Origin: Burkholderia sp. S171
Lineage (GTDB): Bacteria; Pseudomonadota; Gammaproteobacteria; Burkholderiales; Burkholderiaceae
DNA: 64,000 nucleotides
Assembly: GCF_009766085.1 (NCBI RefSeq)
Contig: NZ_LMUF01000017.1
Location: 1-64,000, forward strand
Direction of reading: 5' to 3'
How positions within the stretch are numbered: position 1 is the stretch's first letter; every line of letters starts with the position of its first letter. The position numbers were made by a program, and so were the translations under genes. Positions 1 to 64,000 of the stretch are shown piece after piece. The notes under the pieces are model-generated. The model was not told the origin of the DNA and made no database searches. It saw only the letters and a list, made by a program, of their open reading frames with translations.

Positions 1-239
1 AGCAGCAGGCGTTCGGACTCCTTGCGGTAGGTGTCGAACGTCGCCTTCGTATCGATGAAGCGCGCGAGCCACGCCCTGATTGCGTCGACGTCATTTTGTG
101 CAGCAATTTGAGGACGGTTGCCGAGCGCGCGGTTCGTGCCATTGCCACCGTCGAACTCGGGCGGCAGCTGTAGCTGTTCAAGCGGCTTGAGCGACAGTAG
201 GGTGCCTTCGGACATGCGGAGGGGCTCAGAAAACGGCAT
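1..239 (-). CDS. Tyrosine-type site-specific recombinase/integrase, N-terminal part
   Basis: The reading frame runs off the left edge, so only the first 79 residues are present. The visible part contains a stretch reading DVDAIRAWLARFIDTKATFDTYRKE, which resembles the SAM-like core-binding domain at the N-terminus of phage-integrase family proteins of Burkholderiales. The catalytic domain (R-H-R-Y) would lie outside the window and cannot be checked. ATG at 239 is taken as the start; an in-frame ATG at 215 is an alternative. The gene is divergent from the KfrA-like gene at 384, with 144 bp between them holding two perfect palindromes. Family assignment rests on remembered similarity of the N-terminal region only. 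Confidence 0.6.
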   Translation of the reverse strand, partial: MPFSEPLRMSEGTLLSLKPLEQLQLPPEFDGGNGTNRALGNRPQIAAQNDVDAIRAWLARFIDTKATFDTYRKESERLL

Positions 240-284
240 GTTGGGGTGAGACGCGCTCAATTCACACAATCACTCATTTTACTC

Positions 285-304
285 GACATTATAGTCATAA
301 TGTC
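285..304. promoter_or_regulatory. Perfect palindrome in divergent promoter (GACATTAT-N4-ATAATGTC)
   Basis: Two 8-bp arms with a 4-bp spacer (AGTC) lie between the divergent recombinase and KfrA-like genes. The position suggests an operator. KfrA proteins are known to repress their own promoters, so KfrA-like binding is a reasonable guess but is not shown. Confidence 0.5.
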
Positions 305-332
305 TAAATTATGGATTTCTATTCAAGGTAAT

Positions 333-347
333 TAACGTTATACGTTA
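333..347. promoter_or_regulatory. Perfect palindrome upstream of kfrA-like gene (TAACGT-TAT-ACGTTA)
   Basis: Two 6-bp arms with a 3-bp spacer end 36 bp before the ATG of the KfrA-like gene, within AT-rich sequence suited to a promoter. This is a second candidate operator in the same intergenic region. Confidence 0.45.
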
Positions 348-383
348 TATTATCAACAGATCAATTGTCTGGAACTGCTTGCC

Positions 384-1442
384 ATGGATGCTTCGCCCGC
401 CCTGGAGGCGCAACTGCACGCGGACATCGCGCAGGAAATCGACCGGCTGCGCACGCAGTTTCCGCGCACCCAGGAGCTGTATCGCGAGGTCTGCGTGTTA
501 TTGTTTTTCCGGCACGGCATCACCCCCACCGCGAACCGGCTCTATCAGCTGGTGAAGAAGGGCAGCATGAGCGCGCCGGCCGAGGCGCTGGCACGCTTTT
601 GGATGACCCTGCGGGAAAAGAGCCGGGTGCGCATCGAGCATCCCGACTTGCCGGCGGAACTACAGTCCGCCACCGGGGAACTGGCAGCCGCGCTCTGGAC
701 GCGGGCGGTCGACATGGCGCAAGAACAACTGGCGACCGCGCAGCTCGAAACGCAACGATCGGTCGCGGACGCACAGGTCAGGCAAGCTCAGGCCGAGGCC
801 GAACGCGACCAGGTGCGTCAAGAACTGAAAGGCAGTGCGGCCGCGCTGGACGGAGCGCAGATCCGCATCACGGAACTGGACCAGGCGCTGGCCATCTCCG
901 TCGCCGCGGTGTCGACGCTGGAGGAGCGGTTGCATCTTGCGCAACAGGGCGAGCAGCAGTTGCAGCGGGCGCTCGAAACCGCGCGGCATGATTTCGCTTC
1001 TGAACTGGACAAGCTGCGTGCAGACGGCACGCTGGCGCAGGAGCGGCTCAAAGCTGCCGAGACCCGGGCGCTGCTGGAAATCGAACGCGAGCGGCAAGCG
1101 GCCGCACGCTTGCAGAAGGACCTTGATACGGTTACCCGTAAAGCGGAACAGGGCGTCAGCCGTCATCGCGATGACGTGCAAAAGCTGCAGGGACAACTTG
1201 GTAATCTGCGGCAGCAAGTCGGTGTGCTGGAGGGTAATCTGGAGGCGCTGCGCACCGCGAATGCGCGTTATGTCGCTGAAGCGGCGCAGGCGCGTAATCA
1301 ACGCGACCAATTGGCACTGTCGCTGACGCATGCCGATGCAAAGCGACAAGTGTCAACGGCAAAACGGGCAGCGGAGCGGACAACTGGCCCGCGCACGAGT
1401 AGTGCGCCGATGCGGAAATCGCCACGCGTGCGCAAATCTTGA
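384..1442 (+). CDS. KfrA-like DNA-binding, coiled-coil protein
   Basis: This 352-residue protein has an N-terminal helical DNA-binding region (about residues 10-120, with the YREVCVLLFFRHGITPTANRLYQLVKKGS segment typical of KfrA_N). A long, nearly uninterrupted alpha-helical coiled coil follows (about 115-320), rich in A, E, Q, R and L, and then a basic S/T/R/K tail. KfrA of IncP plasmids is a DNA-binding autorepressor with an extended coiled coil, implicated in plasmid maintenance. Chromosomal and chromid relatives often sit beside integrases, as here. ATG 384 is the first methionine; the ribosome site is weak and ATG 390 would change little. Expected role: DNA binding at the two upstream palindromes and perhaps nucleoid or partition functions. 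Confidence 0.75.
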   Translation: MDASPALEAQLHADIAQEIDRLRTQFPRTQELYREVCVLLFFRHGITPTANRLYQLVKKGSMSAPAEALARFWMTLREKSRVRIEHPDLPAELQSATGELAAALWTRAVDMAQEQLATAQLETQRSVADAQVRQAQAEAERDQVRQELKGSAAALDGAQIRITELDQALAISVAAVSTLEERLHLAQQGEQQLQRALETARHDFASELDKLRADGTLAQERLKAAETRALLEIERERQAAARLQKDLDTVTRKAEQGVSRHRDDVQKLQGQLGNLRQQVGVLEGNLEALRTANARYVAEAAQARNQRDQLALSLTHADAKRQVSTAKRAAERTTGPRTSSAPMRKSPRVRKS

Positions 1443-1734
1443 TTGCATCGCGGCGGTATCCGATGTCGGCGTCACCATCGAAGTTCGACATCGCGCTCAA
1501 GCCTCGTAACGCGGTATCTCCACCACCGAAGTCGCCTTAGGACGACCCAGCGCGTCGCAACGGGCGATGGCGGCTGGCGCGTACGCGCTTCAAGGTGCGC
1601 CTCCGCACATCGAACGGGAACATTAAACCCGACCAGATACTTAGAATTCGGCGTAATCGGCGTTTTGATCCGCAAAATGCTACAGTTCTGCTCGTCATAA
1701 AAACAATGAATCTAACGATCTGAGGGGACGATTG

Positions 1735-2643
1735 ATGGCGGGAGAAATGGCTGTTCATTTGTTTGATGTGCGAGCGATTCAAAGGACGCCTCCGCTGACC
1801 GAACTGTTGGAGCGTATTCACCAAGACGGCATTGCTAATCGCTTGAAGACTGTTGGTCAGCAAGAGGTCCGCCTAGAAACTATCGCGCCGCCCCGCAGCG
1901 CGGATAACAATACCGCGTATTGGCTTCTGGATTTTACGAAGATTCGATTCGAGCACGGGCCTGGTAAGGCAAGCAGAGAAGATCCGATTGAGGGCTTTGA
2001 ACTCGAAGCAGATCAAGGGTTCGGTGAGGAGACGGCGGCGCTGTATGACCCGCAACGACAAGTGATACTGATCCAGTACAACCACTATGGCGTGCGGTCC
2101 TCGATCATGAAAAATTACTTTGCGCTCTATGGCCATGACGCTAACGCTGTGGGGTCTTACGAATTCAACATTCGTATGGACGAAAGCGCTGATGTGAAGT
2201 TTGCCCAGAAGGAAATCATCACAAAAATGCACTTCAAAATTGCGCCGCCTCGAATGACACAGGCGCAGCGTGACGGTAACGTATCCCTTGGTCGCTCGCT
2301 GGATGTTAGCGATAACCTAGGTGCGGAAACCATTGAGGTTATCGTCTCCGCTGGTCGAAGCGGGAACGCGGCATTATCATTCCAGCGGGCAAGGGCACTT
2401 GCGCGTCGGTTGATGGAGATGCGCCATGTAGGGGAAGACCAAGATCCGATTGTGTCAAAGCTAGAAGTCGTCGGACGTGATTCCTTGCTGGAACCGCTCG
2501 ATGTTGTCGACCTCTTAAAACCAAAGCTTGAACAACGAATCGGCGACCTTATCCTAGGTGCCGATCGGCGGTACACTCAACGCTCCCGGTGGGATGGATT
2601 AATTCGCGCCCGCAATGGCTGGGGGCGCGTTATCGCGGGATGA
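1735..2643 (+). CDS. Uncharacterised soluble protein, DUF6731-like
   Basis: A 302-residue protein without signal peptide or obvious membrane helices. The layout (N-terminal MAVHLFDVR, a middle segment with WLLDFTKIRFEHGPG, later FGEETAALYDPQRQVILIQYNHYGVRSS) recalls the DUF6731 group of uncharacterised bacterial proteins; that match is from memory. The start is ATG 1735, preceded by GAGGGG at a suitable distance; a TTG directly before it is less likely. The stop at 2641-2643 lies 2 bp from the next ATG (2646), so the two genes are almost certainly one transcript. GC is lower than in the catabolic genes further right, suggesting acquired DNA. A cytosolic sensor or effector working with the membrane partner is possible but unproven. 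Confidence 0.55.
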   Translation: MAGEMAVHLFDVRAIQRTPPLTELLERIHQDGIANRLKTVGQQEVRLETIAPPRSADNNTAYWLLDFTKIRFEHGPGKASREDPIEGFELEADQGFGEETAALYDPQRQVILIQYNHYGVRSSIMKNYFALYGHDANAVGSYEFNIRMDESADVKFAQKEIITKMHFKIAPPRMTQAQRDGNVSLGRSLDVSDNLGAETIEVIVSAGRSGNAALSFQRARALARRLMEMRHVGEDQDPIVSKLEVVGRDSLLEPLDVVDLLKPKLEQRIGDLILGADRRYTQRSRWDGLIRARNGWGRVIAG

Positions 2644-2645
2644 CC

Positions 2646-3074
2646 ATGTCACTGAAAACAGAGCGTTGGTACCCATTCGTTATATCAGGCGCAGCGGGCA
2701 TCGCATGGTGGCATTTCAAACTTCCATTGCCGGAAGCGATAAAGGAATTCTTGTCGGCGGCCATAAGCGTCGGTGCAATACTCACTGGATTTATCGCCAC
2801 CGCCCAAGCTATCCTTGCGGCCTTGCCTACCGACACAGTTGTGGGCCGTCTGCGAGCATCCGGCTACATTGATGATCTCATCACTTATCTAGCGGGCGCG
2901 CTCTATGGTTGCCTATGTTTCAGTGTCTACTCGATGGCGGGTTTTTTCTGGAACGAACATCTCCCATATTGGTATGGGCCTGTCTGGATCGCACTTGCTG
3001 GATTCTCTGCGATGTGTTTCCACCGCGTATCTAGAATCTTCTTCAAGATTCTTCGGTGGGCACCACCCGTGTGA
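2646..3074 (+). CDS. Small four-helix membrane protein of unknown function
   Basis: A 142-residue protein with four hydrophobic segments: about residues 8-27 (YPFVISGAAGIAWW), 34-60 (FLSAAISVGAILTGFIATAQAI), 76-100 (LITYLAGALYGCLCFSVYSMAGFF) and 104-125 (YWYGPVWIALAGFSAMCF). It ends in a basic tail. No family was recognised. It starts 2 bp after the stop of the preceding DUF6731-like gene, implying coupled expression. A soluble protein paired with a small multi-helix membrane protein is a recurring shape among anti-phage effectors, but nothing in the sequence proves this role. Confidence 0.6.
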   Translation: MSLKTERWYPFVISGAAGIAWWHFKLPLPEAIKEFLSAAISVGAILTGFIATAQAILAALPTDTVVGRLRASGYIDDLITYLAGALYGCLCFSVYSMAGFFWNEHLPYWYGPVWIALAGFSAMCFHRVSRIFFKILRWAPPV

Positions 3075-3438
3075 ATAGGGAGTGAGTAAGGGTCATTGAA
3101 CTCGTTGTCGAAGGGCTAGCGGCGTGGCAATCAATTGCACATTTACGCCGTTGTTTTCGCTCGCATGGCGCTTTGTCGACTCGTGCCGATTCACGGGCCA
3201 ATGCTGAGGTAGCCATGCCAAAACGACTGATCGGCGCGAACGACATAACCGTGCTGCAGGTAGTTCACATCGCTCGCGCAGAATTCATACAAACGGGACA
3301 AGTGTCTTGAGGCACATGGTGTGATTTGTAGCTCCATCAATACCCCATAAAAATCGTCGTCGCGCGTTCTATGGGTGTAGTTTCTGACGCGAGCAGGTAA
3401 GCCGAAAACCGCCCGGACCCGTGACGGCTAGGGCTCAC
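3075..3438. other. Intergenic region, no supported gene
   Basis: Forward reading from about 3090 stays open to TGA near 3310 (about 70 codons, containing LAAWQSIAHLRRCF and MPKRLIGANDITVLQ) but lacks a good start and ribosome site. It may be the decayed end of an older gene. No hairpin, tRNA or repeat stood out. Confidence 0.3.
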
Positions 3439-4147
3439 CTATTTGCTTAGCAGCCGAGGATGTACGAGACCGGCGAGAGGCAACTGAATCATATCCTCGA
3501 ACAACGCCGCCCGGTTTCGTTCAATCTCTGCCCAATCCCCGTCCGTATCCCCGCCGAGAAGAACTCGTTCAGTAAAGCCGAAGGCTTCGTTGACTTGCTC
3601 GACAGTCATGTTGCGGAGGTGACGGGTTCCTGCATACATGTTCATGATCTTGTACACCTCTGGAAATGTCACGCCCCGCTCAACGACGAGCCGCACCGCG
3701 CGAATGAGAAGCGGTTCACGATCGGATCGCTTGCTGATCTGCGCAAGCGCCTCAGCATCATCGGTACGAGGGCTTACAGAGTAACTATCTGTCCAATGCT
3801 GCCAAAGTACATCGTCGCATTCGTTCTGAAACTGAATGACTCGATCTCGTACACGAATGTTCTTCACCTTCCCAGGCTCGATCGTCGTAAGCCACGCAGC
3901 CATTTTTCGAATTGGCAGACATGTCATGCTTTGCGGGCCGCCAACAGAAGGTATTGTCAAATCGACAACACCCCATCGTGTACGGTTGTCAGTTACTTTA
4001 CGGTACTGGCTCGCCCAATCTAGGCCGATCCCTCCCACGATATTTCATCGGGGTGTAAGGTTGACCTTTGTGCTCGATCAGGTATAAATCCACACCGTAA
4101 AACGGTACTTTAATTTGGCGCGTCCGCGCCGTGGTGGTAGTATCCAC
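3439..4147 (-). pseudogene. Phage antirepressor N-terminal domain (P22_AR_N) protein, frameshifted
   Basis: The main frame (4038 down to 3439) contains IGLDWASQYRK, CLPIRKMAAWLTTIEPGKV and FQNECDDVLWQHWT, the hallmark of the P22 antirepressor N-terminal domain. The beginning of the domain is in another frame upstream: GTG at 4147 opens a segment containing IKVPFYGVDLYLIEHKG and QPYTPMK, which ends exactly where IGLDWA begins. Family members read continuously through this point (PMKPIVEGIGLDWA), so about two bases seem to be missing near 4040-4045. After the domain a C-terminal region of about 110 residues has no recognised motif. In phages these proteins relieve repression; a lone copy in a genomic island is probably a prophage relic. 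A sequencing error could also explain the break. Confidence 0.7.
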
Positions 4148-4274
4148 GTGTTCGTCCTAGTAGATTGAACATTAAGCCTCTGCCGGATCCGCCAAGATTG
4201 CCGGTAGGGGCTTTCCCGCTTTAAACGCGGTAGCTTCTCAAAGTTGTCGTCTGTTTGCGATCATCCTCCGTGGC

Positions 4275-4802
4275 CTATGCGGCATCCTCATCTTCGTCTG
4301 GCGCATTCTTCCGCCACTCAATGTCATCAGTAAGGTCCATCGGGATGGCGATGGGGTCTTCCTCTTCGTGAATGCTGTTCCAGTGATCTGCGTCCAACGA
4401 AAGCTGAACGCCATCGCCGACCATCTGCTCACGGCGATTAATTAGCGACTTGTGCATTTGGTGTCGCGGCGCTTCGTCAATGTCGATCCACAACGTGAGC
4501 TGTACCCCTCCCTGGCTAACCGGCAGGGCGTGGTTGGCGCGGTATGGTTTTCCCGTCCTGGGATCGCGGCGAAACTCTTGTCGTGCAGCCTGTGTGAACT
4601 CCGTCGCCAACATGTCGAAGGGATCTTTGGGTTTGGGCAATGGCCATCCGCGCTGGTGCGCAAACTTGGCTACCTTCTTCATATCGACTTCGTGTTCGCC
4701 GGTTATTTCTTTGTACAAGCGAATCAAGTACTGCATTTCCACATGCTTAGTCACTTCAACTCCCCAATCAAAGTCCAACCGGAGCAATGTCGCCCCAGCC
4801 AT
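4275..4802 (-). CDS. Hypothetical protein, partner of HTH-metallopeptidase gene
   Basis: A 175-residue protein beginning MAGATLLRLDFDWGVEV. It contains a conserved-looking charged middle (TQAARQEFRRDPRTGKPYRANHA) and a WIDIDEAPRHQM segment, and ends with an acidic tail (EDEDAA). No domain was recognised. The start at 4802 overlaps the last 35 bp of the upstream HTH-M78 gene on the same strand, so translation is probably coupled. Two-gene units of an HTH + ImmA/IrrE-type protein followed by a small unknown protein occur among toxin-antitoxin-like and phage-defence modules, making this the effector candidate. That is inference from arrangement only. Confidence 0.6.
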   Translation of the reverse strand: MAGATLLRLDFDWGVEVTKHVEMQYLIRLYKEITGEHEVDMKKVAKFAHQRGWPLPKPKDPFDMLATEFTQAARQEFRRDPRTGKPYRANHALPVSQGGVQLTLWIDIDEAPRHQMHKSLINRREQMVGDGVQLSLDADHWNSIHEEEDPIAIPMDLTDDIEWRKNAPDEDEDAA

Positions 4803-5913
4803 CAACCATCGCACCCGGCGTTACGATAGAACGTACCTTCACCAAGTGAGTGCGGAAACGATCATAGCGTCCTGTACGGTGCTGAAGCTGTCCCGCGATC
4901 AATCCGGGATGCACATTGAGAGTTTTGGCGAAGCCCAAGAGGTCTCGTTCCGCGAAGAAAGGCGCTTTGCGCGCGATGAATGAGTCCATTTTCTTTCTCG
5001 GGACGCAGAAATCCGAAGCGGCGGCATTCGCTATTTTTTCCTCTTCACTGACGGCTTCTCCAGTGCCGGCTCTTTCGCCTTCCAACTCTGCATCAAGGAT
5101 GATTGCGTCCTTTCCATGTCCTTGGAGAACGTGTTCTAGTTCGTGGCGCAAAACGAACCAAAAGTTGTCCAACCGATCGTGACGAAGAGTCATGCCGATA
5201 ACGGGAGAGTGATCGTTTAGCCACATGCACACTCCGTCGATCTTCGCGGATGTAAGCGACTCAACAAGGACAAACCGAATTCCACATTCAGCGAGGATCT
5301 TGGGCACCTTTCGCGCTTCCTCGGCCGCGGCTAGGAGCGCTGCAAGTTTTGCGACTGCCAGCTTGCCCATCTGAGGGCTATATTTCGGGACAAGCATTTC
5401 GCTTGCGATTTCGCGAACACGATACAGCCACGCAATTTGAACGGGCGTCGGATCCCCGTGCACGAGAGTTTTCTTTGCGGCATGCGGGAGCACTTCGATT
5501 TCGCTAGGAGTCTCCGCTTTGAAGAATTTTGCCAATGCATTTTCTACAGATTGGACATCCCGCGCGTCGTCGGCGTTTAGCCAACCGCGCTTAATCATCT
5601 CGATGACAGGTAAGCCCCCGAACAAATGAGCGCGAGTAGCCCGGCCGGGATCCGGCCTAGCTGAAATCCGGGCTTTAGCGAGATCGAAGGACTTTTGAAG
5701 GTCAAGAAAATTCTCGGCCGGCACCTCGAAGATTTCTTCGAGCGACACCGCCATTGCGGCGTCCACCGGTCGTTTGTCAGAGGCGAGCCTGTTGATGCTG
5801 CTGTCGTCGACGCCCAAAATCACCGCGAGCACGCGTTTTGACCATCCGCGCGCTTCCAGAAGGGCATCGATGTACTGTCCTGGTGTTCGAAAGTCGGTCG
5901 GATCGATTTGCAT
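4768..5913 (-). CDS. XRE-type HTH fused to ImmA/IrrE-like metallopeptidase (M78)
   Basis: A 381-residue protein. Residues about 10-70 form an HTH (GQYIDALLEARGWSKRVLAVILGVDDSSINRLASDKRPV) of the XRE/HigA type. Residues about 200-290 carry a zinc-peptidase motif HELEH (257-261) within FVLRHELEHVLQGHG, as in the M78 family. ImmA/IrrE enzymes cleave or regulate repressors; HTH-M78 fusions commonly act as antitoxins or autoregulated repressors. ATG 5913 (MQIDPTDF) is chosen over a longer reading from 5949, because the longer start lies inside the perfect inverted repeat at 5929-5954. The downstream small gene overlaps its 3' end, forming a bicistronic unit. Confidence 0.85.
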   Translation of the reverse strand: MQIDPTDFRTPGQYIDALLEARGWSKRVLAVILGVDDSSINRLASDKRPVDAAMAVSLEEIFEVPAENFLDLQKSFDLAKARISARPDPGRATRAHLFGGLPVIEMIKRGWLNADDARDVQSVENALAKFFKAETPSEIEVLPHAAKKTLVHGDPTPVQIAWLYRVREIASEMLVPKYSPQMGKLAVAKLAALLAAAEEARKVPKILAECGIRFVLVESLTSAKIDGVCMWLNDHSPVIGMTLRHDRLDNFWFVLRHELEHVLQGHGKDAIILDAELEGERAGTGEAVSEEEKIANAAASDFCVPRKKMDSFIARKAPFFAERDLLGFAKTLNVHPGLIAGQLQHRTGRYDRFRTHLVKVRSIVTPGAMVDGWGDIAPVGL

Positions 5914-5928
5914 AGTTTTCACAATACG

Positions 5929-5954
5929 CCACTTTGCGCAAAAACGCAAAGTGG
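5929..5954. promoter_or_regulatory. Perfect 10-bp inverted repeat, probable operator of HTH-M78 unit
   Basis: Arms CCACTTTGCG (5929-5938) and CGCAAAGTGG (5945-5954) are exact inverted copies separated by CAAAAA. The repeat begins 16 bp before the ATG of the HTH-M78 gene. This is where an autoregulatory XRE repressor would bind. A transcript hairpin is an alternative, but no T-run follows. Confidence 0.65.
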
Positions 5955-6294
5955 TAGTTTGCGCGGGCAGTCGCGAATTTCGGCCAAAAACGCTTCGTTT
6001 CTCGTGAGCGCCACACGTCTACTCTGACAGGCGGGGTGATTGTCTTCGAATCGGCGCCTCTTAAATCAGCGGGGCGGCGGCTGTACACATCTGGCTAAAC
6101 CTCAATGCTGATACTACCGGTTACAGCATTGCCGGCGCTGCAAAAAGAGCCCGCATTTCGCGGGGCGAGATTTTCAACCGACAGTAGCTTGGATGTAGCG
6201 CTCGACGGGGTCTGATCGCCGCGTCCGTTGCGGGCGCTGGGAACAAGGGTAGATCCCGCAATGGTGGCAAAATAAAATCGGTCTACTGGGGTGC
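5955..6294. other. Intergenic region with no recognisable gene
   Basis: This stretch lies between the HTH-M78 promoter and the FGGY-kinase remnant. Open frames here have no family resemblance or ribosome sites. It is probably the rest of the decayed kinase locus or island-edge DNA. Confidence 0.3.
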
Positions 6295-6556
6295 CTTGAT
6301 CTCGTCCGGCAACTGCTCGCTGATACCACCGGCAAGCCTGTGCTTGCAGCTGAGGTGGACGAACCTGTTTTGCTGGGCGCCGCAATTCTGCGGTGGTGTG
6401 GCTCGCGGCCGGTTCGCCAATGTGCACTCGGCGATGAGAAGCATGTCGCAGATCAGCAAGACCTACGAGCCGGCAGGGGGAGATCTCGCGACCCTGCACG
6501 AGACCAAATTTCAGGCCTTCACGCAGTTGCAGACGGTGGCGAGGAAAATTCGATAG
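6295..6556 (+). pseudogene. FGGY-family carbohydrate kinase (ribulokinase-like), C-terminal remnant
   Basis: Frame one reads LDLVRQLLADTTGKPV and EVDEPVLLGAAIL, typical of the C-terminal nucleotide-binding part of FGGY kinases. After about 6391 the similarity continues in another frame (GGVARGRFANVHSAMRSM, then SQISKTYEPAGG and HETKFQAF) to TAG at 6554. One extra C near 6391 explains the shift (AIL|GGVARGRF). The N-terminal four fifths of the gene are missing. It abuts a LacI regulator on the opposite strand and lies about 3.5 kb from a sugar-type ABC importer, hinting that the locus once had its own sugar kinase. Confidence 0.75.
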
Positions 6557-6629
6557 CGCGCGGTTTGTGGCGGTTCAGCGGACATCCACGTGCTGATCTG
6601 AGTTGCGTTGAAGAGCCAGGCGGCAAGGT

Positions 6630-7661
6630 CTACAAGCCTAGATTCGCGGACTCACGTTTGATCAATTCGCTGGGTACGATGACCGTGCAGGCGCGCCGAG
6701 ATGGATCTGCGAGCCGGAGCGCCAGCATGCGGACAGCCTCGCTCGCGAGTTGCCGAACGTCTTGACGAACCGTGGTCAGCATATAAGTGGGACGCGACGC
6801 ATCGGGCACGTCGTCGAAGCCGACAATCGATATGTTTTCCGGAACGCTCAAGCCAAGATTGAATCGACATGTATCGAGCGCGCCGAGTGCGGTCTGGTCG
6901 TTCGCACAAAAAACCGCGTCGATTTCTCCATTCGACCTTCGATACGCCGCGGACATTGCCGAGCTTCCTTCTTCGTAAGAGAAGTCGGTATGGACCGCAT
7001 TTACCCGGATCGCACCAAGTCGCTGCACTTCTTCGACAAAAGCATCGATTCGGGCTCTGCTCACGGGCGCATCTTCCGGACCGCCGATGCACAGAAAGCG
7101 GCTGTGTCCGGCTTCGCGCAACGCCATGGCGATGCGCTTCGACGCGTTTGCATTGTCTGTTGCGACGCAATCCACGCCACGCGCCGTGGAATGCCTGTTG
7201 AAGAGCACGACAGGCACGTCGTGTTGCTGAAAGGCCTTGATGTCGACGGCCGACAGGTCGGCACAGGAGATGAGTCCATCGAGTGGAAAATCCAGTGCGC
7301 GACCGAGCGTTTCATGAACAGCCTGGTCGCTCTCGACCGTGATAAGCAGCAACTTCGAATTCGCCGCGGCCAAGGCTTCGCCTAGCGCAAACAAAACGTC
7401 GGGGTTGTATCGCAGCGTGTATTTCGTGACGATGACGCCAACCGCCTCGGAGCGCCCGAGAATGAGCGAGCGTGCCAGCGCGTTTGGCCGATAGTTGAGC
7501 TGCTCCGCGACAGCCAGCACATGCGCGCGTGTGTCCGGGGAGATCGGGCTGTCTTTCTGGAAGCAGCGCGATACGGTCGATTGCGCCACGCCCGCGGCGA
7601 GCGCAACGTCGTAGGACGTCGCGCGGGCAGGGCGGGGCGAGGCGGTGTCTATTGGCGGCAT
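6630..7661 (-). CDS. LacI-family transcriptional regulator
   Basis: A 343-residue protein with an N-terminal LacI HTH (SYDVALAAGVAQSTVSRCFQ, about residues 16-35), the hinge-helix sequence YRPNALARSLI (about 57-67), and a periplasmic-binding-protein-like effector domain (VGVIVTKYTLRYNPDVL through VGFDDVPDASRP). The length is normal. It follows the bicupin gene on the same strand after 87 bp, so both are probably expressed from the promoter at 8953-8968, which holds a 16-bp palindrome with a central CG as in LacI-family operators. The ligand is unknown; the neighbouring ABC importer suggests a sugar or sugar acid. Confidence 0.9.
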   Translation of the reverse strand: MPPIDTASPRPARATSYDVALAAGVAQSTVSRCFQKDSPISPDTRAHVLAVAEQLNYRPNALARSLILGRSEAVGVIVTKYTLRYNPDVLFALGEALAAANSKLLLITVESDQAVHETLGRALDFPLDGLISCADLSAVDIKAFQQHDVPVVLFNRHSTARGVDCVATDNANASKRIAMALREAGHSRFLCIGGPEDAPVSRARIDAFVEEVQRLGAIRVNAVHTDFSYEEGSSAMSAAYRRSNGEIDAVFCANDQTALGALDTCRFNLGLSVPENISIVGFDDVPDASRPTYMLTTVRQDVRQLASEAVRMLALRLADPSRRACTVIVPSELIKRESANLGL

Positions 7662-7748
7662 GGCGTGGGTGTTGGACGGATGAATCCGCCCTGGCCAGAT
7701 AGCAAATGGATACGCGGCCGAAAGCGAGATTCTAACCGGGCCGCCCGC

Positions 7749-8918
7749 TCAGGCCGGCAGGCCCATTGCGGCGACAGCTTGCTGAGTCTCGTACGGTAGC
7801 AGGCGCAGCGGCGCCACATAGCCATTGTGGTCGACGCCAAAGCCCTCTTGGGCCGCCGCCGCGACGATCGCCGCGGACCATATCACGTGCTTTTTCTGAT
7901 CTCCCGTCGTCATGACCGCGACAAGCAGCGGTGTGTCGCCAACAGATCTGACGGAACGCCAGACATTGGCCGGCACCGAGTACAACGCCTGACGGGGCAC
8001 GATAACGGGCGTCTCGTCGGCGCCTTCGTTCAGGACCAACTCGGCTTCACCGTCGAATACGATCAGGACCTGCTTTGCATCCACGCGATGAGTCCCGATC
8101 TCCTGCCCCGGATCGATCCGCAACCAGTCGATAGAAAATCCGTGCGGATAGAGAATCTCCGCCTGCTGGTCGCGATCCTGCGTGATGCCGAAGCCCACGA
8201 TACTTGCGACCTCGGCGCGATGACCAGGTAGCACGCTGTCGAGCAGGGCATGCCGCGACCATTTCCGGTCGGCGACCTTGACCATGCGCTTGCGCATTTC
8301 ATCGGGCGAATAATGACGCAGGCTCTCGGCGGTTTCCTGGTCGACGGGCTTGAGCAGCGCGTCGTCTGAAGGCTTGGGCGTGCCATTGCTGGTATCCACA
8401 AGGAAATTTTCCTTTGTCAGGTAGAGCCCATGTTGCGCCGCCTGCTCAAGGATCGATGGATGCCAGATGATGCCGCCGGTGTCATCGCCGCCAAGCGCCG
8501 AGAAGATCCAGCCGTCGTCATCGCCAACATTACTGAAGCCGCGAAAGATCCAGGTGGGAATGCTCAGTACGTCGCCGGGTTCGCCGATCACGGTGCCTTC
8601 GTCTCCATTCGCACCCCACCGGAACAGCCAGCGGCCGCGGAAAATCATGAAGACCTCTGCCGTGTAATGTACGTGGAGGTTGTTCACGACGCCGGGCGGC
8701 ATGGCCGCGACGCCGAGACTGAAGCCATGTGGTTCGCGCAGATTGACCACCTGGTCTTCGCTTTGCGATACGCCTGCTCCGATCAACGAATAATTTTCCT
8801 TGCGCTCGGAACCCTTCATCTTGCAGTCGATGAACGCCACCTTGCACGCCACCATGTCCGATCTGAGAACCAGGCGGCTCTTTACCGCGGCCTGGTCGAG
8901 CGTCGTTGCTTCACCCAT
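7749..8918 (-). CDS. Bicupin (cupin-2) domain protein
   Basis: A 389-residue protein with two cupin barrels. The first (about residues 60-160) includes GVVNNLHVHYTAEVFMIFRG and GEPGDVLSIPTWIFRG; the second (about 245-340) includes IDPGQEIGTHRVDAKQVLIVFDGEAELVL. The paired H...E and H motifs suggest a metal site in the first barrel. No signal peptide is present, so it should be cytosolic. ATG 8918 (MGEATTL) is chosen because GGAGAG lies 6 bp upstream; ATGs at 8924 and 8954 are less well placed. Bicupins of this kind are often dioxygenases or isomerases of catabolic pathways, but the substrate cannot be read from the sequence. It probably heads a cupin-lacI operon. Confidence 0.8.
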   Translation of the reverse strand: MGEATTLDQAAVKSRLVLRSDMVACKVAFIDCKMKGSERKENYSLIGAGVSQSEDQVVNLREPHGFSLGVAAMPPGVVNNLHVHYTAEVFMIFRGRWLFRWGANGDEGTVIGEPGDVLSIPTWIFRGFSNVGDDDGWIFSALGGDDTGGIIWHPSILEQAAQHGLYLTKENFLVDTSNGTPKPSDDALLKPVDQETAESLRHYSPDEMRKRMVKVADRKWSRHALLDSVLPGHRAEVASIVGFGITQDRDQQAEILYPHGFSIDWLRIDPGQEIGTHRVDAKQVLIVFDGEAELVLNEGADETPVIVPRQALYSVPANVWRSVRSVGDTPLLVAVMTTGDQKKHVIWSAAIVAAAAQEGFGVDHNGYVAPLRLLPYETQQAVAAMGLPA

Positions 8919-8952
8919 GTTCATCTCTCCGTTCCCGTGTTTTCGCGACTTC

Positions 8953-8968
8953 ATGCATTCGAATGCAT
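8953..8968. promoter_or_regulatory. LacI-type operator candidate ATGCATTCGAATGCAT
   Basis: A perfect 16-bp palindrome with a central CG sits 35 bp upstream of the bicupin start, ahead of the cupin-lacI pair. LacI-family operators typically have this form. It shares the pattern WTGCATWCGWATGCAW with the palindrome at 38589-38604, which precedes the other operon containing a lacI gene. Confidence 0.65.
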
Positions 8969-9031
8969 AGGCTAATGCAAAACGAGCGAGAAGGGCAAGT
9001 TCAATGAAGAACTGGCACGCTTGGGAAAACG

Positions 9032-9946
9032 TCAGGAGATATTGGTTTCGAGGTATTGCGCAGCCTGCGCAACCGCGATGTCGATGAAGTTCATCAACGC
9101 GGGATGATCGTCGTCGGATCGCCAGATCAGGTCCAGGACAGCGCTGACAGGTTTGTCGATATCCAGCGGCCGGAAGGTGACGCCTGGGAACCGCATGTGC
9201 CTCGCGGACGCTGGAACGATGGCAAGTCCAACGCCGCTCGACACCAGCGCCACGACCGTGTAGAGCTGGGTTGCGTCCTGCACGATCTCGGGCATGACGT
9301 CGGCTTCGTGAAGAATATCCGAGACGATCTTGTGGAAGTAGAACGCGTCCTTGCGGCTGAAAAGAATGAACGGTTCGGCAGCCAGCGCTTCGACCGGCAC
9401 ACGTTTGAGGTGCGCCAGCGGATGATGTTCGCCCAGCGCGAGCATCATGGGTTCGCGGATCAGCGTGCGCGTGGCGAGTTCGCCGCCGTCATTACCGATC
9501 GGGCGCACGAACCCTATGTCCATCTCGCCGGCAAGGATTGCTTCGCGCTGTCTTTGCGTCACGCCTTCCCGCAGCTCGAGGCGAATGTCGGGATGTTGTG
9601 AGCGATAGGCGCCAATGCATTGAGGCAAAAGCTGCGGCAACGCGCCTGCCACGAAAGCAATTCCGAGGCGTCCTCGTTCGCCACGGCCGGCGAGCTTCGC
9701 ATGCTCGATCACAACGTCTGCTTGCGCCAGCAGCCGGCGCGCCCCCGACAGCAGCTCGACACCTGCGTGAGTGAGCCTGAGCGGGCGTTTGCCGCGGATA
9801 AACAGCGGCGTGTCCAGGCTCGCCTCCAACTGCATGATCTGCTGGCTCAGAGGCGGCTGCGTGATATGGAGGCGCGATGCCGCGCGTCCGAAATTGAGCT
9901 CTTCCGAAAGCACGACGAAATAACGAAGCTGGCGCAAGTCGATCAT
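9032..9946 (-). CDS. LysR-family transcriptional regulator
   Basis: A 304-residue protein of standard LysR length. The winged HTH is at residues 1-60 (MIDLRQLRYFVVLSEELNFGRAASRLHITQPPLSQQIMQLE). The effector domain follows from about 90 (LGIAFVAGALPQLLPQ). It resembles the BenM/CatM/CbbR group of aromatic or carbon-metabolism activators. It is divergent from the ABC importer at 10090, and the intergenic region holds a dyad GTTTCAT-N11-ATGAAAC immediately before its start. It is therefore the likely activator of the importer/aldolase genes and regulator of itself. Confidence 0.92.
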   Translation of the reverse strand: MIDLRQLRYFVVLSEELNFGRAASRLHITQPPLSQQIMQLEASLDTPLFIRGKRPLRLTHAGVELLSGARRLLAQADVVIEHAKLAGRGERGRLGIAFVAGALPQLLPQCIGAYRSQHPDIRLELREGVTQRQREAILAGEMDIGFVRPIGNDGGELATRTLIREPMMLALGEHHPLAHLKRVPVEALAAEPFILFSRKDAFYFHKIVSDILHEADVMPEIVQDATQLYTVVALVSSGVGLAIVPASARHMRFPGVTFRPLDIDKPVSAVLDLIWRSDDDHPALMNFIDIAVAQAAQYLETNIS

Positions 9947-9971
9947 GTTTCATTCCTAAAACGTATGAAAC
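9947..9971. promoter_or_regulatory. LysR-type dyad GTTTCAT-N11-ATGAAAC
   Basis: Two exact 7-bp inverted arms are separated by 11 bp, so the inner bases give the T-N11-A signature of LysR-type regulator sites. The dyad directly precedes the lysR start and lies 118 bp from the SBP gene, a normal place for divergent control. Confidence 0.6.
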
Positions 9972-10089
9972 TCCAACGAATAATATATTAGACAGAACAA
10001 ATTGACCGGCGCAAATTTCTTTCCACGCCGTAACAAGGCGCGAACCAAGGCACCGATCAAGACCCGGAACGCATCAATGGAGCGACCCC

Positions 10090-11433
10090 ATGTTTCATCG
10101 AATTGCCTGTGTGGCCTTTTATGTCGCGATGACCGTCACCGGTGTCGTGACGACGGCTGCGGCAGCCGGCGAGACAGCACCCTACGGACTCAAGGCCGGC
10201 AAGCCGTATGCGGGGCAGTCGATCAAGGTCATGGCGGTATCGACGCCGCAGTTCACTGCGCTGCAAAAGCGCACGCAGGAATTCACCGACTTGACCGGCA
10301 TAGAAGTGAAGTGGTCCTTCGTGCCGTTCAAGGCGCTCCAAGAAAAAGTCACGAGCGTGGGCGTAGCCGCGAACGGCAACTTTGATGTAGTGAACTATCT
10401 GGATCAGTGGGGCGCGTCCTATGCATACTGGCTGATGCCGCTCGACGATTACATTGCGCGCGACAAGCTCGATCTCAACGACTATCCACCGGCATTTCTC
10501 GAAGCTCTCACCATCAACGGCAAGCTCAACGGACTCCCTTTACGCAGCAACGTGCAAATGATGCTGTATCGAAAGGACATCTTTGCAAAGCTCGGGTTGA
10601 AGCCGCCAAAGACCTGGCAAGACCTGATCGATGCAGGCCCGAAGATCCGTGCAGCCTACCCGGGTGTCGCGCCGCTCGGTTGTTACTACGGCGCGGATGG
10701 CAACCGCCAGAACCTTTTTGCATGGGCGGACTTCGTGCGTGGCGCGGGAGGCCGGATTCTCGATGACAAGGGCTATCCCGCATGGACCTCGCCAAAAGCA
10801 ATGGAAGCCACACGCGCGTACGTCGGCCTGATGACGAAGAACAACCTGTGCGGGGCTGGCGCGACATCGAATGTGGAACAGGACAGCCGCGTCGCCTTTC
10901 AGCAGGGCAGAAGTGCGGTACTGCCGATCTGGCAATGGGCTTATTCAGCCGCCACGAATCCGAAGGACTCGACGCTCACGAAAGATCAGGTTGGCTTTGC
11001 GCCCATGCCGGCCTACAAGGCGGGCGATCCGCCAAGCACTGTGATCAACGTGATGCCGGTTTCCATCTCGGCTTATTCGAAGCACAAGGACGCATCGTGG
11101 GAATTCCTCAAATGGGTCACGAATTCCGATCTGGACAAACGCAATGCGATTGAGCGCAACGTCAATGGATTTGCCGTTGTGAACAGCGTGGTGAACCGCT
11201 GGTCGAGCATGGGCGATCCCCAGGTCAATGCTGCAAACGACCACATCCTGCTTGCGGCCAAAGCGGCGCTCGAAGGCAATGCCGCACCGATGCCCGAAGT
11301 CGTCTACTGGCCGGAAGTGGCAGATCTTGCCTCGGTGGCGATCAACCAGGCGGCGTCCGGCGGCGACGTCGATGCACTCATGAATACAGCAGCGCAGCGC
11401 GCGAACCATGTCGTGCAGCGCGCGCTTCGCTAG
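10090..11433 (+). CDS. ABC importer, family-1 extracellular solute-binding protein
   Basis: A 447-residue periplasmic protein. Residues 1-26 form a signal peptide ending near TAAAAAGE. The mature part has the family-1 sugar-binding pattern (FTDLTGIEVKWSFVPFKALQEKV; FDVVNYLDQWGASYAYWLMPLDDYI; LPLRSNVQMMLYRKDIFAKLGLKPPKTWQDLI), as in UgpB/MalE-like proteins. It binds a carbohydrate or polyol-like ligand and delivers it to the permeases encoded next; the exact ligand is unknown. It is first of four transport genes on one strand with gaps of 38, 8 and 34 bp. Start ATG 10090 is in good context after GGAGCGACCCC. Confidence 0.92.
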   Translation: MFHRIACVAFYVAMTVTGVVTTAAAAGETAPYGLKAGKPYAGQSIKVMAVSTPQFTALQKRTQEFTDLTGIEVKWSFVPFKALQEKVTSVGVAANGNFDVVNYLDQWGASYAYWLMPLDDYIARDKLDLNDYPPAFLEALTINGKLNGLPLRSNVQMMLYRKDIFAKLGLKPPKTWQDLIDAGPKIRAAYPGVAPLGCYYGADGNRQNLFAWADFVRGAGGRILDDKGYPAWTSPKAMEATRAYVGLMTKNNLCGAGATSNVEQDSRVAFQQGRSAVLPIWQWAYSAATNPKDSTLTKDQVGFAPMPAYKAGDPPSTVINVMPVSISAYSKHKDASWEFLKWVTNSDLDKRNAIERNVNGFAVVNSVVNRWSSMGDPQVNAANDHILLAAKAALEGNAAPMPEVVYWPEVADLASVAINQAASGGDVDALMNTAAQRANHVVQRALR

Positions 11434-11471
11434 ATCTCGAGCAGTACGCGTCCACTTGAGGAACATGTGTC

Positions 11472-12368
11472 ATGTCTGAACGTATCGCCAAGTATGGAAT
11501 GGTTGCGCCGGGATTGCTGATCGTGCTCGGCACGGCGCTCTATCCGCTGGTCACAACCTTCTATCTCAGCTTTCGCGACTGGAATCTCGGCCGCGCGAAT
11601 GAATCGAAGTCCTTATGGTTGCCCTCCGACGGCGTGTCACAGATTGGTTATCTCTTCGATAACTACACGCGAGCCCTGACCGACCCGTCGATGTGGAATT
11701 CAGCGTGGGTCACGGCGCGCTTCACGGTGGCCTCGGTGGTGCTGACCGTTGGGTTCGCGCTCGCAATCGCCGTGCTGCTGTTTCGCGGCGGCCTGGTTCG
11801 CGCGGTCCTGCGCTCCATGCTGATCCTGCCGTTCGCCATGAGCCCCGCATTGATTGGCGCGCTCTGGCGCTTCATGGCAAACGCCGACTTCGGGGTGGCG
11901 GGCGCAATCAGCCGCGCGCTGCATCTGAAGGAAATCGACATCCTTGGTAACGCGACCGCGGCGTTCTGGCTGGTTTTATCCAGCGATGTGTGGCATTGGA
12001 CGCCGTACTTCGCGCTCATCTTCATTGGCGCGCTGGCGTCGGTGCCGAAGGAAAGCCAGGAAGCGGCAGAGATAGACGGCGCAAGCCCGCTTCAAGTGTT
12101 TTTCTCGATCACGCTGCCGCAGTTGTGGCCGGTTCTGGCGGTTGCCATGGTCCTCAAGGCCATCTTCGCAATGAAAGTATTCGACCAAGTCGTCATGATC
12201 ACAAATGGCGGTCCCGGACAGGCTACGCAAACACTCACGCACTTCATCTATTTCCAAGGCTTCAAGTACCTGAACATGGGTTATGCATCGGCGCTCGGCT
12301 GGCTTCTCGTCATCCCGATGATGGCGTTGACCGTGCTGTACGTCCGTCTTTCTCAGCGCGGGAAATAA
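11472..12368 (+). CDS. ABC sugar transporter permease (MalF/UgpA-like)
   Basis: A 298-residue inner-membrane protein with about six transmembrane helices. It carries the binding-protein-dependent transport signature EAAEIDGASPLQVFFSITLPQLWPV (the EAA loop, about residues 197-221) that contacts the ATPase. It pairs with the permease that follows to form the heterodimeric channel. Position and length are typical of carbohydrate ABC importers. Confidence 0.93.
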   Translation: MSERIAKYGMVAPGLLIVLGTALYPLVTTFYLSFRDWNLGRANESKSLWLPSDGVSQIGYLFDNYTRALTDPSMWNSAWVTARFTVASVVLTVGFALAIAVLLFRGGLVRAVLRSMLILPFAMSPALIGALWRFMANADFGVAGAISRALHLKEIDILGNATAAFWLVLSSDVWHWTPYFALIFIGALASVPKESQEAAEIDGASPLQVFFSITLPQLWPVLAVAMVLKAIFAMKVFDQVVMITNGGPGQATQTLTHFIYFQGFKYLNMGYASALGWLLVIPMMALTVLYVRLSQRGK

Positions 12369-12376
12369 GGAACGAC

Positions 12377-13270
12377 ATGAACTCGAAATCCATTCCCGAC
12401 ATGTTGCCGCATACGCAATCCGCATCCCCCGCCGGCTATGCGACGCCGCGCAGGTTTCGCGCTTCGCTCGGCTGGTTTGGACGCGGCGTTGCAATGGCTG
12501 TGCTGTTCGTAGTGATCGTGTTGCCGCTGTTGTGGATCTTGTCCGCCGCGTTCAAGCATTACGTGGACATCTACAAGTTGCGCGTGACGTTCACGCCTAC
12601 CATCGGCAATTTCTTCGAGATCATGCGCGAACCGTTTCGCGTGCAGGACAAACTGATCAACTCGATCATTGTTTCCGTGAGCACGGTCATCATCACATTG
12701 CCGATCGCAACCGCTGCCGCGTACTCGTTTTCGCGCTTCAGACTCTTCGCGCACAAGTCGATGCTGGTTGCCGTGCTCGCAACGCAGTTCCTGCCGCCCG
12801 TGGTGATCGTGTTGCCGTTTTTCCTCATGTTCCGCGATCTTGGACTCTACGACACGCGCATTGCGTTGATCGTGGTGCAAACCGCGCTTGTCATGCCGTT
12901 CGCGATCTGGATGATCAAGGGTTTCATAGACCAGATTCCGATCGATATTGAAGAGTCCGCGCTGATAGACGGTGCGACCCGTCTTCAGGTCCTCTACCAG
13001 ATGATCATGCCGATCGCGCTGCCGGGCATTGTCACGGCGGGCATCTTCTGCTTCATCTTGTCGTGGAACGATTTCATCATTGCCGTGATCCTGACTTCGG
13101 AAGATGCAGTCACGCTGCCGGTCGCCATGAGCCTGTTCAACCGCGAAGAGGGCGATCTGTGGCAACTGCTCTCCGCCACCGGCATTCTCATCATGCTGCC
13201 GATGTTCCTGTTCGCTTCGTTCATGCAACGCTATCTGATTCGCGGTACGACGGCCGGCGCTGTCCGCTGA
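12377..13270 (+). CDS. ABC sugar transporter permease (MalG/UgpE-like)
   Basis: A 297-residue inner-membrane protein with a cytosolic N-terminal segment, a first helix at about residues 38-58 (VAMAVLFVVIVLPLLWILSA) and the EAA-type loop EESALIDGATRLQVLYQMIMPIALPG. ATG 12377 is chosen over a much longer upstream reading because it begins 8 bp after the preceding permease stop and follows AAGGAACG. It forms the channel with the preceding permease. Confidence 0.93.
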   Translation: MNSKSIPDMLPHTQSASPAGYATPRRFRASLGWFGRGVAMAVLFVVIVLPLLWILSAAFKHYVDIYKLRVTFTPTIGNFFEIMREPFRVQDKLINSIIVSVSTVIITLPIATAAAYSFSRFRLFAHKSMLVAVLATQFLPPVVIVLPFFLMFRDLGLYDTRIALIVVQTALVMPFAIWMIKGFIDQIPIDIEESALIDGATRLQVLYQMIMPIALPGIVTAGIFCFILSWNDFIIAVILTSEDAVTLPVAMSLFNREEGDLWQLLSATGILIMLPMFLFASFMQRYLIRGTTAGAVR

Positions 13271-13304
13271 TCCGTGCTTCAACTCTTTATTTAAGGCGAC
13301 GTTC

Positions 13305-14366
13305 ATGACCACGGTCACATTGAATCGCATCAACAAGAACTGGGGTGGTTTCCACGCCGTCAAGGACTTGAACCTGAGCATTGCCGAAGGGGAGTTCCTC
13401 GTGCTGCTCGGACCGTCCGGCTGCGGCAAGACCACGACCATGCGCATGATCGCGGGCCTCGAAGATCCCACCGGCGGCGACCTGATGTTCGACGGCGAGC
13501 GCATGAACGGCGTGCCGCCACGGCAACGCGATGTATCGATGGTATTTCAGAACTACGGTCTGTATCCGCACATGAGCGTGTACGACAATATTGGTTATCC
13601 GCTCAAGCTGCGGGGTGTGACCGGCGAGCAGCGCGATCGCGAAGTCAGGCGTGCGGCGGACCGGGTCGAACTTGGCCAGTTGCTCACTCGCCGCCCCGCG
13701 GCGTTATCCGGCGGTCAGCGTCAACGTGTGGCGCTTGCGCGTTCCATCGTGCGGCGGCCGCGCGTTTTCCTGATGGACGAACCGCTGTCGAATCTGGATG
13801 CCAAGCTGCGCGGGTCGATGCGCGCGGAGCTCAAGCACCTCGCACGCGAGCTTGCCGTTACGACGGTGTACGTCACGCACGATCAGGTCGAAGCGATGAC
13901 ACTCGCCTCGCGCGTCGCGATCATGAAAGAGGGCGTGCTTCAGCAAATCGACGCGCCCGAGAAAATCTACAACGAACCGGCCAATGCGTTCGTCGCGGGT
14001 TTTATCGGCTCGCCGGCCATGAATTTGCTGCGCGGCGAAGGCAGGGGTGGTCAGTTTGTCATGTCGGACGGGCTTGCTTTTCCCATCGCGCCTCCGCGCA
14101 ACGGACCGCTTTATCTGGGCGTGCGCCCGGAAGACGTCGTGGTCGGCGCGGGTGATCTGCCAGGCGCTTTTTCAGCAGATATCTTCGCGTTCGAACTGCT
14201 CGGCGACGTCACCCTCATCACGCTGAAACTTGCCGGTGAGCACTTTGTGGTCAAAGGCGACAAATCCATTCGATACACCGATGGCGACCGGATCATCGTG
14301 CGGCCAGAGCCATCGAAGATGTTCTGGTTCGACGGCACGACCGGCGAGCGCATCAAGACCGGCTGA
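13305..14366 (+). CDS. ABC sugar transporter ATPase (UgpC/MsmK/MalK-like)
   Basis: A 353-residue ATPase. Walker A GPSGCGKTTT is at about residues 37-46, the signature LSGGQRQRVALARS at about 134-147, and Walker B VFLMDEPLSNLD with the H-loop YVTHDQ follow. The C-terminal part (about 235-353) is the TOBE/OB regulatory domain of carbohydrate importers. It energises the permeases above and could serve other sugar importers, as MsmK-type ATPases do. It ends the transporter block; the aldolase gene follows after 63 bp. Confidence 0.95.
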   Translation: MTTVTLNRINKNWGGFHAVKDLNLSIAEGEFLVLLGPSGCGKTTTMRMIAGLEDPTGGDLMFDGERMNGVPPRQRDVSMVFQNYGLYPHMSVYDNIGYPLKLRGVTGEQRDREVRRAADRVELGQLLTRRPAALSGGQRQRVALARSIVRRPRVFLMDEPLSNLDAKLRGSMRAELKHLARELAVTTVYVTHDQVEAMTLASRVAIMKEGVLQQIDAPEKIYNEPANAFVAGFIGSPAMNLLRGEGRGGQFVMSDGLAFPIAPPRNGPLYLGVRPEDVVVGAGDLPGAFSADIFAFELLGDVTLITLKLAGEHFVVKGDKSIRYTDGDRIIVRPEPSKMFWFDGTTGERIKTG

Positions 14367-14429
14367 CGGTGCGGGCTGCCCCTATTCAGTTGCATAAGCT
14401 TTAAGTTTGAACCAGGAGAACGAGTCACC

Positions 14430-15215
14430 ATGCGTCCCAACTTAGTCAAACAGAAGTTCCTCGCGGGCGAACCCATCGTCAATGCATGGCTTTCCATCCC
14501 GAGCAGTTATGCGGCGGAAGTCGTGGCGTCCCAAGGATTCGATTCGGTGACAGTCGATCTGCAGCACGGGATGATGGGTTTCGAATCTGCATTGACCATG
14601 TTGCAGGCGGTCAGCATCACGCCTGCAACACCTCTGGTCCGCTGTCCTTCGCTCAATCCGCCAGAGATCATGAAGCTGCTCGACGCAGGCGCTTACGGCG
14701 TGATCTGTCCTTCTATCGATACCCCCGAGATGGCGCGCGAATTCGTTTCTGCCTGCCGCTATCCGGACGCCGGGCAGCGCTCGTTTGGTCCGGCGCGCGG
14801 ACTGCTTTATGGCGGACCCGATTACTTCAGTTGCGCCAACGACACCGTCGTGACGCTTGCCATGATCGAATCGCAGCAAGCGCTCGATCAACTCGATGCA
14901 ATCCTCGATACACCCGGCCTCGACGGTATCTACATTGGCCCGAACGATCTTGCGTTGAGCCTTGGCATGAAACCCGGCATGCAACCGAACGCGAGGCTGG
15001 AAGAAGTGATCGGGCGAATCCTGCGGGGCGCCCGTGATCGCGGTCTGCTTGCCGGCATATTCTGCAGCGACGGCGCCGCGGCGCACAGCCGGCTGGAAGA
15101 GGGTTTTCATCTCGTGACACCTGGCAATGACGCTAACGCGCTTGCAGTTGCAAGCACGTCGCGCCTCCTGGCGGCGCGTGGCGCGGGCGGAGCAACAGCC
15201 CGCGGCGGCTACTGA
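14430..15215 (+). CDS. HpcH/HpaI-family aldolase
   Basis: A 261-residue class II pyruvate aldolase. It has VTVDLQHGMMGFESAL (catalytic His and nearby acids), CPSIDTPEMAREFVSACRYP, and a metal-binding Glu in MIESQQALDQLDAI followed by GLDGIYIGPNDLALSLG (Asp). Family members cleave 4-hydroxy-2-oxo acids or 2-keto-3-deoxy sugar acids to pyruvate plus an aldehyde using a divalent metal. Next to a sugar-type importer, a sugar-acid-derived substrate is plausible. The start follows AGGAGAACGAG, a strong ribosome site. Probably co-transcribed with the hydrolase 22 bp downstream. Confidence 0.88.
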   Translation: MRPNLVKQKFLAGEPIVNAWLSIPSSYAAEVVASQGFDSVTVDLQHGMMGFESALTMLQAVSITPATPLVRCPSLNPPEIMKLLDAGAYGVICPSIDTPEMAREFVSACRYPDAGQRSFGPARGLLYGGPDYFSCANDTVVTLAMIESQQALDQLDAILDTPGLDGIYIGPNDLALSLGMKPGMQPNARLEEVIGRILRGARDRGLLAGIFCSDGAAAHSRLEEGFHLVTPGNDANALAVASTSRLLAARGAGGATARGGY

Positions 15216-15237
15216 AACTCGCTGAAGGAACAGGGCA

Positions 15238-15945
15238 ATGGCCGCCATTCCGCTAATCTTGTTACCGGGAACACTGTGCGACGCGCGTGTCTGGCGCGCA
15301 CAGGTCGACACATTGTCGGCGCAGCGGCCGGTCGTCGTATGCGAGTTGGGCAGCGAACGGACCATGGAGGCCGAGGTGGCCTCGTATCTTGCGATACTCC
15401 CGCCGCGGTTCGTTCTCGGCGGTTTTTCGCTCGGTGGAATTGTGGCGCTGGAGTTTTACAGACAGGCGCCGGATCGTGTGGCCGGCTTGATCCTTGTCTC
15501 GACCAACGCGCGGCCCGATCCTGAACCAAGCAGGGACAAACGCCGGAAGCTGGTTGAACGGGTCGAAGCCGGCGAGCTGGAAAGTGTGCTCGATGAGTTT
15601 CTTTTGCCCTATTACTTTTCGCCTGAATGCGGGCATCGTGGTGAATTGACAGCTCTGATTAGGGCGATGGCGCATTCGAGCGCGGCGAATTTTGCGAACC
15701 AGTCGCGCTATGCAAGCGATCGTCCGGATTCAAGGCCGATGCTGAAATCGATAACCGTGCCCGTTCTATTGATCTGCGGTGATTCGGACGTGTTGACGCC
15801 GCGCGACCGGCAGGACGAGATGGCGCAAGAGCTTGCGCAAGCGAGCACGGTGTTCATTGCACGATGCGGCCATTTTGCAACGCTCGAGTCACCTGATGCA
15901 TGTAATCAAGCCATGCAGCAATGGCTGCTGAGAATGAATTCCTAG
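15238..15945 (+). CDS. Alpha/beta-fold hydrolase
   Basis: A 235-residue hydrolase with nucleophile elbow GFSLGG, an acid in CGDSDVLTP and a late His in CGHFATLE, making a complete triad. No signal peptide is present. It resembles the 3-oxoadipate enol-lactonase/carboxylesterase group. It likely hydrolyses an ester or lactone intermediate of the pathway fed by the importer; the substrate is not deducible. It follows the aldolase after 22 bp containing GAAGGAACAGGGCA. Confidence 0.85.
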   Translation: MAAIPLILLPGTLCDARVWRAQVDTLSAQRPVVVCELGSERTMEAEVASYLAILPPRFVLGGFSLGGIVALEFYRQAPDRVAGLILVSTNARPDPEPSRDKRRKLVERVEAGELESVLDEFLLPYYFSPECGHRGELTALIRAMAHSSAANFANQSRYASDRPDSRPMLKSITVPVLLICGDSDVLTPRDRQDEMAQELAQASTVFIARCGHFATLESPDACNQAMQQWLLRMNS

Positions 15946-15970
15946 CCGTTTGATGGAAATTGATCGCCGG

Positions 15971-15990
15971 AAGTAATAGATTACTTTTTA
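15971..15990 (+). terminator. Possible weak AT-rich terminator after hydrolase gene
   Basis: AAGTAAT and ATTACTT form a short perfect dyad followed by a T-run. The stem is AT-rich with a tiny loop, so it might equally be part of the porin promoter. Confidence 0.3.
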
Positions 15991-16118
15991 GTTAGGAAAC
16001 CGATTTAAAAAGTACGCTGAAAGAAAAACTGTTGAGGCGTCAGTTTCTTTTCGCCGCCGATACCCAAATCCACGCAAGACATTCCGCACGTCAACACAAC
16101 CTTTACGAGCCACGTGAA

Positions 16119-17273
16119 ATGAAACCGACCCGCGCGCTTTTATCCATTGTCTGCTGTTCCGCTGCCATTAGCGCTCATGCACAAAGCAATGTGACGTTGT
16201 ACGGCATTATCGACGAAGCCTTCCAGTACACGACGAACCAGGCGGGCGGCCACGCTTATCAACTGGCCAGCGGAACATTGAGCGCTTCGCGTTTTGGCTT
16301 CAGGGGTCGTGAGGACCTCGGCAGCGGATATGCGGCTATCTTCCAGTTGGAGAACGGCTTTAACGCAAACACCGGCAAGCTCGGGCAGAACGGCCGTCTG
16401 TTCGGCCGCCAGTCGTGGGTAGGCATTTCGACGCCTTACGGCGCGGTCACGCTGGGTCGTCAATATGATTTCGAAACGACTTTCGTGGGGCCGTTCGAAT
16501 CGGGTTATGCATGGTCTGGCGGTCCCGGCACGCAGCCCGGCGATAATAACAACATGAACGCCAGCTTTCGCTTGAACAACGCCGTCAAGTTCGTCAGCAA
16601 CCCGTATCACGGATTGACTGTCGGTGCGGTGTATTCATTCGGAGGCACGCTCGGGTCGGTCACCAACAACAGCACGTACGGCGCCGGCATCACTTACACA
16701 ATCGGCGGCTTTGCGGCTGCGGCGTCGTATTCGCATATCGATCATCCAAATACATCCGTGTACGACGGAACGAACACCACTACCGGCGTGACCGTGTCGG
16801 GGTTGAGCTACTCCGGTTTCGTATCGGCGAAAAGCCTGCAAATCAGCGCTCTTGGCGCCTCATACACGTTCGGAAACTCGACGATTGGCGGGACTTTCAG
16901 CAACGTCGACTTTGGCAAACTGGGCAGCGGTTCGGGGCCGAATCCCGAAGGGTATTCCGGCACTGGCGTTTTGAATACCGGCGAAATCAACTACCTTTAC
17001 CATTTCACGCCGGCATTCAGTGCGGGCACTGCATTCATCTATACGCGCGTGAATTCGACGGGTGGTGCACCAGGCGCGATTTATCGCCAAATCAACATCG
17101 GAACAACATATAGTCTTTCTAAACGCACGGATGTGTATGTTTGGGCATATGGTCAGAACGCCAGCGGGACCAATTCCGTGGGCGGCCCGGCCGTTGCGCA
17201 ACTCGCCTTTACATCGGCTTCTTCCACCAACAAGCAGCTTGCCGTGGTGGGCGGTATCCGACATCGTTTCTAA
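16119..17273 (+). CDS. Gram-negative trimeric porin (OmpC/Omp32-like)
   Basis: A 384-residue outer-membrane porin. The signal peptide is at residues 1-20 (ALLSIVCCSAAISAHAQ), followed by the typical mature start SNVTLYGIIDEAF, the SRFGFRGREDLGSGYAAIFQLENGF strand-turn pattern, and a C-terminal phenylalanine (GGIRHRF). ATG 16119 is chosen as it directly precedes the signal peptide; an upstream start at 16032 would add an unlikely leader. It may admit the ligand of the adjacent importer. Confidence 0.93.
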   Translation: MKPTRALLSIVCCSAAISAHAQSNVTLYGIIDEAFQYTTNQAGGHAYQLASGTLSASRFGFRGREDLGSGYAAIFQLENGFNANTGKLGQNGRLFGRQSWVGISTPYGAVTLGRQYDFETTFVGPFESGYAWSGGPGTQPGDNNNMNASFRLNNAVKFVSNPYHGLTVGAVYSFGGTLGSVTNNSTYGAGITYTIGGFAAAASYSHIDHPNTSVYDGTNTTTGVTVSGLSYSGFVSAKSLQISALGASYTFGNSTIGGTFSNVDFGKLGSGSGPNPEGYSGTGVLNTGEINYLYHFTPAFSAGTAFIYTRVNSTGGAPGAIYRQINIGTTYSLSKRTDVYVWAYGQNASGTNSVGGPAVAQLAFTSASSTNKQLAVVGGIRHRF

Positions 17274-17316
17274 GCATGGATGAGCTTTTTGAGCTTTCAA
17301 TTGAGAGGAGCATAAG

Positions 17317-18309
17317 GTGAGCTTTGACCTAGGGTCGTACAACGATGTCCCGGACTTCATTTATGGAATCACGCGTGAAATTTGGGAGGACCGGGGAATC
17401 GGCGGGAAGCTCGACAAGCATTACGCGCCCGATATCCTGCTGCGCGCCGCGACCGGATTTACCGGAAGCAACAAAGGCGTCACGGCGCAGACGCTGCAGA
17501 CGCTGCATCAGTTCCCTGACCGCCAGCTCGTTGGTGAGGATGTGATCTGGACGCCGTATGGCGACGGCACCTTTCTTTCGTCGCATAGATTGACCTCCGT
17601 GATGCGTCATACCGGCGACGGCATTCTCGGCCGCGCCGAGGGACGCATGGTCCGCAGCCGGATCATCGCGGATTGCTGGGTAAGGGATCAAGTCGTGATC
17701 GAGGAGTGGCTCGTGCGGGACCAGGCTGCTTTCGCGCGGTGCCTGGGCACAAGTGCGCGCGCGCTCGCCCGCAGCATGACCGACCGGGAACTTAAGCAGG
17801 GCGTGCCAATTTCCTTTTTCACGCCTGAGCACGACAAGCCGAGCCGCTATAAGGCAACGGTGCAAAGCGACGACGAAACCGTTCACCGTTATCTCGGCGG
17901 GATGCAACGTCTTTGGCACGACAAGGAAACCGCCGTGATTCGCGACATGTATTTCCACGGCGCTGCGTTTCATGCGCCTGGGGGAGATGTGCTGTACGGG
18001 CATGGTGATATAGATACTTTCGCGCTTGGTTATCTCGCGTCATTTCCCGATGCGGTGCTCAAAGTCGAAAGCGCACGGGTGAATCGCGATCCTGAGCAGC
18101 CAGTCAGGGTTGCGGTGCGCTGGTCGCTCACGGGCACGCATTGCGGCTTCGGACACTTTGGAGAACCGACCGGCGCGCCTGTCTACGTCATGGGCATGTC
18201 GCACGCGAATCTCACGAAAGACAAGGTAATGACGGAATTTTTCGTTACCGACGAAGTGTCGATTTGGAAGCAGATTTTTGCCCATGCCGAAAGCAACGCT
18301 GGCGTTTGA
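17317..18309 (+). CDS. Tandem NTF2/SnoaL-like double-domain protein
   Basis: A 330-residue protein that appears to contain two NTF2-fold units. The first (about residues 10-145) includes RGIGGKLDKHYAPDILLR and HRLTSVMRH; the second (about 180-320) includes GGMQRLWHDKETAVIRDMYF and ALGYLASFPDAVLKVE. It starts at GTG 17317 preceded by GAGAGGAG. SnoaL-like folds serve as hydratases, isomerases or cyclases or have binding roles; no catalytic role can be assigned. It lies 43 bp after the porin and is probably co-expressed with it. Confidence 0.7.
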   Translation: MSFDLGSYNDVPDFIYGITREIWEDRGIGGKLDKHYAPDILLRAATGFTGSNKGVTAQTLQTLHQFPDRQLVGEDVIWTPYGDGTFLSSHRLTSVMRHTGDGILGRAEGRMVRSRIIADCWVRDQVVIEEWLVRDQAAFARCLGTSARALARSMTDRELKQGVPISFFTPEHDKPSRYKATVQSDDETVHRYLGGMQRLWHDKETAVIRDMYFHGAAFHAPGGDVLYGHGDIDTFALGYLASFPDAVLKVESARVNRDPEQPVRVAVRWSLTGTHCGFGHFGEPTGAPVYVMGMSHANLTKDKVMTEFFVTDEVSIWKQIFAHAESNAGV

Positions 18310-18599
18310 CCATCGTGACGTGACGCTTCACACGAGGTCGGAGAAAGATCACCGGCGTCGCTAGGTCCATTCCAGCAGTCGTGAGCAAGCGGCACTCGCG
18401 GCAGAATCAGGAACGATTATCAGAGCGAAGCTGGCAGGTTGAGATGGCCCCGGCCATTTTGCATCATACGGGGCATCGAGCCGCGCGTTTTTCGCGATTG
18501 AGCCGAGCAATGTCCTGTATGCGTCTCTGGCGAAATGTTATCGGGTCGACACGGCGAGAGATAACAATGCAAAGCCTTTGTAAAGAACTCAGTGAGGAA
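18310..18599. other. Intergenic region between catabolic block and insertion graveyard
   Basis: No gene, tRNA or clear repeat is visible. Sequence changes here from intact coding clusters to degraded mobile DNA. Confidence 0.3.
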
Positions 18600-18906
18600 T
18601 GCGGCTCAGCGGGCAAGCGCGTCGAAGGCGGCGGAGTCAGGTTCTCCGGCGATGGCCGGCCGGCTCACCAACAGCGCATGCTGGTGGTCAATCATCGTGT
18701 TACGTTCAGCAATGCCACCTTCCTGAGCGCGCCTTAAAAAAATCCTTCTTCAGTGTCAACTGCTCAACCTTCACGTGCAACACCTTGACGTCGGCCGGGG
18801 CGGGCTCGGCTGACGTCTTTGCCCGTCTAAAACCTTTAGGCAACGCGTTCCTGCAATTTCTTTTTCCAGTTATCCGGTCCAGGTGTACTTCGAACTGCTG
18901 CGCCAA
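18600..18906 (-). pseudogene. IS3-family transposase remnant (orfA end/orfB start)
   Basis: Read from 18906 downward, LAQQFEVHLDRIT, then AKTSAEPAPADVKVLH and QLTLKKDF match the helical orfA product of IS3-family elements (usual form ...VHPNQIT...W...KTSAEPxVDVKxLHAKIGQLTLExDF). A second frame starting ATG near 18694 reads MIDHQHALLVSRPA, like the start of IS3 orfB. The ends are gone, internal changes are many, and no intact terminal repeat was found. Confidence 0.55.
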
Positions 18907-19024
18907 CTCCGTTCACGGCGGGATGGGCTTCATTGAGGAAACGGGCGCGGCGCAGTACTACCGCGATGCGCGAATCCTGTCGATTTATGAGGGTACTCCG
19001 GCGGTTCAGGCCAACGACCTGATC
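18905..19024 (+). pseudogene. Acyl-CoA dehydrogenase fragment truncated by Tn3-family element
   Basis: The frame reads VHGGMGFIEETGAAQYY, then RDARILSIYEGTPAVQANDLIG, the highly conserved late segment of bacterial acyl-CoA dehydrogenases (normally followed by RKT). The match stops exactly where the inverted repeat of the Tn3-family element begins (19025). The 5' part of the gene is missing, replaced by unrelated and IS3-like sequence, and no continuation is visible beyond the transposon. Confidence 0.8.
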
Positions 19025-19058
19025 GGGGTATTCGTCCTTTTCGTGCTAAATCTGGCGG
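19025..19058 (+). repeat. Tn3-family terminal inverted repeat (left)
   Basis: A 34-bp repeat, identical to the reverse complement of 22411-22444. It starts with GGGG as in Tn3-family ends and abuts the truncated acyl-CoA dehydrogenase fragment. Confidence 0.92.
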
Positions 19059-19349
19059 CTTGCCTTGTTTTTTCGCATAAAATCAATGGATTGAGAAGTC
19101 ATTGACTTTGCTAGATGCAGTCCCGCTGGTGCAAAATCTGGCGCATTCATTCTGCCGCGCGGTGAGCGCGCGACCGAGGGTGGCCAGCAAATCCGCACCA
19201 TGCACCTGCTCTTATTCGCGTCTACGCTTCGTCTCGGCGCCAGGCTTTGGCGACGACACGCGCGTTGTCTAGGCTCAACTGCGTGATCTCGTTCCGACAG
19301 ACGATGACTTCTGTATCGAAGTTCGTCTTCGAGCCTTTGCAGACCCGCT

Positions 19350-22281
19350 TTACGATCCGACCATGCGTCGCCAAGGCGCCGCATCCAGCAACATGTCGCG
19401 ATAGCGCTCGATCGGAAAGCTCAACGTTCCGCGGAAATTGACATGCGCGAAGTGCACCGGCCCCAGTCGCCGCAACCAGTCGTCGTCAATCCCCTGTCCT
19501 TTGCGTTGCCAGTCATCAAGCGTGGTCTGCATGCGCTGCGTATTCCACGCAATCACCAGGTTTGTCAGCAAGGTAAGCGAGCCGGATATTGCAATCATTT
19601 CGTCACGGCGCCGTCCGCGCTCAGGAGCGACCTTGCCGGTGTAGATCGCACGCTGCAGTTGATGAACCGATTCGCCGCGGTTAAGCAACGTGTGAATTTC
19701 GCGCCGAAACTCCACGTTGCTGAAGTAATCGCACAAGAATAGCGTGCGCAGTAGCCTGCCAAGGTGGTCCGCAGCGCGGTACACAGGGTCACCCTGTGCC
19801 GCGCTGCCGAACCGCTGTAATGCGACAATTGCGCTCACGCGTCCCGAGTGAATCGACGCGACGAGGCGCAGCAACTCGTCCCAGCCACCACGAATCGCCT
19901 TGAAGGATATCTCGTAGGCAAGGACCGATGCCAACCCGTCGGGACCAGCCACTCGTCGCGGCAAATACAGTTTCCTTTCTGAGAGGTTGCGCAGCCGCGG
20001 GCAGAGATCGAAGCCGAGCAGCTTCGACACCGCCATTCCAACATTTGTGTACCCGTGGGTGTCTACCGAAAGTCGCAGCACCCCACCGTCGTCACGGTTC
20101 ACGTTATGACGAATCACGCCCTCGATCGCCACTCCAGCCTGACGTTCATTCAGCACGATCGGCTGGTTATAGACAATGCCATGCTGATCCAGCACGTGCG
20201 TGTACATGCCAACAGCATGAGTACGACGTCGCGGGTCGACCCGCGCGTAAAAGAGGTGTCGTGACGTATCCAGACTCATTGAGTCGCTCGATGCCTGCCG
20301 CCCGGTGCCCCAGAGTTCCGTAATTGGATGCGTGCGCTGGAATTCCACCACGCGGTCGTTTGCACGTGGCAGCCGACCGGGCATCTCAAGGAGGCGCATT
20401 GCCGTCGAAATGTGCGCTGGGTCCAGTTTCAGGATCATGGCGGCGACGTTCTTCACGTCGATTTCCGTGGCGTGAGCGATCAACGCAGCGTACAGCGAGA
20501 CCAGTTCATTCGCATCGCGCGCCTTGCGTGACCGGAGCACTTCACTGAAGCCAGTGTGAGCATCCATTTCCGTGAGCATGTCGGCGAACTGCACGGTTCC
20601 GATCTGCTTGAATATCAGATCCCGCGTGCGTTTCGGTATGCCGTCGGTCGGCAATGCCTCGATGGCGGACAGGTGCATCACGCCGTCGGTGCCGATCGTC
20701 ACGCGGCCTGCCTCGCGCGCTTCCTCCAGCGCAGCCAGGCCTACCTTCAGGTGTTCCGTCAACCGTTCAAGAAACGGCTCTGCGGTTCCCGGCAATCCGA
20801 GCGACGACAGATAACGGCCGCGATCGCTTTCCCATTGCGCGGGTGGTATCAGTAACTGATCGCGTTCCCGGAACGACAGGCTGTGGTTGACCCAGACCGA
20901 GCCGCGGCGAAGCCCCTTACGCAGCCCCGTGATTGCCGATGCTTCCAGTGCCCGCAACGCGCGCACCCGATCGCCACCCTTGATGAGATCGCTCCAGGCG
21001 GCGCTGACCGGCACGTCACTGTCGGGCGGCAATTCGCTCGCGCCGCTGTCATGCAGTGCGCCGATAAGTTCGAATTGTCGCAGGCTTGGTTCCGCTTCTC
21101 TGCCTACGAAGCCTAGCTCGCGTAACGGCCCGAGCAGATTGCGGATACGGTGATGATCGTTGGTGAGCGTTTCGCGTACGCTGGCTGCGTGACTTGCCGA
21201 TGGTTTGTCTACGAGATCCTCGAGAACCTTGCCAATATCATCGAGACGTTCTTGCGCCGTACGCTTGCTATCCTGAACCAGCGCCTTGATCGCGACCAGT
21301 TGCTGCCGGTATTCGACAGCCGAGCGTGCCTGCCTGACGGTCGTTCGGTCGTAAGCCTGCCGCACGAGGTCTGAGACCCTACGCCCTGTTTGATAGAGTA
21401 GCGCGTCCGTCAACTCGAGCAGCGTGACGCGCAGGAAAAAGATCATCTCGATGGTGCGAGTCGACTCCTTGAGTTCGCGGACCTTCGCAGGCCGGCGCGC
21501 CTGGATGCGCTGCGCGTACGCACGCTGCTTTTCGATTGGAACGGCGTCGAGTATCCCCGTATGCGCACCGAGTTCCTTGAGGCCGGACCTTCATATGGGT
21601 TTCGGTGAGCGTCGAGGGACTGTGTTGCGCTGGTGGCGCCTTCAGCCATTCGGGCACTCTCATCCCAGAAGTCCCATGCTGGGCGGAGAGGACAGAATCG
21701 GCATGAACCAACTGTGTTTTCGTGACTGTTGCCTTGATGCGGGCGAGCAGACAACGCTCAACATCCGACCAGATCGAACTGCCGAGGTCCCGCAGTTTCC
21801 GTTCGGCGGGTATCAGGATGCGACGCTCATACAGCCAGCAATGGGCGTGCTGGAGCAGCTCATCAAGGGTAAGGGATTCGATGGCATCCTGTCGCATCCA
21901 CGCTTCCAGTCCTGCCCAGTGGCTCGGTCCGATCGACGTCAGGCCGAGATATTCGCAGATCCAGACCTGATGCTCGTACAGCGTCTTATAGCGCCGATAA
22001 AGTGTGCGAAGGGACGCGATAGTCGGGGTGGGCAGGCCGAGCCGCTCGCCAATGTGGCGCAGTAACTGGCGCGGGAGTGTGCCGACATGATCGAGGGTGC
22101 GGCCACTGGCCCGCAGAAAGACCAGTTGGATGGCAACGCCGGCAAGGCGATCGCGCCGAAAGCGCTCGTTGATTGCTGCAATGTCGCTGTCAGTCAACGT
22201 GAAGTAACGCTCCACGTCGAATTCCGATAGTCGAGCAGGCAGGCGATCCTGTCCCACATAACGAAATTCCAGGCCTGGCAT
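19350..22281 (-). pseudogene. Tn3-family transposase tnpA, frameshifted
   Basis: The first frame (22281 down to about 21590) encodes the N-terminal DUF4158 region starting MPGLEFRYVGQDRLPARL and leading to LTETHMKV. The similarity continues in another frame (LKELGAHTGILDAVPIEKQ, then MIFFLRVTLLELTD...) to the stop at 19350, including the catalytic LSVDTHGYTNVGMA region. One extra base (or two missing) near 21583-21588 explains the shift. The total of about 977 codons is normal for TnpA. Unless ribosomes slip at this point, the element is non-autonomous. Confidence 0.88.
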
Positions 22282-22410
22282 CCCCGCCTCCCGTCAAGGT
22301 GGCGCGATCTGTAATCGCGGGCAGATATGTTATCGCAGATGCTTTTTTGAGCCTTCGGACAAAAGTCGGAACCCCTTGGCAGCCCATAAATTATGGTGCT
22401 TCAAAGAAAA

Positions 22411-22444
22411 CCGCCAGATTTAGCACGAAAAGGACGAATACCCC
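22411..22444 (-). repeat. Tn3-family terminal inverted repeat (right)
   Basis: Exact inverted copy of 19025-19058, 129 bp upstream of tnpA. The neighbouring pentamer differs from that on the left end. Confidence 0.92.
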
Positions 22445-22601
22445 TTCCTAGGCTACCGCTGGTCGTACAGCGGGTTCACTACCATGCAGACCTTCCTGCA
22501 TGACCGAACAATGATGCACTGCGCTCGGCAACACCGAGCCTCATGCTTCGTGTCGCACACTAAAGTTGTTAATAGATTTCAACTAATCTATGGTCCCTCC
22601 C

Positions 22602-22836
22602 ATTTTTGCACCCCTGGTTTTCAATGTCGTTGGTGGCTTGCACAAATCTATTCGGCGTCGTTGTGAGGATCGCTCCCCGCGCCACGATGAGATTCGCGCC
22701 TGATAGTCCTAAAAAGTTGAGCGGCTTCAACAAGCCGATTAGTTGACCAGGTTGTCTGTCAGGCCGTTATGCCATTCACGTCATCAAATTTCAGTCGTCG
22801 CAAAAGCAGTTGGGTGTTGCGGTGTTAGCCGTCTTC
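22602..22836 (-). ncRNA. Candidate bridge/seeker RNA region of IS1111-like element
   Basis: This noncoding stretch follows the transposase stop and extends to the inner edge of the inverted repeat. IS110-family elements encode a structured RNA that pairs with target and donor DNA; in IS1111-like elements it is downstream of the transposase. The location is inferred from layout; no covariance or folding was computed. Confidence 0.35.
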
Positions 22837-23859
22837 TCAAACAGCAGCGGTCGGATCACTGCGGAATACAGTATGATGCGTCGCCATTGCCCAGGCCGTT
22901 CGTGCCAATTTGTTGGCGAGTGCGCAGGCGACGACGTTCGAGTGCCGACGCGTCAGCAGGGTTCGAACCCAATCCGCTAAGGCGCCGGTCTGCTTGTCGA
23001 GTCGCATCATGTACGAGCGCGCGCACGACACGAGCAATCGCCTAATGTTCTTATCTCCTCGTCTGCTGATACCGAGGAGATTGGCCCGCCCGCTTGTGCT
23101 GTACTGCCGCGGCACTAATCCGACCGAAGCTGCGAAATCGCGACTGTTCAGATACTGGGTCCCATCACCCATCTCTGCCGTTAGCACGCTTGCTGTGATG
23201 GGGCCCACGCCAGGAATAGCGAGCAAACGCTGACCGAGTTCATCGGCGGCAAGGTGACCCGATATTTCTTTGTCGTTTTCCGTGACCTGTTCGTTAAGAT
23301 ATTTATAGTGGGCATGCAATCGCTCAAGGATCACTACAAGAGTCGGTGGAAGACAATGTTCAGTGAGGATAGCCGGAAGACGCGTCATGATGGCTTTCCC
23401 GACGGGCAAGCTGACGCCAAACTCCAGCAGAAATCCGTGGAGTTGGTTTACGGTCTTCGTCCGATCTCGCACCAAAGATTCGCGAACCCGGTGCAACGCT
23501 GAAAGGACTTGCCGCGCCTCTGTTTTTGGAGTCACGAATCGCATGGCCGGCCGGGAAGCTGCTTCGCAGATGGCTTCTGCATCGACGAAATCATTCTTGT
23601 TTGACTTGACGAAGGGCCGGACAAACTGCGGCGAGATAAGCCTGACCTGATGTCCAAACGACGCCAGCTTGCGAGCCATGTGATGTGCGCCGGCGCAGGC
23701 CTCCATCACCACGGTGCAGGCATGGAACGTCGCGAAGAATTCGATCGTCTGCTTGCGGTTTAGCTTCTTGCGAAACAGGCCTTTTCCTTTCTTATCCTGC
23801 CCATGCAAGCGGAACGTGTGTTTTCCTAAATCAATGCCAACGAGTGTCACGTCTTCCAT
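22837..23859 (-). CDS. IS110-family transposase (IS1111 group)
   Basis: A 340-residue protein with the N-terminal DEDD RuvC-like domain (LVGIDLGKHTFRLHG near residue 5; VVMEACAGAHH near 50; NDFVDAEAI near 92) and a C-terminal Transposase_20 domain (LLAIPGVGPITASVLTAEMG; SVGLVPRQYSTSGRANLLGISRRGDKNIRRLL) with the conserved serine. The length is typical and the frame intact, so it is the only apparently functional transposase in the window. It catalyses RNA-guided recombination. Confidence 0.93.
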   Translation of the reverse strand: MEDVTLVGIDLGKHTFRLHGQDKKGKGLFRKKLNRKQTIEFFATFHACTVVMEACAGAHHMARKLASFGHQVRLISPQFVRPFVKSNKNDFVDAEAICEAASRPAMRFVTPKTEARQVLSALHRVRESLVRDRTKTVNQLHGFLLEFGVSLPVGKAIMTRLPAILTEHCLPPTLVVILERLHAHYKYLNEQVTENDKEISGHLAADELGQRLLAIPGVGPITASVLTAEMGDGTQYLNSRDFAASVGLVPRQYSTSGRANLLGISRRGDKNIRRLLVSCARSYMMRLDKQTGALADWVRTLLTRRHSNVVACALANKLARTAWAMATHHTVFRSDPTAAV

Positions 23860-23922
23860 GATGGTCTCCGATCGGGATTTAGCACCGCTAGGCTAACTCA
23901 CTCGCGAGGCGGGAGGGACCAT

Positions 23923-24300
23923 CTCATTAGTTGTTGTCACCGCTCTCAGGCGCTCGCGCACCACTGTTGCGAGGAACCGAATAAAGCGCTAACTCGCACT
24001 GGACGCGCCTCGACGCATTGGGATTTGAACTTGCTGCTTCGCCTCTTTGATACTTCGCAAAAACAGCAGTCGTTGTTATCAGAATATACGAATGTCATAG
24101 TGACAAAATCGAGCTAGTCAAAAACCCTACAACCGTAGAATTATCTTGCACAGCTAAGGGCGCGGCAATATATTCCATCAGACGTCGCGGACGAAATTCA
24201 TTTTTTCGATATATATAACGTAGGAATGCTAAGGTAATTAGCAGATCGATAGCAAGGCTTATTTGTTATGCCATCCTGACTTGATACTCTGCGAATAAAC
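23923..24300. other. Promoter region of MFS gene, no coding capacity seen
   Basis: AT-rich sequence between the IS1111-like element and the MFS gene. It contains a TGTCATAGTGACA dyad at 24093-24105 and an AT-run with ATATATATAA near 24210. The IS may have altered the original upstream context. Confidence 0.4.
24093..24105. promoter_or_regulatory. TGTCA-TAG-TGACA dyad, operator candidate
   Basis: A perfect 5+3+5 dyad, followed by AAA, in the upstream region of the MFS gene. The core GTCATAGTGACAAA is identical to that of 39704-39722, and a related TGACAAATTTGTCA palindrome stands upstream of the TetR gene at 31841. Confidence 0.5.
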
Positions 24301-25557
24301 ATGAATGACAATCTAAAATCGCACTGGGATTTTGCGTACGAATGGAAAGCGGTACTCCTGCTTTCGCTGGGATTTGGGCTGGTCGGTATCGACAGGTTCA
24401 TGATCATGCCGCTGTTCCCAGTCATGATGAAAGACCTGAATCTCGACTATCAGGACCTCGGGCATATCACCGGCGCGCTAGCCATTGCGTGGGGCATTTC
24501 TGCCATGTTTACGGGCAACCTGTCCGATCGCATCGGGCATCGAAAAGTGATCATTCCGGCGATCATTGCCTTTTCCTTGCTGGCGGGATTGAGTGGCCTT
24601 GCAACCGGTATGCTGTCGCTCGTCATGATCCGTGCGTTGATGGGTCTCGCAGAAGGCGCATCGGCGCCTGCAAGCATCATCGCCACGCTGGATGCATCGA
24701 AGCCTACGCGTCATGGGCGCAACGTCGGCATTCAGCAGGTCGCATCTCCGCTATTCGGATTGGGCCTCGCGCCAATTCTCGTGACGCAACTGCTCAAGTA
24801 CTTACCATGGCATCTAATCTTTGCTGTTGTCACTATCCCGGGACTGATTGTTGCGTTCTTGCTGTGGAAAGTTCTGCGCAACACTAAGCCCTCGGCGGCG
24901 GCCAAGCATACCGCAGTCCACGACGCAACTAAGCACAAGTGGACAGACGTCCTTCGCTATCGCAATGTTCCTCTGAATATGCTCGGGATGTTGTGCTGGC
25001 TGACCTGCCTGATCGTCCTGACCGCGCTCTTTCCCAGTTACCTTATCGATTATCTGCGGCTGGATATGCAGCAGATGGGGTATGTGCTGTCGGCAATCGG
25101 TTTTGGTGGGTCGCTCGGCACCTTGTTGATGCCGGCGCTTTCTGACCGGGTTGGACGTAAGCCGGTTATGGTCGTATCGGTCGCGGGAGCCGCGATTTTC
25201 CTCTCCGCCTTGATGCACACTGGCCCGAACCCAACCCTTTTGTTCACCCATCTGATGTTGACGCTCCTGTTCATTTTCAGCTTGATCACGCTGACGGTTG
25301 GGCCGCTGAGTGCTGAATCGGTGCCACCTAAATTGATGTCAACGGCCTCGGGTCTCGTCGTTGGGGTTGGGGAGGTGTTCGGAGGTGGGGTTGCGCCCGC
25401 GATCGCTGGATATGTCGCCAAGCACTTCGGTATTCAACACATCATGTATCTCGGTCTGATTGCGCTCGCCGCAGGCTTTGTCGTCGCGCTGTGTCTCAAA
25501 GAGACAGCGCCGGCTCGCTTAAAGGTAGCGCCTTCTGCTATCACACTGGCTGACTAA
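24301..25557 (+). CDS. MFS transporter
   Basis: A 418-residue, 12-helix major facilitator protein. It contains the motif-A variant GNLSDRIGHRKVI between helices 2 and 3 and a second copy SDRVGRKPVM between helices 8 and 9. It begins with a cytosolic MNDNLKSHWDFAYEWKA. The sequence resembles anion/aromatic-acid symporters, but the substrate is unknown. ATG 24301 follows GCGAATAAAC, a poor ribosome site. It stands alone between mobile elements; a TGTCATAGTGACA site upstream suggests TetR-type control. Confidence 0.88.
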   Translation: MNDNLKSHWDFAYEWKAVLLLSLGFGLVGIDRFMIMPLFPVMMKDLNLDYQDLGHITGALAIAWGISAMFTGNLSDRIGHRKVIIPAIIAFSLLAGLSGLATGMLSLVMIRALMGLAEGASAPASIIATLDASKPTRHGRNVGIQQVASPLFGLGLAPILVTQLLKYLPWHLIFAVVTIPGLIVAFLLWKVLRNTKPSAAAKHTAVHDATKHKWTDVLRYRNVPLNMLGMLCWLTCLIVLTALFPSYLIDYLRLDMQQMGYVLSAIGFGGSLGTLLMPALSDRVGRKPVMVVSVAGAAIFLSALMHTGPNPTLLFTHLMLTLLFIFSLITLTVGPLSAESVPPKLMSTASGLVVGVGEVFGGGVAPAIAGYVAKHFGIQHIMYLGLIALAAGFVVALCLKETAPARLKVAPSAITLAD

Positions 25558-25631
25558 AAAGTGACGCGCTATGTGTTGCCGGCAGAAGTGGTCTTGTTTA
25601 CAATCTGTCTGGCGGCGACGAAAGCTCGGAA

Positions 25632-25946
25632 CTAGAGTCGGACATCAGCCAATTGAGACGCATGTCGGCCGAGTCTGGCGGGTTGGACTTGACCGGCGCA
25701 CATCGCCATGACGTCACACAATTGTTGCCGCTCATTGACGCGATTCCACCCATGCGTGGTATCCGCGGTCGCCCTTTGCAAAAGCCTCAAGTCGTCTGAG
25801 CTGATCGCGGATACGACTCCGAAGCACACCGACAGAAATTGCGCGATCGGGGTATCAAACCCGTTCTTGCGAAGCGCCGCACCGAGCATGGCAGTAGCCT
25901 CGGAAAATATAGATGGGTAGTCGAGCGTACTCACGCTTGGTTCCAT
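25632..25946 (-). CDS. Hypothetical small protein
   Basis: A 104-residue frame starting MEPSVSTLDYPSIFSEATAML, preceded by GAGGGA six bases before the ATG. The first 60 residues look like a folded helical protein; the rest (RLGRHASQLADVRL) looks less protein-like and could be a frameshifted end. No family was recognised. It begins within 20 bp of an IS5-like fragment, so it may be the surviving start of a disrupted gene. Confidence 0.45.
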   Translation of the reverse strand: MEPSVSTLDYPSIFSEATAMLGAALRKNGFDTPIAQFLSVCFGVVSAISSDDLRLLQRATADTTHGWNRVNERQQLCDVMAMCAGQVQPARLGRHASQLADVRL

Positions 25947-25956
25947 AATTTCCCTC

Positions 25957-26064
25957 GTCTTCGTGCGCTACGAGCGACTTGCCAAGATCCATGAAGCCTT
26001 CCTGAAGTTCGCCGCTTGCGTCATCTGCTGGAGCACCCTTAAGCGATCTATTCAGCCTTTTTGA
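25957..26064 (+). pseudogene. IS5-family transposase C-terminal fragment
   Basis: The frame reads VFVRYERLAKIHEAFLKF, then AACVICWSTLKRS and a stop, matching the conserved end of IS5-family DDE transposases (RYERLAxIHEAFL...ICW). Only about 35 codons remain and no terminal repeat was seen. It sits 13 bp left of the IS701-like element. Confidence 0.55.
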
Positions 26065-26076
26065 AACCGCCTCTAA

Positions 26077-27463
26077 TACTACAGCCGTAGATTTTTTACT
26101 ATACTAACAATATTTAGTACTACTACGTGAGTAAGCAATGCATTCGACGGCGAGAGCGTGGGAGCGTGAACTGGAGGCGCTACACCAGCGGCTCGGAGAA
26201 CTGTTCAGGCGCCCCTAGCCCCGACATCGGTCTCTCGCTTACCTGAAGGGCCTGCTGGGCACAGTCGAGCGCAAGAACGGCTGGCAACTCGCCGAATGGA
26301 TCGGCGAAGCAACGCCTGATGGCGTGCAGCACCTGCTCGAGCGGGCGCAATGGGATGCGGATGGCGCGCGCGATGTGCTCCGGGAGTACGTCGTTGAACA
26401 ACTGGGCGAGCGTGACGCGGTGCTGATTGTGGACGAGACCGGCTTCGTCAAGAAGGGGCAGCACTCGGCCGGTGTGCAACGCCAGTACAGTGGCACGGCA
26501 GGCCGTATCGAGAACAGCCAGATCGGCGTGTTCCTCTGCTATGCCGGTCGCGGCGGCAGCGCGTTTATCGACCGCGAACTGTATGTGCCCAAGGCGTGGA
26601 CCGATGACCGTGTGCGCTGCGAGGCAGCGGGCATTCCCGAGGCGGTGGAGTTTGCAACGAAGCCGCGGCTCGCGCGCAGCATGCTTGAGCGGGCGCTGGA
26701 CGCAGGTGTGCCGTGCGGCTGGGTCACGGGTGATGAAGTCTACGGCGGCGACCGTCACCTGCGGCTGTGGCTCGAGTCGCACGGCCAGTCTTTCGTACTG
26801 GCCGTCGCGAAGAACGAACCCCTGTGGTGGCAGGGTCCCGACTACGTACGGGCCGACCGGATCGCCGAAGCCTTGCCGGCACGGGCATGGCGACGCCTGT
26901 CAGCAGGTGCCGGCGCCAAAGGCGAGCGCCTGTATGACTGGGCGCTCACCCCACTGTGGCGTCTGCAGATCACCACAGAAGAGCGCCGCTTCGGGCATTA
27001 CCTGCTGGTGCGGCGCAGCCTGGACGAGCAACGCGAGCATGCGTATTACGTCGTATACGCCCCGCGCAGCAAAGCCACACGGCAAACCCTGGTCAACGTC
27101 GCGGGCCGCAGATGGGAAATCGAAACCGGCTTCGAGGCGACCAAAGGCGAATGCGGACTCGATCAATACGAGGTACGCCGATGGCAGGGCTGGTACCGCC
27201 ACATCACGCTGGCGCTGCTGGCCCATGCCGTGCTCGTTACCCTGCGGGTGCGCGCCAAAAAAAACACCTGAAGATTCGGTACCGCTCAGTGTGCAGGAGA
27301 TCCGCCGGCTACTGTGCCGCCTCCTATGGCGCGGCGCTCACTCCATCGAGTACGTGCTGGCCTGGTCGACATGGCGGCGCAGGCACCAGTACCGCGCCCA
27401 GCAGTGTCACTACCGGCGCCGCGGCTGCGTACCTCCCGCTTTTTTTTATCTACGGCTGTAGTA
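26077..27463 (+). mobile_element. IS701-like insertion sequence with perfect ends and target duplication
   Basis: Perfect 16-bp terminal inverted repeats, TACTACAGCCGTAGAT (26077-26092) and its reverse complement (27448-27463), enclose 1387 bp. CTAA flanks both sides (26073-26076 and 27464-27467), a 4-bp target duplication of the YTAR type usual for IS701-family elements. The clean ends show a recent simple insertion, yet the transposase is broken. Confidence 0.9.
26138..27461 (+). pseudogene. IS701-like transposase (DDE) with amber stop and homopolymer frameshift
   Basis: ATG 26138 opens MHSTARAWERELEALHQRLG, continuing to ELFRRP and then TAG at 26216-26218, where relatives have Glu (RRPEPRHR). 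The same frame continues PRHRSLAYLKGLLG and through DETGFVKKGQHSAGVQRQY, TGDEVYGGD and RRWEIETGFEATKGE, covering the catalytic acids. Near 27257-27264 a run of eight A shifts the frame (RAKK|NT-stop), while the expected tail EDSVPLSVQEIRRLLCRLLW continues in the next frame. Two independent lesions make a functional product unlikely, barring suppression and slippage. Confidence 0.85.
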
Positions 27464-27467
27464 CTAA

Positions 27468-27994
27468 GTCTACGTTTGGCAAGCGCTCCTTTCGCATATA
27501 CGTCGATTCCACCGACGATGGCGCCGCTGAATTGTTTGAAGCAATCGATCGAATTAAACATGCCTTCGCATATAGCCTTCGCTTGCCTCACCATCCTTAG
27601 TGCGACAAGAACGTGTACCCGCCGTGTGGATGTTCAGTCCTTTGTCAGCGTACCTCCGAACGGAGGTGTGTAAGCCGTTCGCTAGGATAGTCCGCTAGGA
27701 AAGCGGCCAACTCATGAGATTCCCGTGCATCGTCGATCGTTGGCACGCGCGGTATTGTCGAGTTCGAAATTTTCACATACACTTGCGTTAGCAACCATTG
27801 TAAAAACAACCAAGTGGCTCGCAATATGCATAATGATGGGATTCTATGGACCCGCGGGACGACGCATTGGCTGGGAGGGTTGCAGCATCGCAATGCTGTT
27901 CCGAAGGTGGCTGATCATCGATTTGAGTTCCCTGCTTTCAGTCTTTGTAAAAACATTCCTTTGATCTCTCTCTATTAATCGGAGCCAAATTGCC
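27468..27994. other. Intergenic region right of IS701-like element
   Basis: No firm gene. A reverse frame (about 27893-27645) containing STIPRVPTIDDARESHELAA and FLADYPSERLTHLRS looks protein-like at its end only and may be a decayed gene. A perfect hairpin ACCTCC-GAAC-GGAGGT is at 27652-27667. GGAG before ATG 27995 serves the next gene. Confidence 0.3.
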
Positions 27995-29722
27995 ATGACC
28001 GCTCGGGTATCGCATAGGCACGTCAACGCTGGAAGACAAACGCGCTGCGACAAAAGTAACATGCAAAGCATTGTTCGTAAAACCAAACAAAGATCACGAA
28101 TCGTGCTGACTTTGGCAGGACTCGTTTTTTCCTGCATTTGCGCCGCGACTGCGCTTGGTGCAACAGGAGAGCTTATGGACCAGGCGGTGCAAAACGATTC
28201 AACACTCGGGGATACGGTTCGGGTTGCGAACGGCGAGATACGGGGGGGCGAGCGCGACTCCCAGGGCGTTCTCGCGTTTGAAGGCATTCCTTACGCCGAC
28301 GCGCCCGTTGGCCCGTTGCGGTGGCAGCCTCCGCTGCCTCCTAAACCGTGGGACGGCGTCCGGGACGCTTCCGCGCTGCGCCATCGTTGCTGGGTGAATG
28401 TACCCAACAAGGCAATCGGAGGTGCAATAGCGGGCGTGCCGGAGGATGAAGATTGTTTGTACCTCAATGTATGGACCGCCGCCAAATCAGCGTCCGAGCG
28501 TCGGCCGGTGATGGTGTGGCTTCATGGGGGCGGTTTCCAGTTCGGGACTAGCGGGGAGCATGCAACAGACGGAACGCTCCTCGCGCAGAAGGGCGTAATA
28601 CTGGTGAGCTTGAACTATCGCCTTGGCGTGTTCGGTTTCTTCTCGTATCCGACGCTTCGGGGTGAGGCAAACAAACTGTCCGCTAACTTCGGACTGCAGG
28701 ATCAAATTGCAGCCCTCAAATGGATAAAGGCAAACATCGCGAACTTCGGTGGCGATCCGAATAATGTCACGCTGTTCGGCGAGTCGGCCGGATCGCAGGC
28801 GGTAAGTCTGCTGATGTCCTCCCCGCTAACCAAAGGGTTGTTCCAAAAAGCGATCGGCGAGAGCGGATCCTCATTGCAGAGTCTTCCTGATGCCGGCGAG
28901 ATGTCCATGCGCGGCGCGGCATACGCTGGCGCGTTGGGCGCGAAATCGATGGACGACTTACGTTCCATAAGCGCGGAGCGCCTAAACACGGCGGCCACGG
29001 GAAACTTTGAAACGGGCGCGCCGATTATTTTTGCGCCCGCTATCGACGGAAATGTTTTGCCTGATCAGGTGACTACCGTCTTCGCACAAGGCAAGCAGAA
29101 TGATGTCTCCCTCATCGCTGGATACAATAAGCGCGAAGAGTTTCTTTTCCTTTCCCAGACCCTTCCCCATAGCAATGCGGCCGAGTTCCGTACCGCAGCC
29201 GAAAGAGTGTTCGGGGCTTCGAAGATGAAGGAGTTCGCGTCGCTTTATCCTTGTAATACTGACGCAGAAGCCAAGACGTCTGCGGAACAGTTGTACGGGG
29301 ACATCCGACAAAAAGCGGAAACGTGGCAATGGCTAGTTCTTCACTCGCGCACGGGTAAGTCAGGTGTCTACGGCTATCAGTTTTCGTACGAGTCTCCTTA
29401 TTCCCCTGTGGCGTCCCACACCGCCGACATTGTGTTTGTCTTCGGAAATCTCGTTCATCAGGTCTTCGCGCCCAAGAGTCCGCCTGCTGACCAACACGAC
29501 CGGACTTTATCGGATCAGATGTCGTCCTATTGGACCAATTTCGCGAGGACAGGAAATCCGAATGGGCCGGGCTTACCGGTTTGGCCATCGTTTCGGTCCG
29601 ACAATTCGATGCTCCAGATTGAGGCCGACGGCCGAATAACGGGAAGACCGCCGACAAGCCAGCAGATCGCGAGATTCAAGTTCCTTGAGAATTTCTTGAT
29701 CTCCGCCTCCACAGGCGAGTGA
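27995..29722 (+). CDS. Type-B carboxylesterase (secreted)
   Basis: A 575-residue esterase/lipase. A hydrophobic export segment lies at about residues 32-54 (RIVLTLAGLVFSCICAATALG); an inner ATG at 28061 would give a shorter leader. It has the family markers FEGIPYADAPVGPLRW, EDCLYLNVWT, WLHGGGFQFG (oxyanion hole) and FGESAGSQAVSLLM (nucleophile Ser), followed by the later acid and His regions. It cleaves carboxylic esters, probably in the periplasm; aromatic esters would fit the neighbourhood. A close family member is encoded at 53034 without a leader. TetR genes lie downstream. Confidence 0.9.
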   Translation: MTARVSHRHVNAGRQTRCDKSNMQSIVRKTKQRSRIVLTLAGLVFSCICAATALGATGELMDQAVQNDSTLGDTVRVANGEIRGGERDSQGVLAFEGIPYADAPVGPLRWQPPLPPKPWDGVRDASALRHRCWVNVPNKAIGGAIAGVPEDEDCLYLNVWTAAKSASERRPVMVWLHGGGFQFGTSGEHATDGTLLAQKGVILVSLNYRLGVFGFFSYPTLRGEANKLSANFGLQDQIAALKWIKANIANFGGDPNNVTLFGESAGSQAVSLLMSSPLTKGLFQKAIGESGSSLQSLPDAGEMSMRGAAYAGALGAKSMDDLRSISAERLNTAATGNFETGAPIIFAPAIDGNVLPDQVTTVFAQGKQNDVSLIAGYNKREEFLFLSQTLPHSNAAEFRTAAERVFGASKMKEFASLYPCNTDAEAKTSAEQLYGDIRQKAETWQWLVLHSRTGKSGVYGYQFSYESPYSPVASHTADIVFVFGNLVHQVFAPKSPPADQHDRTLSDQMSSYWTNFARTGNPNGPGLPVWPSFRSDNSMLQIEADGRITGRPPTSQQIARFKFLENFLISASTGE

Positions 29723-29881
29723 AAATTGCGCTCGCGGAGCGAGACTAGGCGGTGCCGTCGAAAAAGCCGTCCGCATGAACGAGACACCTCGGCAACTTGG
29801 AAGGCGCATTCCTTTCGGCGCGTGACCCTACTTGGAAAATATAGCGGAACGGTTTGTTTCTACAATTTGAAACGAGATCAC

Positions 29882-30625
29882 ATGCTACCGAAGACGCTGC
29901 GAAGGCGAGTCGTTGTGAAACCCACACCCGAAAATGCGTCTGAAGAGCCCATTTCCTGCCGCGTGCGAGAGGTTTTTTCGAGAAAAGGGCGACCCTCCCA
30001 TGCGATGGTGGGCCATGTTGAAGAGCGAATCCTTGATGCTGCTACTAGGGTATTTATACAGCATGGTTATGCAGGTGCATCGCTAGAACGGATCGCCGAG
30101 GCGGCCGGCGCAGGTAAGGCAACGCTGTACAGTCGGTACAGCGGTAAAGAGGCGCTTTTTTTGGATGTGGTTGCGCGAAAAAGCGAACAGAGCTTGCGCC
30201 TCGCTTTTGAGACCCCGCAACAAAGTTCTCTTGCGGACCGGGTTTCGACGGTGACCATGTTGCTAGTGACTCGCTTAGTCAACGACGACGTGATCGGATT
30301 GATGAGAATGGTGATGGCGGACGCTCCGCGGTTTCCATCACTTGTGACGTTGATGAGCGAAGCCGGACGAATGCGCGGGATAGAAGTCTTGGCACAAGTG
30401 ATCGACGGCTATTCACAGTCTCCTGGCGACATCCGGGTGTGCAGATCAAGAAAGCGCCGCTCGCGCGAAATTGCGGCCGTAATGCTCGATGCGGTCGTCT
30501 CTCCAATAATTCTCAGATCGTTAATGGGCGAGAATCTTGACGATGTACGTAGCGATATCGACTCGCACGTTAAGCAGATGATCGCGCTATTCATCGCAGC
30601 CAATGTCTTCGACGCTTTCTTGTGA
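29882..30625 (+). CDS. TetR/AcrR-family regulator
   Basis: A 247-residue protein. A basic N-terminal extension (about 40 residues) precedes the TetR HTH (HVEERILDAATRVFIQHGYAGASLERIAEAAGAGKATLYSRYSGKEALFLDVV). A helical ligand domain follows, with a C-terminal AcrR-like segment. ATG 29882 (MLPKTLRRR) is preferred to an upstream reading from 29726 that begins inside the intergenic region. It lies 159 bp after the esterase in the same direction and may control it or the MFS genes nearby. Confidence 0.87.
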   Translation: MLPKTLRRRVVVKPTPENASEEPISCRVREVFSRKGRPSHAMVGHVEERILDAATRVFIQHGYAGASLERIAEAAGAGKATLYSRYSGKEALFLDVVARKSEQSLRLAFETPQQSSLADRVSTVTMLLVTRLVNDDVIGLMRMVMADAPRFPSLVTLMSEAGRMRGIEVLAQVIDGYSQSPGDIRVCRSRKRRSREIAAVMLDAVVSPIILRSLMGENLDDVRSDIDSHVKQMIALFIAANVFDAFL

Positions 30626-31025
30626 GCAGGGGCGGAACAAAACGTCCATGTAAAGAGGTGGTCCCGCGCGGCTTTCGTGTGTGGCAGGCGGGAAGTCATG
30701 CTATTCGTTAAGCCATAATTTAGCGGCGGCTCACCCCGGACTGCTATATCGATGGCATATTGCTGGGCTCGGACTATTCGGTAGACGATATCGACCAATT
30801 AGGATTCGTTGATCCGAATTAGCAAATCGGCAACGACGACAGAAATCGCGTGACCGGCGGGTTGGCAATAGACCTTCGACATCCTTGGCATAGCGAACGC
30901 AACGAGGGGTGCGCGGTTCGTGCAAGGGTAGAGCGTACTGGTAAGGATCGCCGTTTTCCTGCCCCGCCGGGGTAGATCGAGCCGAACAGGTCGCAACAGG
31001 CTCCATAGGCCGAACCGTTACGAAG
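30626..31025. other. Intergenic region between convergent TetR genes, no gene seen
   Basis: The only open frames (for example 30996-30799 on the minus strand) have no recognised family and no ribosome site. The region may hold a decayed gene. Confidence 0.3.
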
Positions 31026-31841
31026 TCACGCGCGTCTCTGCGATCGATGTGCCATGGTTTCAGCACGAACGCCATCATCATGTCCCGCCTGTGGGCTGAT
31101 AGGCACTGTTTGCAAATCCATCCCCTGCGATGGATCGGGCGAAAGAAACAGTCGGGCTTCTTCGGAAGTCAAATCAAGAGCCCACAGTGGCCTAGTCGCC
31201 GTCAGCTCCCCGGTCGCCCACGCCTTTAGGTATGCAAGTGAGAACGCTACGCCGCGGTCGCAAGTCTGGAAGTCGCAACCCAAACTCATCATCGCCATCC
31301 TGACGCTCGCGTCCATGTAGGCCTTTGGGTCGTCTACCCCCGTGCTAATGGCTTGTATCGCGTGAGCGGACGCGCCCATCAAGAAGTCCTTCGCAACGTC
31401 GATATTTTCTAATGAGAACTGTCCCGCGGCTTTACCTCTCTCGAGGTCTGCACCCATGTACTGGGCGACGAGCATGGTATGAGGCCAGACGTCGGCGCGG
31501 GTTACGAAGCCGGCCCAACTCCTGTCGAGCAGCGCACGGACCAGGAATAGACGAAATCCTACAGCGGCGCGCTGCCAGGGTTCCAGTAATACGTCGTATA
31601 TGGGCAGGCTGTCGGCGGTCGTCTGGTTGCTTAACTCCTGACCGAGCGCCACGAGAAGCTGTTCCAGCGAATCGAAGTATTTATAGAATGTTCCCCGGGA
31701 AACCTTAGCTTCGCGAATTACGTCGTCTATGACGGGATTGGGTCGGTTCCTTTCCCAAAAAACGCGCATCGCGGCGTCGAGCAGCTTTGCACGCATCAAC
31801 ATTCGTTTTTTTTCAGCGACCTTCGAACGGTGGTCTACCAC
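31026..31841 (-). CDS. TetR-family regulator
   Basis: A 271-residue protein with an N-terminal TetR HTH (KLLDAAMRVFWERNRPNPVIDDVIREAKVSRGTFYKYFDSLEQLLVAL) and an all-helical effector domain. The start is GTG 31841, preceded by AGGAGG at ideal spacing. A perfect palindrome TGACAAATTTGTCA lies 154 bp upstream and is its probable operator; similar TGACAAA dyads occur before the MFS gene at 24301 and before the monooxygenase pseudogene at 39942. The ligand is unknown. Confidence 0.88.
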   Translation of the reverse strand: MVDHRSKVAEKKRMLMRAKLLDAAMRVFWERNRPNPVIDDVIREAKVSRGTFYKYFDSLEQLLVALGQELSNQTTADSLPIYDVLLEPWQRAAVGFRLFLVRALLDRSWAGFVTRADVWPHTMLVAQYMGADLERGKAAGQFSLENIDVAKDFLMGASAHAIQAISTGVDDPKAYMDASVRMAMMSLGCDFQTCDRGVAFSLAYLKAWATGELTATRPLWALDLTSEEARLFLSPDPSQGMDLQTVPISPQAGHDDGVRAETMAHRSQRRA

Positions 31842-31994
31842 TTCACCCTCCTGAAAAACAAATTTGGCTTCAACAAAATTTAATTCCTTCGCGACATTTC
31901 AAATGACAGAATCAATCTTCGAAGAAACCTCATGGAATATGAAATTCACTTGTCCGGCTCCCCTAGCGACTTTATACGCAATAGATGGATCAAG

Positions 31995-32008
31995 TGACAA
32001 ATTTGTCA
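31995..32008. promoter_or_regulatory. TGACAAATTTGTCA perfect palindrome, TetR operator candidate
   Basis: A 14-bp perfect palindrome 154 bp upstream of the TetR start. Its half-site TGACAAA recurs in dyads at 24093-24105 and 39704-39722. Confidence 0.55.
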
Positions 32009-32224
32009 TCGTAAAGGTTAAGTTGTAGCCGGCCAGTGTCGGATCAATAGACTGCTGCTCCGCCTAAACGAAACGTCAAATGCTAACGTTGAGTTGGCCG
32101 CCAACGAATATTGCGCGAAGTTGGAAACGATGGAGAGTCTTGATCTGCGTGCAAGGTTGCTCGCCGCGCAAGTAATCGTTAACAGGGTTCGGAGGGGTGC
32201 AGATCGATAGTCATGCAAAACCCT

Positions 32225-32263
32225 TATGTGACGACGGCATACCGTTGCTAGATTTGGCATCTG
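32225..32263 (+). promoter_or_regulatory. Regulon motif copy A (TATGTG-N5-GGCATA-N14-GGCATCTG)
   Basis: Blocks at 32225-32230, 32236-32241 and 32256-32263. It lies 193 bp upstream of the MFS start at 32457, in the same orientation. Block spacing is identical in all seven copies in the window; the first two blocks form a TATG-N9-CATA dyad with T-N11-A geometry. Confidence 0.75.
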
Positions 32264-32456
32264 CACCGCAGTGAGGGAATTGCCGACACTTGAATGGCTA
32301 TAGGTCGCCGCTGTTCATGCGCCTTTACAACGTGCGTCGACTAGTTCATGTTGAAAAGTCACGAAACCGGCGACTCGTCTGATTCTGATGTGCCCTTTAC
32401 ATAAGCTCGGAACTGAAATTTCAGAAACCGGCAGACAATTCAAGTACGGAGACGGA

Positions 32457-33797
32457 ATGTTCGACCAATTGATTGATGGAAGGCGCATAGGCCGCCGGCA
32501 GACGATCATATTTGCGTTGTGCCTTGTTATGCTGATTATCGACGGAATGGACTTTCAGCTTCTTGCCTTCGCGAGTCCTGTGCTGCTTACCGATTGGAAA
32601 ATTACCAAGTCGCAGCTCGCACCCGCTCTCGCCGCCGCGCTCTTCGGAATGTCAATCGGCGCGGCGTTCGGCGGCCTGGCGGGTGATCGCTTCGGCTGCC
32701 GGCGCATCCTGACTCTGTTTGTGGCCGCGTTCGGTATTACCACGCTTGGAACCGCGCTCGCTACGGGCGTTTCCGAACTCGCTGTCATGCGTTTCCTGTC
32801 AGGGCTTGGATTCGGTGTTGCCGTTCCGACGGCAATGGCGCTCGCCTCCGAGTGGTGCCCGCGGAAACGGCGTGGTCAGTTGGTCGTGCTCTTGTCGATC
32901 GGTACCGTGGCGGGCGGCACGCTCGGAGGCCTACTTTCGTCGTGGTTAATCCCCACATTCGGATGGCACAGCATTTTTATTGTCAGTGGCGGCCTGACGC
33001 TGCTTAGCGCGCTGGTTAGCATTGTTTATCTGCCTGAATCACTCTCGTTCCTGGTCAGGAAAGGCAGGCAAAGCGCGGCAGATGCCTGGTTCACACGAGT
33101 GATGGGTCGAACCGTCGCGACGAGCGGCGACATTGCCACTGATGCATGGGGCCGTCCCGAGTTGACAGGAGCCGGCTCGCGCTTGCTATCGGCGGGAAAT
33201 TTGCGCGTCAACGTGGGATTATGGATTGGGATTTTCTCGATTTCGTTTGCTTCCTATGCCTTCATGAGCTGGACCCCTGCGGTCCTGGTGGGTGCTGGCT
33301 TGGGTCTTCTCGCAGCGATCAAATGCACGTCGATCTATACCTTTGCCGCGGCTACCGGCGTGCTTGCGGGCGCCGTCTGTTTGCCACGCTTAGGATCACT
33401 CAGGATACTTATCGGCTCGATTGCGTTGACCATCGTGGCGACCGTCGCGCTGCCCAGCATTCTTTCAAATGGCACTCCGGGCAAAGGCATTGTCGAAGTT
33501 GCCATGCTGTTGGCGGGTTTTGGCGGAGGCATGTCGACATCGACCATCTACGCTCTGGCGGCGATGGCGTATCCCGCTACGTATCGTTCGACCGGCATCG
33601 GTATATGCGTGGGCCTCAGTCGGGGAGGGGGCATATGCAGCGTGCTGAGCGGCGGAGTGGTGCTTGAACTGAGCGGAGCCGGGGGCGGTGTGTTCTTTTC
33701 GGTTATCGCGTGCTTTCTCGTTACCGGCCTGATAGGGCTAACGACCATGGATCGACATATATCTACCCGTGTCGTTGCGCATAGGGTGAGCGTTTAA
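32457..33797 (+). CDS. MFS transporter, aromatic acid:H+ symporter (AAHS)-like
   Basis: A 446-residue, 12-helix carrier starting MFDQLIDGRRIGRRQ, the same N-terminal pattern as its two paralogues at 51166-52509 and 56295-57638, which fixes ATG 32457 over an upstream start at 32388. It has the helix-1 motif LIIDGMDFQLLAFASPVL (the Asp is typical of PcaK/BenK-like carriers) and motif A GDRFGCRRIL between helices 2 and 3. It probably imports an aromatic acid with protons. Copy A of the shared promoter motif lies upstream. Confidence 0.9.
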   Translation: MFDQLIDGRRIGRRQTIIFALCLVMLIIDGMDFQLLAFASPVLLTDWKITKSQLAPALAAALFGMSIGAAFGGLAGDRFGCRRILTLFVAAFGITTLGTALATGVSELAVMRFLSGLGFGVAVPTAMALASEWCPRKRRGQLVVLLSIGTVAGGTLGGLLSSWLIPTFGWHSIFIVSGGLTLLSALVSIVYLPESLSFLVRKGRQSAADAWFTRVMGRTVATSGDIATDAWGRPELTGAGSRLLSAGNLRVNVGLWIGIFSISFASYAFMSWTPAVLVGAGLGLLAAIKCTSIYTFAAATGVLAGAVCLPRLGSLRILIGSIALTIVATVALPSILSNGTPGKGIVEVAMLLAGFGGGMSTSTIYALAAMAYPATYRSTGIGICVGLSRGGGICSVLSGGVVLELSGAGGGVFFSVIACFLVTGLIGLTTMDRHISTRVVAHRVSV

Positions 33798-34143
33798 CCG
33801 TTCACCTGTCCATTGCTTGTCGATGCGAGCCTGCCTCGATGCTTAGCGAGACAAAAGCTGACGTTCGTCCCTCGCCGCATGAGAACAGGATGGAACACGC
33901 GTCGAACACCGCTTCTTCTTAAGCAATGCTTTGACATATGACCACCGACGATATCGCCGGCATCGAACCGGCAAAGAGGAGACGCATGTTCAACGCAAGA
34001 GTACTTCGCGAAGCAACGAGAGAACCCAGCTTCGCCTATGTGGAAAGTAAGGTCCCTCGTCAGTGCGCAGAAACCGTACTAGCTCCCGCAACATTTCTCT
34101 CTGTCGCAAGACTTATGTGCCATGACCATGAAGGAGTGCCGTC
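33798..34143. other. Intergenic region between two MFS genes
   Basis: A short frame from ATG 33987 (RBS-like GAGGAG) could encode 56 residues but shows no family features and ends at the next gene; it is not called. No terminator hairpin was obvious. Confidence 0.3.
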
Positions 34144-35541
34144 ATGGGAGAAGTAAGGAACGTACCCTTAGCGTCGTACGAAAACCGGTTGCTTGGCGTG
34201 TTAACTCTCACTTTTGGCTTCGTGTTTTTCGATCGAGCCGCGATGAGTCTTTTAGCGCCATTCGTCGCACGAGAATTGTCGCTTAGCAACGTGCAGATTG
34301 GCATGCTCGCGTCTGCGCTTTCCGCCACGTGGGCAGTTTCGGGCTATGCGTTTGGCCGTATTTGCGACAAACGCGGTAGTTATCGCGTCGTTCTGGTTCT
34401 CGCGATGATCGCGTTTTCGCTGTGCTCGTTCATATCAGGACTGGCGTATTCGTTCATCGCGCTGCTGCTTTCAAGAGCCCTGATGGGCGTGGCCGAAGGG
34501 CCCGTGCTGCCGATCGCACAGACGCTGATGGCCCAAGCATCGTCAGAACGGCGCAGAGGATTCAACATGGGGCTCATGCAAACGTTCGGCAGCAACGCTC
34601 TGGGCGCCTTCCTCGCACCGATCGTCCTGATTGCTATTGCTAGTCACTGGGGCTGGCGCGCTGCGTTTTTTGTCGCAGGCGTGCCGGGGCTCCTTTGCGC
34701 AGTGGCTGCATGGCGCACCGTACGCGACCCCGTAAAGAGGCCCGCGACGCAGGATTGCGTGCATCAAGGTTCGGCTACGCTGCGTGACATGGTTCAACAT
34801 CGCAACATTGTGCTGTGCATGACCTTGTCGGGCCTCATGGTTGGAACGATCGTACTGGGTTTCGTATTTCTGCCGGTGTACTTCGCTCAGTCGTTGCAAA
34901 TGTCATCTACCGAGATAGGCGTGATGATGAGCACCATGGGGTTATCTTCAGTGATTTCCGGCCTGGTCGTGCCTGGCATATCGGACCGAGTCGGACGCAA
35001 GCCGGTCATGCTAACTACAGGCTTGCTCGCGCTGCTCATGCCCATCGGCGCTATCTATGTGTGGCAGACGCCCGTTGCGTTGGCGGTCATGCTGTTTATA
35101 GGATGTTCGGTCAGCAGCCTTGCGCCGATGCTGATGGCAACCGTTCCCGCCGAGACGCTGGCGAATGGCCGGGTCGCGGCGGCCATCGGCCTGGTCATGG
35201 GAACCCGTGAAATTATCGGTGGCGTGGTTACGCCTTTGGTCGGCGGCATGCTCGCAGACCGCTGGGGTCTGGTTGCCGTGCCTTATCTTCAGGGCGCTTT
35301 CATTTTGGCATCGTTGATCCTCATGTCAATGGTCGAGGAAACCGCGCCATCGAAGAAACGATTGGCGCTACATGTTCCGTCCGTTGAGATGTTAATATTT
35401 GCTGAACAAGCGCGTCGGAAATCGGCCGCCAATTCAAGCGGCGGGTCGCACGGTGGCGCGTTCAATCAGCGTGCAGGGTATGACTATGTTGGTGGGACGC
35501 AATTCGCCTGTCACTTGCTCGCAAACCAACGCGACAGTTGA
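34144..35541 (+). CDS. MFS transporter
   Basis: A 465-residue carrier with 12 helices, the motif FGRICDKRGSYRVVL between helices 2 and 3 and SDRVGRKPVM between helices 8 and 9. It belongs to a different MFS branch from the AAHS paralogues and is nearer to anion:cation or hexuronate-type symporters. Its last ~36 codons overlap the 3' end of the convergent lacI gene by 108 bp and look non-conserved. It may import the substrate of the hisD-like/SDR operon. Start ATG 34144 follows AAGGAGTGCCGTC. Confidence 0.88.
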   Translation: MGEVRNVPLASYENRLLGVLTLTFGFVFFDRAAMSLLAPFVARELSLSNVQIGMLASALSATWAVSGYAFGRICDKRGSYRVVLVLAMIAFSLCSFISGLAYSFIALLLSRALMGVAEGPVLPIAQTLMAQASSERRRGFNMGLMQTFGSNALGAFLAPIVLIAIASHWGWRAAFFVAGVPGLLCAVAAWRTVRDPVKRPATQDCVHQGSATLRDMVQHRNIVLCMTLSGLMVGTIVLGFVFLPVYFAQSLQMSSTEIGVMMSTMGLSSVISGLVVPGISDRVGRKPVMLTTGLLALLMPIGAIYVWQTPVALAVMLFIGCSVSSLAPMLMATVPAETLANGRVAAAIGLVMGTREIIGGVVTPLVGGMLADRWGLVAVPYLQGAFILASLILMSMVEETAPSKKRLALHVPSVEMLIFAEQARRKSAANSSGGSHGGAFNQRAGYDYVGGTQFACHLLANQRDS

Positions 35542-36450
35542 GCAGATCATCTGTTCAAGATCCTGACGCACGGTGGTCAGTTGGTATGCGCCCCACGCCG
35601 CTTGGGGTACGTCGTCAAATCCTACGACGCCAACGTGCCTGGGTGAACGCAGTCCCAACTCGCCACGCAGCACGTCAAGTGCGGCAATAGCCATGTGATC
35701 GTTCGCGACGAACAATGCATCGGGCGCCGGACCGGTTGTGAACAGGCGGTGCGTGGCTTCCTTCGCCCTCTGGAAATCGTAGTGACCGGTCTCACGACGA
35801 GCGAGTGGCACTTTGCGTGCTGCAAGCGCATCGGTGAAGCCACGTTCGCGCTCCATACTGGTCGATGAATTATCGAGGCCCGCCAGGAATGCAATCCGCC
35901 GATACCCGCGATCAAGGAGCAAATTGGCGACCATCTGGCCACCGCTATAGTTGTCGGACGTAATCGAGCTGAGCGTGTTTTGGCTGCGGTGCCGTGGGTC
36001 CGATACGCGATTGAACTGCACGACCGGCACGCCGAGGTCCGCACAGGTTCGTGCCAGCCTCGACGACAAGTTCGCGGACGCCATGACAATGCCGTCGACT
36101 TGGTACTCCAGAATGTCGGCCAGCACCGCGTCCGCGTCCTCGTCCATTTCGGCGATAAACATAAGAACGTGATAGCCTTCTTTCTGCAACTTCTGCGACA
36201 TTTTCTCAAGCGCCAGTGGATAAAACTGATTCTCGAGGTAGCTCATCACCAACGCGACAATATGACTTCGGCGCGTGATCAGGCTACGTGCCAACGCGTT
36301 GGGCCGATAAGCAAGTTTCTTAGCGGCCGCCAGAACTTTGCGACGCGTTTCTTCCGAGACGCTGGCTCCCGGCGTAAAGGTGCGGCTAACCGCAGACTGC
36401 GATACCTTGGCCAGGTCCGCTACGTCCTGGGCGCGAGTTGCACTTTTCAT
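35434..36450 (-). CDS. LacI-family transcriptional regulator
   Basis: A 338-residue regulator. It has the HTH DVADLAKVSQSAVSRTFT (about residues 9-26), the hinge helix YRPNALARSLI and an effector domain ending VVGFDDVPQAAWGAYQLTTVRQDL. ATG 36450 overlaps the stop of the SDR gene as ATGA, so it is the third gene of a translationally coupled operon. Its recognition helix (SQSAVSR) is nearly the same as in the LacI protein at 6630-7661 (AQSTVSR), and near-identical palindromes stand before both operons. Confidence 0.93.
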   Translation of the reverse strand: MKSATRAQDVADLAKVSQSAVSRTFTPGASVSEETRRKVLAAAKKLAYRPNALARSLITRRSHIVALVMSYLENQFYPLALEKMSQKLQKEGYHVLMFIAEMDEDADAVLADILEYQVDGIVMASANLSSRLARTCADLGVPVVQFNRVSDPRHRSQNTLSSITSDNYSGGQMVANLLLDRGYRRIAFLAGLDNSSTSMERERGFTDALAARKVPLARRETGHYDFQRAKEATHRLFTTGPAPDALFVANDHMAIAALDVLRGELGLRSPRHVGVVGFDDVPQAAWGAYQLTTVRQDLEQMICSTVALVCEQVTGELRPTNIVIPCTLIERATVRPAA

Positions 36451-37214
36451 GCTGCGGTCCACCCTCCATCGAGCATGAGCGCACTGCCTGTCATGAGGCT
36501 CGATGCATCGCTGGCGAGAAAGACAACCGGGCCCATGATCTCGTGCATCTCACCCACGCGCCCCAGCGCAATGCGCTCGCACACCCATTCCCGAAATCCC
36601 GGTTGCGCGAACATCGACGTAGTCATGGGAGTTTCAATGAATGTAGGGCAAAGGCTGTTGACTCGAATCCTCGCCGGCCCAAGCTCCCACGCGAGTGCTT
36701 TGGTCATACCTTCGACCGCGTGTTTGCTCGCGCAATAAAGCGAGCGGCGCGGGCTGCCGACGTGTCCCATTTGAGACGAAACGTTGATGATCGATCCACC
36801 AAGGTTGGCGTCGACAAGTCGCCGCGAGACTGCGCGGGCGGTATAGAAAGCCGCTTTCACGTTGAGCTGAAGCACGGCGTCGATATCGTCGTCGGTCAAG
36901 TCGGTCAGCGGCTTGGGTCGATTCATGCCGGCGCTGTTGACGAGAATATCGAACGGCGATCGGGCGTTCACCACGCGATCCACGGACGCCGAATCCGTGA
37001 CGTCGAGCACCACTGCTTCACACGCGATGCTCGCCGCCCGCAGTGCTTCGCAAGCCGACTCAAGCTCCGTTTGTCGCCGCGCGACTACCGTCACGTGCGC
37101 GCCGGCACGGCCGAGTGCTGCAGCCGCTGCCAGGCCAATTCCGCTGCTTCCGCCCGTGACCAAGGCGCGCCGGCCGACGAGCCGAAAATCGGGTCCCGCC
37201 GGCAGTTCGATCAC
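36447..37214 (-). CDS. Short-chain dehydrogenase/reductase (SDR)
   Basis: A 255-residue classical SDR: cofactor motif TGGSSGIG (about residues 21-28), NSAG, the catalytic Ser region [13 protein letters not shown] (Tyr and Lys) and a C-terminal LDGGW. The start is GTG 37214, overlapping the stop of the hisD-like gene (GTGA); a longer reading upstream would overlap that gene heavily and is rejected. It probably oxidises a secondary alcohol with NAD(P)+. With the HisD-like enzyme it could perform successive oxidations on a diol. Confidence 0.92.
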
Positions 37215-38539
37215 GATTGCGCCTCCGCCGGCTGGTACCAGGGAAGGTCGGGGCGGTTGCCATATCGGCGAACGCGGATGTTGGCTTGCTCGCCGTGCCC
37301 GGCAAAGTTTTCCATATGACAAAGGCGAGAACAATATTCGCCGATAGTGGCGCTGGCTTCGTCTGTCGTCACACGCTGATAGGTGCAGGTCTTCAGGAAC
37401 TTCCCAACCCACAGTCCACCGGTATAACGCGCGCTGCGATTTGTCGGCAACGTGTGATTGGTGCCAATCACTTTGTCGCCGAAACTTACGTTGGTGCGCG
37501 GGCCGAGGAATAGCGCACCGTAATTCGTCATGTTCTTCAAGAAGTACTCCGGGTCTTTTGTCATGACCTGTACGTGTTCCGAAGCGATATCGTTGGCCAC
37601 CTGCAGCATCTCTTCGTACGTGTCGCACACGATCACTTCGCCACAATCAGCCCAGCTTTGCGCGGCAATCAAGGCGGTCGGCAAGATCTTCAACTGGCGA
37701 TCAATTTCCGCAAGCGTCTCGCGAGCAAGTTTCTCGCTGTTGGTCAGCAATATGGACGGCGACGTAGCGCCATGCTCCGCCTGACCGAGCAGATCGACGG
37801 CGCAGAGTTCGCCATCGACGCTTTCGTCCGCAATCACGAGCGTCTCCGTGGGTCCAGCGAAAAGGTCGATGCCAACTCGTCCAAACAGTTGCCGCTTGGC
37901 TTCTGCCACGAACATGTTGCCTGGGCCCACGAGCATGTCGACGGGCGCCACGCTGGGCGTTCCCACCGCCATGGCGACCACCGCCTGGACACCGCCGAGC
38001 ACGAGAATTTCGTCAGCTCCCGCCATGTCCATGGCCGTCACTATTGCCGGATGCGGCTTGCCCTGATAGGGCGGTGCGGTGGATACAACCCGGGCTACGC
38101 CCGCTACCTTGGCTGTCAACACGCTCATATGAGCGGACGCGAGCAACGGATATTTGCCGCCAGGAATGTAGCAGCCCACCGCGTTCATGGGGATGTGCTT
38201 ATGGCCCAGCACGACACCGGGAAGGGTTTCGACTTCCACGTCGAGCATTGAGTCGCGCTGGATCTGCGCGAAGTTGCGCACCTGGGTTTGCGCGAAAGCG
38301 ATGTCTTCGATCTCGCGCGCCGAAAGCTGCTTGCGCGCGGTTTCGATTTCCGAGCGCGATAGCCGGAAGTCGCTCGGATCCCAGTTATCAAACTTGCGGC
38401 TGTATTCACGCACAGCCTCGTCGCCCTTGTTCTCGATGTGTTCAATGATGCCTTCAACGGTGGCGCGCACCTTTGCGTCGCTGTCCGATTTACCTGCCGC
38501 CGTGCGGCCTCGCTTGAGGTACGTAATCATAGTGTTCAA
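37211..38539 (-). CDS. HisD-like dehydrogenase (sulfopropanediol 3-dehydrogenase/HpsN-like)
   Basis: A 442-residue histidinol-dehydrogenase-superfamily enzyme. Key residues are visible: zinc ligands in [13 protein letters not shown] (Gln, His), the acid-base pair in [10 protein letters not shown] (Glu, His), Asp in [15 protein letters not shown] and a C-terminal His in [10 protein letters not shown]. It is not in a histidine operon. It is coupled to an SDR and lacI gene and near an MFS carrier, the context of catabolic HisD paralogues such as HpsN, which oxidises 2,3-dihydroxypropane-1-sulfonate. The true substrate may be another primary alcohol. A 16-bp palindrome lies 50 bp upstream. Confidence 0.85.
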
Positions 38540-38588
38540 TATCCGGGAAGTTGGTCAGTCGTTGATACACGCGAACACTGTCGAACGC

Positions 38589-38604
38589 TTGCATACGTAT
38601 GCAA
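38589..38604. promoter_or_regulatory. LacI-type operator candidate TTGCATACGTATGCAA
   Basis: A perfect 16-bp palindrome with central CG, 50 bp upstream of the hisD-like gene that heads the hisD-SDR-lacI operon. It fits the same WTGCATWCGWATGCAW pattern as 8953-8968 and suggests autoregulation by the operon's own LacI protein. Confidence 0.7.
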
Positions 38605-38661
38605 ATCAGTGATAACCCTAGGGTGCGAATTGATTGAGCGACCTGGATCCCGCGTTTTGGC

Positions 38662-39552
38662 TCACCAACCGAACAGAATTGAAAAAGATCCTGCGGATTG
38701 CCTGATACGTCCCACATACGGTGTCTCGAAATGTCCCGGCAGGAGCAGTGCGTTTTCAGATGCGCAAAACTCCAGCAACTCGCGACGTGATTTCGCGGAC
38801 AAGGCTTTGTCCCAACACACCCGGCTACTCCAGTTCCAGAACGGGATCTGTACGGGAGAGTGCAATAAATCACCCGCGAAAACGCCGAGTTCGCCTTGTG
38901 ATCTCAGTTCGATGCGGACGTGGCCAGGAGAGTGTCCGGGGGCCGGGCGCAATGTCAGGCAATCGAGAAATTCCGCTACTCCGTCGACAAGGACTGCTTT
39001 GCCTGCGTCGGCAATCGGGAAAATAGAATCTTCGAATACTGTTTTGAGGAAAGGCGGGCTATCGGGATTGGCTGCCTCGTCTTTCGCGGCTTCATATTCC
39101 GTTCTTGAAAAAACGTATTGGGCATTGGGAAAAGTCGGCACCCAACGGCCGTTATCCAGGCGCGTATTCCAGCCCACGTGATCGACGTGAAGATGCGTGC
39201 ACAACACATAGTCGACGTCTTCTGGTCGCACTCCGCACTCCGCCATGCGTTCGAGATAGCGATTGGCGAGCATATGCATTTCCGCGAGACCAGGCCGCGA
39301 TTTGTGGTTGCCCATACACGTGTCGATCAGCACGTTATAGCCGCCGACCTTTAGCAACCAGCTATGAACGGGCATTGCAAAGTGCCCGCTTTCCGGGTCG
39401 TAGTGGGTGGGGCATAGCCAGGATTCGTGAGGCCTCACCGCTTCTCTGTCGAAGTCTGGAAACCAAGCCTGCATCGTTTCGCCAAGTAGATAGCTGTCCA
39501 GTATCCGGCATATTTCGATTTCGCCGATTTTCACCACTTTATTTTTCAGCAT
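38662..39552 (-). CDS. Metallo-beta-lactamase-fold hydrolase
   Basis: A 296-residue MBL-fold protein with the binuclear metal motif THLHVDHVGWN (about residues 115-125), a later APGHSPGHV histidine, FAGDLLHSP and PGHFE. ATG 39552 (MLKNKVVKIGEIEI) follows GGAGAC; a start further upstream would add an implausible leader. Relatives include lactonases and ester or thioester hydrolases of catabolic loci; the substrate is unknown. It is separated from the hisD-like gene by 122 bp including the palindrome. Confidence 0.87.
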   Translation of the reverse strand: MLKNKVVKIGEIEICRILDSYLLGETMQAWFPDFDREAVRPHESWLCPTHYDPESGHFAMPVHSWLLKVGGYNVLIDTCMGNHKSRPGLAEMHMLANRYLERMAECGVRPEDVDYVLCTHLHVDHVGWNTRLDNGRWVPTFPNAQYVFSRTEYEAAKDEAANPDSPPFLKTVFEDSIFPIADAGKAVLVDGVAEFLDCLTLRPAPGHSPGHVRIELRSQGELGVFAGDLLHSPVQIPFWNWSSRVCWDKALSAKSRRELLEFCASENALLLPGHFETPYVGRIRQSAGSFSILFGW

Positions 39553-39941
39553 GCATGTCTCCGATCGCAGTGTCGCCAAGTTGAGTTTAACCACCATAGC
39601 TCTCATGTAGAAGTTATGGATCAGGTCCGTCCATCGGAACCTTGATGGCTTGCGCTTAGGCCTGAAGCAGAGGTCAGCCGTGTCGGCGTATTTCATTTCG
39701 ACAATTTGTCATAGTGACAAATCAGGTCTAGCTGCATACCCTCACTTTCCCCGGATTCCCTTGCGCCCCTCTGGTTAAGTTTCTATATTTCCATTCGCCT
39801 CTCGTAGTGACGAAAGTGTCGTTCCGAACGCATCCCCGTCAATGTTCGCGGAGATTATATTCAATAGATCAGGAATCCGAATGAAAATTTTCAAGCGTAA
39901 AGTTTGAAGTCGGACAATACGTTAAAAACCCCATACCTGCT
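39553..39941. other. Divergent promoter region
   Basis: Noncoding DNA between the MBL-fold gene and the monooxygenase pseudogene. It holds an ATTTGTCA-TAG-TGACAAAT dyad at 39704-39722, and AT-rich sequence towards 39900. Confidence 0.5.
39704..39722. promoter_or_regulatory. ATTTGTCA-TAG-TGACAAAT dyad, TetR-type operator candidate
   Basis: Perfect 8-bp arms with a 3-bp spacer. The GTCATAGTGACAAA core is shared exactly with 24093-24108, and its TGACAAA half-site with the palindrome at 31995-32008 upstream of a TetR gene. Confidence 0.65.
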
Positions 39942-41183
39942 ATGGAGACAATGATGACTCATGCAGCAATCGCGCTCGTCGAAACGAACATGTCCACACA
40001 GCCGGAAAGCGTGCCCAGTTTGCGCGAGTTGGCCGCGCGAGCCGAAGCTCTGCAGCCGTTGCTCAGCAAGAACGCTGCTCAGTCAGACAAGAACCGGCGG
40101 GCCAGTGAAGAGAATATCAGGGCAATCGACGAGGCCGGTCTGTTTCGGCTCATGGTGCCCAAGCGCTACGGCGGCTACGAAGGCACGCTTCGCTCGCATC
40201 TGGAGGTCTCTGCCGCGCTAGGCGAAGGATGCGGCGGTACGGCGTGGGTCGTCGCGTTGATCAACGTGTGCGCCTGGTTTACCGGCCTGTTTGCGCAGCG
40301 GGCGCAAGACGAAGTGTTCGGAGCGAATCCCGCTGCCTGAGTTTCCGGGGTCTTCACGCCCTCCAAGGATTCGCGGCGTGTAGAAGGCGGCCTGGTCATC
40401 TCCGGAAAATGGTATTTCTCGTCAGGCTCGCTTCACGCGGACTGGGCGATGATCGGCGTCATTGAACATGATCAGCATGGCGCATTCAAGAAGCAGTTTC
40501 TGGCGCTCGTACCCATGAGCGAGTTGTCGATCGAGGACACCTGGTACACCGCTGGCATGCGCGCGTCGGGTAGCAATTGCATCGTCGGCAATGAAGTGTT
40601 CGTGCCGGACCATCGTTTGATCGACATCTTGGCAGCCGTGCAAGGCGACTACCCAACCGAATTGAAGGAAGAGGCGAACTATCGCGCCGCCTTCGTGCCG
40701 TTTGCCGCATTGATCCTGACAGGACCACAACTGGGCATGGGGCGCGCGGCTCTCAAGTACGTGATCGAAAAGGCGCCGCAACGGGCGATCGCTTATACGT
40801 CCTACGAGAAACAGACCGATTCCACCGTGTTCCAGATGCAGATCGCAGATGCCGCGCTAAACATCGATACGGCGCATTTGCGGGCATTCCGGTCGGCCGA
40901 TGAAATCGATGCGGCCGCTCAGCATGGCGAGTCGCTCGACTAAGTGACCCGCGCGCGGGTTCGCGCTGACACGGGGCTGATTACGACGCTTATAACTGAC
41001 GCGATCAATGTGCTGTTGTCGGCGCATGGTGCGGGAAGTTTTGCGGAAGGCAGTCCGATGCAGCGTTGGTGGCGTGATTCGAATACTGCGGCGCGTCATG
41101 CCCTTCAATTGCCCGCCATCGGAAATGAGGTGTACGGCAAGGGGCTGCTTGGCGTTGAAAATACGGTCACGCCGTTGGTATAG
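39942..41183 (+). pseudogene. Flavin-dependent (acyl-CoA dehydrogenase-fold) monooxygenase with two in-frame stops
   Basis: One frame from ATG 39942 to TAG 41183 encodes about 413 residues of an HsaA/DszC-like hydroxylase: IRAIDEAGLFRLMVPKRYGGYEG, GGTAWVVALINVCAW, SGVFTPSK, ISGKWYFSSGS, TRARVRADTGL and HGAGSFAEGSPMQRWWRD. It is broken by TGA at 40338-40340, where relatives usually have Arg (NPAA*VSGVFTP), and by TAA at 40941-40943 (SLD*VTRARV, probably Tyr). Both are single-base substitutions without frameshift. The enzyme would use reduced flavin from the reductase gene 2 bp downstream to hydroxylate a phenol. It is inactive unless the stops are read through or are sequencing errors. Confidence 0.88.
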
Positions 41184-41185
41184 CA

Positions 41186-41728
41186 ATGGGCGATTCTTTT
41201 GTGCATCACGGCGCAGACTCCGTGGACCCGAAACTGTTGCGCACGGCCATGGGGCTGTTTGCAACCGGCGTGACTGTGATCACCTTCAAGGCCGACGGGC
41301 AACGGGGGGGAATGACCGCAAACGCGTTCATGTCGGTGTCGCTTGAGCCGCCGTTAGTACTCGTTTCCGTTCGGACCGCTTCCCGTTTCAACCAGTGGGT
41401 GCGAGAGGATGTCCGCTTCGGCATCAATATACTTGGCGAGGACCAGCGCGTGCTTAGCGGACATTTCAGCGGCCATCCGGTGGCGGGGATCGATCCCCGT
41501 TTTTATGAAAATCGGGGGACACCGTTGCTCGAGGGGAGCTTGATCCATATCGTTGCTCGCACGGTCGACGTGCATCCTGCGGGAGATCATTTGCTTTACA
41601 TCGGCGAAGTCGAGCATTTGCGCTTTGGCGAGCAGCGCAGGCCGCTGATCTTCTATAGCGGGAAGTACCAACAAGTTCATACCCATCCTTCGACAATCAA
41701 TGCAAACGGATTCATTGAAGGATGGTAG
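41186..41728 (+). CDS. Flavin reductase (HpaC/HsaB-like)
   Basis: A 180-residue flavin reductase-like domain protein with FATGVTVITF, GGMTANAFMSVSLEPPLVLVSV and a C-terminal PLIFYSGKY segment, all typical of two-component monooxygenase reductases that supply FADH2/FMNH2 from NAD(P)H. It starts 2 bp after the stop of the monooxygenase pseudogene, so it was its partner. It remains intact and could serve the second monooxygenase that begins at 63211. Confidence 0.92.
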   Translation: MGDSFVHHGADSVDPKLLRTAMGLFATGVTVITFKADGQRGGMTANAFMSVSLEPPLVLVSVRTASRFNQWVREDVRFGINILGEDQRVLSGHFSGHPVAGIDPRFYENRGTPLLEGSLIHIVARTVDVHPAGDHLLYIGEVEHLRFGEQRRPLIFYSGKYQQVHTHPSTINANGFIEGW

Positions 41729-41806
41729 GGCGATTCGATACGTCTCGCGAACAAACAGGATGTTTGGCTCGCGAAACCTCAAACTTAGGGAAAACGTTCA
41801 TCGGCC

Positions 41807-41845
41807 TATGCGGAACAAGCATAGCTGTATCGATTGCCACATCTG
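41807..41845 (+). promoter_or_regulatory. Regulon motif copy G (TATGCG-N5-AGCATA-N14-CACATCTG)
   Basis: Blocks at 41807-41812, 41818-41823 and 41838-41845, 133 bp upstream of the E1 gene at 41979. The dyad is a perfect TATGC-N7-GCATA. Confidence 0.7.
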
Positions 41846-41978
41846 GGCCTTCCCGACGATATGGCGCACAGTTTCAATAAGACGGTTGGGCGCTCGCACG
41901 ATTACTGACATGCGCACCCTGACCGCGCGTGCGTTCAGCGGTACCCACTGATCACCTTTACCTTATCGAGCATTCCGG

Positions 41979-44657
41979 ATGGAGTTGGAACCCCTTGAAC
42001 TGTTGAATCTCTTGACCGGCCTGTCGGGCGACGATCCTGACCGCGAAGAGACCTCGGAATGGCTCGACGCGCTGGAAGGCGTGGCGCGTGTTGCAGGCGT
42101 CGATCGTGTTGTATTTCTCATGCAACGTCTGGCCGAGCACGCGAGTCATTTGGGCATTTCGCCTGCGGCTCATCCCTATTCGCTATATCAGAACACCATC
42201 GAACTCGACGAGCAACCGGCCTATCCCGGCGACTTGGCGATGGAAGAGCGCATCACGTCGATCATCCGCTGGAACGCCCTGGCCATGGTCGCCAAAGCCA
42301 ATAAAGCTTATGGCGAACTGGGCGGGCATATAGCCAGTTACGCGTCGGCGGCGGAGATCTTTGAAGTTGGCTTCAATCATTTCTTCCGCGCCGATAGTGC
42401 GACCTCGAAAGGGGACCTTGTGTACTTCCAGCCCCATTCGGCGCCAGGTGTATACGCCCGCGCGTTTCTGGAAGGGCGGCTCGACGAGGCTCAACTGGAT
42501 CGGTATCGGCAGGAGGTTGACGGCGGCGGCCTTTGTTCATATCCGCACCCCTGGCTGATGCCCGACTTCTGGCAATTTCCCACCGGATCCATGGGCATCG
42601 GCCCAATCAGCTCAATTTATCAGGCGCGCTTTCTACGCTACCTTGATCATCGCGGAATCGCCAGGACGGAGCAACGTCATGTTTGGGGGGTGTTTGGCGA
42701 CGGCGAAATGGATGAACCGGAATCGATTGCGGCCCTCTCCCTCGCGGCGCGCGAACAGTTGGACAACCTGACGTTTGTCATCAACTGCAATCTGCAGCGG
42801 CTTGATGGACCCGTGCGCGGCAACGGCCAGATCATCCAGGAGCTCGAGTCGACCTTCACAGGCGCGGGCTGGAACGTCATCAAGGTGATCTGGGGCTCGG
42901 ATTGGGACGCGCTATTCGCGCGCGACCATAAGCATTTATTGCTGCGCCGATTCGCACAGACGGTCGATGGTCAATACCAGACACTTGGCGCCAATGATGG
43001 TGCTTATAACCGTGCGCACTTCTTCGATCTCGATCCCGAATTGCAGGCGCTCGTCGCGCACATGTCGCCGGAAGAAATCGACGGCTTGCGACGCGGCGGT
43101 CATGATTTTCGCAAGCTGTATGCGGCCTTCGACGCTGCATTGAAACATCGCGGGCGTCCCACGGTGATCCTTGCCAAGACCAAGAAGGGCTATGGCATGG
43201 GGCTGGCGGGCGAATCGCGTAACACGTCGCACCAGCAGAAGAAGCTCGATGTCAATGCGCTCAAGGCATTTCGCGACCGCTTTGGTCTGCCGCTCGATGA
43301 TGCGACCATCGGTGAAATGGGTTTCTACCGGCCACCTGAAGACAGCGCCGAAATGCGCTACCTGCATGCGCGACGCGCGGCTCTGGGCGGGTATATGCCG
43401 AAGCGCGCGACCCATGCGTTGCCGGTTTCGGTGCCGCCGCTTGAAAGCTACGCGAAGTTTGCGCTGCAGCCGGACGAGCCGCGCGAGGTTTCGACCACTA
43501 CCGCGGTTGTGCGCCTTTTTACGAATCTTTTGAAGGACAAGGAACTGGGCCCGCGCATCGTACCGATCGTGGCCGACGAGGCGCGTACCTTCGGCATGGC
43601 AAGCCTGTTCCGCCAGGTTGGCATCTACTCGCCACTTGGGCAGCTCTACGAGCCCGAAGACGCCGCTTCGATGCTCTACTACAAGGAGTCCAGGGACGGT
43701 CAGTTGCTGGAAGAGGGCATCACTGAAGCGGGCGCGATTTCGTCCTGGATAGCCGCCGCCACGTCGTATAGTGTGAACGGCGTCGCCATGCTGCCGTTCT
43801 ATATCTATTACTCGATGTTCGGTTTCCAACGCGTAGGCGACCTGATCTGGGCCGCTGCCGACCAGCGCGCACGCGGCTTCCTGATCGGCGCGACTGCGGG
43901 CCGCACCACACTCTCGGGCGAAGGACTCCAACATCAGGATGGCACAAGCCAACTGATCGCCTCCACGGTGCCGAACTGCCGCGCGTATGACCCGGCCTTT
44001 GCAGGCGAAGCCGCGGTGATCATCGATCACGGCAGCCGGCGCATGCCCGAAGCGCAGCACGACGAGTTTTACTATCTGACGGTCACCAACGAGAATTACG
44101 CGCAGGCGCCGCTCGAAGCAGACGCTCATGACGACGTCATCAAAGGCATGCGTCGATACGGCGTGCGCGGTGCGAAGGACGTCATGCCGGCTGTGCGCCT
44201 GCTTGGATCCGGTGCGATTCTGCGCGAAGTCATCGCGGCTGCCGATTTACTCGCCACAGACTGGGACGTCGCGTCCGAGATCTGGAGTGTGACCAGTTTT
44301 TCGGAGCTTGCCCGCGGCGCGCGTGAGCTGGAGCGCGACAGGATGTTCGGGGCAGGGGACAAAGAGCCGAGCCACGTGGCGCGCTGTCTTGCGGGCGGCG
44401 CCCCGGTGGTGGCCGCAAGCGACTACGTTCGTGCCTATGCGCAGTTGATTGCGTCGTACGTCGAGGCGCCGTACATCGCGCTGGGTACTGACGGGTTCGG
44501 ACGCAGCGATACGCGTCCCGCATTGCGGCGCTTCTTCGAGGTGGATCGCTATCACATAGTGGCGGCTGCATTATCGGCTATAGACCCTGCAAAGCAGGCT
44601 CTTGCGCTTGAGCGCTATGACATCGAGGCCGCCCATGGCGCGCCGTGGAATCGCTAG
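41979..44657 (+). CDS. Pyruvate dehydrogenase E1-type (homodimeric) 2-oxoacid dehydrogenase
   Basis: An 892-residue AceE-type thiamine-diphosphate enzyme of full family length. It has the ThDP motif GDGEMDEPESIAALSLAA and NCNLQRLDGPVRGN, preceded by FPTGSMGIGPISSIYQARFLRYL, and the later AGRTTLSGEGLQHQDG segment. No E2 (aceF) or E3 (lpd) gene is adjacent, unlike the housekeeping operon. It may use the cell's common E2/E3 or act on a different 2-oxo acid such as 2-oxobutyrate, as reported for MdeB of Pseudomonas. Copy G of the promoter motif precedes it, and ring-cleavage genes follow. The ribosome site at ATG 41979 is weak. Confidence 0.9.
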   Translation: MELEPLELLNLLTGLSGDDPDREETSEWLDALEGVARVAGVDRVVFLMQRLAEHASHLGISPAAHPYSLYQNTIELDEQPAYPGDLAMEERITSIIRWNALAMVAKANKAYGELGGHIASYASAAEIFEVGFNHFFRADSATSKGDLVYFQPHSAPGVYARAFLEGRLDEAQLDRYRQEVDGGGLCSYPHPWLMPDFWQFPTGSMGIGPISSIYQARFLRYLDHRGIARTEQRHVWGVFGDGEMDEPESIAALSLAAREQLDNLTFVINCNLQRLDGPVRGNGQIIQELESTFTGAGWNVIKVIWGSDWDALFARDHKHLLLRRFAQTVDGQYQTLGANDGAYNRAHFFDLDPELQALVAHMSPEEIDGLRRGGHDFRKLYAAFDAALKHRGRPTVILAKTKKGYGMGLAGESRNTSHQQKKLDVNALKAFRDRFGLPLDDATIGEMGFYRPPEDSAEMRYLHARRAALGGYMPKRATHALPVSVPPLESYAKFALQPDEPREVSTTTAVVRLFTNLLKDKELGPRIVPIVADEARTFGMASLFRQVGIYSPLGQLYEPEDAASMLYYKESRDGQLLEEGITEAGAISSWIAAATSYSVNGVAMLPFYIYYSMFGFQRVGDLIWAAADQRARGFLIGATAGRTTLSGEGLQHQDGTSQLIASTVPNCRAYDPAFAGEAAVIIDHGSRRMPEAQHDEFYYLTVTNENYAQAPLEADAHDDVIKGMRRYGVRGAKDVMPAVRLLGSGAILREVIAAADLLATDWDVASEIWSVTSFSELARGARELERDRMFGAGDKEPSHVARCLAGGAPVVAASDYVRAYAQLIASYVEAPYIALGTDGFGRSDTRPALRRFFEVDRYHIVAAALSAIDPAKQALALERYDIEAAHGAPWNR

Positions 44658-44721
44658 TGACAGGAAAGAGTACCTAAGAAAAGAGGGGCTTAGCAACCCC
44701 AACACCTTGTTGACTGACATT

Positions 44722-44746
44722 CGCCCCGTGCAGACCCAACGGGGCG
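44722..44746 (+). terminator. GC-rich hairpin between E1 and VOC genes
   Basis: CGCCCCGT (44722-44729) and ACGGGGCG (44739-44746) pair perfectly around a 9-base loop. There is no T-run, so it may act as an attenuator or mRNA-end stabiliser rather than a complete terminator. A second smaller GGGG/CCCC hairpin lies just upstream. Confidence 0.4.
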
Positions 44747-44768
44747 TCCACCGGAAAAGGAGACAAAC

Positions 44769-45362
44769 ATGACTGCCACGCAAACGCTTCAACCAGCCGC
44801 GACGGCGCAGCCCGAGACACCCGAGCATGTCGTGCCGTTCAAGATGGCCCACATGGTCTACCGGTGCCGCCAGCGCGACCAGACCGTCGACTGGTATCTG
44901 AAGCTGTTCCAGGCGCACATTGTGTTCAAAGATGACGTGCTGACCTTTATCACGTACGACGACGAACATCACCGGCTTGCATTCTTCAACATGCCGGACA
45001 TTCCGCCCAAGGGTGTGGAAACCGCAGGGGTGCATCACGTCGCCTACAGCTTCCGCACGATCGGCGAAGTGCTCAAGACCTACGCCCGCCTGAAGGCGGT
45101 CGGCATCCTGCCGTACTGGTGTATCAATCACGGACCGACCACGTCGCTATATTTCCGCGACCCGGAAGGCAACGATATTGAGTTTCAGGTCGATAACAAC
45201 GACGACGCGGGAGCCTATTTCCATTCGGAGGACTTCGCGAAAAATCCCATCGGCGTTGAGTTCGATGCCGACGAGCTCGTCAGAATGTGGCAGGCGGGCG
45301 CAAGCGACGCCGAGTTGTGCAAGGTTGGGACTGCGGCGGTCCGCAAGTCCAGTGTTCTATAA
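44769..45362 (+). CDS. VOC-family extradiol-type dioxygenase
   Basis: A 197-residue vicinal-oxygen-chelate protein. Candidate metal ligands are His in KMAHMVYRC, His in GVHHVAYSF and Glu in GNDIEFQVD, matching the H-H-E facial triad of single-domain glyoxalase/extradiol dioxygenases. It likely cleaves a catechol-type ring or binds a similar diol. It starts after AAAGGAGACAAAC and is followed by the FAA-hydrolase gene after 12 bp, a classic meta-cleavage pair. Confidence 0.85.
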   Translation: MTATQTLQPAATAQPETPEHVVPFKMAHMVYRCRQRDQTVDWYLKLFQAHIVFKDDVLTFITYDDEHHRLAFFNMPDIPPKGVETAGVHHVAYSFRTIGEVLKTYARLKAVGILPYWCINHGPTTSLYFRDPEGNDIEFQVDNNDDAGAYFHSEDFAKNPIGVEFDADELVRMWQAGASDAELCKVGTAAVRKSSVL

Positions 45363-45374
45363 GCGGAGTTATCG

Positions 45375-46238
45375 ATGAAACTGGTTACATTTTCCGTGTC
45401 GGGCAGAGCGCCTTCGACAGGACTGGTAGTAAAAAGCGGGATAGTTAGCTTAGCGAAACATATTGCCGATGCTCCCCCCGACATGATCGGCCTGATCAGC
45501 GCGTGGCCCGACTTCCGAAGCCGGTTGCAGCAACTGGAGGCAAACACCCGCGCCGATGTCTCGCTTGATGCGGTCACGCTGCTCGCGCCGGTACCCCGGC
45601 CGGGCAAGATACTCGGCATTGGCTTGAACTACGCGGACCACCTCGCTGAGTCTGGCATGGAAAAACCTGCCGATCAGTTATGGTTCGCCAAAATGCCGAC
45701 ATCGGCTGCCGGACCGTTTGCATCGATTGATCTACCGCGCGTGTCCGAACAACTGGACTACGAGGCGGAACTCGCCTTCGTAATCGGTCAGCGCTGCCGC
45801 CATGTTTCGCGCGATCGAGCGCATGAAGTCATCTTCGGCTACAGCGCGGCGAACGATGTCAGCGTGCGCGACTGGCAAGTTCGCACCTCGCAATTCATGC
45901 TGGGAAAGTCGTTCGATACGCACGCGCCGTTTGGTCCCTGGATCGTGACCTCCGATGAAATCGCGGACCCGCACGCACTGGGCATACGCACGTTCGTAAA
46001 TGGGGAAAAACGCCAGGATTCGAACACCCGGGAGTTGATCTTCAATTGCTTTGAGCAGGTCGAGCATTTATCGAAGGTCATGACGCTCGAACCGGGCGAC
46101 GTGATTCTTTCGGGCACGCCGGGCGGCGTCGGTGTCGCGTGCAAGCCACCGCGCTGGCTGCGCTCAGGCGATCGGGTCAGGGTCGAGATTGACGAAATCG
46201 GCGCGATCGAGAACGTAGTCCGGCCGGAAGCCGGTTGA
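45375..46238 (+). CDS. Fumarylacetoacetate hydrolase-family protein
   Basis: A 287-residue FAH-family enzyme. It has GIGLNYADHLAESGM, a metal-binding LDYEAELAFVIG (E-x-E), GYSAANDVSVRDWQ (Asp) and GDVILSGTPGGVG. Members hydrolyse, decarboxylate or isomerise 2-oxo-diketo acids formed by ring cleavage. With the VOC dioxygenase upstream it probably processes the ring-opened product. A SnoaL-like gene follows after 24 bp. Confidence 0.9.
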   Translation: MKLVTFSVSGRAPSTGLVVKSGIVSLAKHIADAPPDMIGLISAWPDFRSRLQQLEANTRADVSLDAVTLLAPVPRPGKILGIGLNYADHLAESGMEKPADQLWFAKMPTSAAGPFASIDLPRVSEQLDYEAELAFVIGQRCRHVSRDRAHEVIFGYSAANDVSVRDWQVRTSQFMLGKSFDTHAPFGPWIVTSDEIADPHALGIRTFVNGEKRQDSNTRELIFNCFEQVEHLSKVMTLEPGDVILSGTPGGVGVACKPPRWLRSGDRVRVEIDEIGAIENVVRPEAG

Positions 46239-46262
46239 TCCACGGAATCAGGAGAACAAGTA

Positions 46263-46640
46263 ATGACCGATGCATCTATCCAGCAGGAAATTACTCGACT
46301 AGAACAGGCGCGATGTCGCGCGCTTGTCGAAGCCGATCTCGACGCGCTGGACCAGCTCGTATCCGATGACGTCGTGCACGTGCATGCAACCGGCCACGCC
46401 GACGACAAAGCCGCCTATCTGCTGACGGTCGAAAAGAAGATCCGCTTCCTTTCGGCGACGCGCGAACACCTTGAGGTGCGAGTCCATGGCGACGTGGCGA
46501 TCGCCACGGGAGCATTGACGCAGAGCATCGAGTTGAAGGAGTCGGCCCAGCGCGTGGAAATGCACGTGATGACGACCCAGGTGTGGGCACGCGCGCGCGG
46601 CGCGTGGCAACAAGTCAGTTTCCAGGCCACAAACATATAG
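46263..46640 (+). CDS. SnoaL/DUF4440-like NTF2-fold protein
   Basis: A 125-residue single-domain NTF2-fold protein (ITRLEQARCRALVEADLDALDQLVSDDVVHVHATG ... WQQVSFQATN). Such proteins often accompany aromatic catabolic enzymes as small hydratases, isomerases or accessory proteins. It ends the VOC-FAH-SnoaL unit; ribosome site AGGAGAAC precedes ATG 46263. Confidence 0.82.
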   Translation: MTDASIQQEITRLEQARCRALVEADLDALDQLVSDDVVHVHATGHADDKAAYLLTVEKKIRFLSATREHLEVRVHGDVAIATGALTQSIELKESAQRVEMHVMTTQVWARARGAWQQVSFQATNI

Positions 46641-46653
46641 CCGGAGCGGGCGA

Positions 46654-46705
46654 TTGCCAGGGTTCGATTGCCCGGTTTCTACCGCGGCCGTCCGAACCCT
46701 GGCAA
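46654..46705. terminator. 13-bp perfect inverted repeat between convergent genes
   Basis: TTGCCAGGGTTCG (46654-46666) and CGAACCCTGGCAA (46693-46705) are exact inverted copies around a 26-base spacer. It lies between convergent genes, so a bidirectional terminator is likely; no strong T-run is present. Confidence 0.5.
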
Positions 46706-46738
46706 CGCTTACCGCGCTTCACGCCGGCGAGGCGTCGT

Positions 46739-48214
46739 TCACAGAGGATACTTGCGCTTGTCCCGGCTGACGGTGACCAGATTCAGATCGGTGAACATCT
46801 CGATGGCCCATCGGCCGAAGCGTGCCCAGCCACTGTCCTTGACACCGCCGAATGGAATTTGCGGCTCGCCACCCATGGTCGGCCCGTTGACGTTGACCAT
46901 GCCCGCCTGTAGCTCGCCGCCCAATGTGACTCCTTTCCAGACGTCAGCGGTCATGATGGAGGCCGACAAGCCGAACTGAGTGCCATTCGCTTTTTCCAAT
47001 GCCTCCGCTTCGCTGTCGAAAGGCTCGACCAGCACGACGGGACCGAAAACTTCCTCGCAGTAAATGGGCGCATCTGGAGGGACGTCGACTAACACGGTAG
47101 GCTCGAAGCAGCGCCCATTGCAATTTCCGCCCGCCACGACGCGAGCACCCATCTCGACCGCCTGGTTGATGCCCTTCATTACATTGGAAACGGCCTGATT
47201 GTTGATTAGTGGTCCGAGCTTGTTCTTGGGGTCTGCCGGGTCGCCCACTGTTATCGCTTTAGCGCGCAATATGAAGCGTTCCAGAAAATCATTGAACAGT
47301 GGCCGCTCGACCAGAATCTTGCGCGTATTCATGCAAATCTGGCCCTGATGGAAGAACGCCGCAAAAATTGCGGTATCGACCGAGTAATCGAGGTCCGCGT
47401 CCTTGAGCACGATCATCGGGTTATAGCCGCCCAGTTCAAGCGAAATCCGCTTCAAATGTTTACCCGCGCGTGCCGCCAGCATCGACCCCGTCGCCGATGA
47501 CCCCGTAAAGTTGTACGCGCGCACATGCCTGCTCTCGAATAGCTTGTCGGCGATCGGACCCACTTGTCCGGGCGCGTGGGTGATGACATTCAGCACGCCG
47601 GCGGGGAAGCCCGCTTCGGTCAGGATTTCGCCCATCAGCAGACCCGCGCACACCGGCGCATCTTCTGAAGGCTTCAGCACAACGGTATTTCCGCAGGCAA
47701 GCGGTGCGACCACTGTGCGGAACCCCAGCGCAAGGGAACCGTTCCACGGAGAAATGCCGCCTACAACGCCCAACGGTTTGCGAATCGCCATGGCGAACAC
47801 GCCAGGGGTATCCGACGGAACAATTTCGCCTCCAGAAAGATACGGATATCCGGCGGCCTGCCGCAGTAGTCCCGCCGCCCATTGAATCTGGAAGCGGGCG
47901 AATGCGTTTGAGCATCCGGTTTCCAGCGCCATGAGCAGGACCACTTCGTCCGCGCGGCGAACAAGAATGTCAGCGGCCTTGAGAAATAGACCCTGACGGT
48001 CGCGAGCGCCCATCGCCGCCCATGCAGGAAAGGCTTTGGCAGCAGCGTCGATGGCACGTTGCGCGTCCACGTCACTTGACGCCGGGACGTGCGCGAAGAC
48101 GGTGTTGTCGTACGGATTCATGTCATCGAAGGTGGCTTCCGCCGCCGCTTCGACCCATTCGCCAGCTATTAGTTGACGATATTTCTTTATCTGCGTTGTT
48201 GAAACGTTTTCCAT
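46739..48214 (-). CDS. Aldehyde dehydrogenase
   Basis: A 491-residue ALDH-superfamily enzyme. It has ISPWNGSL, TGSSATGSMLAARAG (NAD-binding), SLELGGYNP (catalytic Glu) and HQGQICMNTRKI (catalytic Cys). ELGG is followed by YNP rather than the commoner KNP/NNP. It resembles benzaldehyde/salicylaldehyde-type dehydrogenases, so an aromatic aldehyde is plausible. It is downstream of the Fe-ADH and amidohydrolase genes on the same strand (175-bp gap), possibly one unit. Confidence 0.92.
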   Translation of the reverse strand: MENVSTTQIKKYRQLIAGEWVEAAAEATFDDMNPYDNTVFAHVPASSDVDAQRAIDAAAKAFPAWAAMGARDRQGLFLKAADILVRRADEVVLLMALETGCSNAFARFQIQWAAGLLRQAAGYPYLSGGEIVPSDTPGVFAMAIRKPLGVVGGISPWNGSLALGFRTVVAPLACGNTVVLKPSEDAPVCAGLLMGEILTEAGFPAGVLNVITHAPGQVGPIADKLFESRHVRAYNFTGSSATGSMLAARAGKHLKRISLELGGYNPMIVLKDADLDYSVDTAIFAAFFHQGQICMNTRKILVERPLFNDFLERFILRAKAITVGDPADPKNKLGPLINNQAVSNVMKGINQAVEMGARVVAGGNCNGRCFEPTVLVDVPPDAPIYCEEVFGPVVLVEPFDSEAEALEKANGTQFGLSASIMTADVWKGVTLGGELQAGMVNVNGPTMGGEPQIPFGGVKDSGWARFGRWAIEMFTDLNLVTVSRDKRKYPL

Positions 48215-48389
48215 CTCGATTCCTTATTCGATACAAAGAAAAATATGAGATCTGCTGCCGCGTGAACACCAGGCGATATGCAATTGCACCTGGAGTTCGC
48301 AGTGCCCTTGCGGAGTGATGCGCCTGTTCGGAGGCCGGGGGTCCTGTCGCACCCTAGTTAGCTGAACTCCGCGCGTAACATCTCCAGCG

Positions 48390-49574
48390 CTACATCCGCT
48401 TAAGCGACGTCTCCAGCATTGCTGCGTAGTCGGCGCGAGCCGGACGAGCGGGTGCGAAAATATTGAAGTGGCTGACGTGCGCGGCGTGTGCAAGCGTCGG
48501 TAGATCGTTCGCCGAATAGCCCAGCTCGGCGAGCGTCGCCGGCAGCCCCAATTCGCGCATCAACGCCGCCACTCCGCGCGCAAGAGACATAGACGCGTCC
48601 AGTCCCAGGGCATTGCCGATTTCCAAGATTTGTTCAGGCCTGCTTTCGGCGGTGAAATCAAGGGTCGCGACGAGGCCGATGCCACTTAATGTGCCGTGAT
48701 GAAAGCCCTGATCGCTGCATGACAAGGCGATTGCATGGGCCGGGCCCAATCCCATGCCAATCGATACGCCGCCCGCATAAGCGGCCATCATCATTTCCCC
48801 ACGGGCGTCGTCGTCGCCGCTCACCACCGCGCGTCGCAGGTAGCCGCCGACGCGCGCGATCCCATCCAGCGCAATCGTTTTGCCAAGTGGCACGCTCTTC
48901 GTCGAAAGATATCCCTCGATGCAGTGCGACAACGCATCAATACCGGTTGCCGCCGTGAGGCGCCTTGGCAGGCTGCGCGTCAGATCGGGGTCAAGGATGG
49001 CGACGCTCGGCACCAGATGGCGGGAATTCATGCCGACGGATGCAGTCGCGGCATCGGGGTGGATACCGGAGGAAGGCGATGCCTCGCTGCCCGTGCCTGC
49101 CGTCGTGGGAATTGCAATCAGCGGGGCACCCGCGACGTGCGCGACGTTTGGCACGCCCGCGTAGTCGGCGACGGAACCGGCATTGGTTGCCAGCAATGCG
49201 ATCAGTTTCGCCGTATCAAGAACAGAACCGCCGCCCAAAGCCACCACCCCGTCACAGCTTTCACGCGCATAGAGCGCAGCGCCGCTGTCGACATCGGCGA
49301 ATAACGGGTTCTCGGTGACGTGGTCGAAGATTACGACTGATAGTTCTTTGCCGCAAGCGGCGAGGATCTTTTCGGCAAGTCCGGCTGCCACCACGCCGCG
49401 ATCTGTCACCAGCAAAGGGCGTCGGACGCGCAGCGCAGCGAGCTCGTTCGCGAGTGAAGCGACCGCATTCGGGGCGAACAACGTGCGCGGCAGACAGAGC
49501 GCGGGAACCGGCATCGCAACGCGGGTTGGCGCATCCGCTCCGTTCGGCGCGGGCTGCCCCGCCGACGGGCTCAT
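48390..49574 (-). CDS. Iron-containing alcohol dehydrogenase
   Basis: A 394-residue Fe-ADH. It has GGGSVLDTAK (NAD binding), TTAGTGSEASP and metal ligands in GIDALSHCIEGYLS, GMGLGPAHAIALS and QGFHHGTLSG. The motifs fit true Fe-ADHs better than maleylacetate reductases. It oxidises an alcohol or reduces an aldehyde/keto acid of the pathway. Its start overlaps the stop of the amidohydrolase gene by 4 bp, so they are translationally coupled. Confidence 0.92.
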   Translation of the reverse strand: MSPSAGQPAPNGADAPTRVAMPVPALCLPRTLFAPNAVASLANELAALRVRRPLLVTDRGVVAAGLAEKILAACGKELSVVIFDHVTENPLFADVDSGAALYARESCDGVVALGGGSVLDTAKLIALLATNAGSVADYAGVPNVAHVAGAPLIAIPTTAGTGSEASPSSGIHPDAATASVGMNSRHLVPSVAILDPDLTRSLPRRLTAATGIDALSHCIEGYLSTKSVPLGKTIALDGIARVGGYLRRAVVSGDDDARGEMMMAAYAGGVSIGMGLGPAHAIALSCSDQGFHHGTLSGIGLVATLDFTAESRPEQILEIGNALGLDASMSLARGVAALMRELGLPATLAELGYSANDLPTLAHAAHVSHFNIFAPARPARADYAAMLETSLKRM

Positions 49575-50599
49575 GGCTTGCCGATGCGCGGGATGCGCAT
49601 CAGTTTGAGGGCGTTGCCAAGATAGAGTTTCTCGCGGTCCTCGTCGCTTAACCCCAGACCTTCGATGGAACGTATCCCTTCGCGGATAAACATCGGGCCG
49701 CCTTCGGGATCAAAAGGGCAGTCCGATGCGAACACCACGTGATCAATGCCAAAGAAGTCCAGGCCGCAGCGCAGTGCCGACGCGGAGCCGCCCAGCACTG
49801 TGTCGCCGTAGAACATCTTGAAGTACTCGATAGGGGGCTTCGAGAGCCGCTTGAGGACCTCGGCCTCGCTGCCGTCGGCGCTGCGGCTACCGAGTTGCGC
49901 CCAGAGCGATTCCGCGCGGCCAGCAAAATACGGCAGCATGCCCCCGCAGTGATGCGTGATGATGCGCAATGCCGGCAGCTTTTCGAGCAAGCCCGAGAAG
50001 ACCATGCGCGACATGGCAACAGAGGTTTCAAAAGGCCAGCCGAGCACTTGCCAGATTTCATACTTCGAGCGCTCTTCGCCTTTGTAGTCTGACGCCGTTC
50101 CCGGACGGAACGGATGCATCCACACAGGCAGGTCATACTTCGTGGCCATCGCCTCAAAAATCGGGAAGAATTCGGGATCATCCAGCGGGCGGCCATTGAC
50201 ATTGGTGACCACCTGAACGCCGCGAGCCCCGAGCTTGCCGATGGCGCGGTCCATTTCTTCGAGCGCGGCAGGTACGTTATTCATTGGCAAGGCTGCGACG
50301 AAAACGGGAAACTGCTCAGGCCATCGTTTGCATATCTCGGCCATTCCGTCGTTCGCCACGCGCGCAAACTCGGGTGACTCGCCCGGGCCGCCTAGCATTT
50401 CCGGCGACGGCTGGCTCAAGGTCAAGACCTGCGCCACGTCCGGAAACTGCTCCGCGAGCATCGCGGCGCGGGCTTCAAGGTCCCACAGCATCCGTAAGCC
50501 GGCCATGCGTTTGACAATACCCGCATCTTTAGAGTGTGCCTTGACGAGTTCGAAGTACGCGGGAGGCAACACGTGGTTGTATATATCGATCTTTTTCAA
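49571..50599 (-). CDS. Amidohydrolase-2 family protein (ACMSD/decarboxylase-like), first metal His replaced
   Basis: A 342-residue TIM-barrel protein. The usual HxH metal motif is here DIYNHV, with Tyr in the place of the first His. Other sites remain: VWMHPFRP (His), RIITHHCGGMLPYFAGR (His) and VFASDCPFD (Asp). Relatives are metal-dependent decarboxylases or hydrolases of aromatic acids. The changed motif occurs in a subgroup whose chemistry I do not know. Coupled by 4-bp overlap to the Fe-ADH gene. Confidence 0.85.
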   Translation of the reverse strand: MKKIDIYNHVLPPAYFELVKAHSKDAGIVKRMAGLRMLWDLEARAAMLAEQFPDVAQVLTLSQPSPEMLGGPGESPEFARVANDGMAEICKRWPEQFPVFVAALPMNNVPAALEEMDRAIGKLGARGVQVVTNVNGRPLDDPEFFPIFEAMATKYDLPVWMHPFRPGTASDYKGEERSKYEIWQVLGWPFETSVAMSRMVFSGLLEKLPALRIITHHCGGMLPYFAGRAESLWAQLGSRSADGSEAEVLKRLSKPPIEYFKMFYGDTVLGGSASALRCGLDFFGIDHVVFASDCPFDPEGGPMFIREGIRSIEGLGLSDEDREKLYLGNALKLMRIPRIGKP

Positions 50600-50681
50600 C
50601 GTAATTCCTTAGGATCAGTTCTGGTCGGGCTTGAATGCCGCAACGGTCCGCTCAAGCACGACGGTGTGGGCTATCGCCGTG

Positions 50682-51074
50682 TTACGAAGTCATGGTAGAG
50701 CGGACTCTTATCCGGTTTTTCACGGATGTAACCCCCTTGACGCCTTTCGCGACCTCGGCCGCCTGATCAGCTTGCGTTTGATTTTGCATATAACCTTCCA
50801 GCACTATGTCGCCGCCGCGCGCTTGGACCGTGACGTTGGCGATATTAAGACCCTTGGTTCTGGAAAGCGCCCGGCGCACGTCGCTCTGCAGTGCCCGATT
50901 GGCCAGTTTTTCAGCCTTTTTCGTGGCTTTCACATCCGACGGTGCCATGTCCGGCTGCGAAGCGGCCAGGCCGTTAGTCGGTTCTGAAGCGCCTCCGGCA
51001 CCACTCGACTGAGCGTATCCGTTAAGCGATGTCAGGATGACTAACAAACCAAAAGATGTTTTGAGTATCGTCAT
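50682..51074 (-). CDS. BON-domain periplasmic protein
   Basis: A 130-residue protein with an export signal (TILKTSFGLLVILTSLNGYAQ), a low-complexity linker and one BON domain (DVRRALSRTKGLNIANVTVQARGGDIVLEGYM). BON domains bind membranes or lipids in the envelope and are linked to osmotic stress. It is oriented with its neighbours but separated from them, and is probably unrelated to the catabolic pathway. Confidence 0.85.
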   Translation of the reverse strand: MTILKTSFGLLVILTSLNGYAQSSGAGGASEPTNGLAASQPDMAPSDVKATKKAEKLANRALQSDVRRALSRTKGLNIANVTVQARGGDIVLEGYMQNQTQADQAAEVAKGVKGVTSVKNRIRVRSTMTS

Positions 51075-51165
51075 TTATTATCTCCGTTTATAACGACTTT
51101 CAACGACCCGGGCGGGACGGCGGTACGACTTCATATTTTGTTCCTGAACGTGTTGACGAAACGTC

Positions 51166-52509
51166 TCAGATCGTCACGCGACGGGGGATTGAAGACGCCG
51201 CCGCGATATGCCTGTTCATTGCAGCAAGGGCTATCAGACCGGCAATCAGCATGCACGCGATGACGCCGAAAAACAGGACCTCCGTCGTTCCGCCGGCTTC
51301 GAGCAGAACGCCTCCTCCCAAAGCGCCAAGAATTCCGCCCGCCCGGCTGACACCCACGCACACGCCGAGCGCGGTTGCTCGATAAGTCGCGGGATACGCC
51401 GTTCCGGCGATCGCATAGATGGTCGACTGCGACATGCCGCCGCCGAAACCCGCCAGCAACATCGCGATCTTGACCGCCGCGGCATGGGTCACGCCTGTCG
51501 TCAACAGACTTGGGAATGCGATGGTTGCCGCCGCGGTCGCCGCAATCGACAGTAGAAGCAGTGCGCGCGATCCGGTGCGCGGCAACAGCACTGCGCACAC
51601 TGGTACGCTGATCACCGCAGAAAAGGTATAGATGGATGTATATCGGATTGCATTTTCCAGATTGAATCCGTCTGCGACGAGAAACGTCGGCGTCCAGCAT
51701 ATGTAGGCAAAGGCTGCGTATGACAGCGTAAAGAACGCGATCCACAACCCGCCATTCAAGCGCAGATTCTGCAAGGAGAACAGGCGCGTGCCGGCCGCAG
51801 TCGTTGGGACATCGAGCGATCGTCGTTCAGCGCTGACCGGCACCGCTGTGGCACTGCCACGAACCATCCGGCTGACCCAGTCGAGGGCCTCAGTTTGCCG
51901 TCCCTTGCGGATCAGGAATACGAGCGACTCCGGCAGATAGATCACACTTAACACTGCGCTGACCAAAGTAATGCTCCCACTGACGACGAAAACGCTACGC
52001 CAGCCGAATGCCGGAATCAACTTTGCGGCGAGCAAGGCGCCGAGGGTGCCACCTACCATGGGGCCCACCGACATCAACACGATCATTTGCCCTCGAAGCT
52101 TGCGTGGGCTCCACTCGGACGCAAGCGCCATTGCCGTCGGCACGGCGATGCCAAAGCCGATACCCGACAAAAAGCGAAATACAATCAGCTGCGACACGCC
52201 GTTGACCGAAGCGCAGGCAAGCGTAGTCAGACCGAACAATGCGACCACCGTGATGAGCGCCCGACGACACCCAAAGCGGTCGCCTGCCAGGCCCCCCAGT
52301 GGCGCGCCAATGGCCATGCCAACGAGTGACATCGCTAATGCCGGGGCCAGTTGAGCCTTGGTAACGTGCCATTCAGCGAGCAGCACGGGGCTCGCGAAGG
52401 CGAGCAGCGCGGCGTCGAGTCCGTCGATGATCAGGACGAGCAGACATAGGGAAAACATCACCTTTTGCCGCCCGCTAATGGGCCGGTCATTGATTGCATC
52501 CTCGAACAT
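51166..52509 (-). CDS. MFS transporter, AAHS-like
   Basis: A 447-residue, 12-helix carrier starting MFEDAINDRPISGRQK, a close relative of those at 32457 and 56295. Helix-1 LIIDGLDAALLAFASPVL and motif A GDRFGCRRALI match the aromatic acid:H+ symporter pattern. Copy F of the promoter motif lies 65 bp upstream on the minus strand. It is divergent from a carboxylesterase gene which has its own copy (B) of the motif. Confidence 0.92.
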   Translation of the reverse strand: MFEDAINDRPISGRQKVMFSLCLLVLIIDGLDAALLAFASPVLLAEWHVTKAQLAPALAMSLVGMAIGAPLGGLAGDRFGCRRALITVVALFGLTTLACASVNGVSQLIVFRFLSGIGFGIAVPTAMALASEWSPRKLRGQMIVLMSVGPMVGGTLGALLAAKLIPAFGWRSVFVVSGSITLVSAVLSVIYLPESLVFLIRKGRQTEALDWVSRMVRGSATAVPVSAERRSLDVPTTAAGTRLFSLQNLRLNGGLWIAFFTLSYAAFAYICWTPTFLVADGFNLENAIRYTSIYTFSAVISVPVCAVLLPRTGSRALLLLSIAATAAATIAFPSLLTTGVTHAAAVKIAMLLAGFGGGMSQSTIYAIAGTAYPATYRATALGVCVGVSRAGGILGALGGGVLLEAGGTTEVLFFGVIACMLIAGLIALAAMNRHIAAASSIPRRVTI

Positions 52510-52574
52510 AATGTCTCCATTCTTCTAATGTACTGTCTTGTTCCGCTAGTGTCGGAACATTCCTCGCAATCCGA

Positions 52575-52613
52575 CAGATGACAAATGTATGTGGGCTATG
52601 CTCAGGTTGCATA
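52575..52613 (-). promoter_or_regulatory. Regulon motif copy F (TATGCA-N5-AGCATA-N14-GTCATCTG)
   Basis: On the minus strand the three blocks are at 52613-52608, 52602-52597 and 52582-52575, 65 bp before the MFS start at 52509. The dyad is a perfect TATGC-N7-GCATA. Confidence 0.75.
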
Positions 52614-52795
52614 AGCGTGCCCTCGGCGGCAAATCGGCATGCGCCGTGCACCAAGAAGCTGCACCTGCGCGACACTCGGACACATCGCAATCACTGTCGA
52701 TTCAGTCCGCGCCCGTTAAATCTGTCGATCCACGGAGAGCATTCGGCACAAGCGTCCGCACATGCACGGAATTTATCGGGGAGGTTCAGGCGCGT

Positions 52796-52834
52796 TATGT
52801 ATTGATGGCATAGCCTGTATGCGTTTGGCATCTG
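52796..52834 (+). promoter_or_regulatory. Regulon motif copy B (TATGTA-N5-GGCATA-N14-GGCATCTG)
   Basis: Blocks at 52796-52801, 52807-52812 and 52827-52834, 199 bp before the esterase start at 53034. Confidence 0.75.
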
Positions 52835-52965
52835 TTGCGCAGATTGCTGGATCGGGATACTGAGGGATGTTCTACGCGGAGCGCATACAGGGTGTCCTTC
52901 GATAACGCCGCTTTTTTTCTCTCCGGATTAACGCGGAAAAAATCGGTTGCGATCTCCTGGCAATG

Positions 52966-53000
52966 TCGAGGTCGTAGTATTTCGAGGTAGTAGTATTTCG
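52966..53000 (+). repeat. 16-bp tandem direct repeat
   Basis: TCGAGGTCGTAGTATT (52966-52981) is followed directly by TCGAGGTAGTAGTATT (52982-52997) and then TCG, about 2.2 copies with one mismatch. It lies 34-68 bp before the esterase ATG. Confidence 0.7.
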
Positions 53001-53033
53001 TGTGACTCCATTTTTCAAGGATGTGTGGCTACT

Positions 53034-54611
53034 ATGAATGTACAAGGAAGCTCATTGGGTGAGGCATGGGCCGAAGAGCCCGGACAAGGCGCTGTCCTAC
53101 AGATCCACTCCGGATTAGTGCGGGGAGCCGCTCGCGATGAACGGGGCGTGCTGGCGTTCAAGGGGATTCCGTACGCGGCGGCGCCTGTAGGCAAGCTGCG
53201 CTGGCACGCGCCACAGGCTGCCGAAGCCTGGTCTGGAGTGCGCGAGTGTGTTCAATACGGCGCTCGTTGTCTGTCCGCGTGGGAAGCCGATCCCGAACCG
53301 GGACCTCCTAGAAGCGAAGACTGCCTGAGCCTGAATATCTGGACGCCCCTGCAGAAAACCGATGAGCGGCTCCCGGTAATGGTCTGGGTTCACGGCGGCG
53401 GGTTTCAGTTTGGATCGTCTGCATCGCCCTCATTCAATGGATCGCGGCTGGCGCAGAAGGGTGTCGTCGTCGTTAGTTTCAACTATCGGGTAGGCGTACT
53501 TGGCTTCATGGCGCACCCCGAGTTGGACCACGAAGCGCCTTCGGGGAACTACGGTTTGCAAGATCAGCTTGCGGCTTTCGCCTGGGTCAAGGCCAACATT
53601 GCTGCGTTCGGCGGCAACCCTGAGAATGTCACTGCGTTCGGCGAGTCGGCCGGCGCTCACGCGATCGGCATCCTTATGTCGTCTCCGCTCGCCGTCGGTC
53701 TGTTTGAAAAGGCGATCGGCCAAAGTGGCGCGTTCTGGGATGGCAGCAATGGTCCTCTCGAATCGTTCGACGAAGCGCATTTGCGCGGCGTGGAGTTTGC
53801 CAAGCGGATCGGCGCCTCGTCCGTTGCCGAATTGCGCGCCATGCCCGCTGAGCAGCTCAACGCGGCGGCTATGTGGAATTTCGACAGAAATCCAATCGTT
53901 GCCGCGTTCTCGCCCAACGTAGACCGACACGTTGTACCTGAGGTGCCTGCGAAGACCTTTGTGCACGGCAAGCAGATGCAGATTCCTCTCCTCGCTGGCT
54001 GGAATGATGCGGAATATTTTCCGTTCCGCGCGCTGGGCCTGCCACAGGAAAGCGCCGAGGTTTTCCGTCATGCAGCGCAGCGATGGTTCGGAGCAGATCG
54101 TTTGGAAGAATTTCTGAAGCTTTACCCGGCGGACACCGACGTGCAGGCGAAGGCATCGGCTGACGCTCTCGCCGGAGATCTGATCATTTCAGAGCAAACC
54201 TGGTTGTGGTTGAAACTGCAGAAGCGCGCGGGCCAGGCAGCAGTCTATGGTTATCGGTTTTCTTATACGTCGCCGTATGTGCCCATCGCCTCCCACCTCG
54301 TCGAGATACCCTTTGTGTTCGGTACATTGACGCCGCAATTCATTGTTGGCGGTAAAGCGCCGCCATCGGACGAAGACCGAGCCTTGTCCGAGACAATGAT
54401 GTCGTATTGGGTCAATTTCGCAACGGCTGCTGACCCCAACGGTCCGGACCTTCCGGATTGGCCAGCGTTCGGAGAGGGCGGCGTCGTTCAGCAACTGGGC
54501 AAGACTGTTGGCCCCGAGACGAACGACGAGCAAACGGTGCGTTTCAAGTTCCTTTCTAGCTATCGCACCGACGGGGCGTTTCCTGCCGCATGGCGGAGTG
54601 AACGCCGCTAA
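53034..54611 (+). CDS. Type-B carboxylesterase
   Basis: A 525-residue esterase related to the one at 27995. It has FKGIPYAAAPVGKLRW, EDCLSLNIWTP, WVHGGGFQFGS (oxyanion hole) and FGESAGAHAIGILM (nucleophile Ser). Starting at ATG 53034 it has no signal peptide, so it should be cytosolic, unlike its relative. It probably releases an aromatic acid from an ester imported by the adjacent carriers. Motif copy B lies upstream and a strong hairpin follows the stop. Confidence 0.9.
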   Translation: MNVQGSSLGEAWAEEPGQGAVLQIHSGLVRGAARDERGVLAFKGIPYAAAPVGKLRWHAPQAAEAWSGVRECVQYGARCLSAWEADPEPGPPRSEDCLSLNIWTPLQKTDERLPVMVWVHGGGFQFGSSASPSFNGSRLAQKGVVVVSFNYRVGVLGFMAHPELDHEAPSGNYGLQDQLAAFAWVKANIAAFGGNPENVTAFGESAGAHAIGILMSSPLAVGLFEKAIGQSGAFWDGSNGPLESFDEAHLRGVEFAKRIGASSVAELRAMPAEQLNAAAMWNFDRNPIVAAFSPNVDRHVVPEVPAKTFVHGKQMQIPLLAGWNDAEYFPFRALGLPQESAEVFRHAAQRWFGADRLEEFLKLYPADTDVQAKASADALAGDLIISEQTWLWLKLQKRAGQAAVYGYRFSYTSPYVPIASHLVEIPFVFGTLTPQFIVGGKAPPSDEDRALSETMMSYWVNFATAADPNGPDLPDWPAFGEGGVVQQLGKTVGPETNDEQTVRFKFLSSYRTDGAFPAAWRSERR

Positions 54612-54625
54612 ACCTCAAGCCGATC

Positions 54626-54647
54626 ATCGCCGGTGCCAACCGGCGAT
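54626..54647 (+). terminator. Strong hairpin after carboxylesterase gene
   Basis: ATCGCCGGT and ACCGGCGAT pair perfectly around the 4-base loop GCCA, 15 bp after the stop. The following CGACCCTTCTTC is only weakly T-rich. Confidence 0.6.
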
Positions 54648-54803
54648 CGACCCTTCTTCATGCTCTCCCAAAGTGAGCATGCCGTAGTAAGGCGACATGC
54701 CTGCGCCGATTGAATTCGGCGCTCTTCGCGTCCCGGTCGCCTAACGCTCGACCGTTGTTCTTGTTCGTCCCGTCAATCAGGTGTTGGTTGCAAATCAAGC
54801 TGC

Positions 54804-54842
54804 TATGTGCTGATGGCATAAGCGCCATCGATTTGACATCTG
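54804..54842 (+). promoter_or_regulatory. Regulon motif copy C (TATGTG-N5-GGCATA-N14-GACATCTG)
   Basis: Blocks at 54804-54809, 54815-54820 and 54835-54842, 308 bp before the porin start at 55151. Confidence 0.72.
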
Positions 54843-55150
54843 TCTTCCGGCGGAAAAACCCCCGACACTTGTCGTGCCGATACATCGGCGACGGATATCC
54901 ACTACGCCTTGAGCAAGACCCGTAATGGCCACTGAAAACATGATGCTTGAGAAGAAGCCTTGCATCCGTGTTCTCGACACTCGTCCTCGCAGAAGACCTA
55001 TTGGAATATAGAAGAATTAAACCGTGTTGCAAAGAAAACCCCGCAGGGGACGAGGTAAATAACAACTCGGCATATCTATTTAAAAAAAATAAGTAGGGTA
55101 ATCGCGGTTCGCTTGCAGATTTTTATACAAATCAAAAAACTGGAGACAAC

Positions 55151-56230
55151 ATGAAGAAAATCGCCTTTGCAGCTTCGATATTGGGGGTTTCGCTAAGTGT
55201 CCACGCGCAGAGTAGCGTGACGCTTTTCGGACAGCTCAATGAAGGTTTCGCCTTTGTCACGAACGAACAAGGCAAGCATCTGACTGCGCTGCAGGATTCG
55301 TATTCCTTTCCCAGTGTGTTTGGGTTTCAGGGCTCTGAGGACTTGGGAGGAGGAACCAAGGCGGTTTTCCAGTTGGTATCGCAGTTCAGCGTGGGTACGG
55401 GCGCACTGATTACTCCGGGAACGTTGTTCAACCGTGTGTCCCTGGTGGGTCTCAGTAACGAGAACTACGGAAAAATTACAGTGGGCAACCAGTACAGCTT
55501 CATGATGGACAACCTGCTTTTTGCAGGCTACGACGGTGCCTACAATTACGGTGGCCTTTATAACCTTAGGCAGGGGCCCTTTGCCAAGCTTGGTATTCCG
55601 CAAAACCCTACCGGCGCCTTTGAATTTGACAGCCTCGGCGCGGCTGGTGTCAACAACACCGTCAAATACGTATCGCCCAATTTTCACGGCTTTTCAGGGG
55701 GCGCTCAGTATGGCTTCGGTGGCGTAGCCGGCGCGTTCAATGCAGATCGGTCGATGTCATTCGGGCTCAACTACCAAGGCACTAATTTCTCCGCTGCGCT
55801 CGCCTATCTGGAAAAACGCTACCCGTCCATGGACAACGGGCTCGACGGCATCCGCAATTTCGGCGCGGGCATCAAGTACAACCTCTATAACGTGACGTTG
55901 AGCGCGTTGTTCACCGATACCCAAAACACATTGACGGGCGCCAAGGTGTGGGTTGTCCAGGGGGGCGCTCAGCGATGGTTGAACGATGCATGGCTTCTCG
56001 GCATCGATTACCAGTACATGAAAGGCAATAGCCAACTCAGCAACAACAAGGCGAATCAAGTTTCCGCCGGGGTTCAATATTGGCTGTCGAAACGCACCGA
56101 TATCTATCTGATAGCCGCGTTCCAGCAGGCGGGCGGCGACGGCCCTGCGTATGCGTGGCTGAACGGCCTCTCGCAGTCGTCTTCGTCGCGTCAGGCTGCG
56201 ATGAACATAGGACTGGCGACCCGCTTCTGA
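55151..56230 (+). CDS. Gram-negative trimeric porin
   Basis: A 359-residue porin. The signal peptide MKKIAFAASILGVSLSVHAQ is followed by SSVTLFGQLNEGF, FGFQGSEDLGGGTKAVFQL and a C-terminal ATRF. ATG 55151 follows TGGAGACAAC. It would admit aromatic acids or esters across the outer membrane; the MFS gene starts 64 bp later and is probably co-transcribed, with motif copy C in front of both. Confidence 0.93.
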   Translation: MKKIAFAASILGVSLSVHAQSSVTLFGQLNEGFAFVTNEQGKHLTALQDSYSFPSVFGFQGSEDLGGGTKAVFQLVSQFSVGTGALITPGTLFNRVSLVGLSNENYGKITVGNQYSFMMDNLLFAGYDGAYNYGGLYNLRQGPFAKLGIPQNPTGAFEFDSLGAAGVNNTVKYVSPNFHGFSGGAQYGFGGVAGAFNADRSMSFGLNYQGTNFSAALAYLEKRYPSMDNGLDGIRNFGAGIKYNLYNVTLSALFTDTQNTLTGAKVWVVQGGAQRWLNDAWLLGIDYQYMKGNSQLSNNKANQVSAGVQYWLSKRTDIYLIAAFQQAGGDGPAYAWLNGLSQSSSSRQAAMNIGLATRF

Positions 56231-56294
56231 TTACGCGCGCTATCACGAGAGTACCGATGAAACAAGACGGAACATAAAGAACGAAGGGGACGCC

Positions 56295-57638
56295 ATGTTT
56301 GACGATTTAATCGATGCCCGCCCAATCAGCACGCGACAGAAGCTCATCTTTGCCGTTTGCCTGATTGTTTTGATCATCGACGGCATGGACGCTCAGATGC
56401 TCGCGTTCGCAAGCCCCGTTTTGCTAAGCGAATGGCATGTCACTAAAGCTCAACTTGCGCCGGCATTGGCCGTATCGTTAATTGGTACGGCGGTGGGTGC
56501 GCTAATAGGTGGATTCGCGGGGGATCGTTTTGGTTGCCGCCGCACGCTGATCGTCATCGTTGCCGCGTTTGGCATGACCACGTTTGGAACGGCGCTTGCC
56601 GGAGGGGTCACGCAACTGATCGTGTTGCGCCTGATGTCGGGAATCGGTTTCGGAGTCGCTGTGCCCACCGCGATGGCCCTCGCATCTGAGTGGTGCCCGC
56701 GCGCGCTACGCGGTCAGCTAGTCCTCCTGATGTCGATCGGAACCATGCTTGGGGGTACGCTCGGAGGATTGCTTGCCGCATGGTTGATTCCGGCGTACGG
56801 CTGGCGCAGCATTTTCGTGGCGGCCGGCGCAATCACGGCTGTCGCCGCGGCGTTGAGCATGATCTACTTGCCGGAGTCACTGGTGTTCCTAATTCGCAAG
56901 ACGCGTCAGGACGAGGCCCTCGTCTGGATCAAGCGGGTGCTCGGCGGCGATGTCACCGCTCTTCCGGTCGGGGGCGACCGGAAGAGACTCGACGCGTCAG
57001 TGCCGGAAGCTGGGGCGCGCTTGCTTTCGTCGTCGAATCTGCGTGTCAACGCAGGGCTTTGGGTCGGATTCTTTGCGTTGTCGTATGCAGCCTTTGCATA
57101 TGTAACCTGGACGCCGGCAGTGTTCGTGGGGGCGGGATTCGACGTGCCTGCCGCCATTCGATGCACGTCGGTCTACACATTCTCGGCCGTACTCGGCGTC
57201 CTCGTTTGCGCAGTGTTTCTACCGCGCGCGGGATCGCGCATGTTGCTTTTGCTGTCGATCGCAATGGGCATCTGCGCCAGCATTGCCTTCCCGAGTCTTC
57301 TCGCAGGTGGCGTGGCGAAAGTCTCGGCGTTGAATATTGCCATGGTGTTTGCGGGATTCGGCGGCGGCATGTCGCAATCAACCATCTACGCACTCGCCGC
57401 GACGGTTTACCCCGCGACTTACCGCGCAACTGCGCTTGGCGTATGCGTCGGCATAAGTCGGGTCGGGGGCATTTTAAGTGCGCTAGGCGGCGGTGTCCTG
57501 CTTGAGGCAGGCGGACCGGGGGGCACTTTGTTTTTCAGTGTCATTGTCGGGATGCTGGTCGCCGGCTTGATCGCTCTTGCCGTAATGAATCGGCATACCC
57601 GCTCGGCCGCAACGCACGCCCGCGGCTTGACGGTGTAA
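56295..57638 (+). CDS. MFS transporter, AAHS-like
   Basis: A 447-residue, 12-helix carrier starting MFDDLIDARPISTRQK. It has helix-1 LIIDGMDAQMLAFASPVL and motif A GDRFGCRRTLI. It is a close paralogue of the carriers at 32457 and 51166. It follows the porin by 64 bp with GAAGGGGACGCC before the ATG, so porin and permease form an uptake pair for an aromatic acid. Confidence 0.92.
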   Translation: MFDDLIDARPISTRQKLIFAVCLIVLIIDGMDAQMLAFASPVLLSEWHVTKAQLAPALAVSLIGTAVGALIGGFAGDRFGCRRTLIVIVAAFGMTTFGTALAGGVTQLIVLRLMSGIGFGVAVPTAMALASEWCPRALRGQLVLLMSIGTMLGGTLGGLLAAWLIPAYGWRSIFVAAGAITAVAAALSMIYLPESLVFLIRKTRQDEALVWIKRVLGGDVTALPVGGDRKRLDASVPEAGARLLSSSNLRVNAGLWVGFFALSYAAFAYVTWTPAVFVGAGFDVPAAIRCTSVYTFSAVLGVLVCAVFLPRAGSRMLLLLSIAMGICASIAFPSLLAGGVAKVSALNIAMVFAGFGGGMSQSTIYALAATVYPATYRATALGVCVGISRVGGILSALGGGVLLEAGGPGGTLFFSVIVGMLVAGLIALAVMNRHTRSAATHARGLTV

Positions 57639-57670
57639 TCCATCTGCACGACGTACAAGAGGCAGGTGCT

Positions 57671-57709
57671 ATGTGTCGCGGGCATAACCAATCTCGATCT
57701 GGCATCTGT
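57671..57709 (+). promoter_or_regulatory. Regulon motif copy D (TATGTG-N5-GGCATA-N14-GGCATCTG)
   Basis: Blocks at 57671-57676, 57682-57687 and 57702-57709, 154 bp before the LigW-like gene at 57864. Confidence 0.75.
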
Positions 57710-57863
57710 ATTCAAGCTGGATACGCTCGACACTGAACCTCCCGTTGATCGAAAAGGGCGGCTTCGTGCAGTCTGCCGTGGCCCGTATAGGTTGAACTAG
57801 CCGGGTCGGCCAGGTGTGCGGACGGAATGAAGGTATACGCTTATTAAACGAGGAAAAGTAGAC

Positions 57864-59033
57864 ATGACTATAAATCGCAACCGAATTATCCATGGGGGTT
57901 CGCTGCTGGCTGCAGACTCAGGGGGGGAGAGGACAGCCGGCGTGCCTTCTTCGCAAGCGACACGAAAACCGGGAATCGACTACCCGCGGATCGCAACGGA
58001 AGAGGCGTTCCAGACACCTGCTTTGAGAGAGCTGTATCGTGAGTTTTCCGCTGGCAGCTGGAGCACGCTCGACGCAAAGATGTTCGGCGTGCAAAACGAT
58101 GAAGAGAGTCCGGTTGCCAATAACCTGGTGGATCTTGATCAACAGCGGCTGAAGCTGATGGATGAGAGCGGGGTTGCGATGCACTTGTTGTCGCTAACTG
58201 CGCCCGGCGTTCAGCTTCTTCGAGCAGGCGTGGCACCGGAATTTGCGAAGCTTGCGAACGACTATCTGGCCGATGCGATTCGCCGTCATCCCACGCGCTA
58301 TTGCGGTCTTGCGGCTATTGCTCCTCAGGATCCGCAGAAGGCGGTCCAGGAGATGGAGCGGTCGATCCAAAAGTTGAAGCTGAATGGGTTCATCATCAAT
58401 TCCCACACCAACGACGAATACCTTGACCTCAAAAAGTACCGGCCAATATTGGAAGCGGCGGAGGCACTGGATCGTCCTATCTACATTCATCCGCGTGCGC
58501 CTTCCAGTCAATTGGCGGGCGCATTCGATCTTGCGTCGATGTCGGGCCCGCTTTGGGGCTTCAATACCGAAGTCAGCGTTCATGTCATGCGCCTTTATTG
58601 CGCCGGCGTGTTCGAGCAGTTTCCCAAGCTGAAAATTGTTATCGGTCACATGGGCGAGGGCTTCCCTTTTTATTTGTGGCGTTGCGATTGGGCGGCTGCG
58701 ATCAGCAAACTTCCTCGTGACCGTTTCAGCGAAGTCTTTCGACGCAACGTTGCCATTACTACCAGCGGCGCGGCGGACTTTGGCAACGGCAACGCTTCTG
58801 CAGCCCCGGCGCTCGAATGTGCGATCAAAGCAGTCGGCGCGGAAAACGTCATTTGGGCGGTCGACTATCCCTATCAACCCATGAGCGCCGGCGTGGCGTT
58901 CATGGACAACGTGATGATCAGCGAAGCAGACCGTGAAGCGATCTATCACCAGAATGCGAGACGGGTGTTTCATATCGAACAGGAGCCCGCGTGTCTGTCG
59001 AAAGCGGCGCATGAAAGCGGGGTCCGCGCTTGA
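57864..59033 (+). CDS. LigW-like aromatic-acid decarboxylase (amidohydrolase-2 family)
   Basis: A 389-residue protein. After a ~40-residue N-terminal extension comes RIATEEAFQTPALREL, the metal-binding Glu motif seen in 5-carboxyvanillate decarboxylase (LigW: RIATEEAF). LSLTAPGVQLL, APQDPQKAVQEMERS, IYIHPRAPS (His), IVIGHMGEGFPFYLWR (His) and WAVDYPYQ (Asp) follow. Together they give the Mn-binding and catalytic residues of the LigW/gamma-resorcylate decarboxylase group. It likely removes a carboxyl group from a hydroxylated benzoate. ATG 57864 follows GAGGAAAAGTAGAC; motif copy D lies upstream and the FAD hydroxylase gene follows. Confidence 0.88.
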   Translation: MTINRNRIIHGGSLLAADSGGERTAGVPSSQATRKPGIDYPRIATEEAFQTPALRELYREFSAGSWSTLDAKMFGVQNDEESPVANNLVDLDQQRLKLMDESGVAMHLLSLTAPGVQLLRAGVAPEFAKLANDYLADAIRRHPTRYCGLAAIAPQDPQKAVQEMERSIQKLKLNGFIINSHTNDEYLDLKKYRPILEAAEALDRPIYIHPRAPSSQLAGAFDLASMSGPLWGFNTEVSVHVMRLYCAGVFEQFPKLKIVIGHMGEGFPFYLWRCDWAAAISKLPRDRFSEVFRRNVAITTSGAADFGNGNASAAPALECAIKAVGAENVIWAVDYPYQPMSAGVAFMDNVMISEADREAIYHQNARRVFHIEQEPACLSKAAHESGVRA

Positions 59034-59130
59034 GACGGAGTGCGTTTTCGAGGAATTCCGGCTTTGCGGTTCGTGGGTGGCGAGTGGGCGATCGGTGCAA
59101 TGGTCGAAGCGGTTGTGTGGCGATGGAAGA

Positions 59131-59169
59131 TATGCGTGCCGGGTATAGGTTCGGCGCTTATAGCATCTG
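59131..59169 (+). promoter_or_regulatory. Regulon motif copy E (TATGCG-N5-GGTATA-N14-AGCATCTG)
   Basis: Blocks at 59131-59136, 59142-59147 and 59162-59169, 113 bp before the FAD monooxygenase start at 59283. This is the most divergent copy, but the spacing is kept. Confidence 0.65.
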
Positions 59170-59282
59170 GCTCTGCACAGTCTGGTGAGGCACAGTACTG
59201 AGCATTCGATACAACCCGCGTTCGCCCATCGACATCAAAGAAGGATCACGTTTTTCCCGCGTGTGTGAGGGAAGTGCTTCAA

Positions 59283-60935
59283 ATGGAACCAGGCGAAAAC
59301 CTTATGATTGACAATAAAGTGTTGGAGACAAAAGTTCTCATAGTCGGAGCGGGACCGACTGGCCTTGCGCTCGCAATCGAGCTGGGTGGCCGCTCGATTC
59401 CATGCGTGGTGATTGAACGAAATGATCGCGCTGGTTATGCGCCCCGGGCCAAGACGACTAATGTTCGGACACGGGAGCATCTGCGCCGATGGGGGATCGC
59501 TGACCGTCTCGCAGAGGCGTCGCCCTTTGGGCTCGACTATCCTTCTCACGTGCTTTTTGTGACGCGCCTGAGTGGTCATCGTCTTGCAAAATTCGATCAC
59601 GTGCTGAATTGCAACCCTGAGAAAAACGCACACTATTCCGAGCACGCGCAGTGGATTCCGCAGTATTTGCTCGAAGAGGTGCTGCGCTCTCACGCGCAGA
59701 GCCTTCCCGGTGTAGAGGTGCGTTTCTCGACCGAGTACGAGTCGCTTTCGCAAGATGATGATCAAGTACACGCGCAAATCCGAAACCTTGTTACGGGTGT
59801 TAGGGAAGAGATTCGTTGCGAGTATCTGGTGGGTGCCGACGGCGCCCGCAGCGCCGTGCGCGATGTGATCGGCGCGAAAATGTCTGGAAGCTACGGCCTG
59901 TCGAGAAACTACAATATTGTGTTTCGCGCACCCGGCCTTGCCGAGGCACACGCTCACGGGCCGGCGATTATGTACTGGCAGGTCAACGCCGACACGCCGG
60001 GCGTTATCGGTCCCATGGACGTCGGCGATAAATGGTTTTTCATGCCGTCAAATGTTCCGAAGGATCTCAAACTGACCAACCTCGAAGCGGCCGATTTGAT
60101 CCGCAAGGCAACCGGCATTGACCTTCCTTATGAGGTTCTGAGTACTGATGAATGGGTGGCGAGTCGTCTCATTGCCGACAAATATCGCGATCGGCGCATC
60201 TTTCTCGCTGGCGATGCCTGTCATTTGCACCCACCTATGGGAGGGTATGGAATGAACATGGGAATTGCTGATGGGGTCGATCTGGGCTGGAAAATGGCGG
60301 CGACCTTGCAAGGTTGGGGCGGATCCAGCCTGATGGACAGTTACGAGGCCGAACGACGCCCCGTGCATAACTTCGTTATGGACGAGGCAGTTGCGAACCA
60401 CTCTCTGATCGGAACGCAAGTGTTTCAACCGGGATTAGAAGACCTGACTGCTGAGGGCGCGCAGCTCCGCGATGAAGCGAGCCAGCACATTCAACTCACT
60501 AAGGCTCGGGAGTTTTTAAACCTGCGTGTCGTGCTGGGGTATCACTATGGCGAGTCGTCGCTCGTGGTATCGGACGGTTCAGCTATTGCCCCGCAGGGCG
60601 GCGAGCAATACGTACCGTCGGCCAGTCCTGGGTGCGTTGCCCCGCACGCGTGGATGGAAGACGGTAGTTCGCTTTACGATGGATTCGGTCAGGGCTTTAC
60701 GCTATTGGTGACCGATTGGAAAGCCGACGACGTCGATCTCAACATCAGGCAGGCTACGCATGACGCAACCAAGACTAAGATCCCCCTGACGGTCTCTTCT
60801 CCGGAGAACTCGACTCTGGCGGAGCTATACAGCGCGCGCTATGTACTGATTCGACCCGACCAGCATGTGGCGTGGCGTGGAGATTCCTGGCCGGACAATG
60901 GCCAGCAATTGTTGGAGCGTGTGAGCGGCCACTGA
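59283..60935 (+). CDS. FAD-dependent aromatic monooxygenase (PheA/MhpA-like)
   Basis: A 550-residue class A flavoprotein hydroxylase. It has LIVGAGPTGLALAIELGG (FAD Rossmann), YLVGADGARSAVRDVIG (DG motif), RRIFLAGDACHLHPPMGGYGMN (GD motif) and a C-terminal thioredoxin-like segment. It hydroxylates a phenolic ring with NAD(P)H and O2. ATG 59283 is chosen for GAGGGAAG about 9 bases upstream; ATG 59304 is an alternative. It may act on the product of the LigW-like decarboxylase encoded just before it. Confidence 0.9.
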   Translation: MEPGENLMIDNKVLETKVLIVGAGPTGLALAIELGGRSIPCVVIERNDRAGYAPRAKTTNVRTREHLRRWGIADRLAEASPFGLDYPSHVLFVTRLSGHRLAKFDHVLNCNPEKNAHYSEHAQWIPQYLLEEVLRSHAQSLPGVEVRFSTEYESLSQDDDQVHAQIRNLVTGVREEIRCEYLVGADGARSAVRDVIGAKMSGSYGLSRNYNIVFRAPGLAEAHAHGPAIMYWQVNADTPGVIGPMDVGDKWFFMPSNVPKDLKLTNLEAADLIRKATGIDLPYEVLSTDEWVASRLIADKYRDRRIFLAGDACHLHPPMGGYGMNMGIADGVDLGWKMAATLQGWGGSSLMDSYEAERRPVHNFVMDEAVANHSLIGTQVFQPGLEDLTAEGAQLRDEASQHIQLTKAREFLNLRVVLGYHYGESSLVVSDGSAIAPQGGEQYVPSASPGCVAPHAWMEDGSSLYDGFGQGFTLLVTDWKADDVDLNIRQATHDATKTKIPLTVSSPENSTLAELYSARYVLIRPDQHVAWRGDSWPDNGQQLLERVSGH

Positions 60936-60988
60936 CGTCATTTTGTGATGCGGGGGCTTAGCCGAGCCGTCGCGGGACTCGGCCTGTG

Positions 60989-61930
60989 TCATACATGGCG
61001 AATGAGATGCAGCTTGTCTGTATCTCGCGCCGTCGTGTTCTGACGGCTGGCAACTCGCCGCAGCAAATCGCAGAAGTATTCGCTTGCCGGCGTCGAGGGG
61101 ACACTGCTGCGACGAACCAACGTCATGGATGGCCCCTCCAGTGTTTCCTCGATTGGAATCGGCACGGTGAGGTCGCGGGTGAGCGGAGAGCCGAGCCACT
61201 GCTCCGGGAGCATGATGAGCATGTCAGTCGAGAGAAGGGCAGTAATCCAAGTCAGTGCAGACTCGGCCTGGAGCGCGAGCTTGGGAACAGGCAGCCCGCG
61301 GCCTGAGAAGACCCCCGAGAATTCCTTTTCAGCCTCGGAAGTGATCGAGGTCGAGATCCATCGTGCCTCGGTCAACTGCGCCAACGAGCGGGCGCCCGCA
61401 AGCGGATGTTCCTTGCGCGCAAGAACGACGCGGCGCGTCGCAAACAGGGTTTCGAGTTGCAGCCCTGGCGCGGTGCCGCATTCCGGTGCCGGGCCCAGGT
61501 AAAAGTCCACCACGCCGCTGCGAATGCGCGCATCGATCACGGGAAAGACGCCTTCAATGATCCGCAGCCGGACGTTCGGATAACGCCGGGTAAAAACATC
61601 CAGCGCTTCGGGCAGCAGTGCCTGATGACCCATGGCGGAAATGCATGCAACCACAGTGCCGTGAACCGAACCTTGCATCTGCTGAATTTCGTCGCGCGCG
61701 CGGCGCAGCTCATTCATCGCGGTACTGGCACGGATTACGAACAGGTCGCCCATTGGGGTAAGCGCCGCGCCGGTAGCCTGCCGTTCCAGCAAGGGCGCGC
61801 CCATTTCCTTTTCGAGTTCGCGGACGCTTCGGCTCAAGGCGGGTTGTGACACCCCGAGATATTTGGCGGCAGCGTTGATGCTGCCTTTCTCTGCGACCGC
61901 CAGCAAGTCGCGCAAATGATGCATCTTCAT
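60989..61930 (-). CDS. LysR-family transcriptional regulator
   Basis: A 313-residue LysR protein. The HTH is at residues about 4-60 (HHLRDLLAVAEKGSINAAAKYLGVSQPALSRSVRELEKE) and the effector domain starts near 90 (VHGTVVACISAMGHQALLP). It is convergent with the FAD monooxygenase gene. It is the only LysR gene in the aromatic region and therefore the best local candidate to bind the seven T-N11-A-type motif copies. The start at 61930 (MKMHH) is preferred to 61942. Confidence 0.92.
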   Translation of the reverse strand: MKMHHLRDLLAVAEKGSINAAAKYLGVSQPALSRSVRELEKEMGAPLLERQATGAALTPMGDLFVIRASTAMNELRRARDEIQQMQGSVHGTVVACISAMGHQALLPEALDVFTRRYPNVRLRIIEGVFPVIDARIRSGVVDFYLGPAPECGTAPGLQLETLFATRRVVLARKEHPLAGARSLAQLTEARWISTSITSEAEKEFSGVFSGRGLPVPKLALQAESALTWITALLSTDMLIMLPEQWLGSPLTRDLTVPIPIEETLEGPSMTLVRRSSVPSTPASEYFCDLLRRVASRQNTTARDTDKLHLIRHV

Positions 61931-62075
61931 AGTGTCTCGCATTGTTTTTGTACCAGCCTATCTTTGGATAGATAAGCGCCCGTCTAGCGTACTTGCATTT
62001 GTCCGGCAATGAACTTATGACTCTCCCGCATATTCGTCCGGCGTCCGAGCCCTTCTGGTGGCGCTGGCGAGGTTC

Positions 62076-63098
62076 TCAAGCCAGTCCGAGCCATCGAGCC
62101 GCGTTGCCCCACCGCAGCGCCTCCTGTGTGGCATCGCTGAGTCCCAGCGATACCACGCGTGCCGCCGGATCGGCGTCCATGATCGCGAACGGATAGTCGG
62201 TTCCGATCATGACGCGGTCTTCGCCAACCGTCTCGATGAGTGCGCGGATTGCCGTGGCGCTGTAGAGGAGGTCGTCGTAGTAGAGCGCCCGTGCAGCGTC
62301 TACCGGTGCAATCGGAATGGCTTCGCGCAGGGCGCGCTGGCATTCCCATGCGTACTGCATGCGCGGCAGCACGGTCTGGATCGCACCGCCGCCGTGGCTC
62401 AGTGCAATGCGCAAGCGCGGGAACTTGGCCAACAGGCCGCCCGTAATGATCGACGCCGCAGCCAGTCCGATTTCACCCGGGAAAGCGACGATCTGTTCGA
62501 GCGAAGCGGGTCCCACCAGCCGATCCATGCCGGCGGGACGCAATGGATGAACAAAGATAGCCGCGCCGCACGCCTCCGCTGCCTCGAAGAACGGCCAAAA
62601 ACGAGGATCGCCGATCGGCACGCCTCCCACATTGCTGCCGACTTCGATGCCGGCCAGCCGCAGCTCGCCGACCGCAAATTCAAGTTCCCGAATTGCCCGA
62701 TCTATGTTTTGGAGCGGCGCCGCGCCGAGCGCGCTGAACCGGTCGGGCGCCAGTGCCACCATGTTCGCAAGCGTTTCGTTCAGGAAGCGCGACAACATCG
62801 CGCCGTCCTCTGGATCGAGCCAATACGAAAGCAGCTCCGGCATGGGGGACAGTACGTGCCGCTCAATGCCGAGTCTCTCCATGTCGTCGCGCCGAACGTT
62901 GATATCCCACGCCTGATCCGACACCGTTCGATACACATTGCCGGAGATGACCACGTGCCGGTGGCACGGCTGAGCGCTGCGCATGGACGGCCAGGGCGCA
63001 TCCGGCCGGCTCCCCACGTAAGCCGGGAAATCGTGCGGGACGACATGCGTATGGATGTCGATACAGCCGCATAGGTGTTGTTGAAAGGGGGAGGTCAT
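62076..63098 (-). CDS. Amidohydrolase-2 family protein (ACMSD-like decarboxylase)
   Basis: A 340-residue TIM-barrel protein with a complete metal set: CIDIHTHVVP (HxH), IFVHPLRP (His), RIALSHGGGAIQTVLPR (His) and MIGTDYPFA (Asp). This fits the ACMSD/decarboxylase group. ATG 63098 follows GGAGTTACCCGA. It is divergent from the flavin-dependent monooxygenase at 63211, so decarboxylation and hydroxylation of one substrate may be linked. Confidence 0.88.
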   Translation of the reverse strand: MTSPFQQHLCGCIDIHTHVVPHDFPAYVGSRPDAPWPSMRSAQPCHRHVVISGNVYRTVSDQAWDINVRRDDMERLGIERHVLSPMPELLSYWLDPEDGAMLSRFLNETLANMVALAPDRFSALGAAPLQNIDRAIRELEFAVGELRLAGIEVGSNVGGVPIGDPRFWPFFEAAEACGAAIFVHPLRPAGMDRLVGPASLEQIVAFPGEIGLAAASIITGGLLAKFPRLRIALSHGGGAIQTVLPRMQYAWECQRALREAIPIAPVDAARALYYDDLLYSATAIRALIETVGEDRVMIGTDYPFAIMDADPAARVVSLGLSDATQEALRWGNAARWLGLA

Positions 63099-63210
63099 TC
63101 GGGTAACTCCTAATGCGGAGGATCGTATTAAAGGTTGCAAAACCAACCATTGTCGGCTTTAATTCGATCACGGTTTGGTTGCTTTTGCAATAGTTTTGGA
63201 GACTTTAGAA
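63099..63210. promoter_or_regulatory. Divergent promoter with imperfect inverted repeats
   Basis: The 112-bp region between divergent genes contains GGTTGCAAAACCAACC on one side and GGTTTGGTTGC then TTTTGCAA on the other, an imperfect inverted arrangement of CAACC/GGTTG units suggesting a shared operator. Confidence 0.4.
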
Positions 63211-64000
63211 ATGACATCAATGCCAAGCGTCCTTGAACGTCAGGCTGTTCCGGCCGACACTTTCCTTTCAGACGACGAGCGGTTTGCGCGCTTGCTCGAT
63301 GCCGCTGGAGAAATGCGTTTAGTCGTGGCGCAGCGCGCCCGTCAAACCGAAATTGACCGGCGCGTCTCGACCGACGTTACGCAGCGGCTTATAGAAGCTG
63401 GCCTCTACCGGGTTGTTCAGCCACGCCGTTTCGGCGGCTATCAACTGAGCCTGGAGGCGCTGCGCCGCCTCGCTTTTGAAATAGGCCGCGGATGTACGTC
63501 GACGGGCTGGTGCTACGGACTCAGTGCTGCGGCATCGTGGGTGCTCGGCATGTTTCCGGAGGAAGCGCAACAAGACGTCTGGGGCGATTCGCCCGACGCG
63601 CTGCTCGCTTCCTGCATCGCGCCGACGGGTAAAGCCGTGCCGGTGGAGGGCGGTTATATGTTCAAAGGTCGCTGGGGCTTCGGCAGCAATAGCGACAACG
63701 CGCAATGGCTGGCGCTGGGTGCAATGGTCGCGCAGGCCGAAGGCGAGCCCCCCAGGCCAATTTTCCTGCTCGTGCCGAAGGGGGACTACCGGATCGTCGA
63801 TACGTGGCACACCGTGGGTCTTGCCGGCACCGGCAGCAAGGACATCGCAATCGACAACGAAGTGTTCGTTCCGGCGCATCGCACCGTGTCGTTCAAGGAT
63901 GTTCTCGAGCAGGAAGCGCCTGGGGCGGACTTCCACGATTCAGCGCTGTATCGCGTGCCCTTCCTGAGCGGTTTTCCCCCGTTGCTCGCCAATCCGGCCG
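63211..64000 (+). CDS. Flavin-dependent (acyl-CoA dehydrogenase-fold) monooxygenase, N-terminal part
   Basis: The first 263 residues of an HsaA/HpaB-like hydroxylase: LIEAGLYRVVQPRRFGGYQLS, GRGCTSTGWCYGL, GYMFKGRWGFGSNSDNAQW and WHTVGLAGTGSKDIAIDNEVFVP. The gene runs off the right edge. It is intact so far, in contrast to its relative at 39942-41183, and might share the surviving flavin reductase (41186) unless its own partner lies outside the window. Confidence 0.88.
   Translation, partial: MTSMPSVLERQAVPADTFLSDDERFARLLDAAGEMRLVVAQRARQTEIDRRVSTDVTQRLIEAGLYRVVQPRRFGGYQLSLEALRRLAFEIGRGCTSTGWCYGLSAAASWVLGMFPEEAQQDVWGDSPDALLASCIAPTGKAVPVEGGYMFKGRWGFGSNSDNAQWLALGAMVAQAEGEPPRPIFLLVPKGDYRIVDTWHTVGLAGTGSKDIAIDNEVFVPAHRTVSFKDVLEQEAPGADFHDSALYRVPFLSGFPPLLANPA

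Follow-up and report, generated by a model that had tools for sequence, protein, structure and literature searches.

Seven copies of a near-fixed-spacing promoter element very probably controlled by one LysR-type activator in Burkholderia sp. S171

Seven sites spread over 27 kb of Burkholderia sp. S171 DNA share a multi-block element, and the best account of them is that they are LysR-type activator promoters, all very probably activated by the LysR protein encoded at 60989-61942, as one aromatic catabolic island. The case has two parts: because the element is shared with near-fixed spacing, and because it recurs in relatives beside the same genes, a single LysR-type regulator very probably drives all seven. 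Seven promoters would then answer to one regulator, and with them about eleven genes of an aromatic catabolic island that is rare and perhaps carried on a plasmid. The window, that is, the whole stretch of DNA analysed, is 64,000 nucleotides long.

Blocks, spacing and promoter geometry

The first-pass annotation of the window had listed seven sites, each with three blocks at the same spacing from copy to copy. All seven are present (Table 1), and blocks 1, 2 and 3 keep identical spacing in every copy, with the consensus TATGYR-N5-RGCATA-N16-CATCTG. Some particulars needed revision: the sixth site starts at 57670, not 57671; the three-block copy on the minus strand runs from 52613 down to 52575; block 1 had been given as TATGYG, but its sixth base is A in two of the seven copies, hence TATGYR; block 2 reads GGTATA at 59131, against RGCATA elsewhere; and within block 3 only CATCTG is invariant (7/7), the two bases before it being variable. 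The genes start 65 to 308 bp past the end of CATCTG, the range originally stated.

A fourth block, (C/G)A(C/T)A(C/G)T, is placed like a -10 box, 21 bp past CATCTG in six copies and 20 bp past it in site 6; it is absent from the first-pass annotation and played no part in choosing the seven sites. Taken as the -10 box, it puts the dyad formed by blocks 1 and 2 near -64 and CATCTG near -37 (about -39 to -34). The predicted geometry is then the standard one for a LysR-type activator: one account of LysR regulators of aromatic catabolism gives -50 to -80 for the RBS and -50 to -35 for the ABS (PMC4486848). The proposal that the third block is placed like an activation site agrees with this.

When the sites of four genomes are aligned, T at position 3 and A at position 15 occur in 15 of 15, so that the T-N11-A dyad of LysR type, also proposed earlier, is borne out. 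CATCT is identical in the same 15, matching the conservation of the dyad core, although partly by site selection; the final G of CATCTG is found in 14, and a G before CAT (giving GCAT) in 10. CATCTG thus stands at a fixed distance from the dyad, yet there is no full second dyad.

Table 1. Sites, proposed regulator and cluster genes in the window; +20 and +21 give the position of block 4 in bp past CATCTG
Feature	Coordinates	Strand	Context	Remarks
Site 1	32225-32290	+	upstream of MFS gene 32388-33797	0 mismatches to three-block consensus; GACACT at +21
Site 2	41807-41872	+	upstream of E1 gene	0 mismatches; CACAGT at +21
Site 3	52548-52613	-	upstream of MFS gene 51166-52509 (minus)	0 mismatches; GACACT at +21
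Site 4	52796-52861	+	upstream of carboxylesterase gene	0 mismatches; GATACT at +21
Site 5	54804-54869	+	upstream of porin, then MFS gene	0 mismatches; GACACT at +21
Site 6	57670-57734	+	upstream of amidohydrolase gene	0 mismatches in blocks 1-3; GACACT at +20
Site 7	59131-59196	+	upstream of FAD monooxygenase gene	1 mismatch (GTATA); CACAGT at +21
MFS transporter	32388-33797	+	proposed target	best NCBIfam match, aromatic acid/H+ symport family, is below cut-off
E1 of 2-oxo acid dehydrogenase, AKGDH/MdeB-like	41979-44657	+	proposed target	TIGR03186, 1536 bits, above cut-off
VOC/glyoxalase-fold protein	44769-45362	+	perhaps co-transcribed with E1	
Fumarylacetoacetate hydrolase family protein	45375-46238	+	perhaps co-transcribed with E1	
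SnoaL/DUF4440 protein	46263-46640	+	perhaps co-transcribed with E1	
MFS transporter	51166-52509	-	proposed target	
Carboxylesterase family protein	52947-54611	+	proposed target	
Gram-negative porin	55151-56230	+	proposed target	
MFS transporter	56295-57638	+	perhaps co-transcribed with porin	
Amidohydrolase_2 family protein	57864-59033	+	proposed target	nearest solved structures: 5-carboxyvanillate and gamma-resorcylate decarboxylases
FAD-dependent aromatic monooxygenase	59265-60935	+	proposed target	D15 homologue aligns from Met at 59304
LysR-type regulator	60989-61942	-	proposed activator	ATG at 61930 also possible
Dyad TATGCGGGAGAGTCATA	62016-62032	-	upstream of LysR gene, without CATCTG	1 mismatch to dyad pattern

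Specificity in the genome and recurrence in relatives

Across the whole genome (8.49 Mb), the matches with at most one mismatch are the seven alone, all near the LysR gene; the genome scan suggested with the original proposal turned up no comparable copies elsewhere. At up to three mismatches there are 24 matches (seven with none or one, one with two, 16 with three) and the reversed control pattern gives 14; therefore, only the seven stand out. The site with two mismatches (C76:152437) and one of those with three (C52:98155) have no match to profile R1. The dyad by itself is not rare: TATGYG-N5-RGCATA has five exact matches in the genome, four of them window sites, against four for the control. 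Profile R1 has seven matches here, and the remaining 100 of the 101 genomes give none at E<=0.001, in a scan that applied stricter filters and scored only the best 46 first-look candidates per genome listed. At 25570 lies a candidate for an eighth site, which R1 scores at 19.3 bits in the window and R2 at 12.9 bits (E 0.83) genome-wide; it has no CATCTG and was rejected. The members of the proposed regulon could be read from DNA with very few false matches.

Orthologous genes in Paraburkholderia sp. D15 and P. polaris are accompanied by the element too (two and five sites respectively), as is a gene relic in genome G822; the comparison of orthologous clusters proposed at the outset accordingly found the same element in D15 and P. 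polaris. Both D15 sites lie on a plasmid, and profile R1, built without them, finds both. One, at 19022, falls in the region from which the LysR and Fe-ADH genes diverge; a counterpart of site 5 precedes the D15 porin pseudogene. These are the only two clear sites in D15, none being found before its E1 gene; a weak candidate (L038 5276; four mismatches, block 4 in place) was excluded from the count. D15 is a lichen-sourced strain. In P. polaris, a counterpart of site 2 precedes the E1 orthologue, and two of the five sites are on a contig other than that of the LysR gene; a degenerate copy (L081 1683) was excluded. The P. polaris sites came from pattern scripts: profile R1 found nothing on locus L046, and profile R2, built on 11 sites, recovered four of the five counted.

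Two explanations that dispense with a regulon, chance and recent duplication of one promoter fragment, might draw on the closeness of the seven sites to one another, but neither is credible. Matches at up to two mismatches number seven in the window and average 0.00 in 100 dinucleotide shuffles. Mean pairwise identity among the seven is 0.81 in the four blocks, 0.32 between blocks and 0.23-0.24 outside; with values near random between and outside the blocks, the sites are not recent duplicates of a single promoter. Moreover, the arrangement recurs in other genomes.

The candidate regulator and its alternatives

The LysR protein has Pfam HTH_1 and LysR_substrate matches (E 4.8e-20 and 5.3e-27, both over cut-off), and its nearest solved structure by sequence is TsaR (3fxq; E 5.7e-48, residues 5-288). 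The D15 and P. polaris orthologues are 86% and 75% identical to the window copy, and their recognition helices match its own fully or almost fully. Within the genus of P. polaris, sampled by 144 genomes, an orthologue (E<=1e-100) occurs in two; the strict four-block pattern occurs in three, namely both of these and G822 with its relic, and the control in none. Against plasmids, with 51166-63200 of the window as megablast query, D15 was the sole match; tblastn with LysR gave seven records, of which D15 stands at 86% and the other six are all under 50%. In genome G017 a LysR gene (product 49% identical) is divergent from a 62%-identical monooxygenase gene, and the 19.9 kb scanned there hold no copy of the element; this fits divergence but is no positive test.

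The company that the element keeps also bears on other proteins that might read it. One is a TetR-family regulator (31026-31841) whose gene diverges from the MFS gene downstream of site 1; the dyad would be its operator and the effect repression. Site 1 does fall between the TetR and MFS genes, a dyad of 17 bp could fit a dimer of TetR, and orthologues (75-76%) are present in D15 and P. polaris. Against this, no element was found adjoining the D15 TetR gene, nor, on the P. polaris contig with the TetR gene (C127; 30,000 of its 30,875 bases read), any site at the script cut-off; the upstream regions of the TetR genes in all three genomes hold, along with a few others, a palindrome, TGACAAATTTGTCA, with TGTCA/TGACA arms; and the layout, with the dyad near -64 and a fixed element near -37, resembles that of an activator rather than a repressor. 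TetR control is therefore very improbable.

Genomes of this kind carry many LysR paralogues, and another regulator, such as the second LysR (9032-9946) or an unlinked paralogue, could read the element. This too is improbable, if somewhat less so: for the 9032-9946 protein, the D15 stretch offers only a relative at 36% and the P. polaris stretches, at the cut-offs used, offer no match, whereas the element accompanies the 60989 LysR in both genomes and in D15 lies at that gene's divergent promoter. A regulon under the 60989 LysR, as the first-pass annotation had supposed, is thus the best reading.

Control of the LysR gene itself may be more varied. The dyad upstream of it (Table 1) is a possible autoregulatory site; the same scan of the 64 kb gave two more, chance-like places with one mismatch (25570; 57084/57100). 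No dyad at up to 3/10 mismatches was found in 300 bases upstream of the P. polaris LysR gene. As the window gene has the dyad only, with one mismatch, and the P. polaris gene none in those 300 bases, autoregulation is not uniform.

In the mechanism proposed, a LysR tetramer would set one dimer on the strong dyad, TATGY-N7-RCATA (T-N11-A), near -64, and the second on the RCATCTG block near -37. GCAT in that block repeats the dyad's right arm at a distance of 20 bp, or two helical turns, downstream; CTG would at the same time begin a weak -35 box; and a weak -10 box, SANAST, would follow 18 bp past the -35 box (17 bp in site 6). With an inducer of aromatic-acid type bound, LysR would recruit RNA polymerase to the seven promoters. 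The output would be uptake (porin, MFS symporters), ester cleavage, decarboxylation and hydroxylation, then downstream VOC, FAH and E1 steps. A resorcylic ester of lichen or fungal origin is a possible substrate, to judge only from the enzyme families and the source of D15.

CATCTG might instead be bound by a second protein, or be a promoter element in its own right, with LysR on the dyad only. Such a composite promoter overlaps the preferred reading, in that LysR still occupies the dyad. In its favour, CATCT is as conserved as the dyad core, whereas LysR activation sites are described as low-affinity (PMC12016517). It is nonetheless unlikely, as GCAT repeats the right arm at two helical turns and its position fits a LysR activation site.

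RCATCTG may be a hard-wired fusion of the LysR half-site GCAT and the -35 box CTG, and the activation site unusually rigid; this suggestion is offered tentatively, and is rather doubtful. Inducer-driven sliding occurs in other LysR systems. Were the fusion real, any such sliding must begin from or finish on RCATCTG, which would give a readable on/off code for a LysR promoter. The 15 sites offer natural promoter variants for the study of activation-site use.

Relation to known systems

Literature searches, far from exhaustive, found no description of the pathway or element; a search for LysR with TATGC/GCATA had no match, text searches of this sort being blind to spaced motifs. TsaR of Comamonas testosteroni, nearest by sequence among solved structures, regulates tsaMBCD, and aromatic catabolism is common to both systems; the cluster differs, the inducer presumably differs, and the likeness is one of protein sequence. 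The TsaR-related activator BhbR1 of Pigmentiphaga kullae, as described, has a T-N11-A RBS near -65 and a putative ABS over the -35 box, as in the geometry predicted here, and a 54-bp footprint; its RBS, however, is ATA-N9-TAT with other inner bases, and one promoter is described, against seven here (PMC12016517). The CatR/ClcR/TfdR-type regulons of Betaproteobacteria likewise pair LysR proteins of aromatic catabolism with T-N11-A inverted repeats, but the consensus given is AkACC-N5-GGTAT, unlike that found here, and the regulator genes are described as divergent from their operons, whereas LysR and monooxygenase genes in the window lie tail to tail (PMC6449761). The kind of control is, then, already known, and the regulon is a new example of it.

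The element in the window and in the genome

All seven sites proposed in the first-pass annotation are present in the window with identical block spacing. Six of their positions stood as given and one was off by a base (57670, not 57671); the block motifs proved slightly looser than stated, the first reading TATGYG in five copies but TATGCA or TATGTA in two, the second RGCATA in six but GGTATA in one. Counting from the first T of TATG as column 1, the aligned blocks occupy columns 1-6 (TATGYR), 12-17 (RGCATA) and 34-39 (CATCTG). A fourth block, GACACT, GATACT or CACAGT, starts 21 bases past CATCTG in six of the seven copies and 20 bases past it in the remaining one; A at positions 2 and 4 and T at position 6 are constant throughout. 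Weak -10 boxes can keep A/A/T at these three positions. If block 4 is a -10 box, the dyad of blocks 1 and 2 would be centred near -64 and CATCTG would fall at about -39 to -34; 5' leaders from the putative start sites measure 32 to 275 bases. CTG (columns 37-39) could then begin a -35 box, with a spacer of 18 bases (17 in site 6), and GCAT (columns 33-36) could be a second copy of the right arm of the dyad, placed 20 bases downstream of it; only 10 of the 15 aligned sites have G at column 33.

With three mismatches allowed, the three-block pattern has 24 matches in the whole genome (8,491,561 bases, 78 contigs), against 14 for the reversed pattern as control: seven with 0 or 1 mismatch, one with 2 and 16 with 3. 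The places with 0 or 1 mismatch are the seven window sites and nothing else. One hundred shuffles of the window gave no three-block match at up to two mismatches. The dyad on its own had five genome hits (four of them window sites) against four in the control; specificity comes from the three-block arrangement, the dyad by itself not being rare. The suggested profile scan with the seven sites (R1, sequence only) returned seven matches in this genome. Of the 101 genomes covered, the remaining 100 gave none at E<=0.001, under stricter filters and with the best 46 first-look candidates scored per genome. Pairwise identity of the seven sites averages 0.81 within the four blocks and 0.32 in the gaps separating the blocks, against 0.23 over 60 upstream bases and 0.24 over 60 downstream bases; their likeness is thus due to selection, not duplication.

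Orthologous clusters and the distribution of the element

The window LysR gene hits a plasmid from a lichen-derived strain, Paraburkholderia sp. D15, with protein identities of 86% for LysR, 74% for the monooxygenase, 88% for E1, 86% for VOC, 82% for FAH, 78% for Fe-ADH, 71% for the porin and 85% for the amidohydrolase at 62079-63158. A single scan of genome contigs, with the LysR as query, turned up just one more locus, in P. polaris (75%). Promoter comparison across these clusters, which the first-pass annotation had recommended, yielded two sites in D15, both with block 4 at +21, and five in P. polaris, all with an unaltered CATCTG and with block 4 again at +21; three of the five share the LysR gene's contig and two lie on another. 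R1 returned none of the five on P. polaris locus L046; R2, a profile of 11 sites with two from P. polaris among its input, returned four, missing 9135. The D15 porin frame does not appear in the gene table of PLSDB, where pseudogenes are not listed.

Coordinates of sites and genes (window positions unless a locus is named: L038, D15 plasmid; L072 and L073, P. polaris; L095, genome G822; G000, the window's genome)
Feature	Position	Match to three-block pattern	Context
Window sites	32225, 41807, 52548..52613 (minus), 52796, 54804, 57670 (site 6), 59131		
D15 site	L038 14896	exact	before porin pseudogene, then monooxygenase
D15 site	L038 19022	2 mismatches (CATCTA)	between divergent LysR and Fe-ADH genes
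D15 porin frame	L038 15139-16218		downstream of intact site; in-frame TAG
P. polaris site	L072 7259	1 mismatch	downstream, zinc alcohol dehydrogenase
P. polaris site	L072 12152	2 mismatches	next large frame 1 kb off, glycosyl hydrolase 39-like gene
P. polaris site	L072 17142	3 mismatches	downstream, alpha/beta hydrolase
P. polaris site	L073 9135	2 mismatches	downstream, NmrA-like gene, then monooxygenase
P. polaris site	L073 6095	1 mismatch	directly before E1 orthologue (88%)
G822 stretch	L095 12022-12640		four-block promoter intact; monooxygenase gene stretch behind it truncated
LysR	60989-61942		candidate regulator
TetR	31026-31841		alternative candidate
Palindrome region	31842-32220		upstream of TetR gene
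Second LysR	9032-9946		alternative candidate
Amidohydrolase	62079-63158		
Flavin monooxygenase gene	39954-41180		in-frame stops at 40338 and 40941
Interval after E1	44658-44768		no E2 gene
Monooxygenase paralogue	G000:C64:48266-49840 (L089)		elsewhere in genome
KfrA-like gene	384-1442		
Tn3- and IS110-type transposases	19350-23859		

The 15-site set comprises seven window sites (from the first-pass annotation), two from D15, five from P. polaris and one from G822. A dyad-only scan brought up both D15 sites and two of those in P. polaris, 7259 and 12152. The remaining three in P. polaris were picked by scanning over all four blocks with five mismatches allowed, and the one in G822 by a pattern requiring CATCTG and the -10 bases. 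For those four, the selection itself accounts for part of the conservation seen in blocks 3 and 4.

The genus of P. polaris was covered with 144 genomes; a LysR orthologue (E<=1e-100) occurs in two of them, P. polaris and G901, the latter with the same coordinates as the D15 plasmid. The strict four-block pattern has five matches in these 144, three in P. polaris and one each in G901 and G822, and a control pattern none; the remaining two sites of P. polaris and the second one of D15 depart from the strict form. Downstream of the G822 site lies a stretch whose 139 residues match the monooxygenase at 80.6%, and within the 18 kb read there no other window protein was matched, LysR included. Across 58 genomes of the window's own genus, the pattern is confined to the window's genome, where five of the seven sites have the strict form. 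This LysR is rare among sampled genomes: from the family, two of 398 have a match at E<=1e-90, one being the LysR itself and the other a relative of 49%; from the order it is two of 399 at E<=1e-85, again itself plus a relative, of 48%. Neither of the regions surrounding the two relatives holds such an element.

Candidate regulators

The LysR at 60989-61942 is the most probable regulator of the element. Both LysR domains are present, and its recognition helix is identical in D15 and nearly identical in P. polaris. Counting against it, its own upstream region has a dyad with one mismatch and without CATCTG, and no dyad was found in the 300 bases examined upstream of the P. polaris LysR. The TetR, a much less likely alternative, likewise has orthologues in D15 and P. 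polaris, but no site occurs on its P. polaris contig across the 30,000 bases read out of 30,875. Upstream of the TetR genes lie palindromes of their own, with TGTCA/TGACA arms. The window's palindrome is perfect, TGACAAATTTGTCA, and is a possible TetR operator; palindromes with these arms also precede the D15 and P. polaris orthologues. For the second window LysR, an unlikely candidate too, the D15 stretch offers nothing closer than a 36% relative.

Likely physiology and known LysR systems

The uptake genes of the proposed regulon encode a porin and MFS proteins, the latter nearest to aromatic acid symporters though below that family's cut-off. With them stand a carboxylesterase, an amidohydrolase (57864-59033; its nearest solved structures are 5-carboxyvanillate and gamma-resorcylate decarboxylases), an FAD aromatic monooxygenase, the E1 of a 2-oxo acid dehydrogenase, an FAH hydrolase and a VOC protein, to which solved structures are only weakly related. 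Joined together, porin/MFS, esterase, decarboxylase-like protein, monooxygenase, VOC, FAH and E1 suggest the degradation of an esterified hydroxybenzoate as a putative role.

The acyl-CoA-dehydrogenase-like flavin monooxygenase gene aligns with an intact D15 gene over all 409 residues (85%) and, because of its two in-frame stops, looks like a pseudogene. An E2 gene directly follows E1 in D15, and likewise in P. polaris; the D15 E2 found no match on the window contig (119,930 bases), and the window E1, therefore, may borrow a different E2. Some 100 bp upstream of the 53% monooxygenase paralogue lies a TATGC-N7-TCATA dyad, with no CATCTG at the spacing required; this gene may be served by a related LysR system. 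The KfrA-like gene and the transposases suggest that the contig is plasmid-borne or mobile.

The element differs from the LysR consensus AkACC-N5-GGTAT of a comparative study in Betaproteobacteria, in whose main text no word starts with TATGC or GCATA (PMC6449761). For LysR regulators of aromatic catabolism, a review places the RBS at -50 to -80 and the ABS at -50 to -35 (PMC4486848). The nearest solved structure to the candidate LysR is TsaR, and TsaR is also closest to BhbR1, which has a T-N11-A RBS near -65, a putative ABS across the -35 box and a footprint without inducer from -75 to -22 (PMC12016517).
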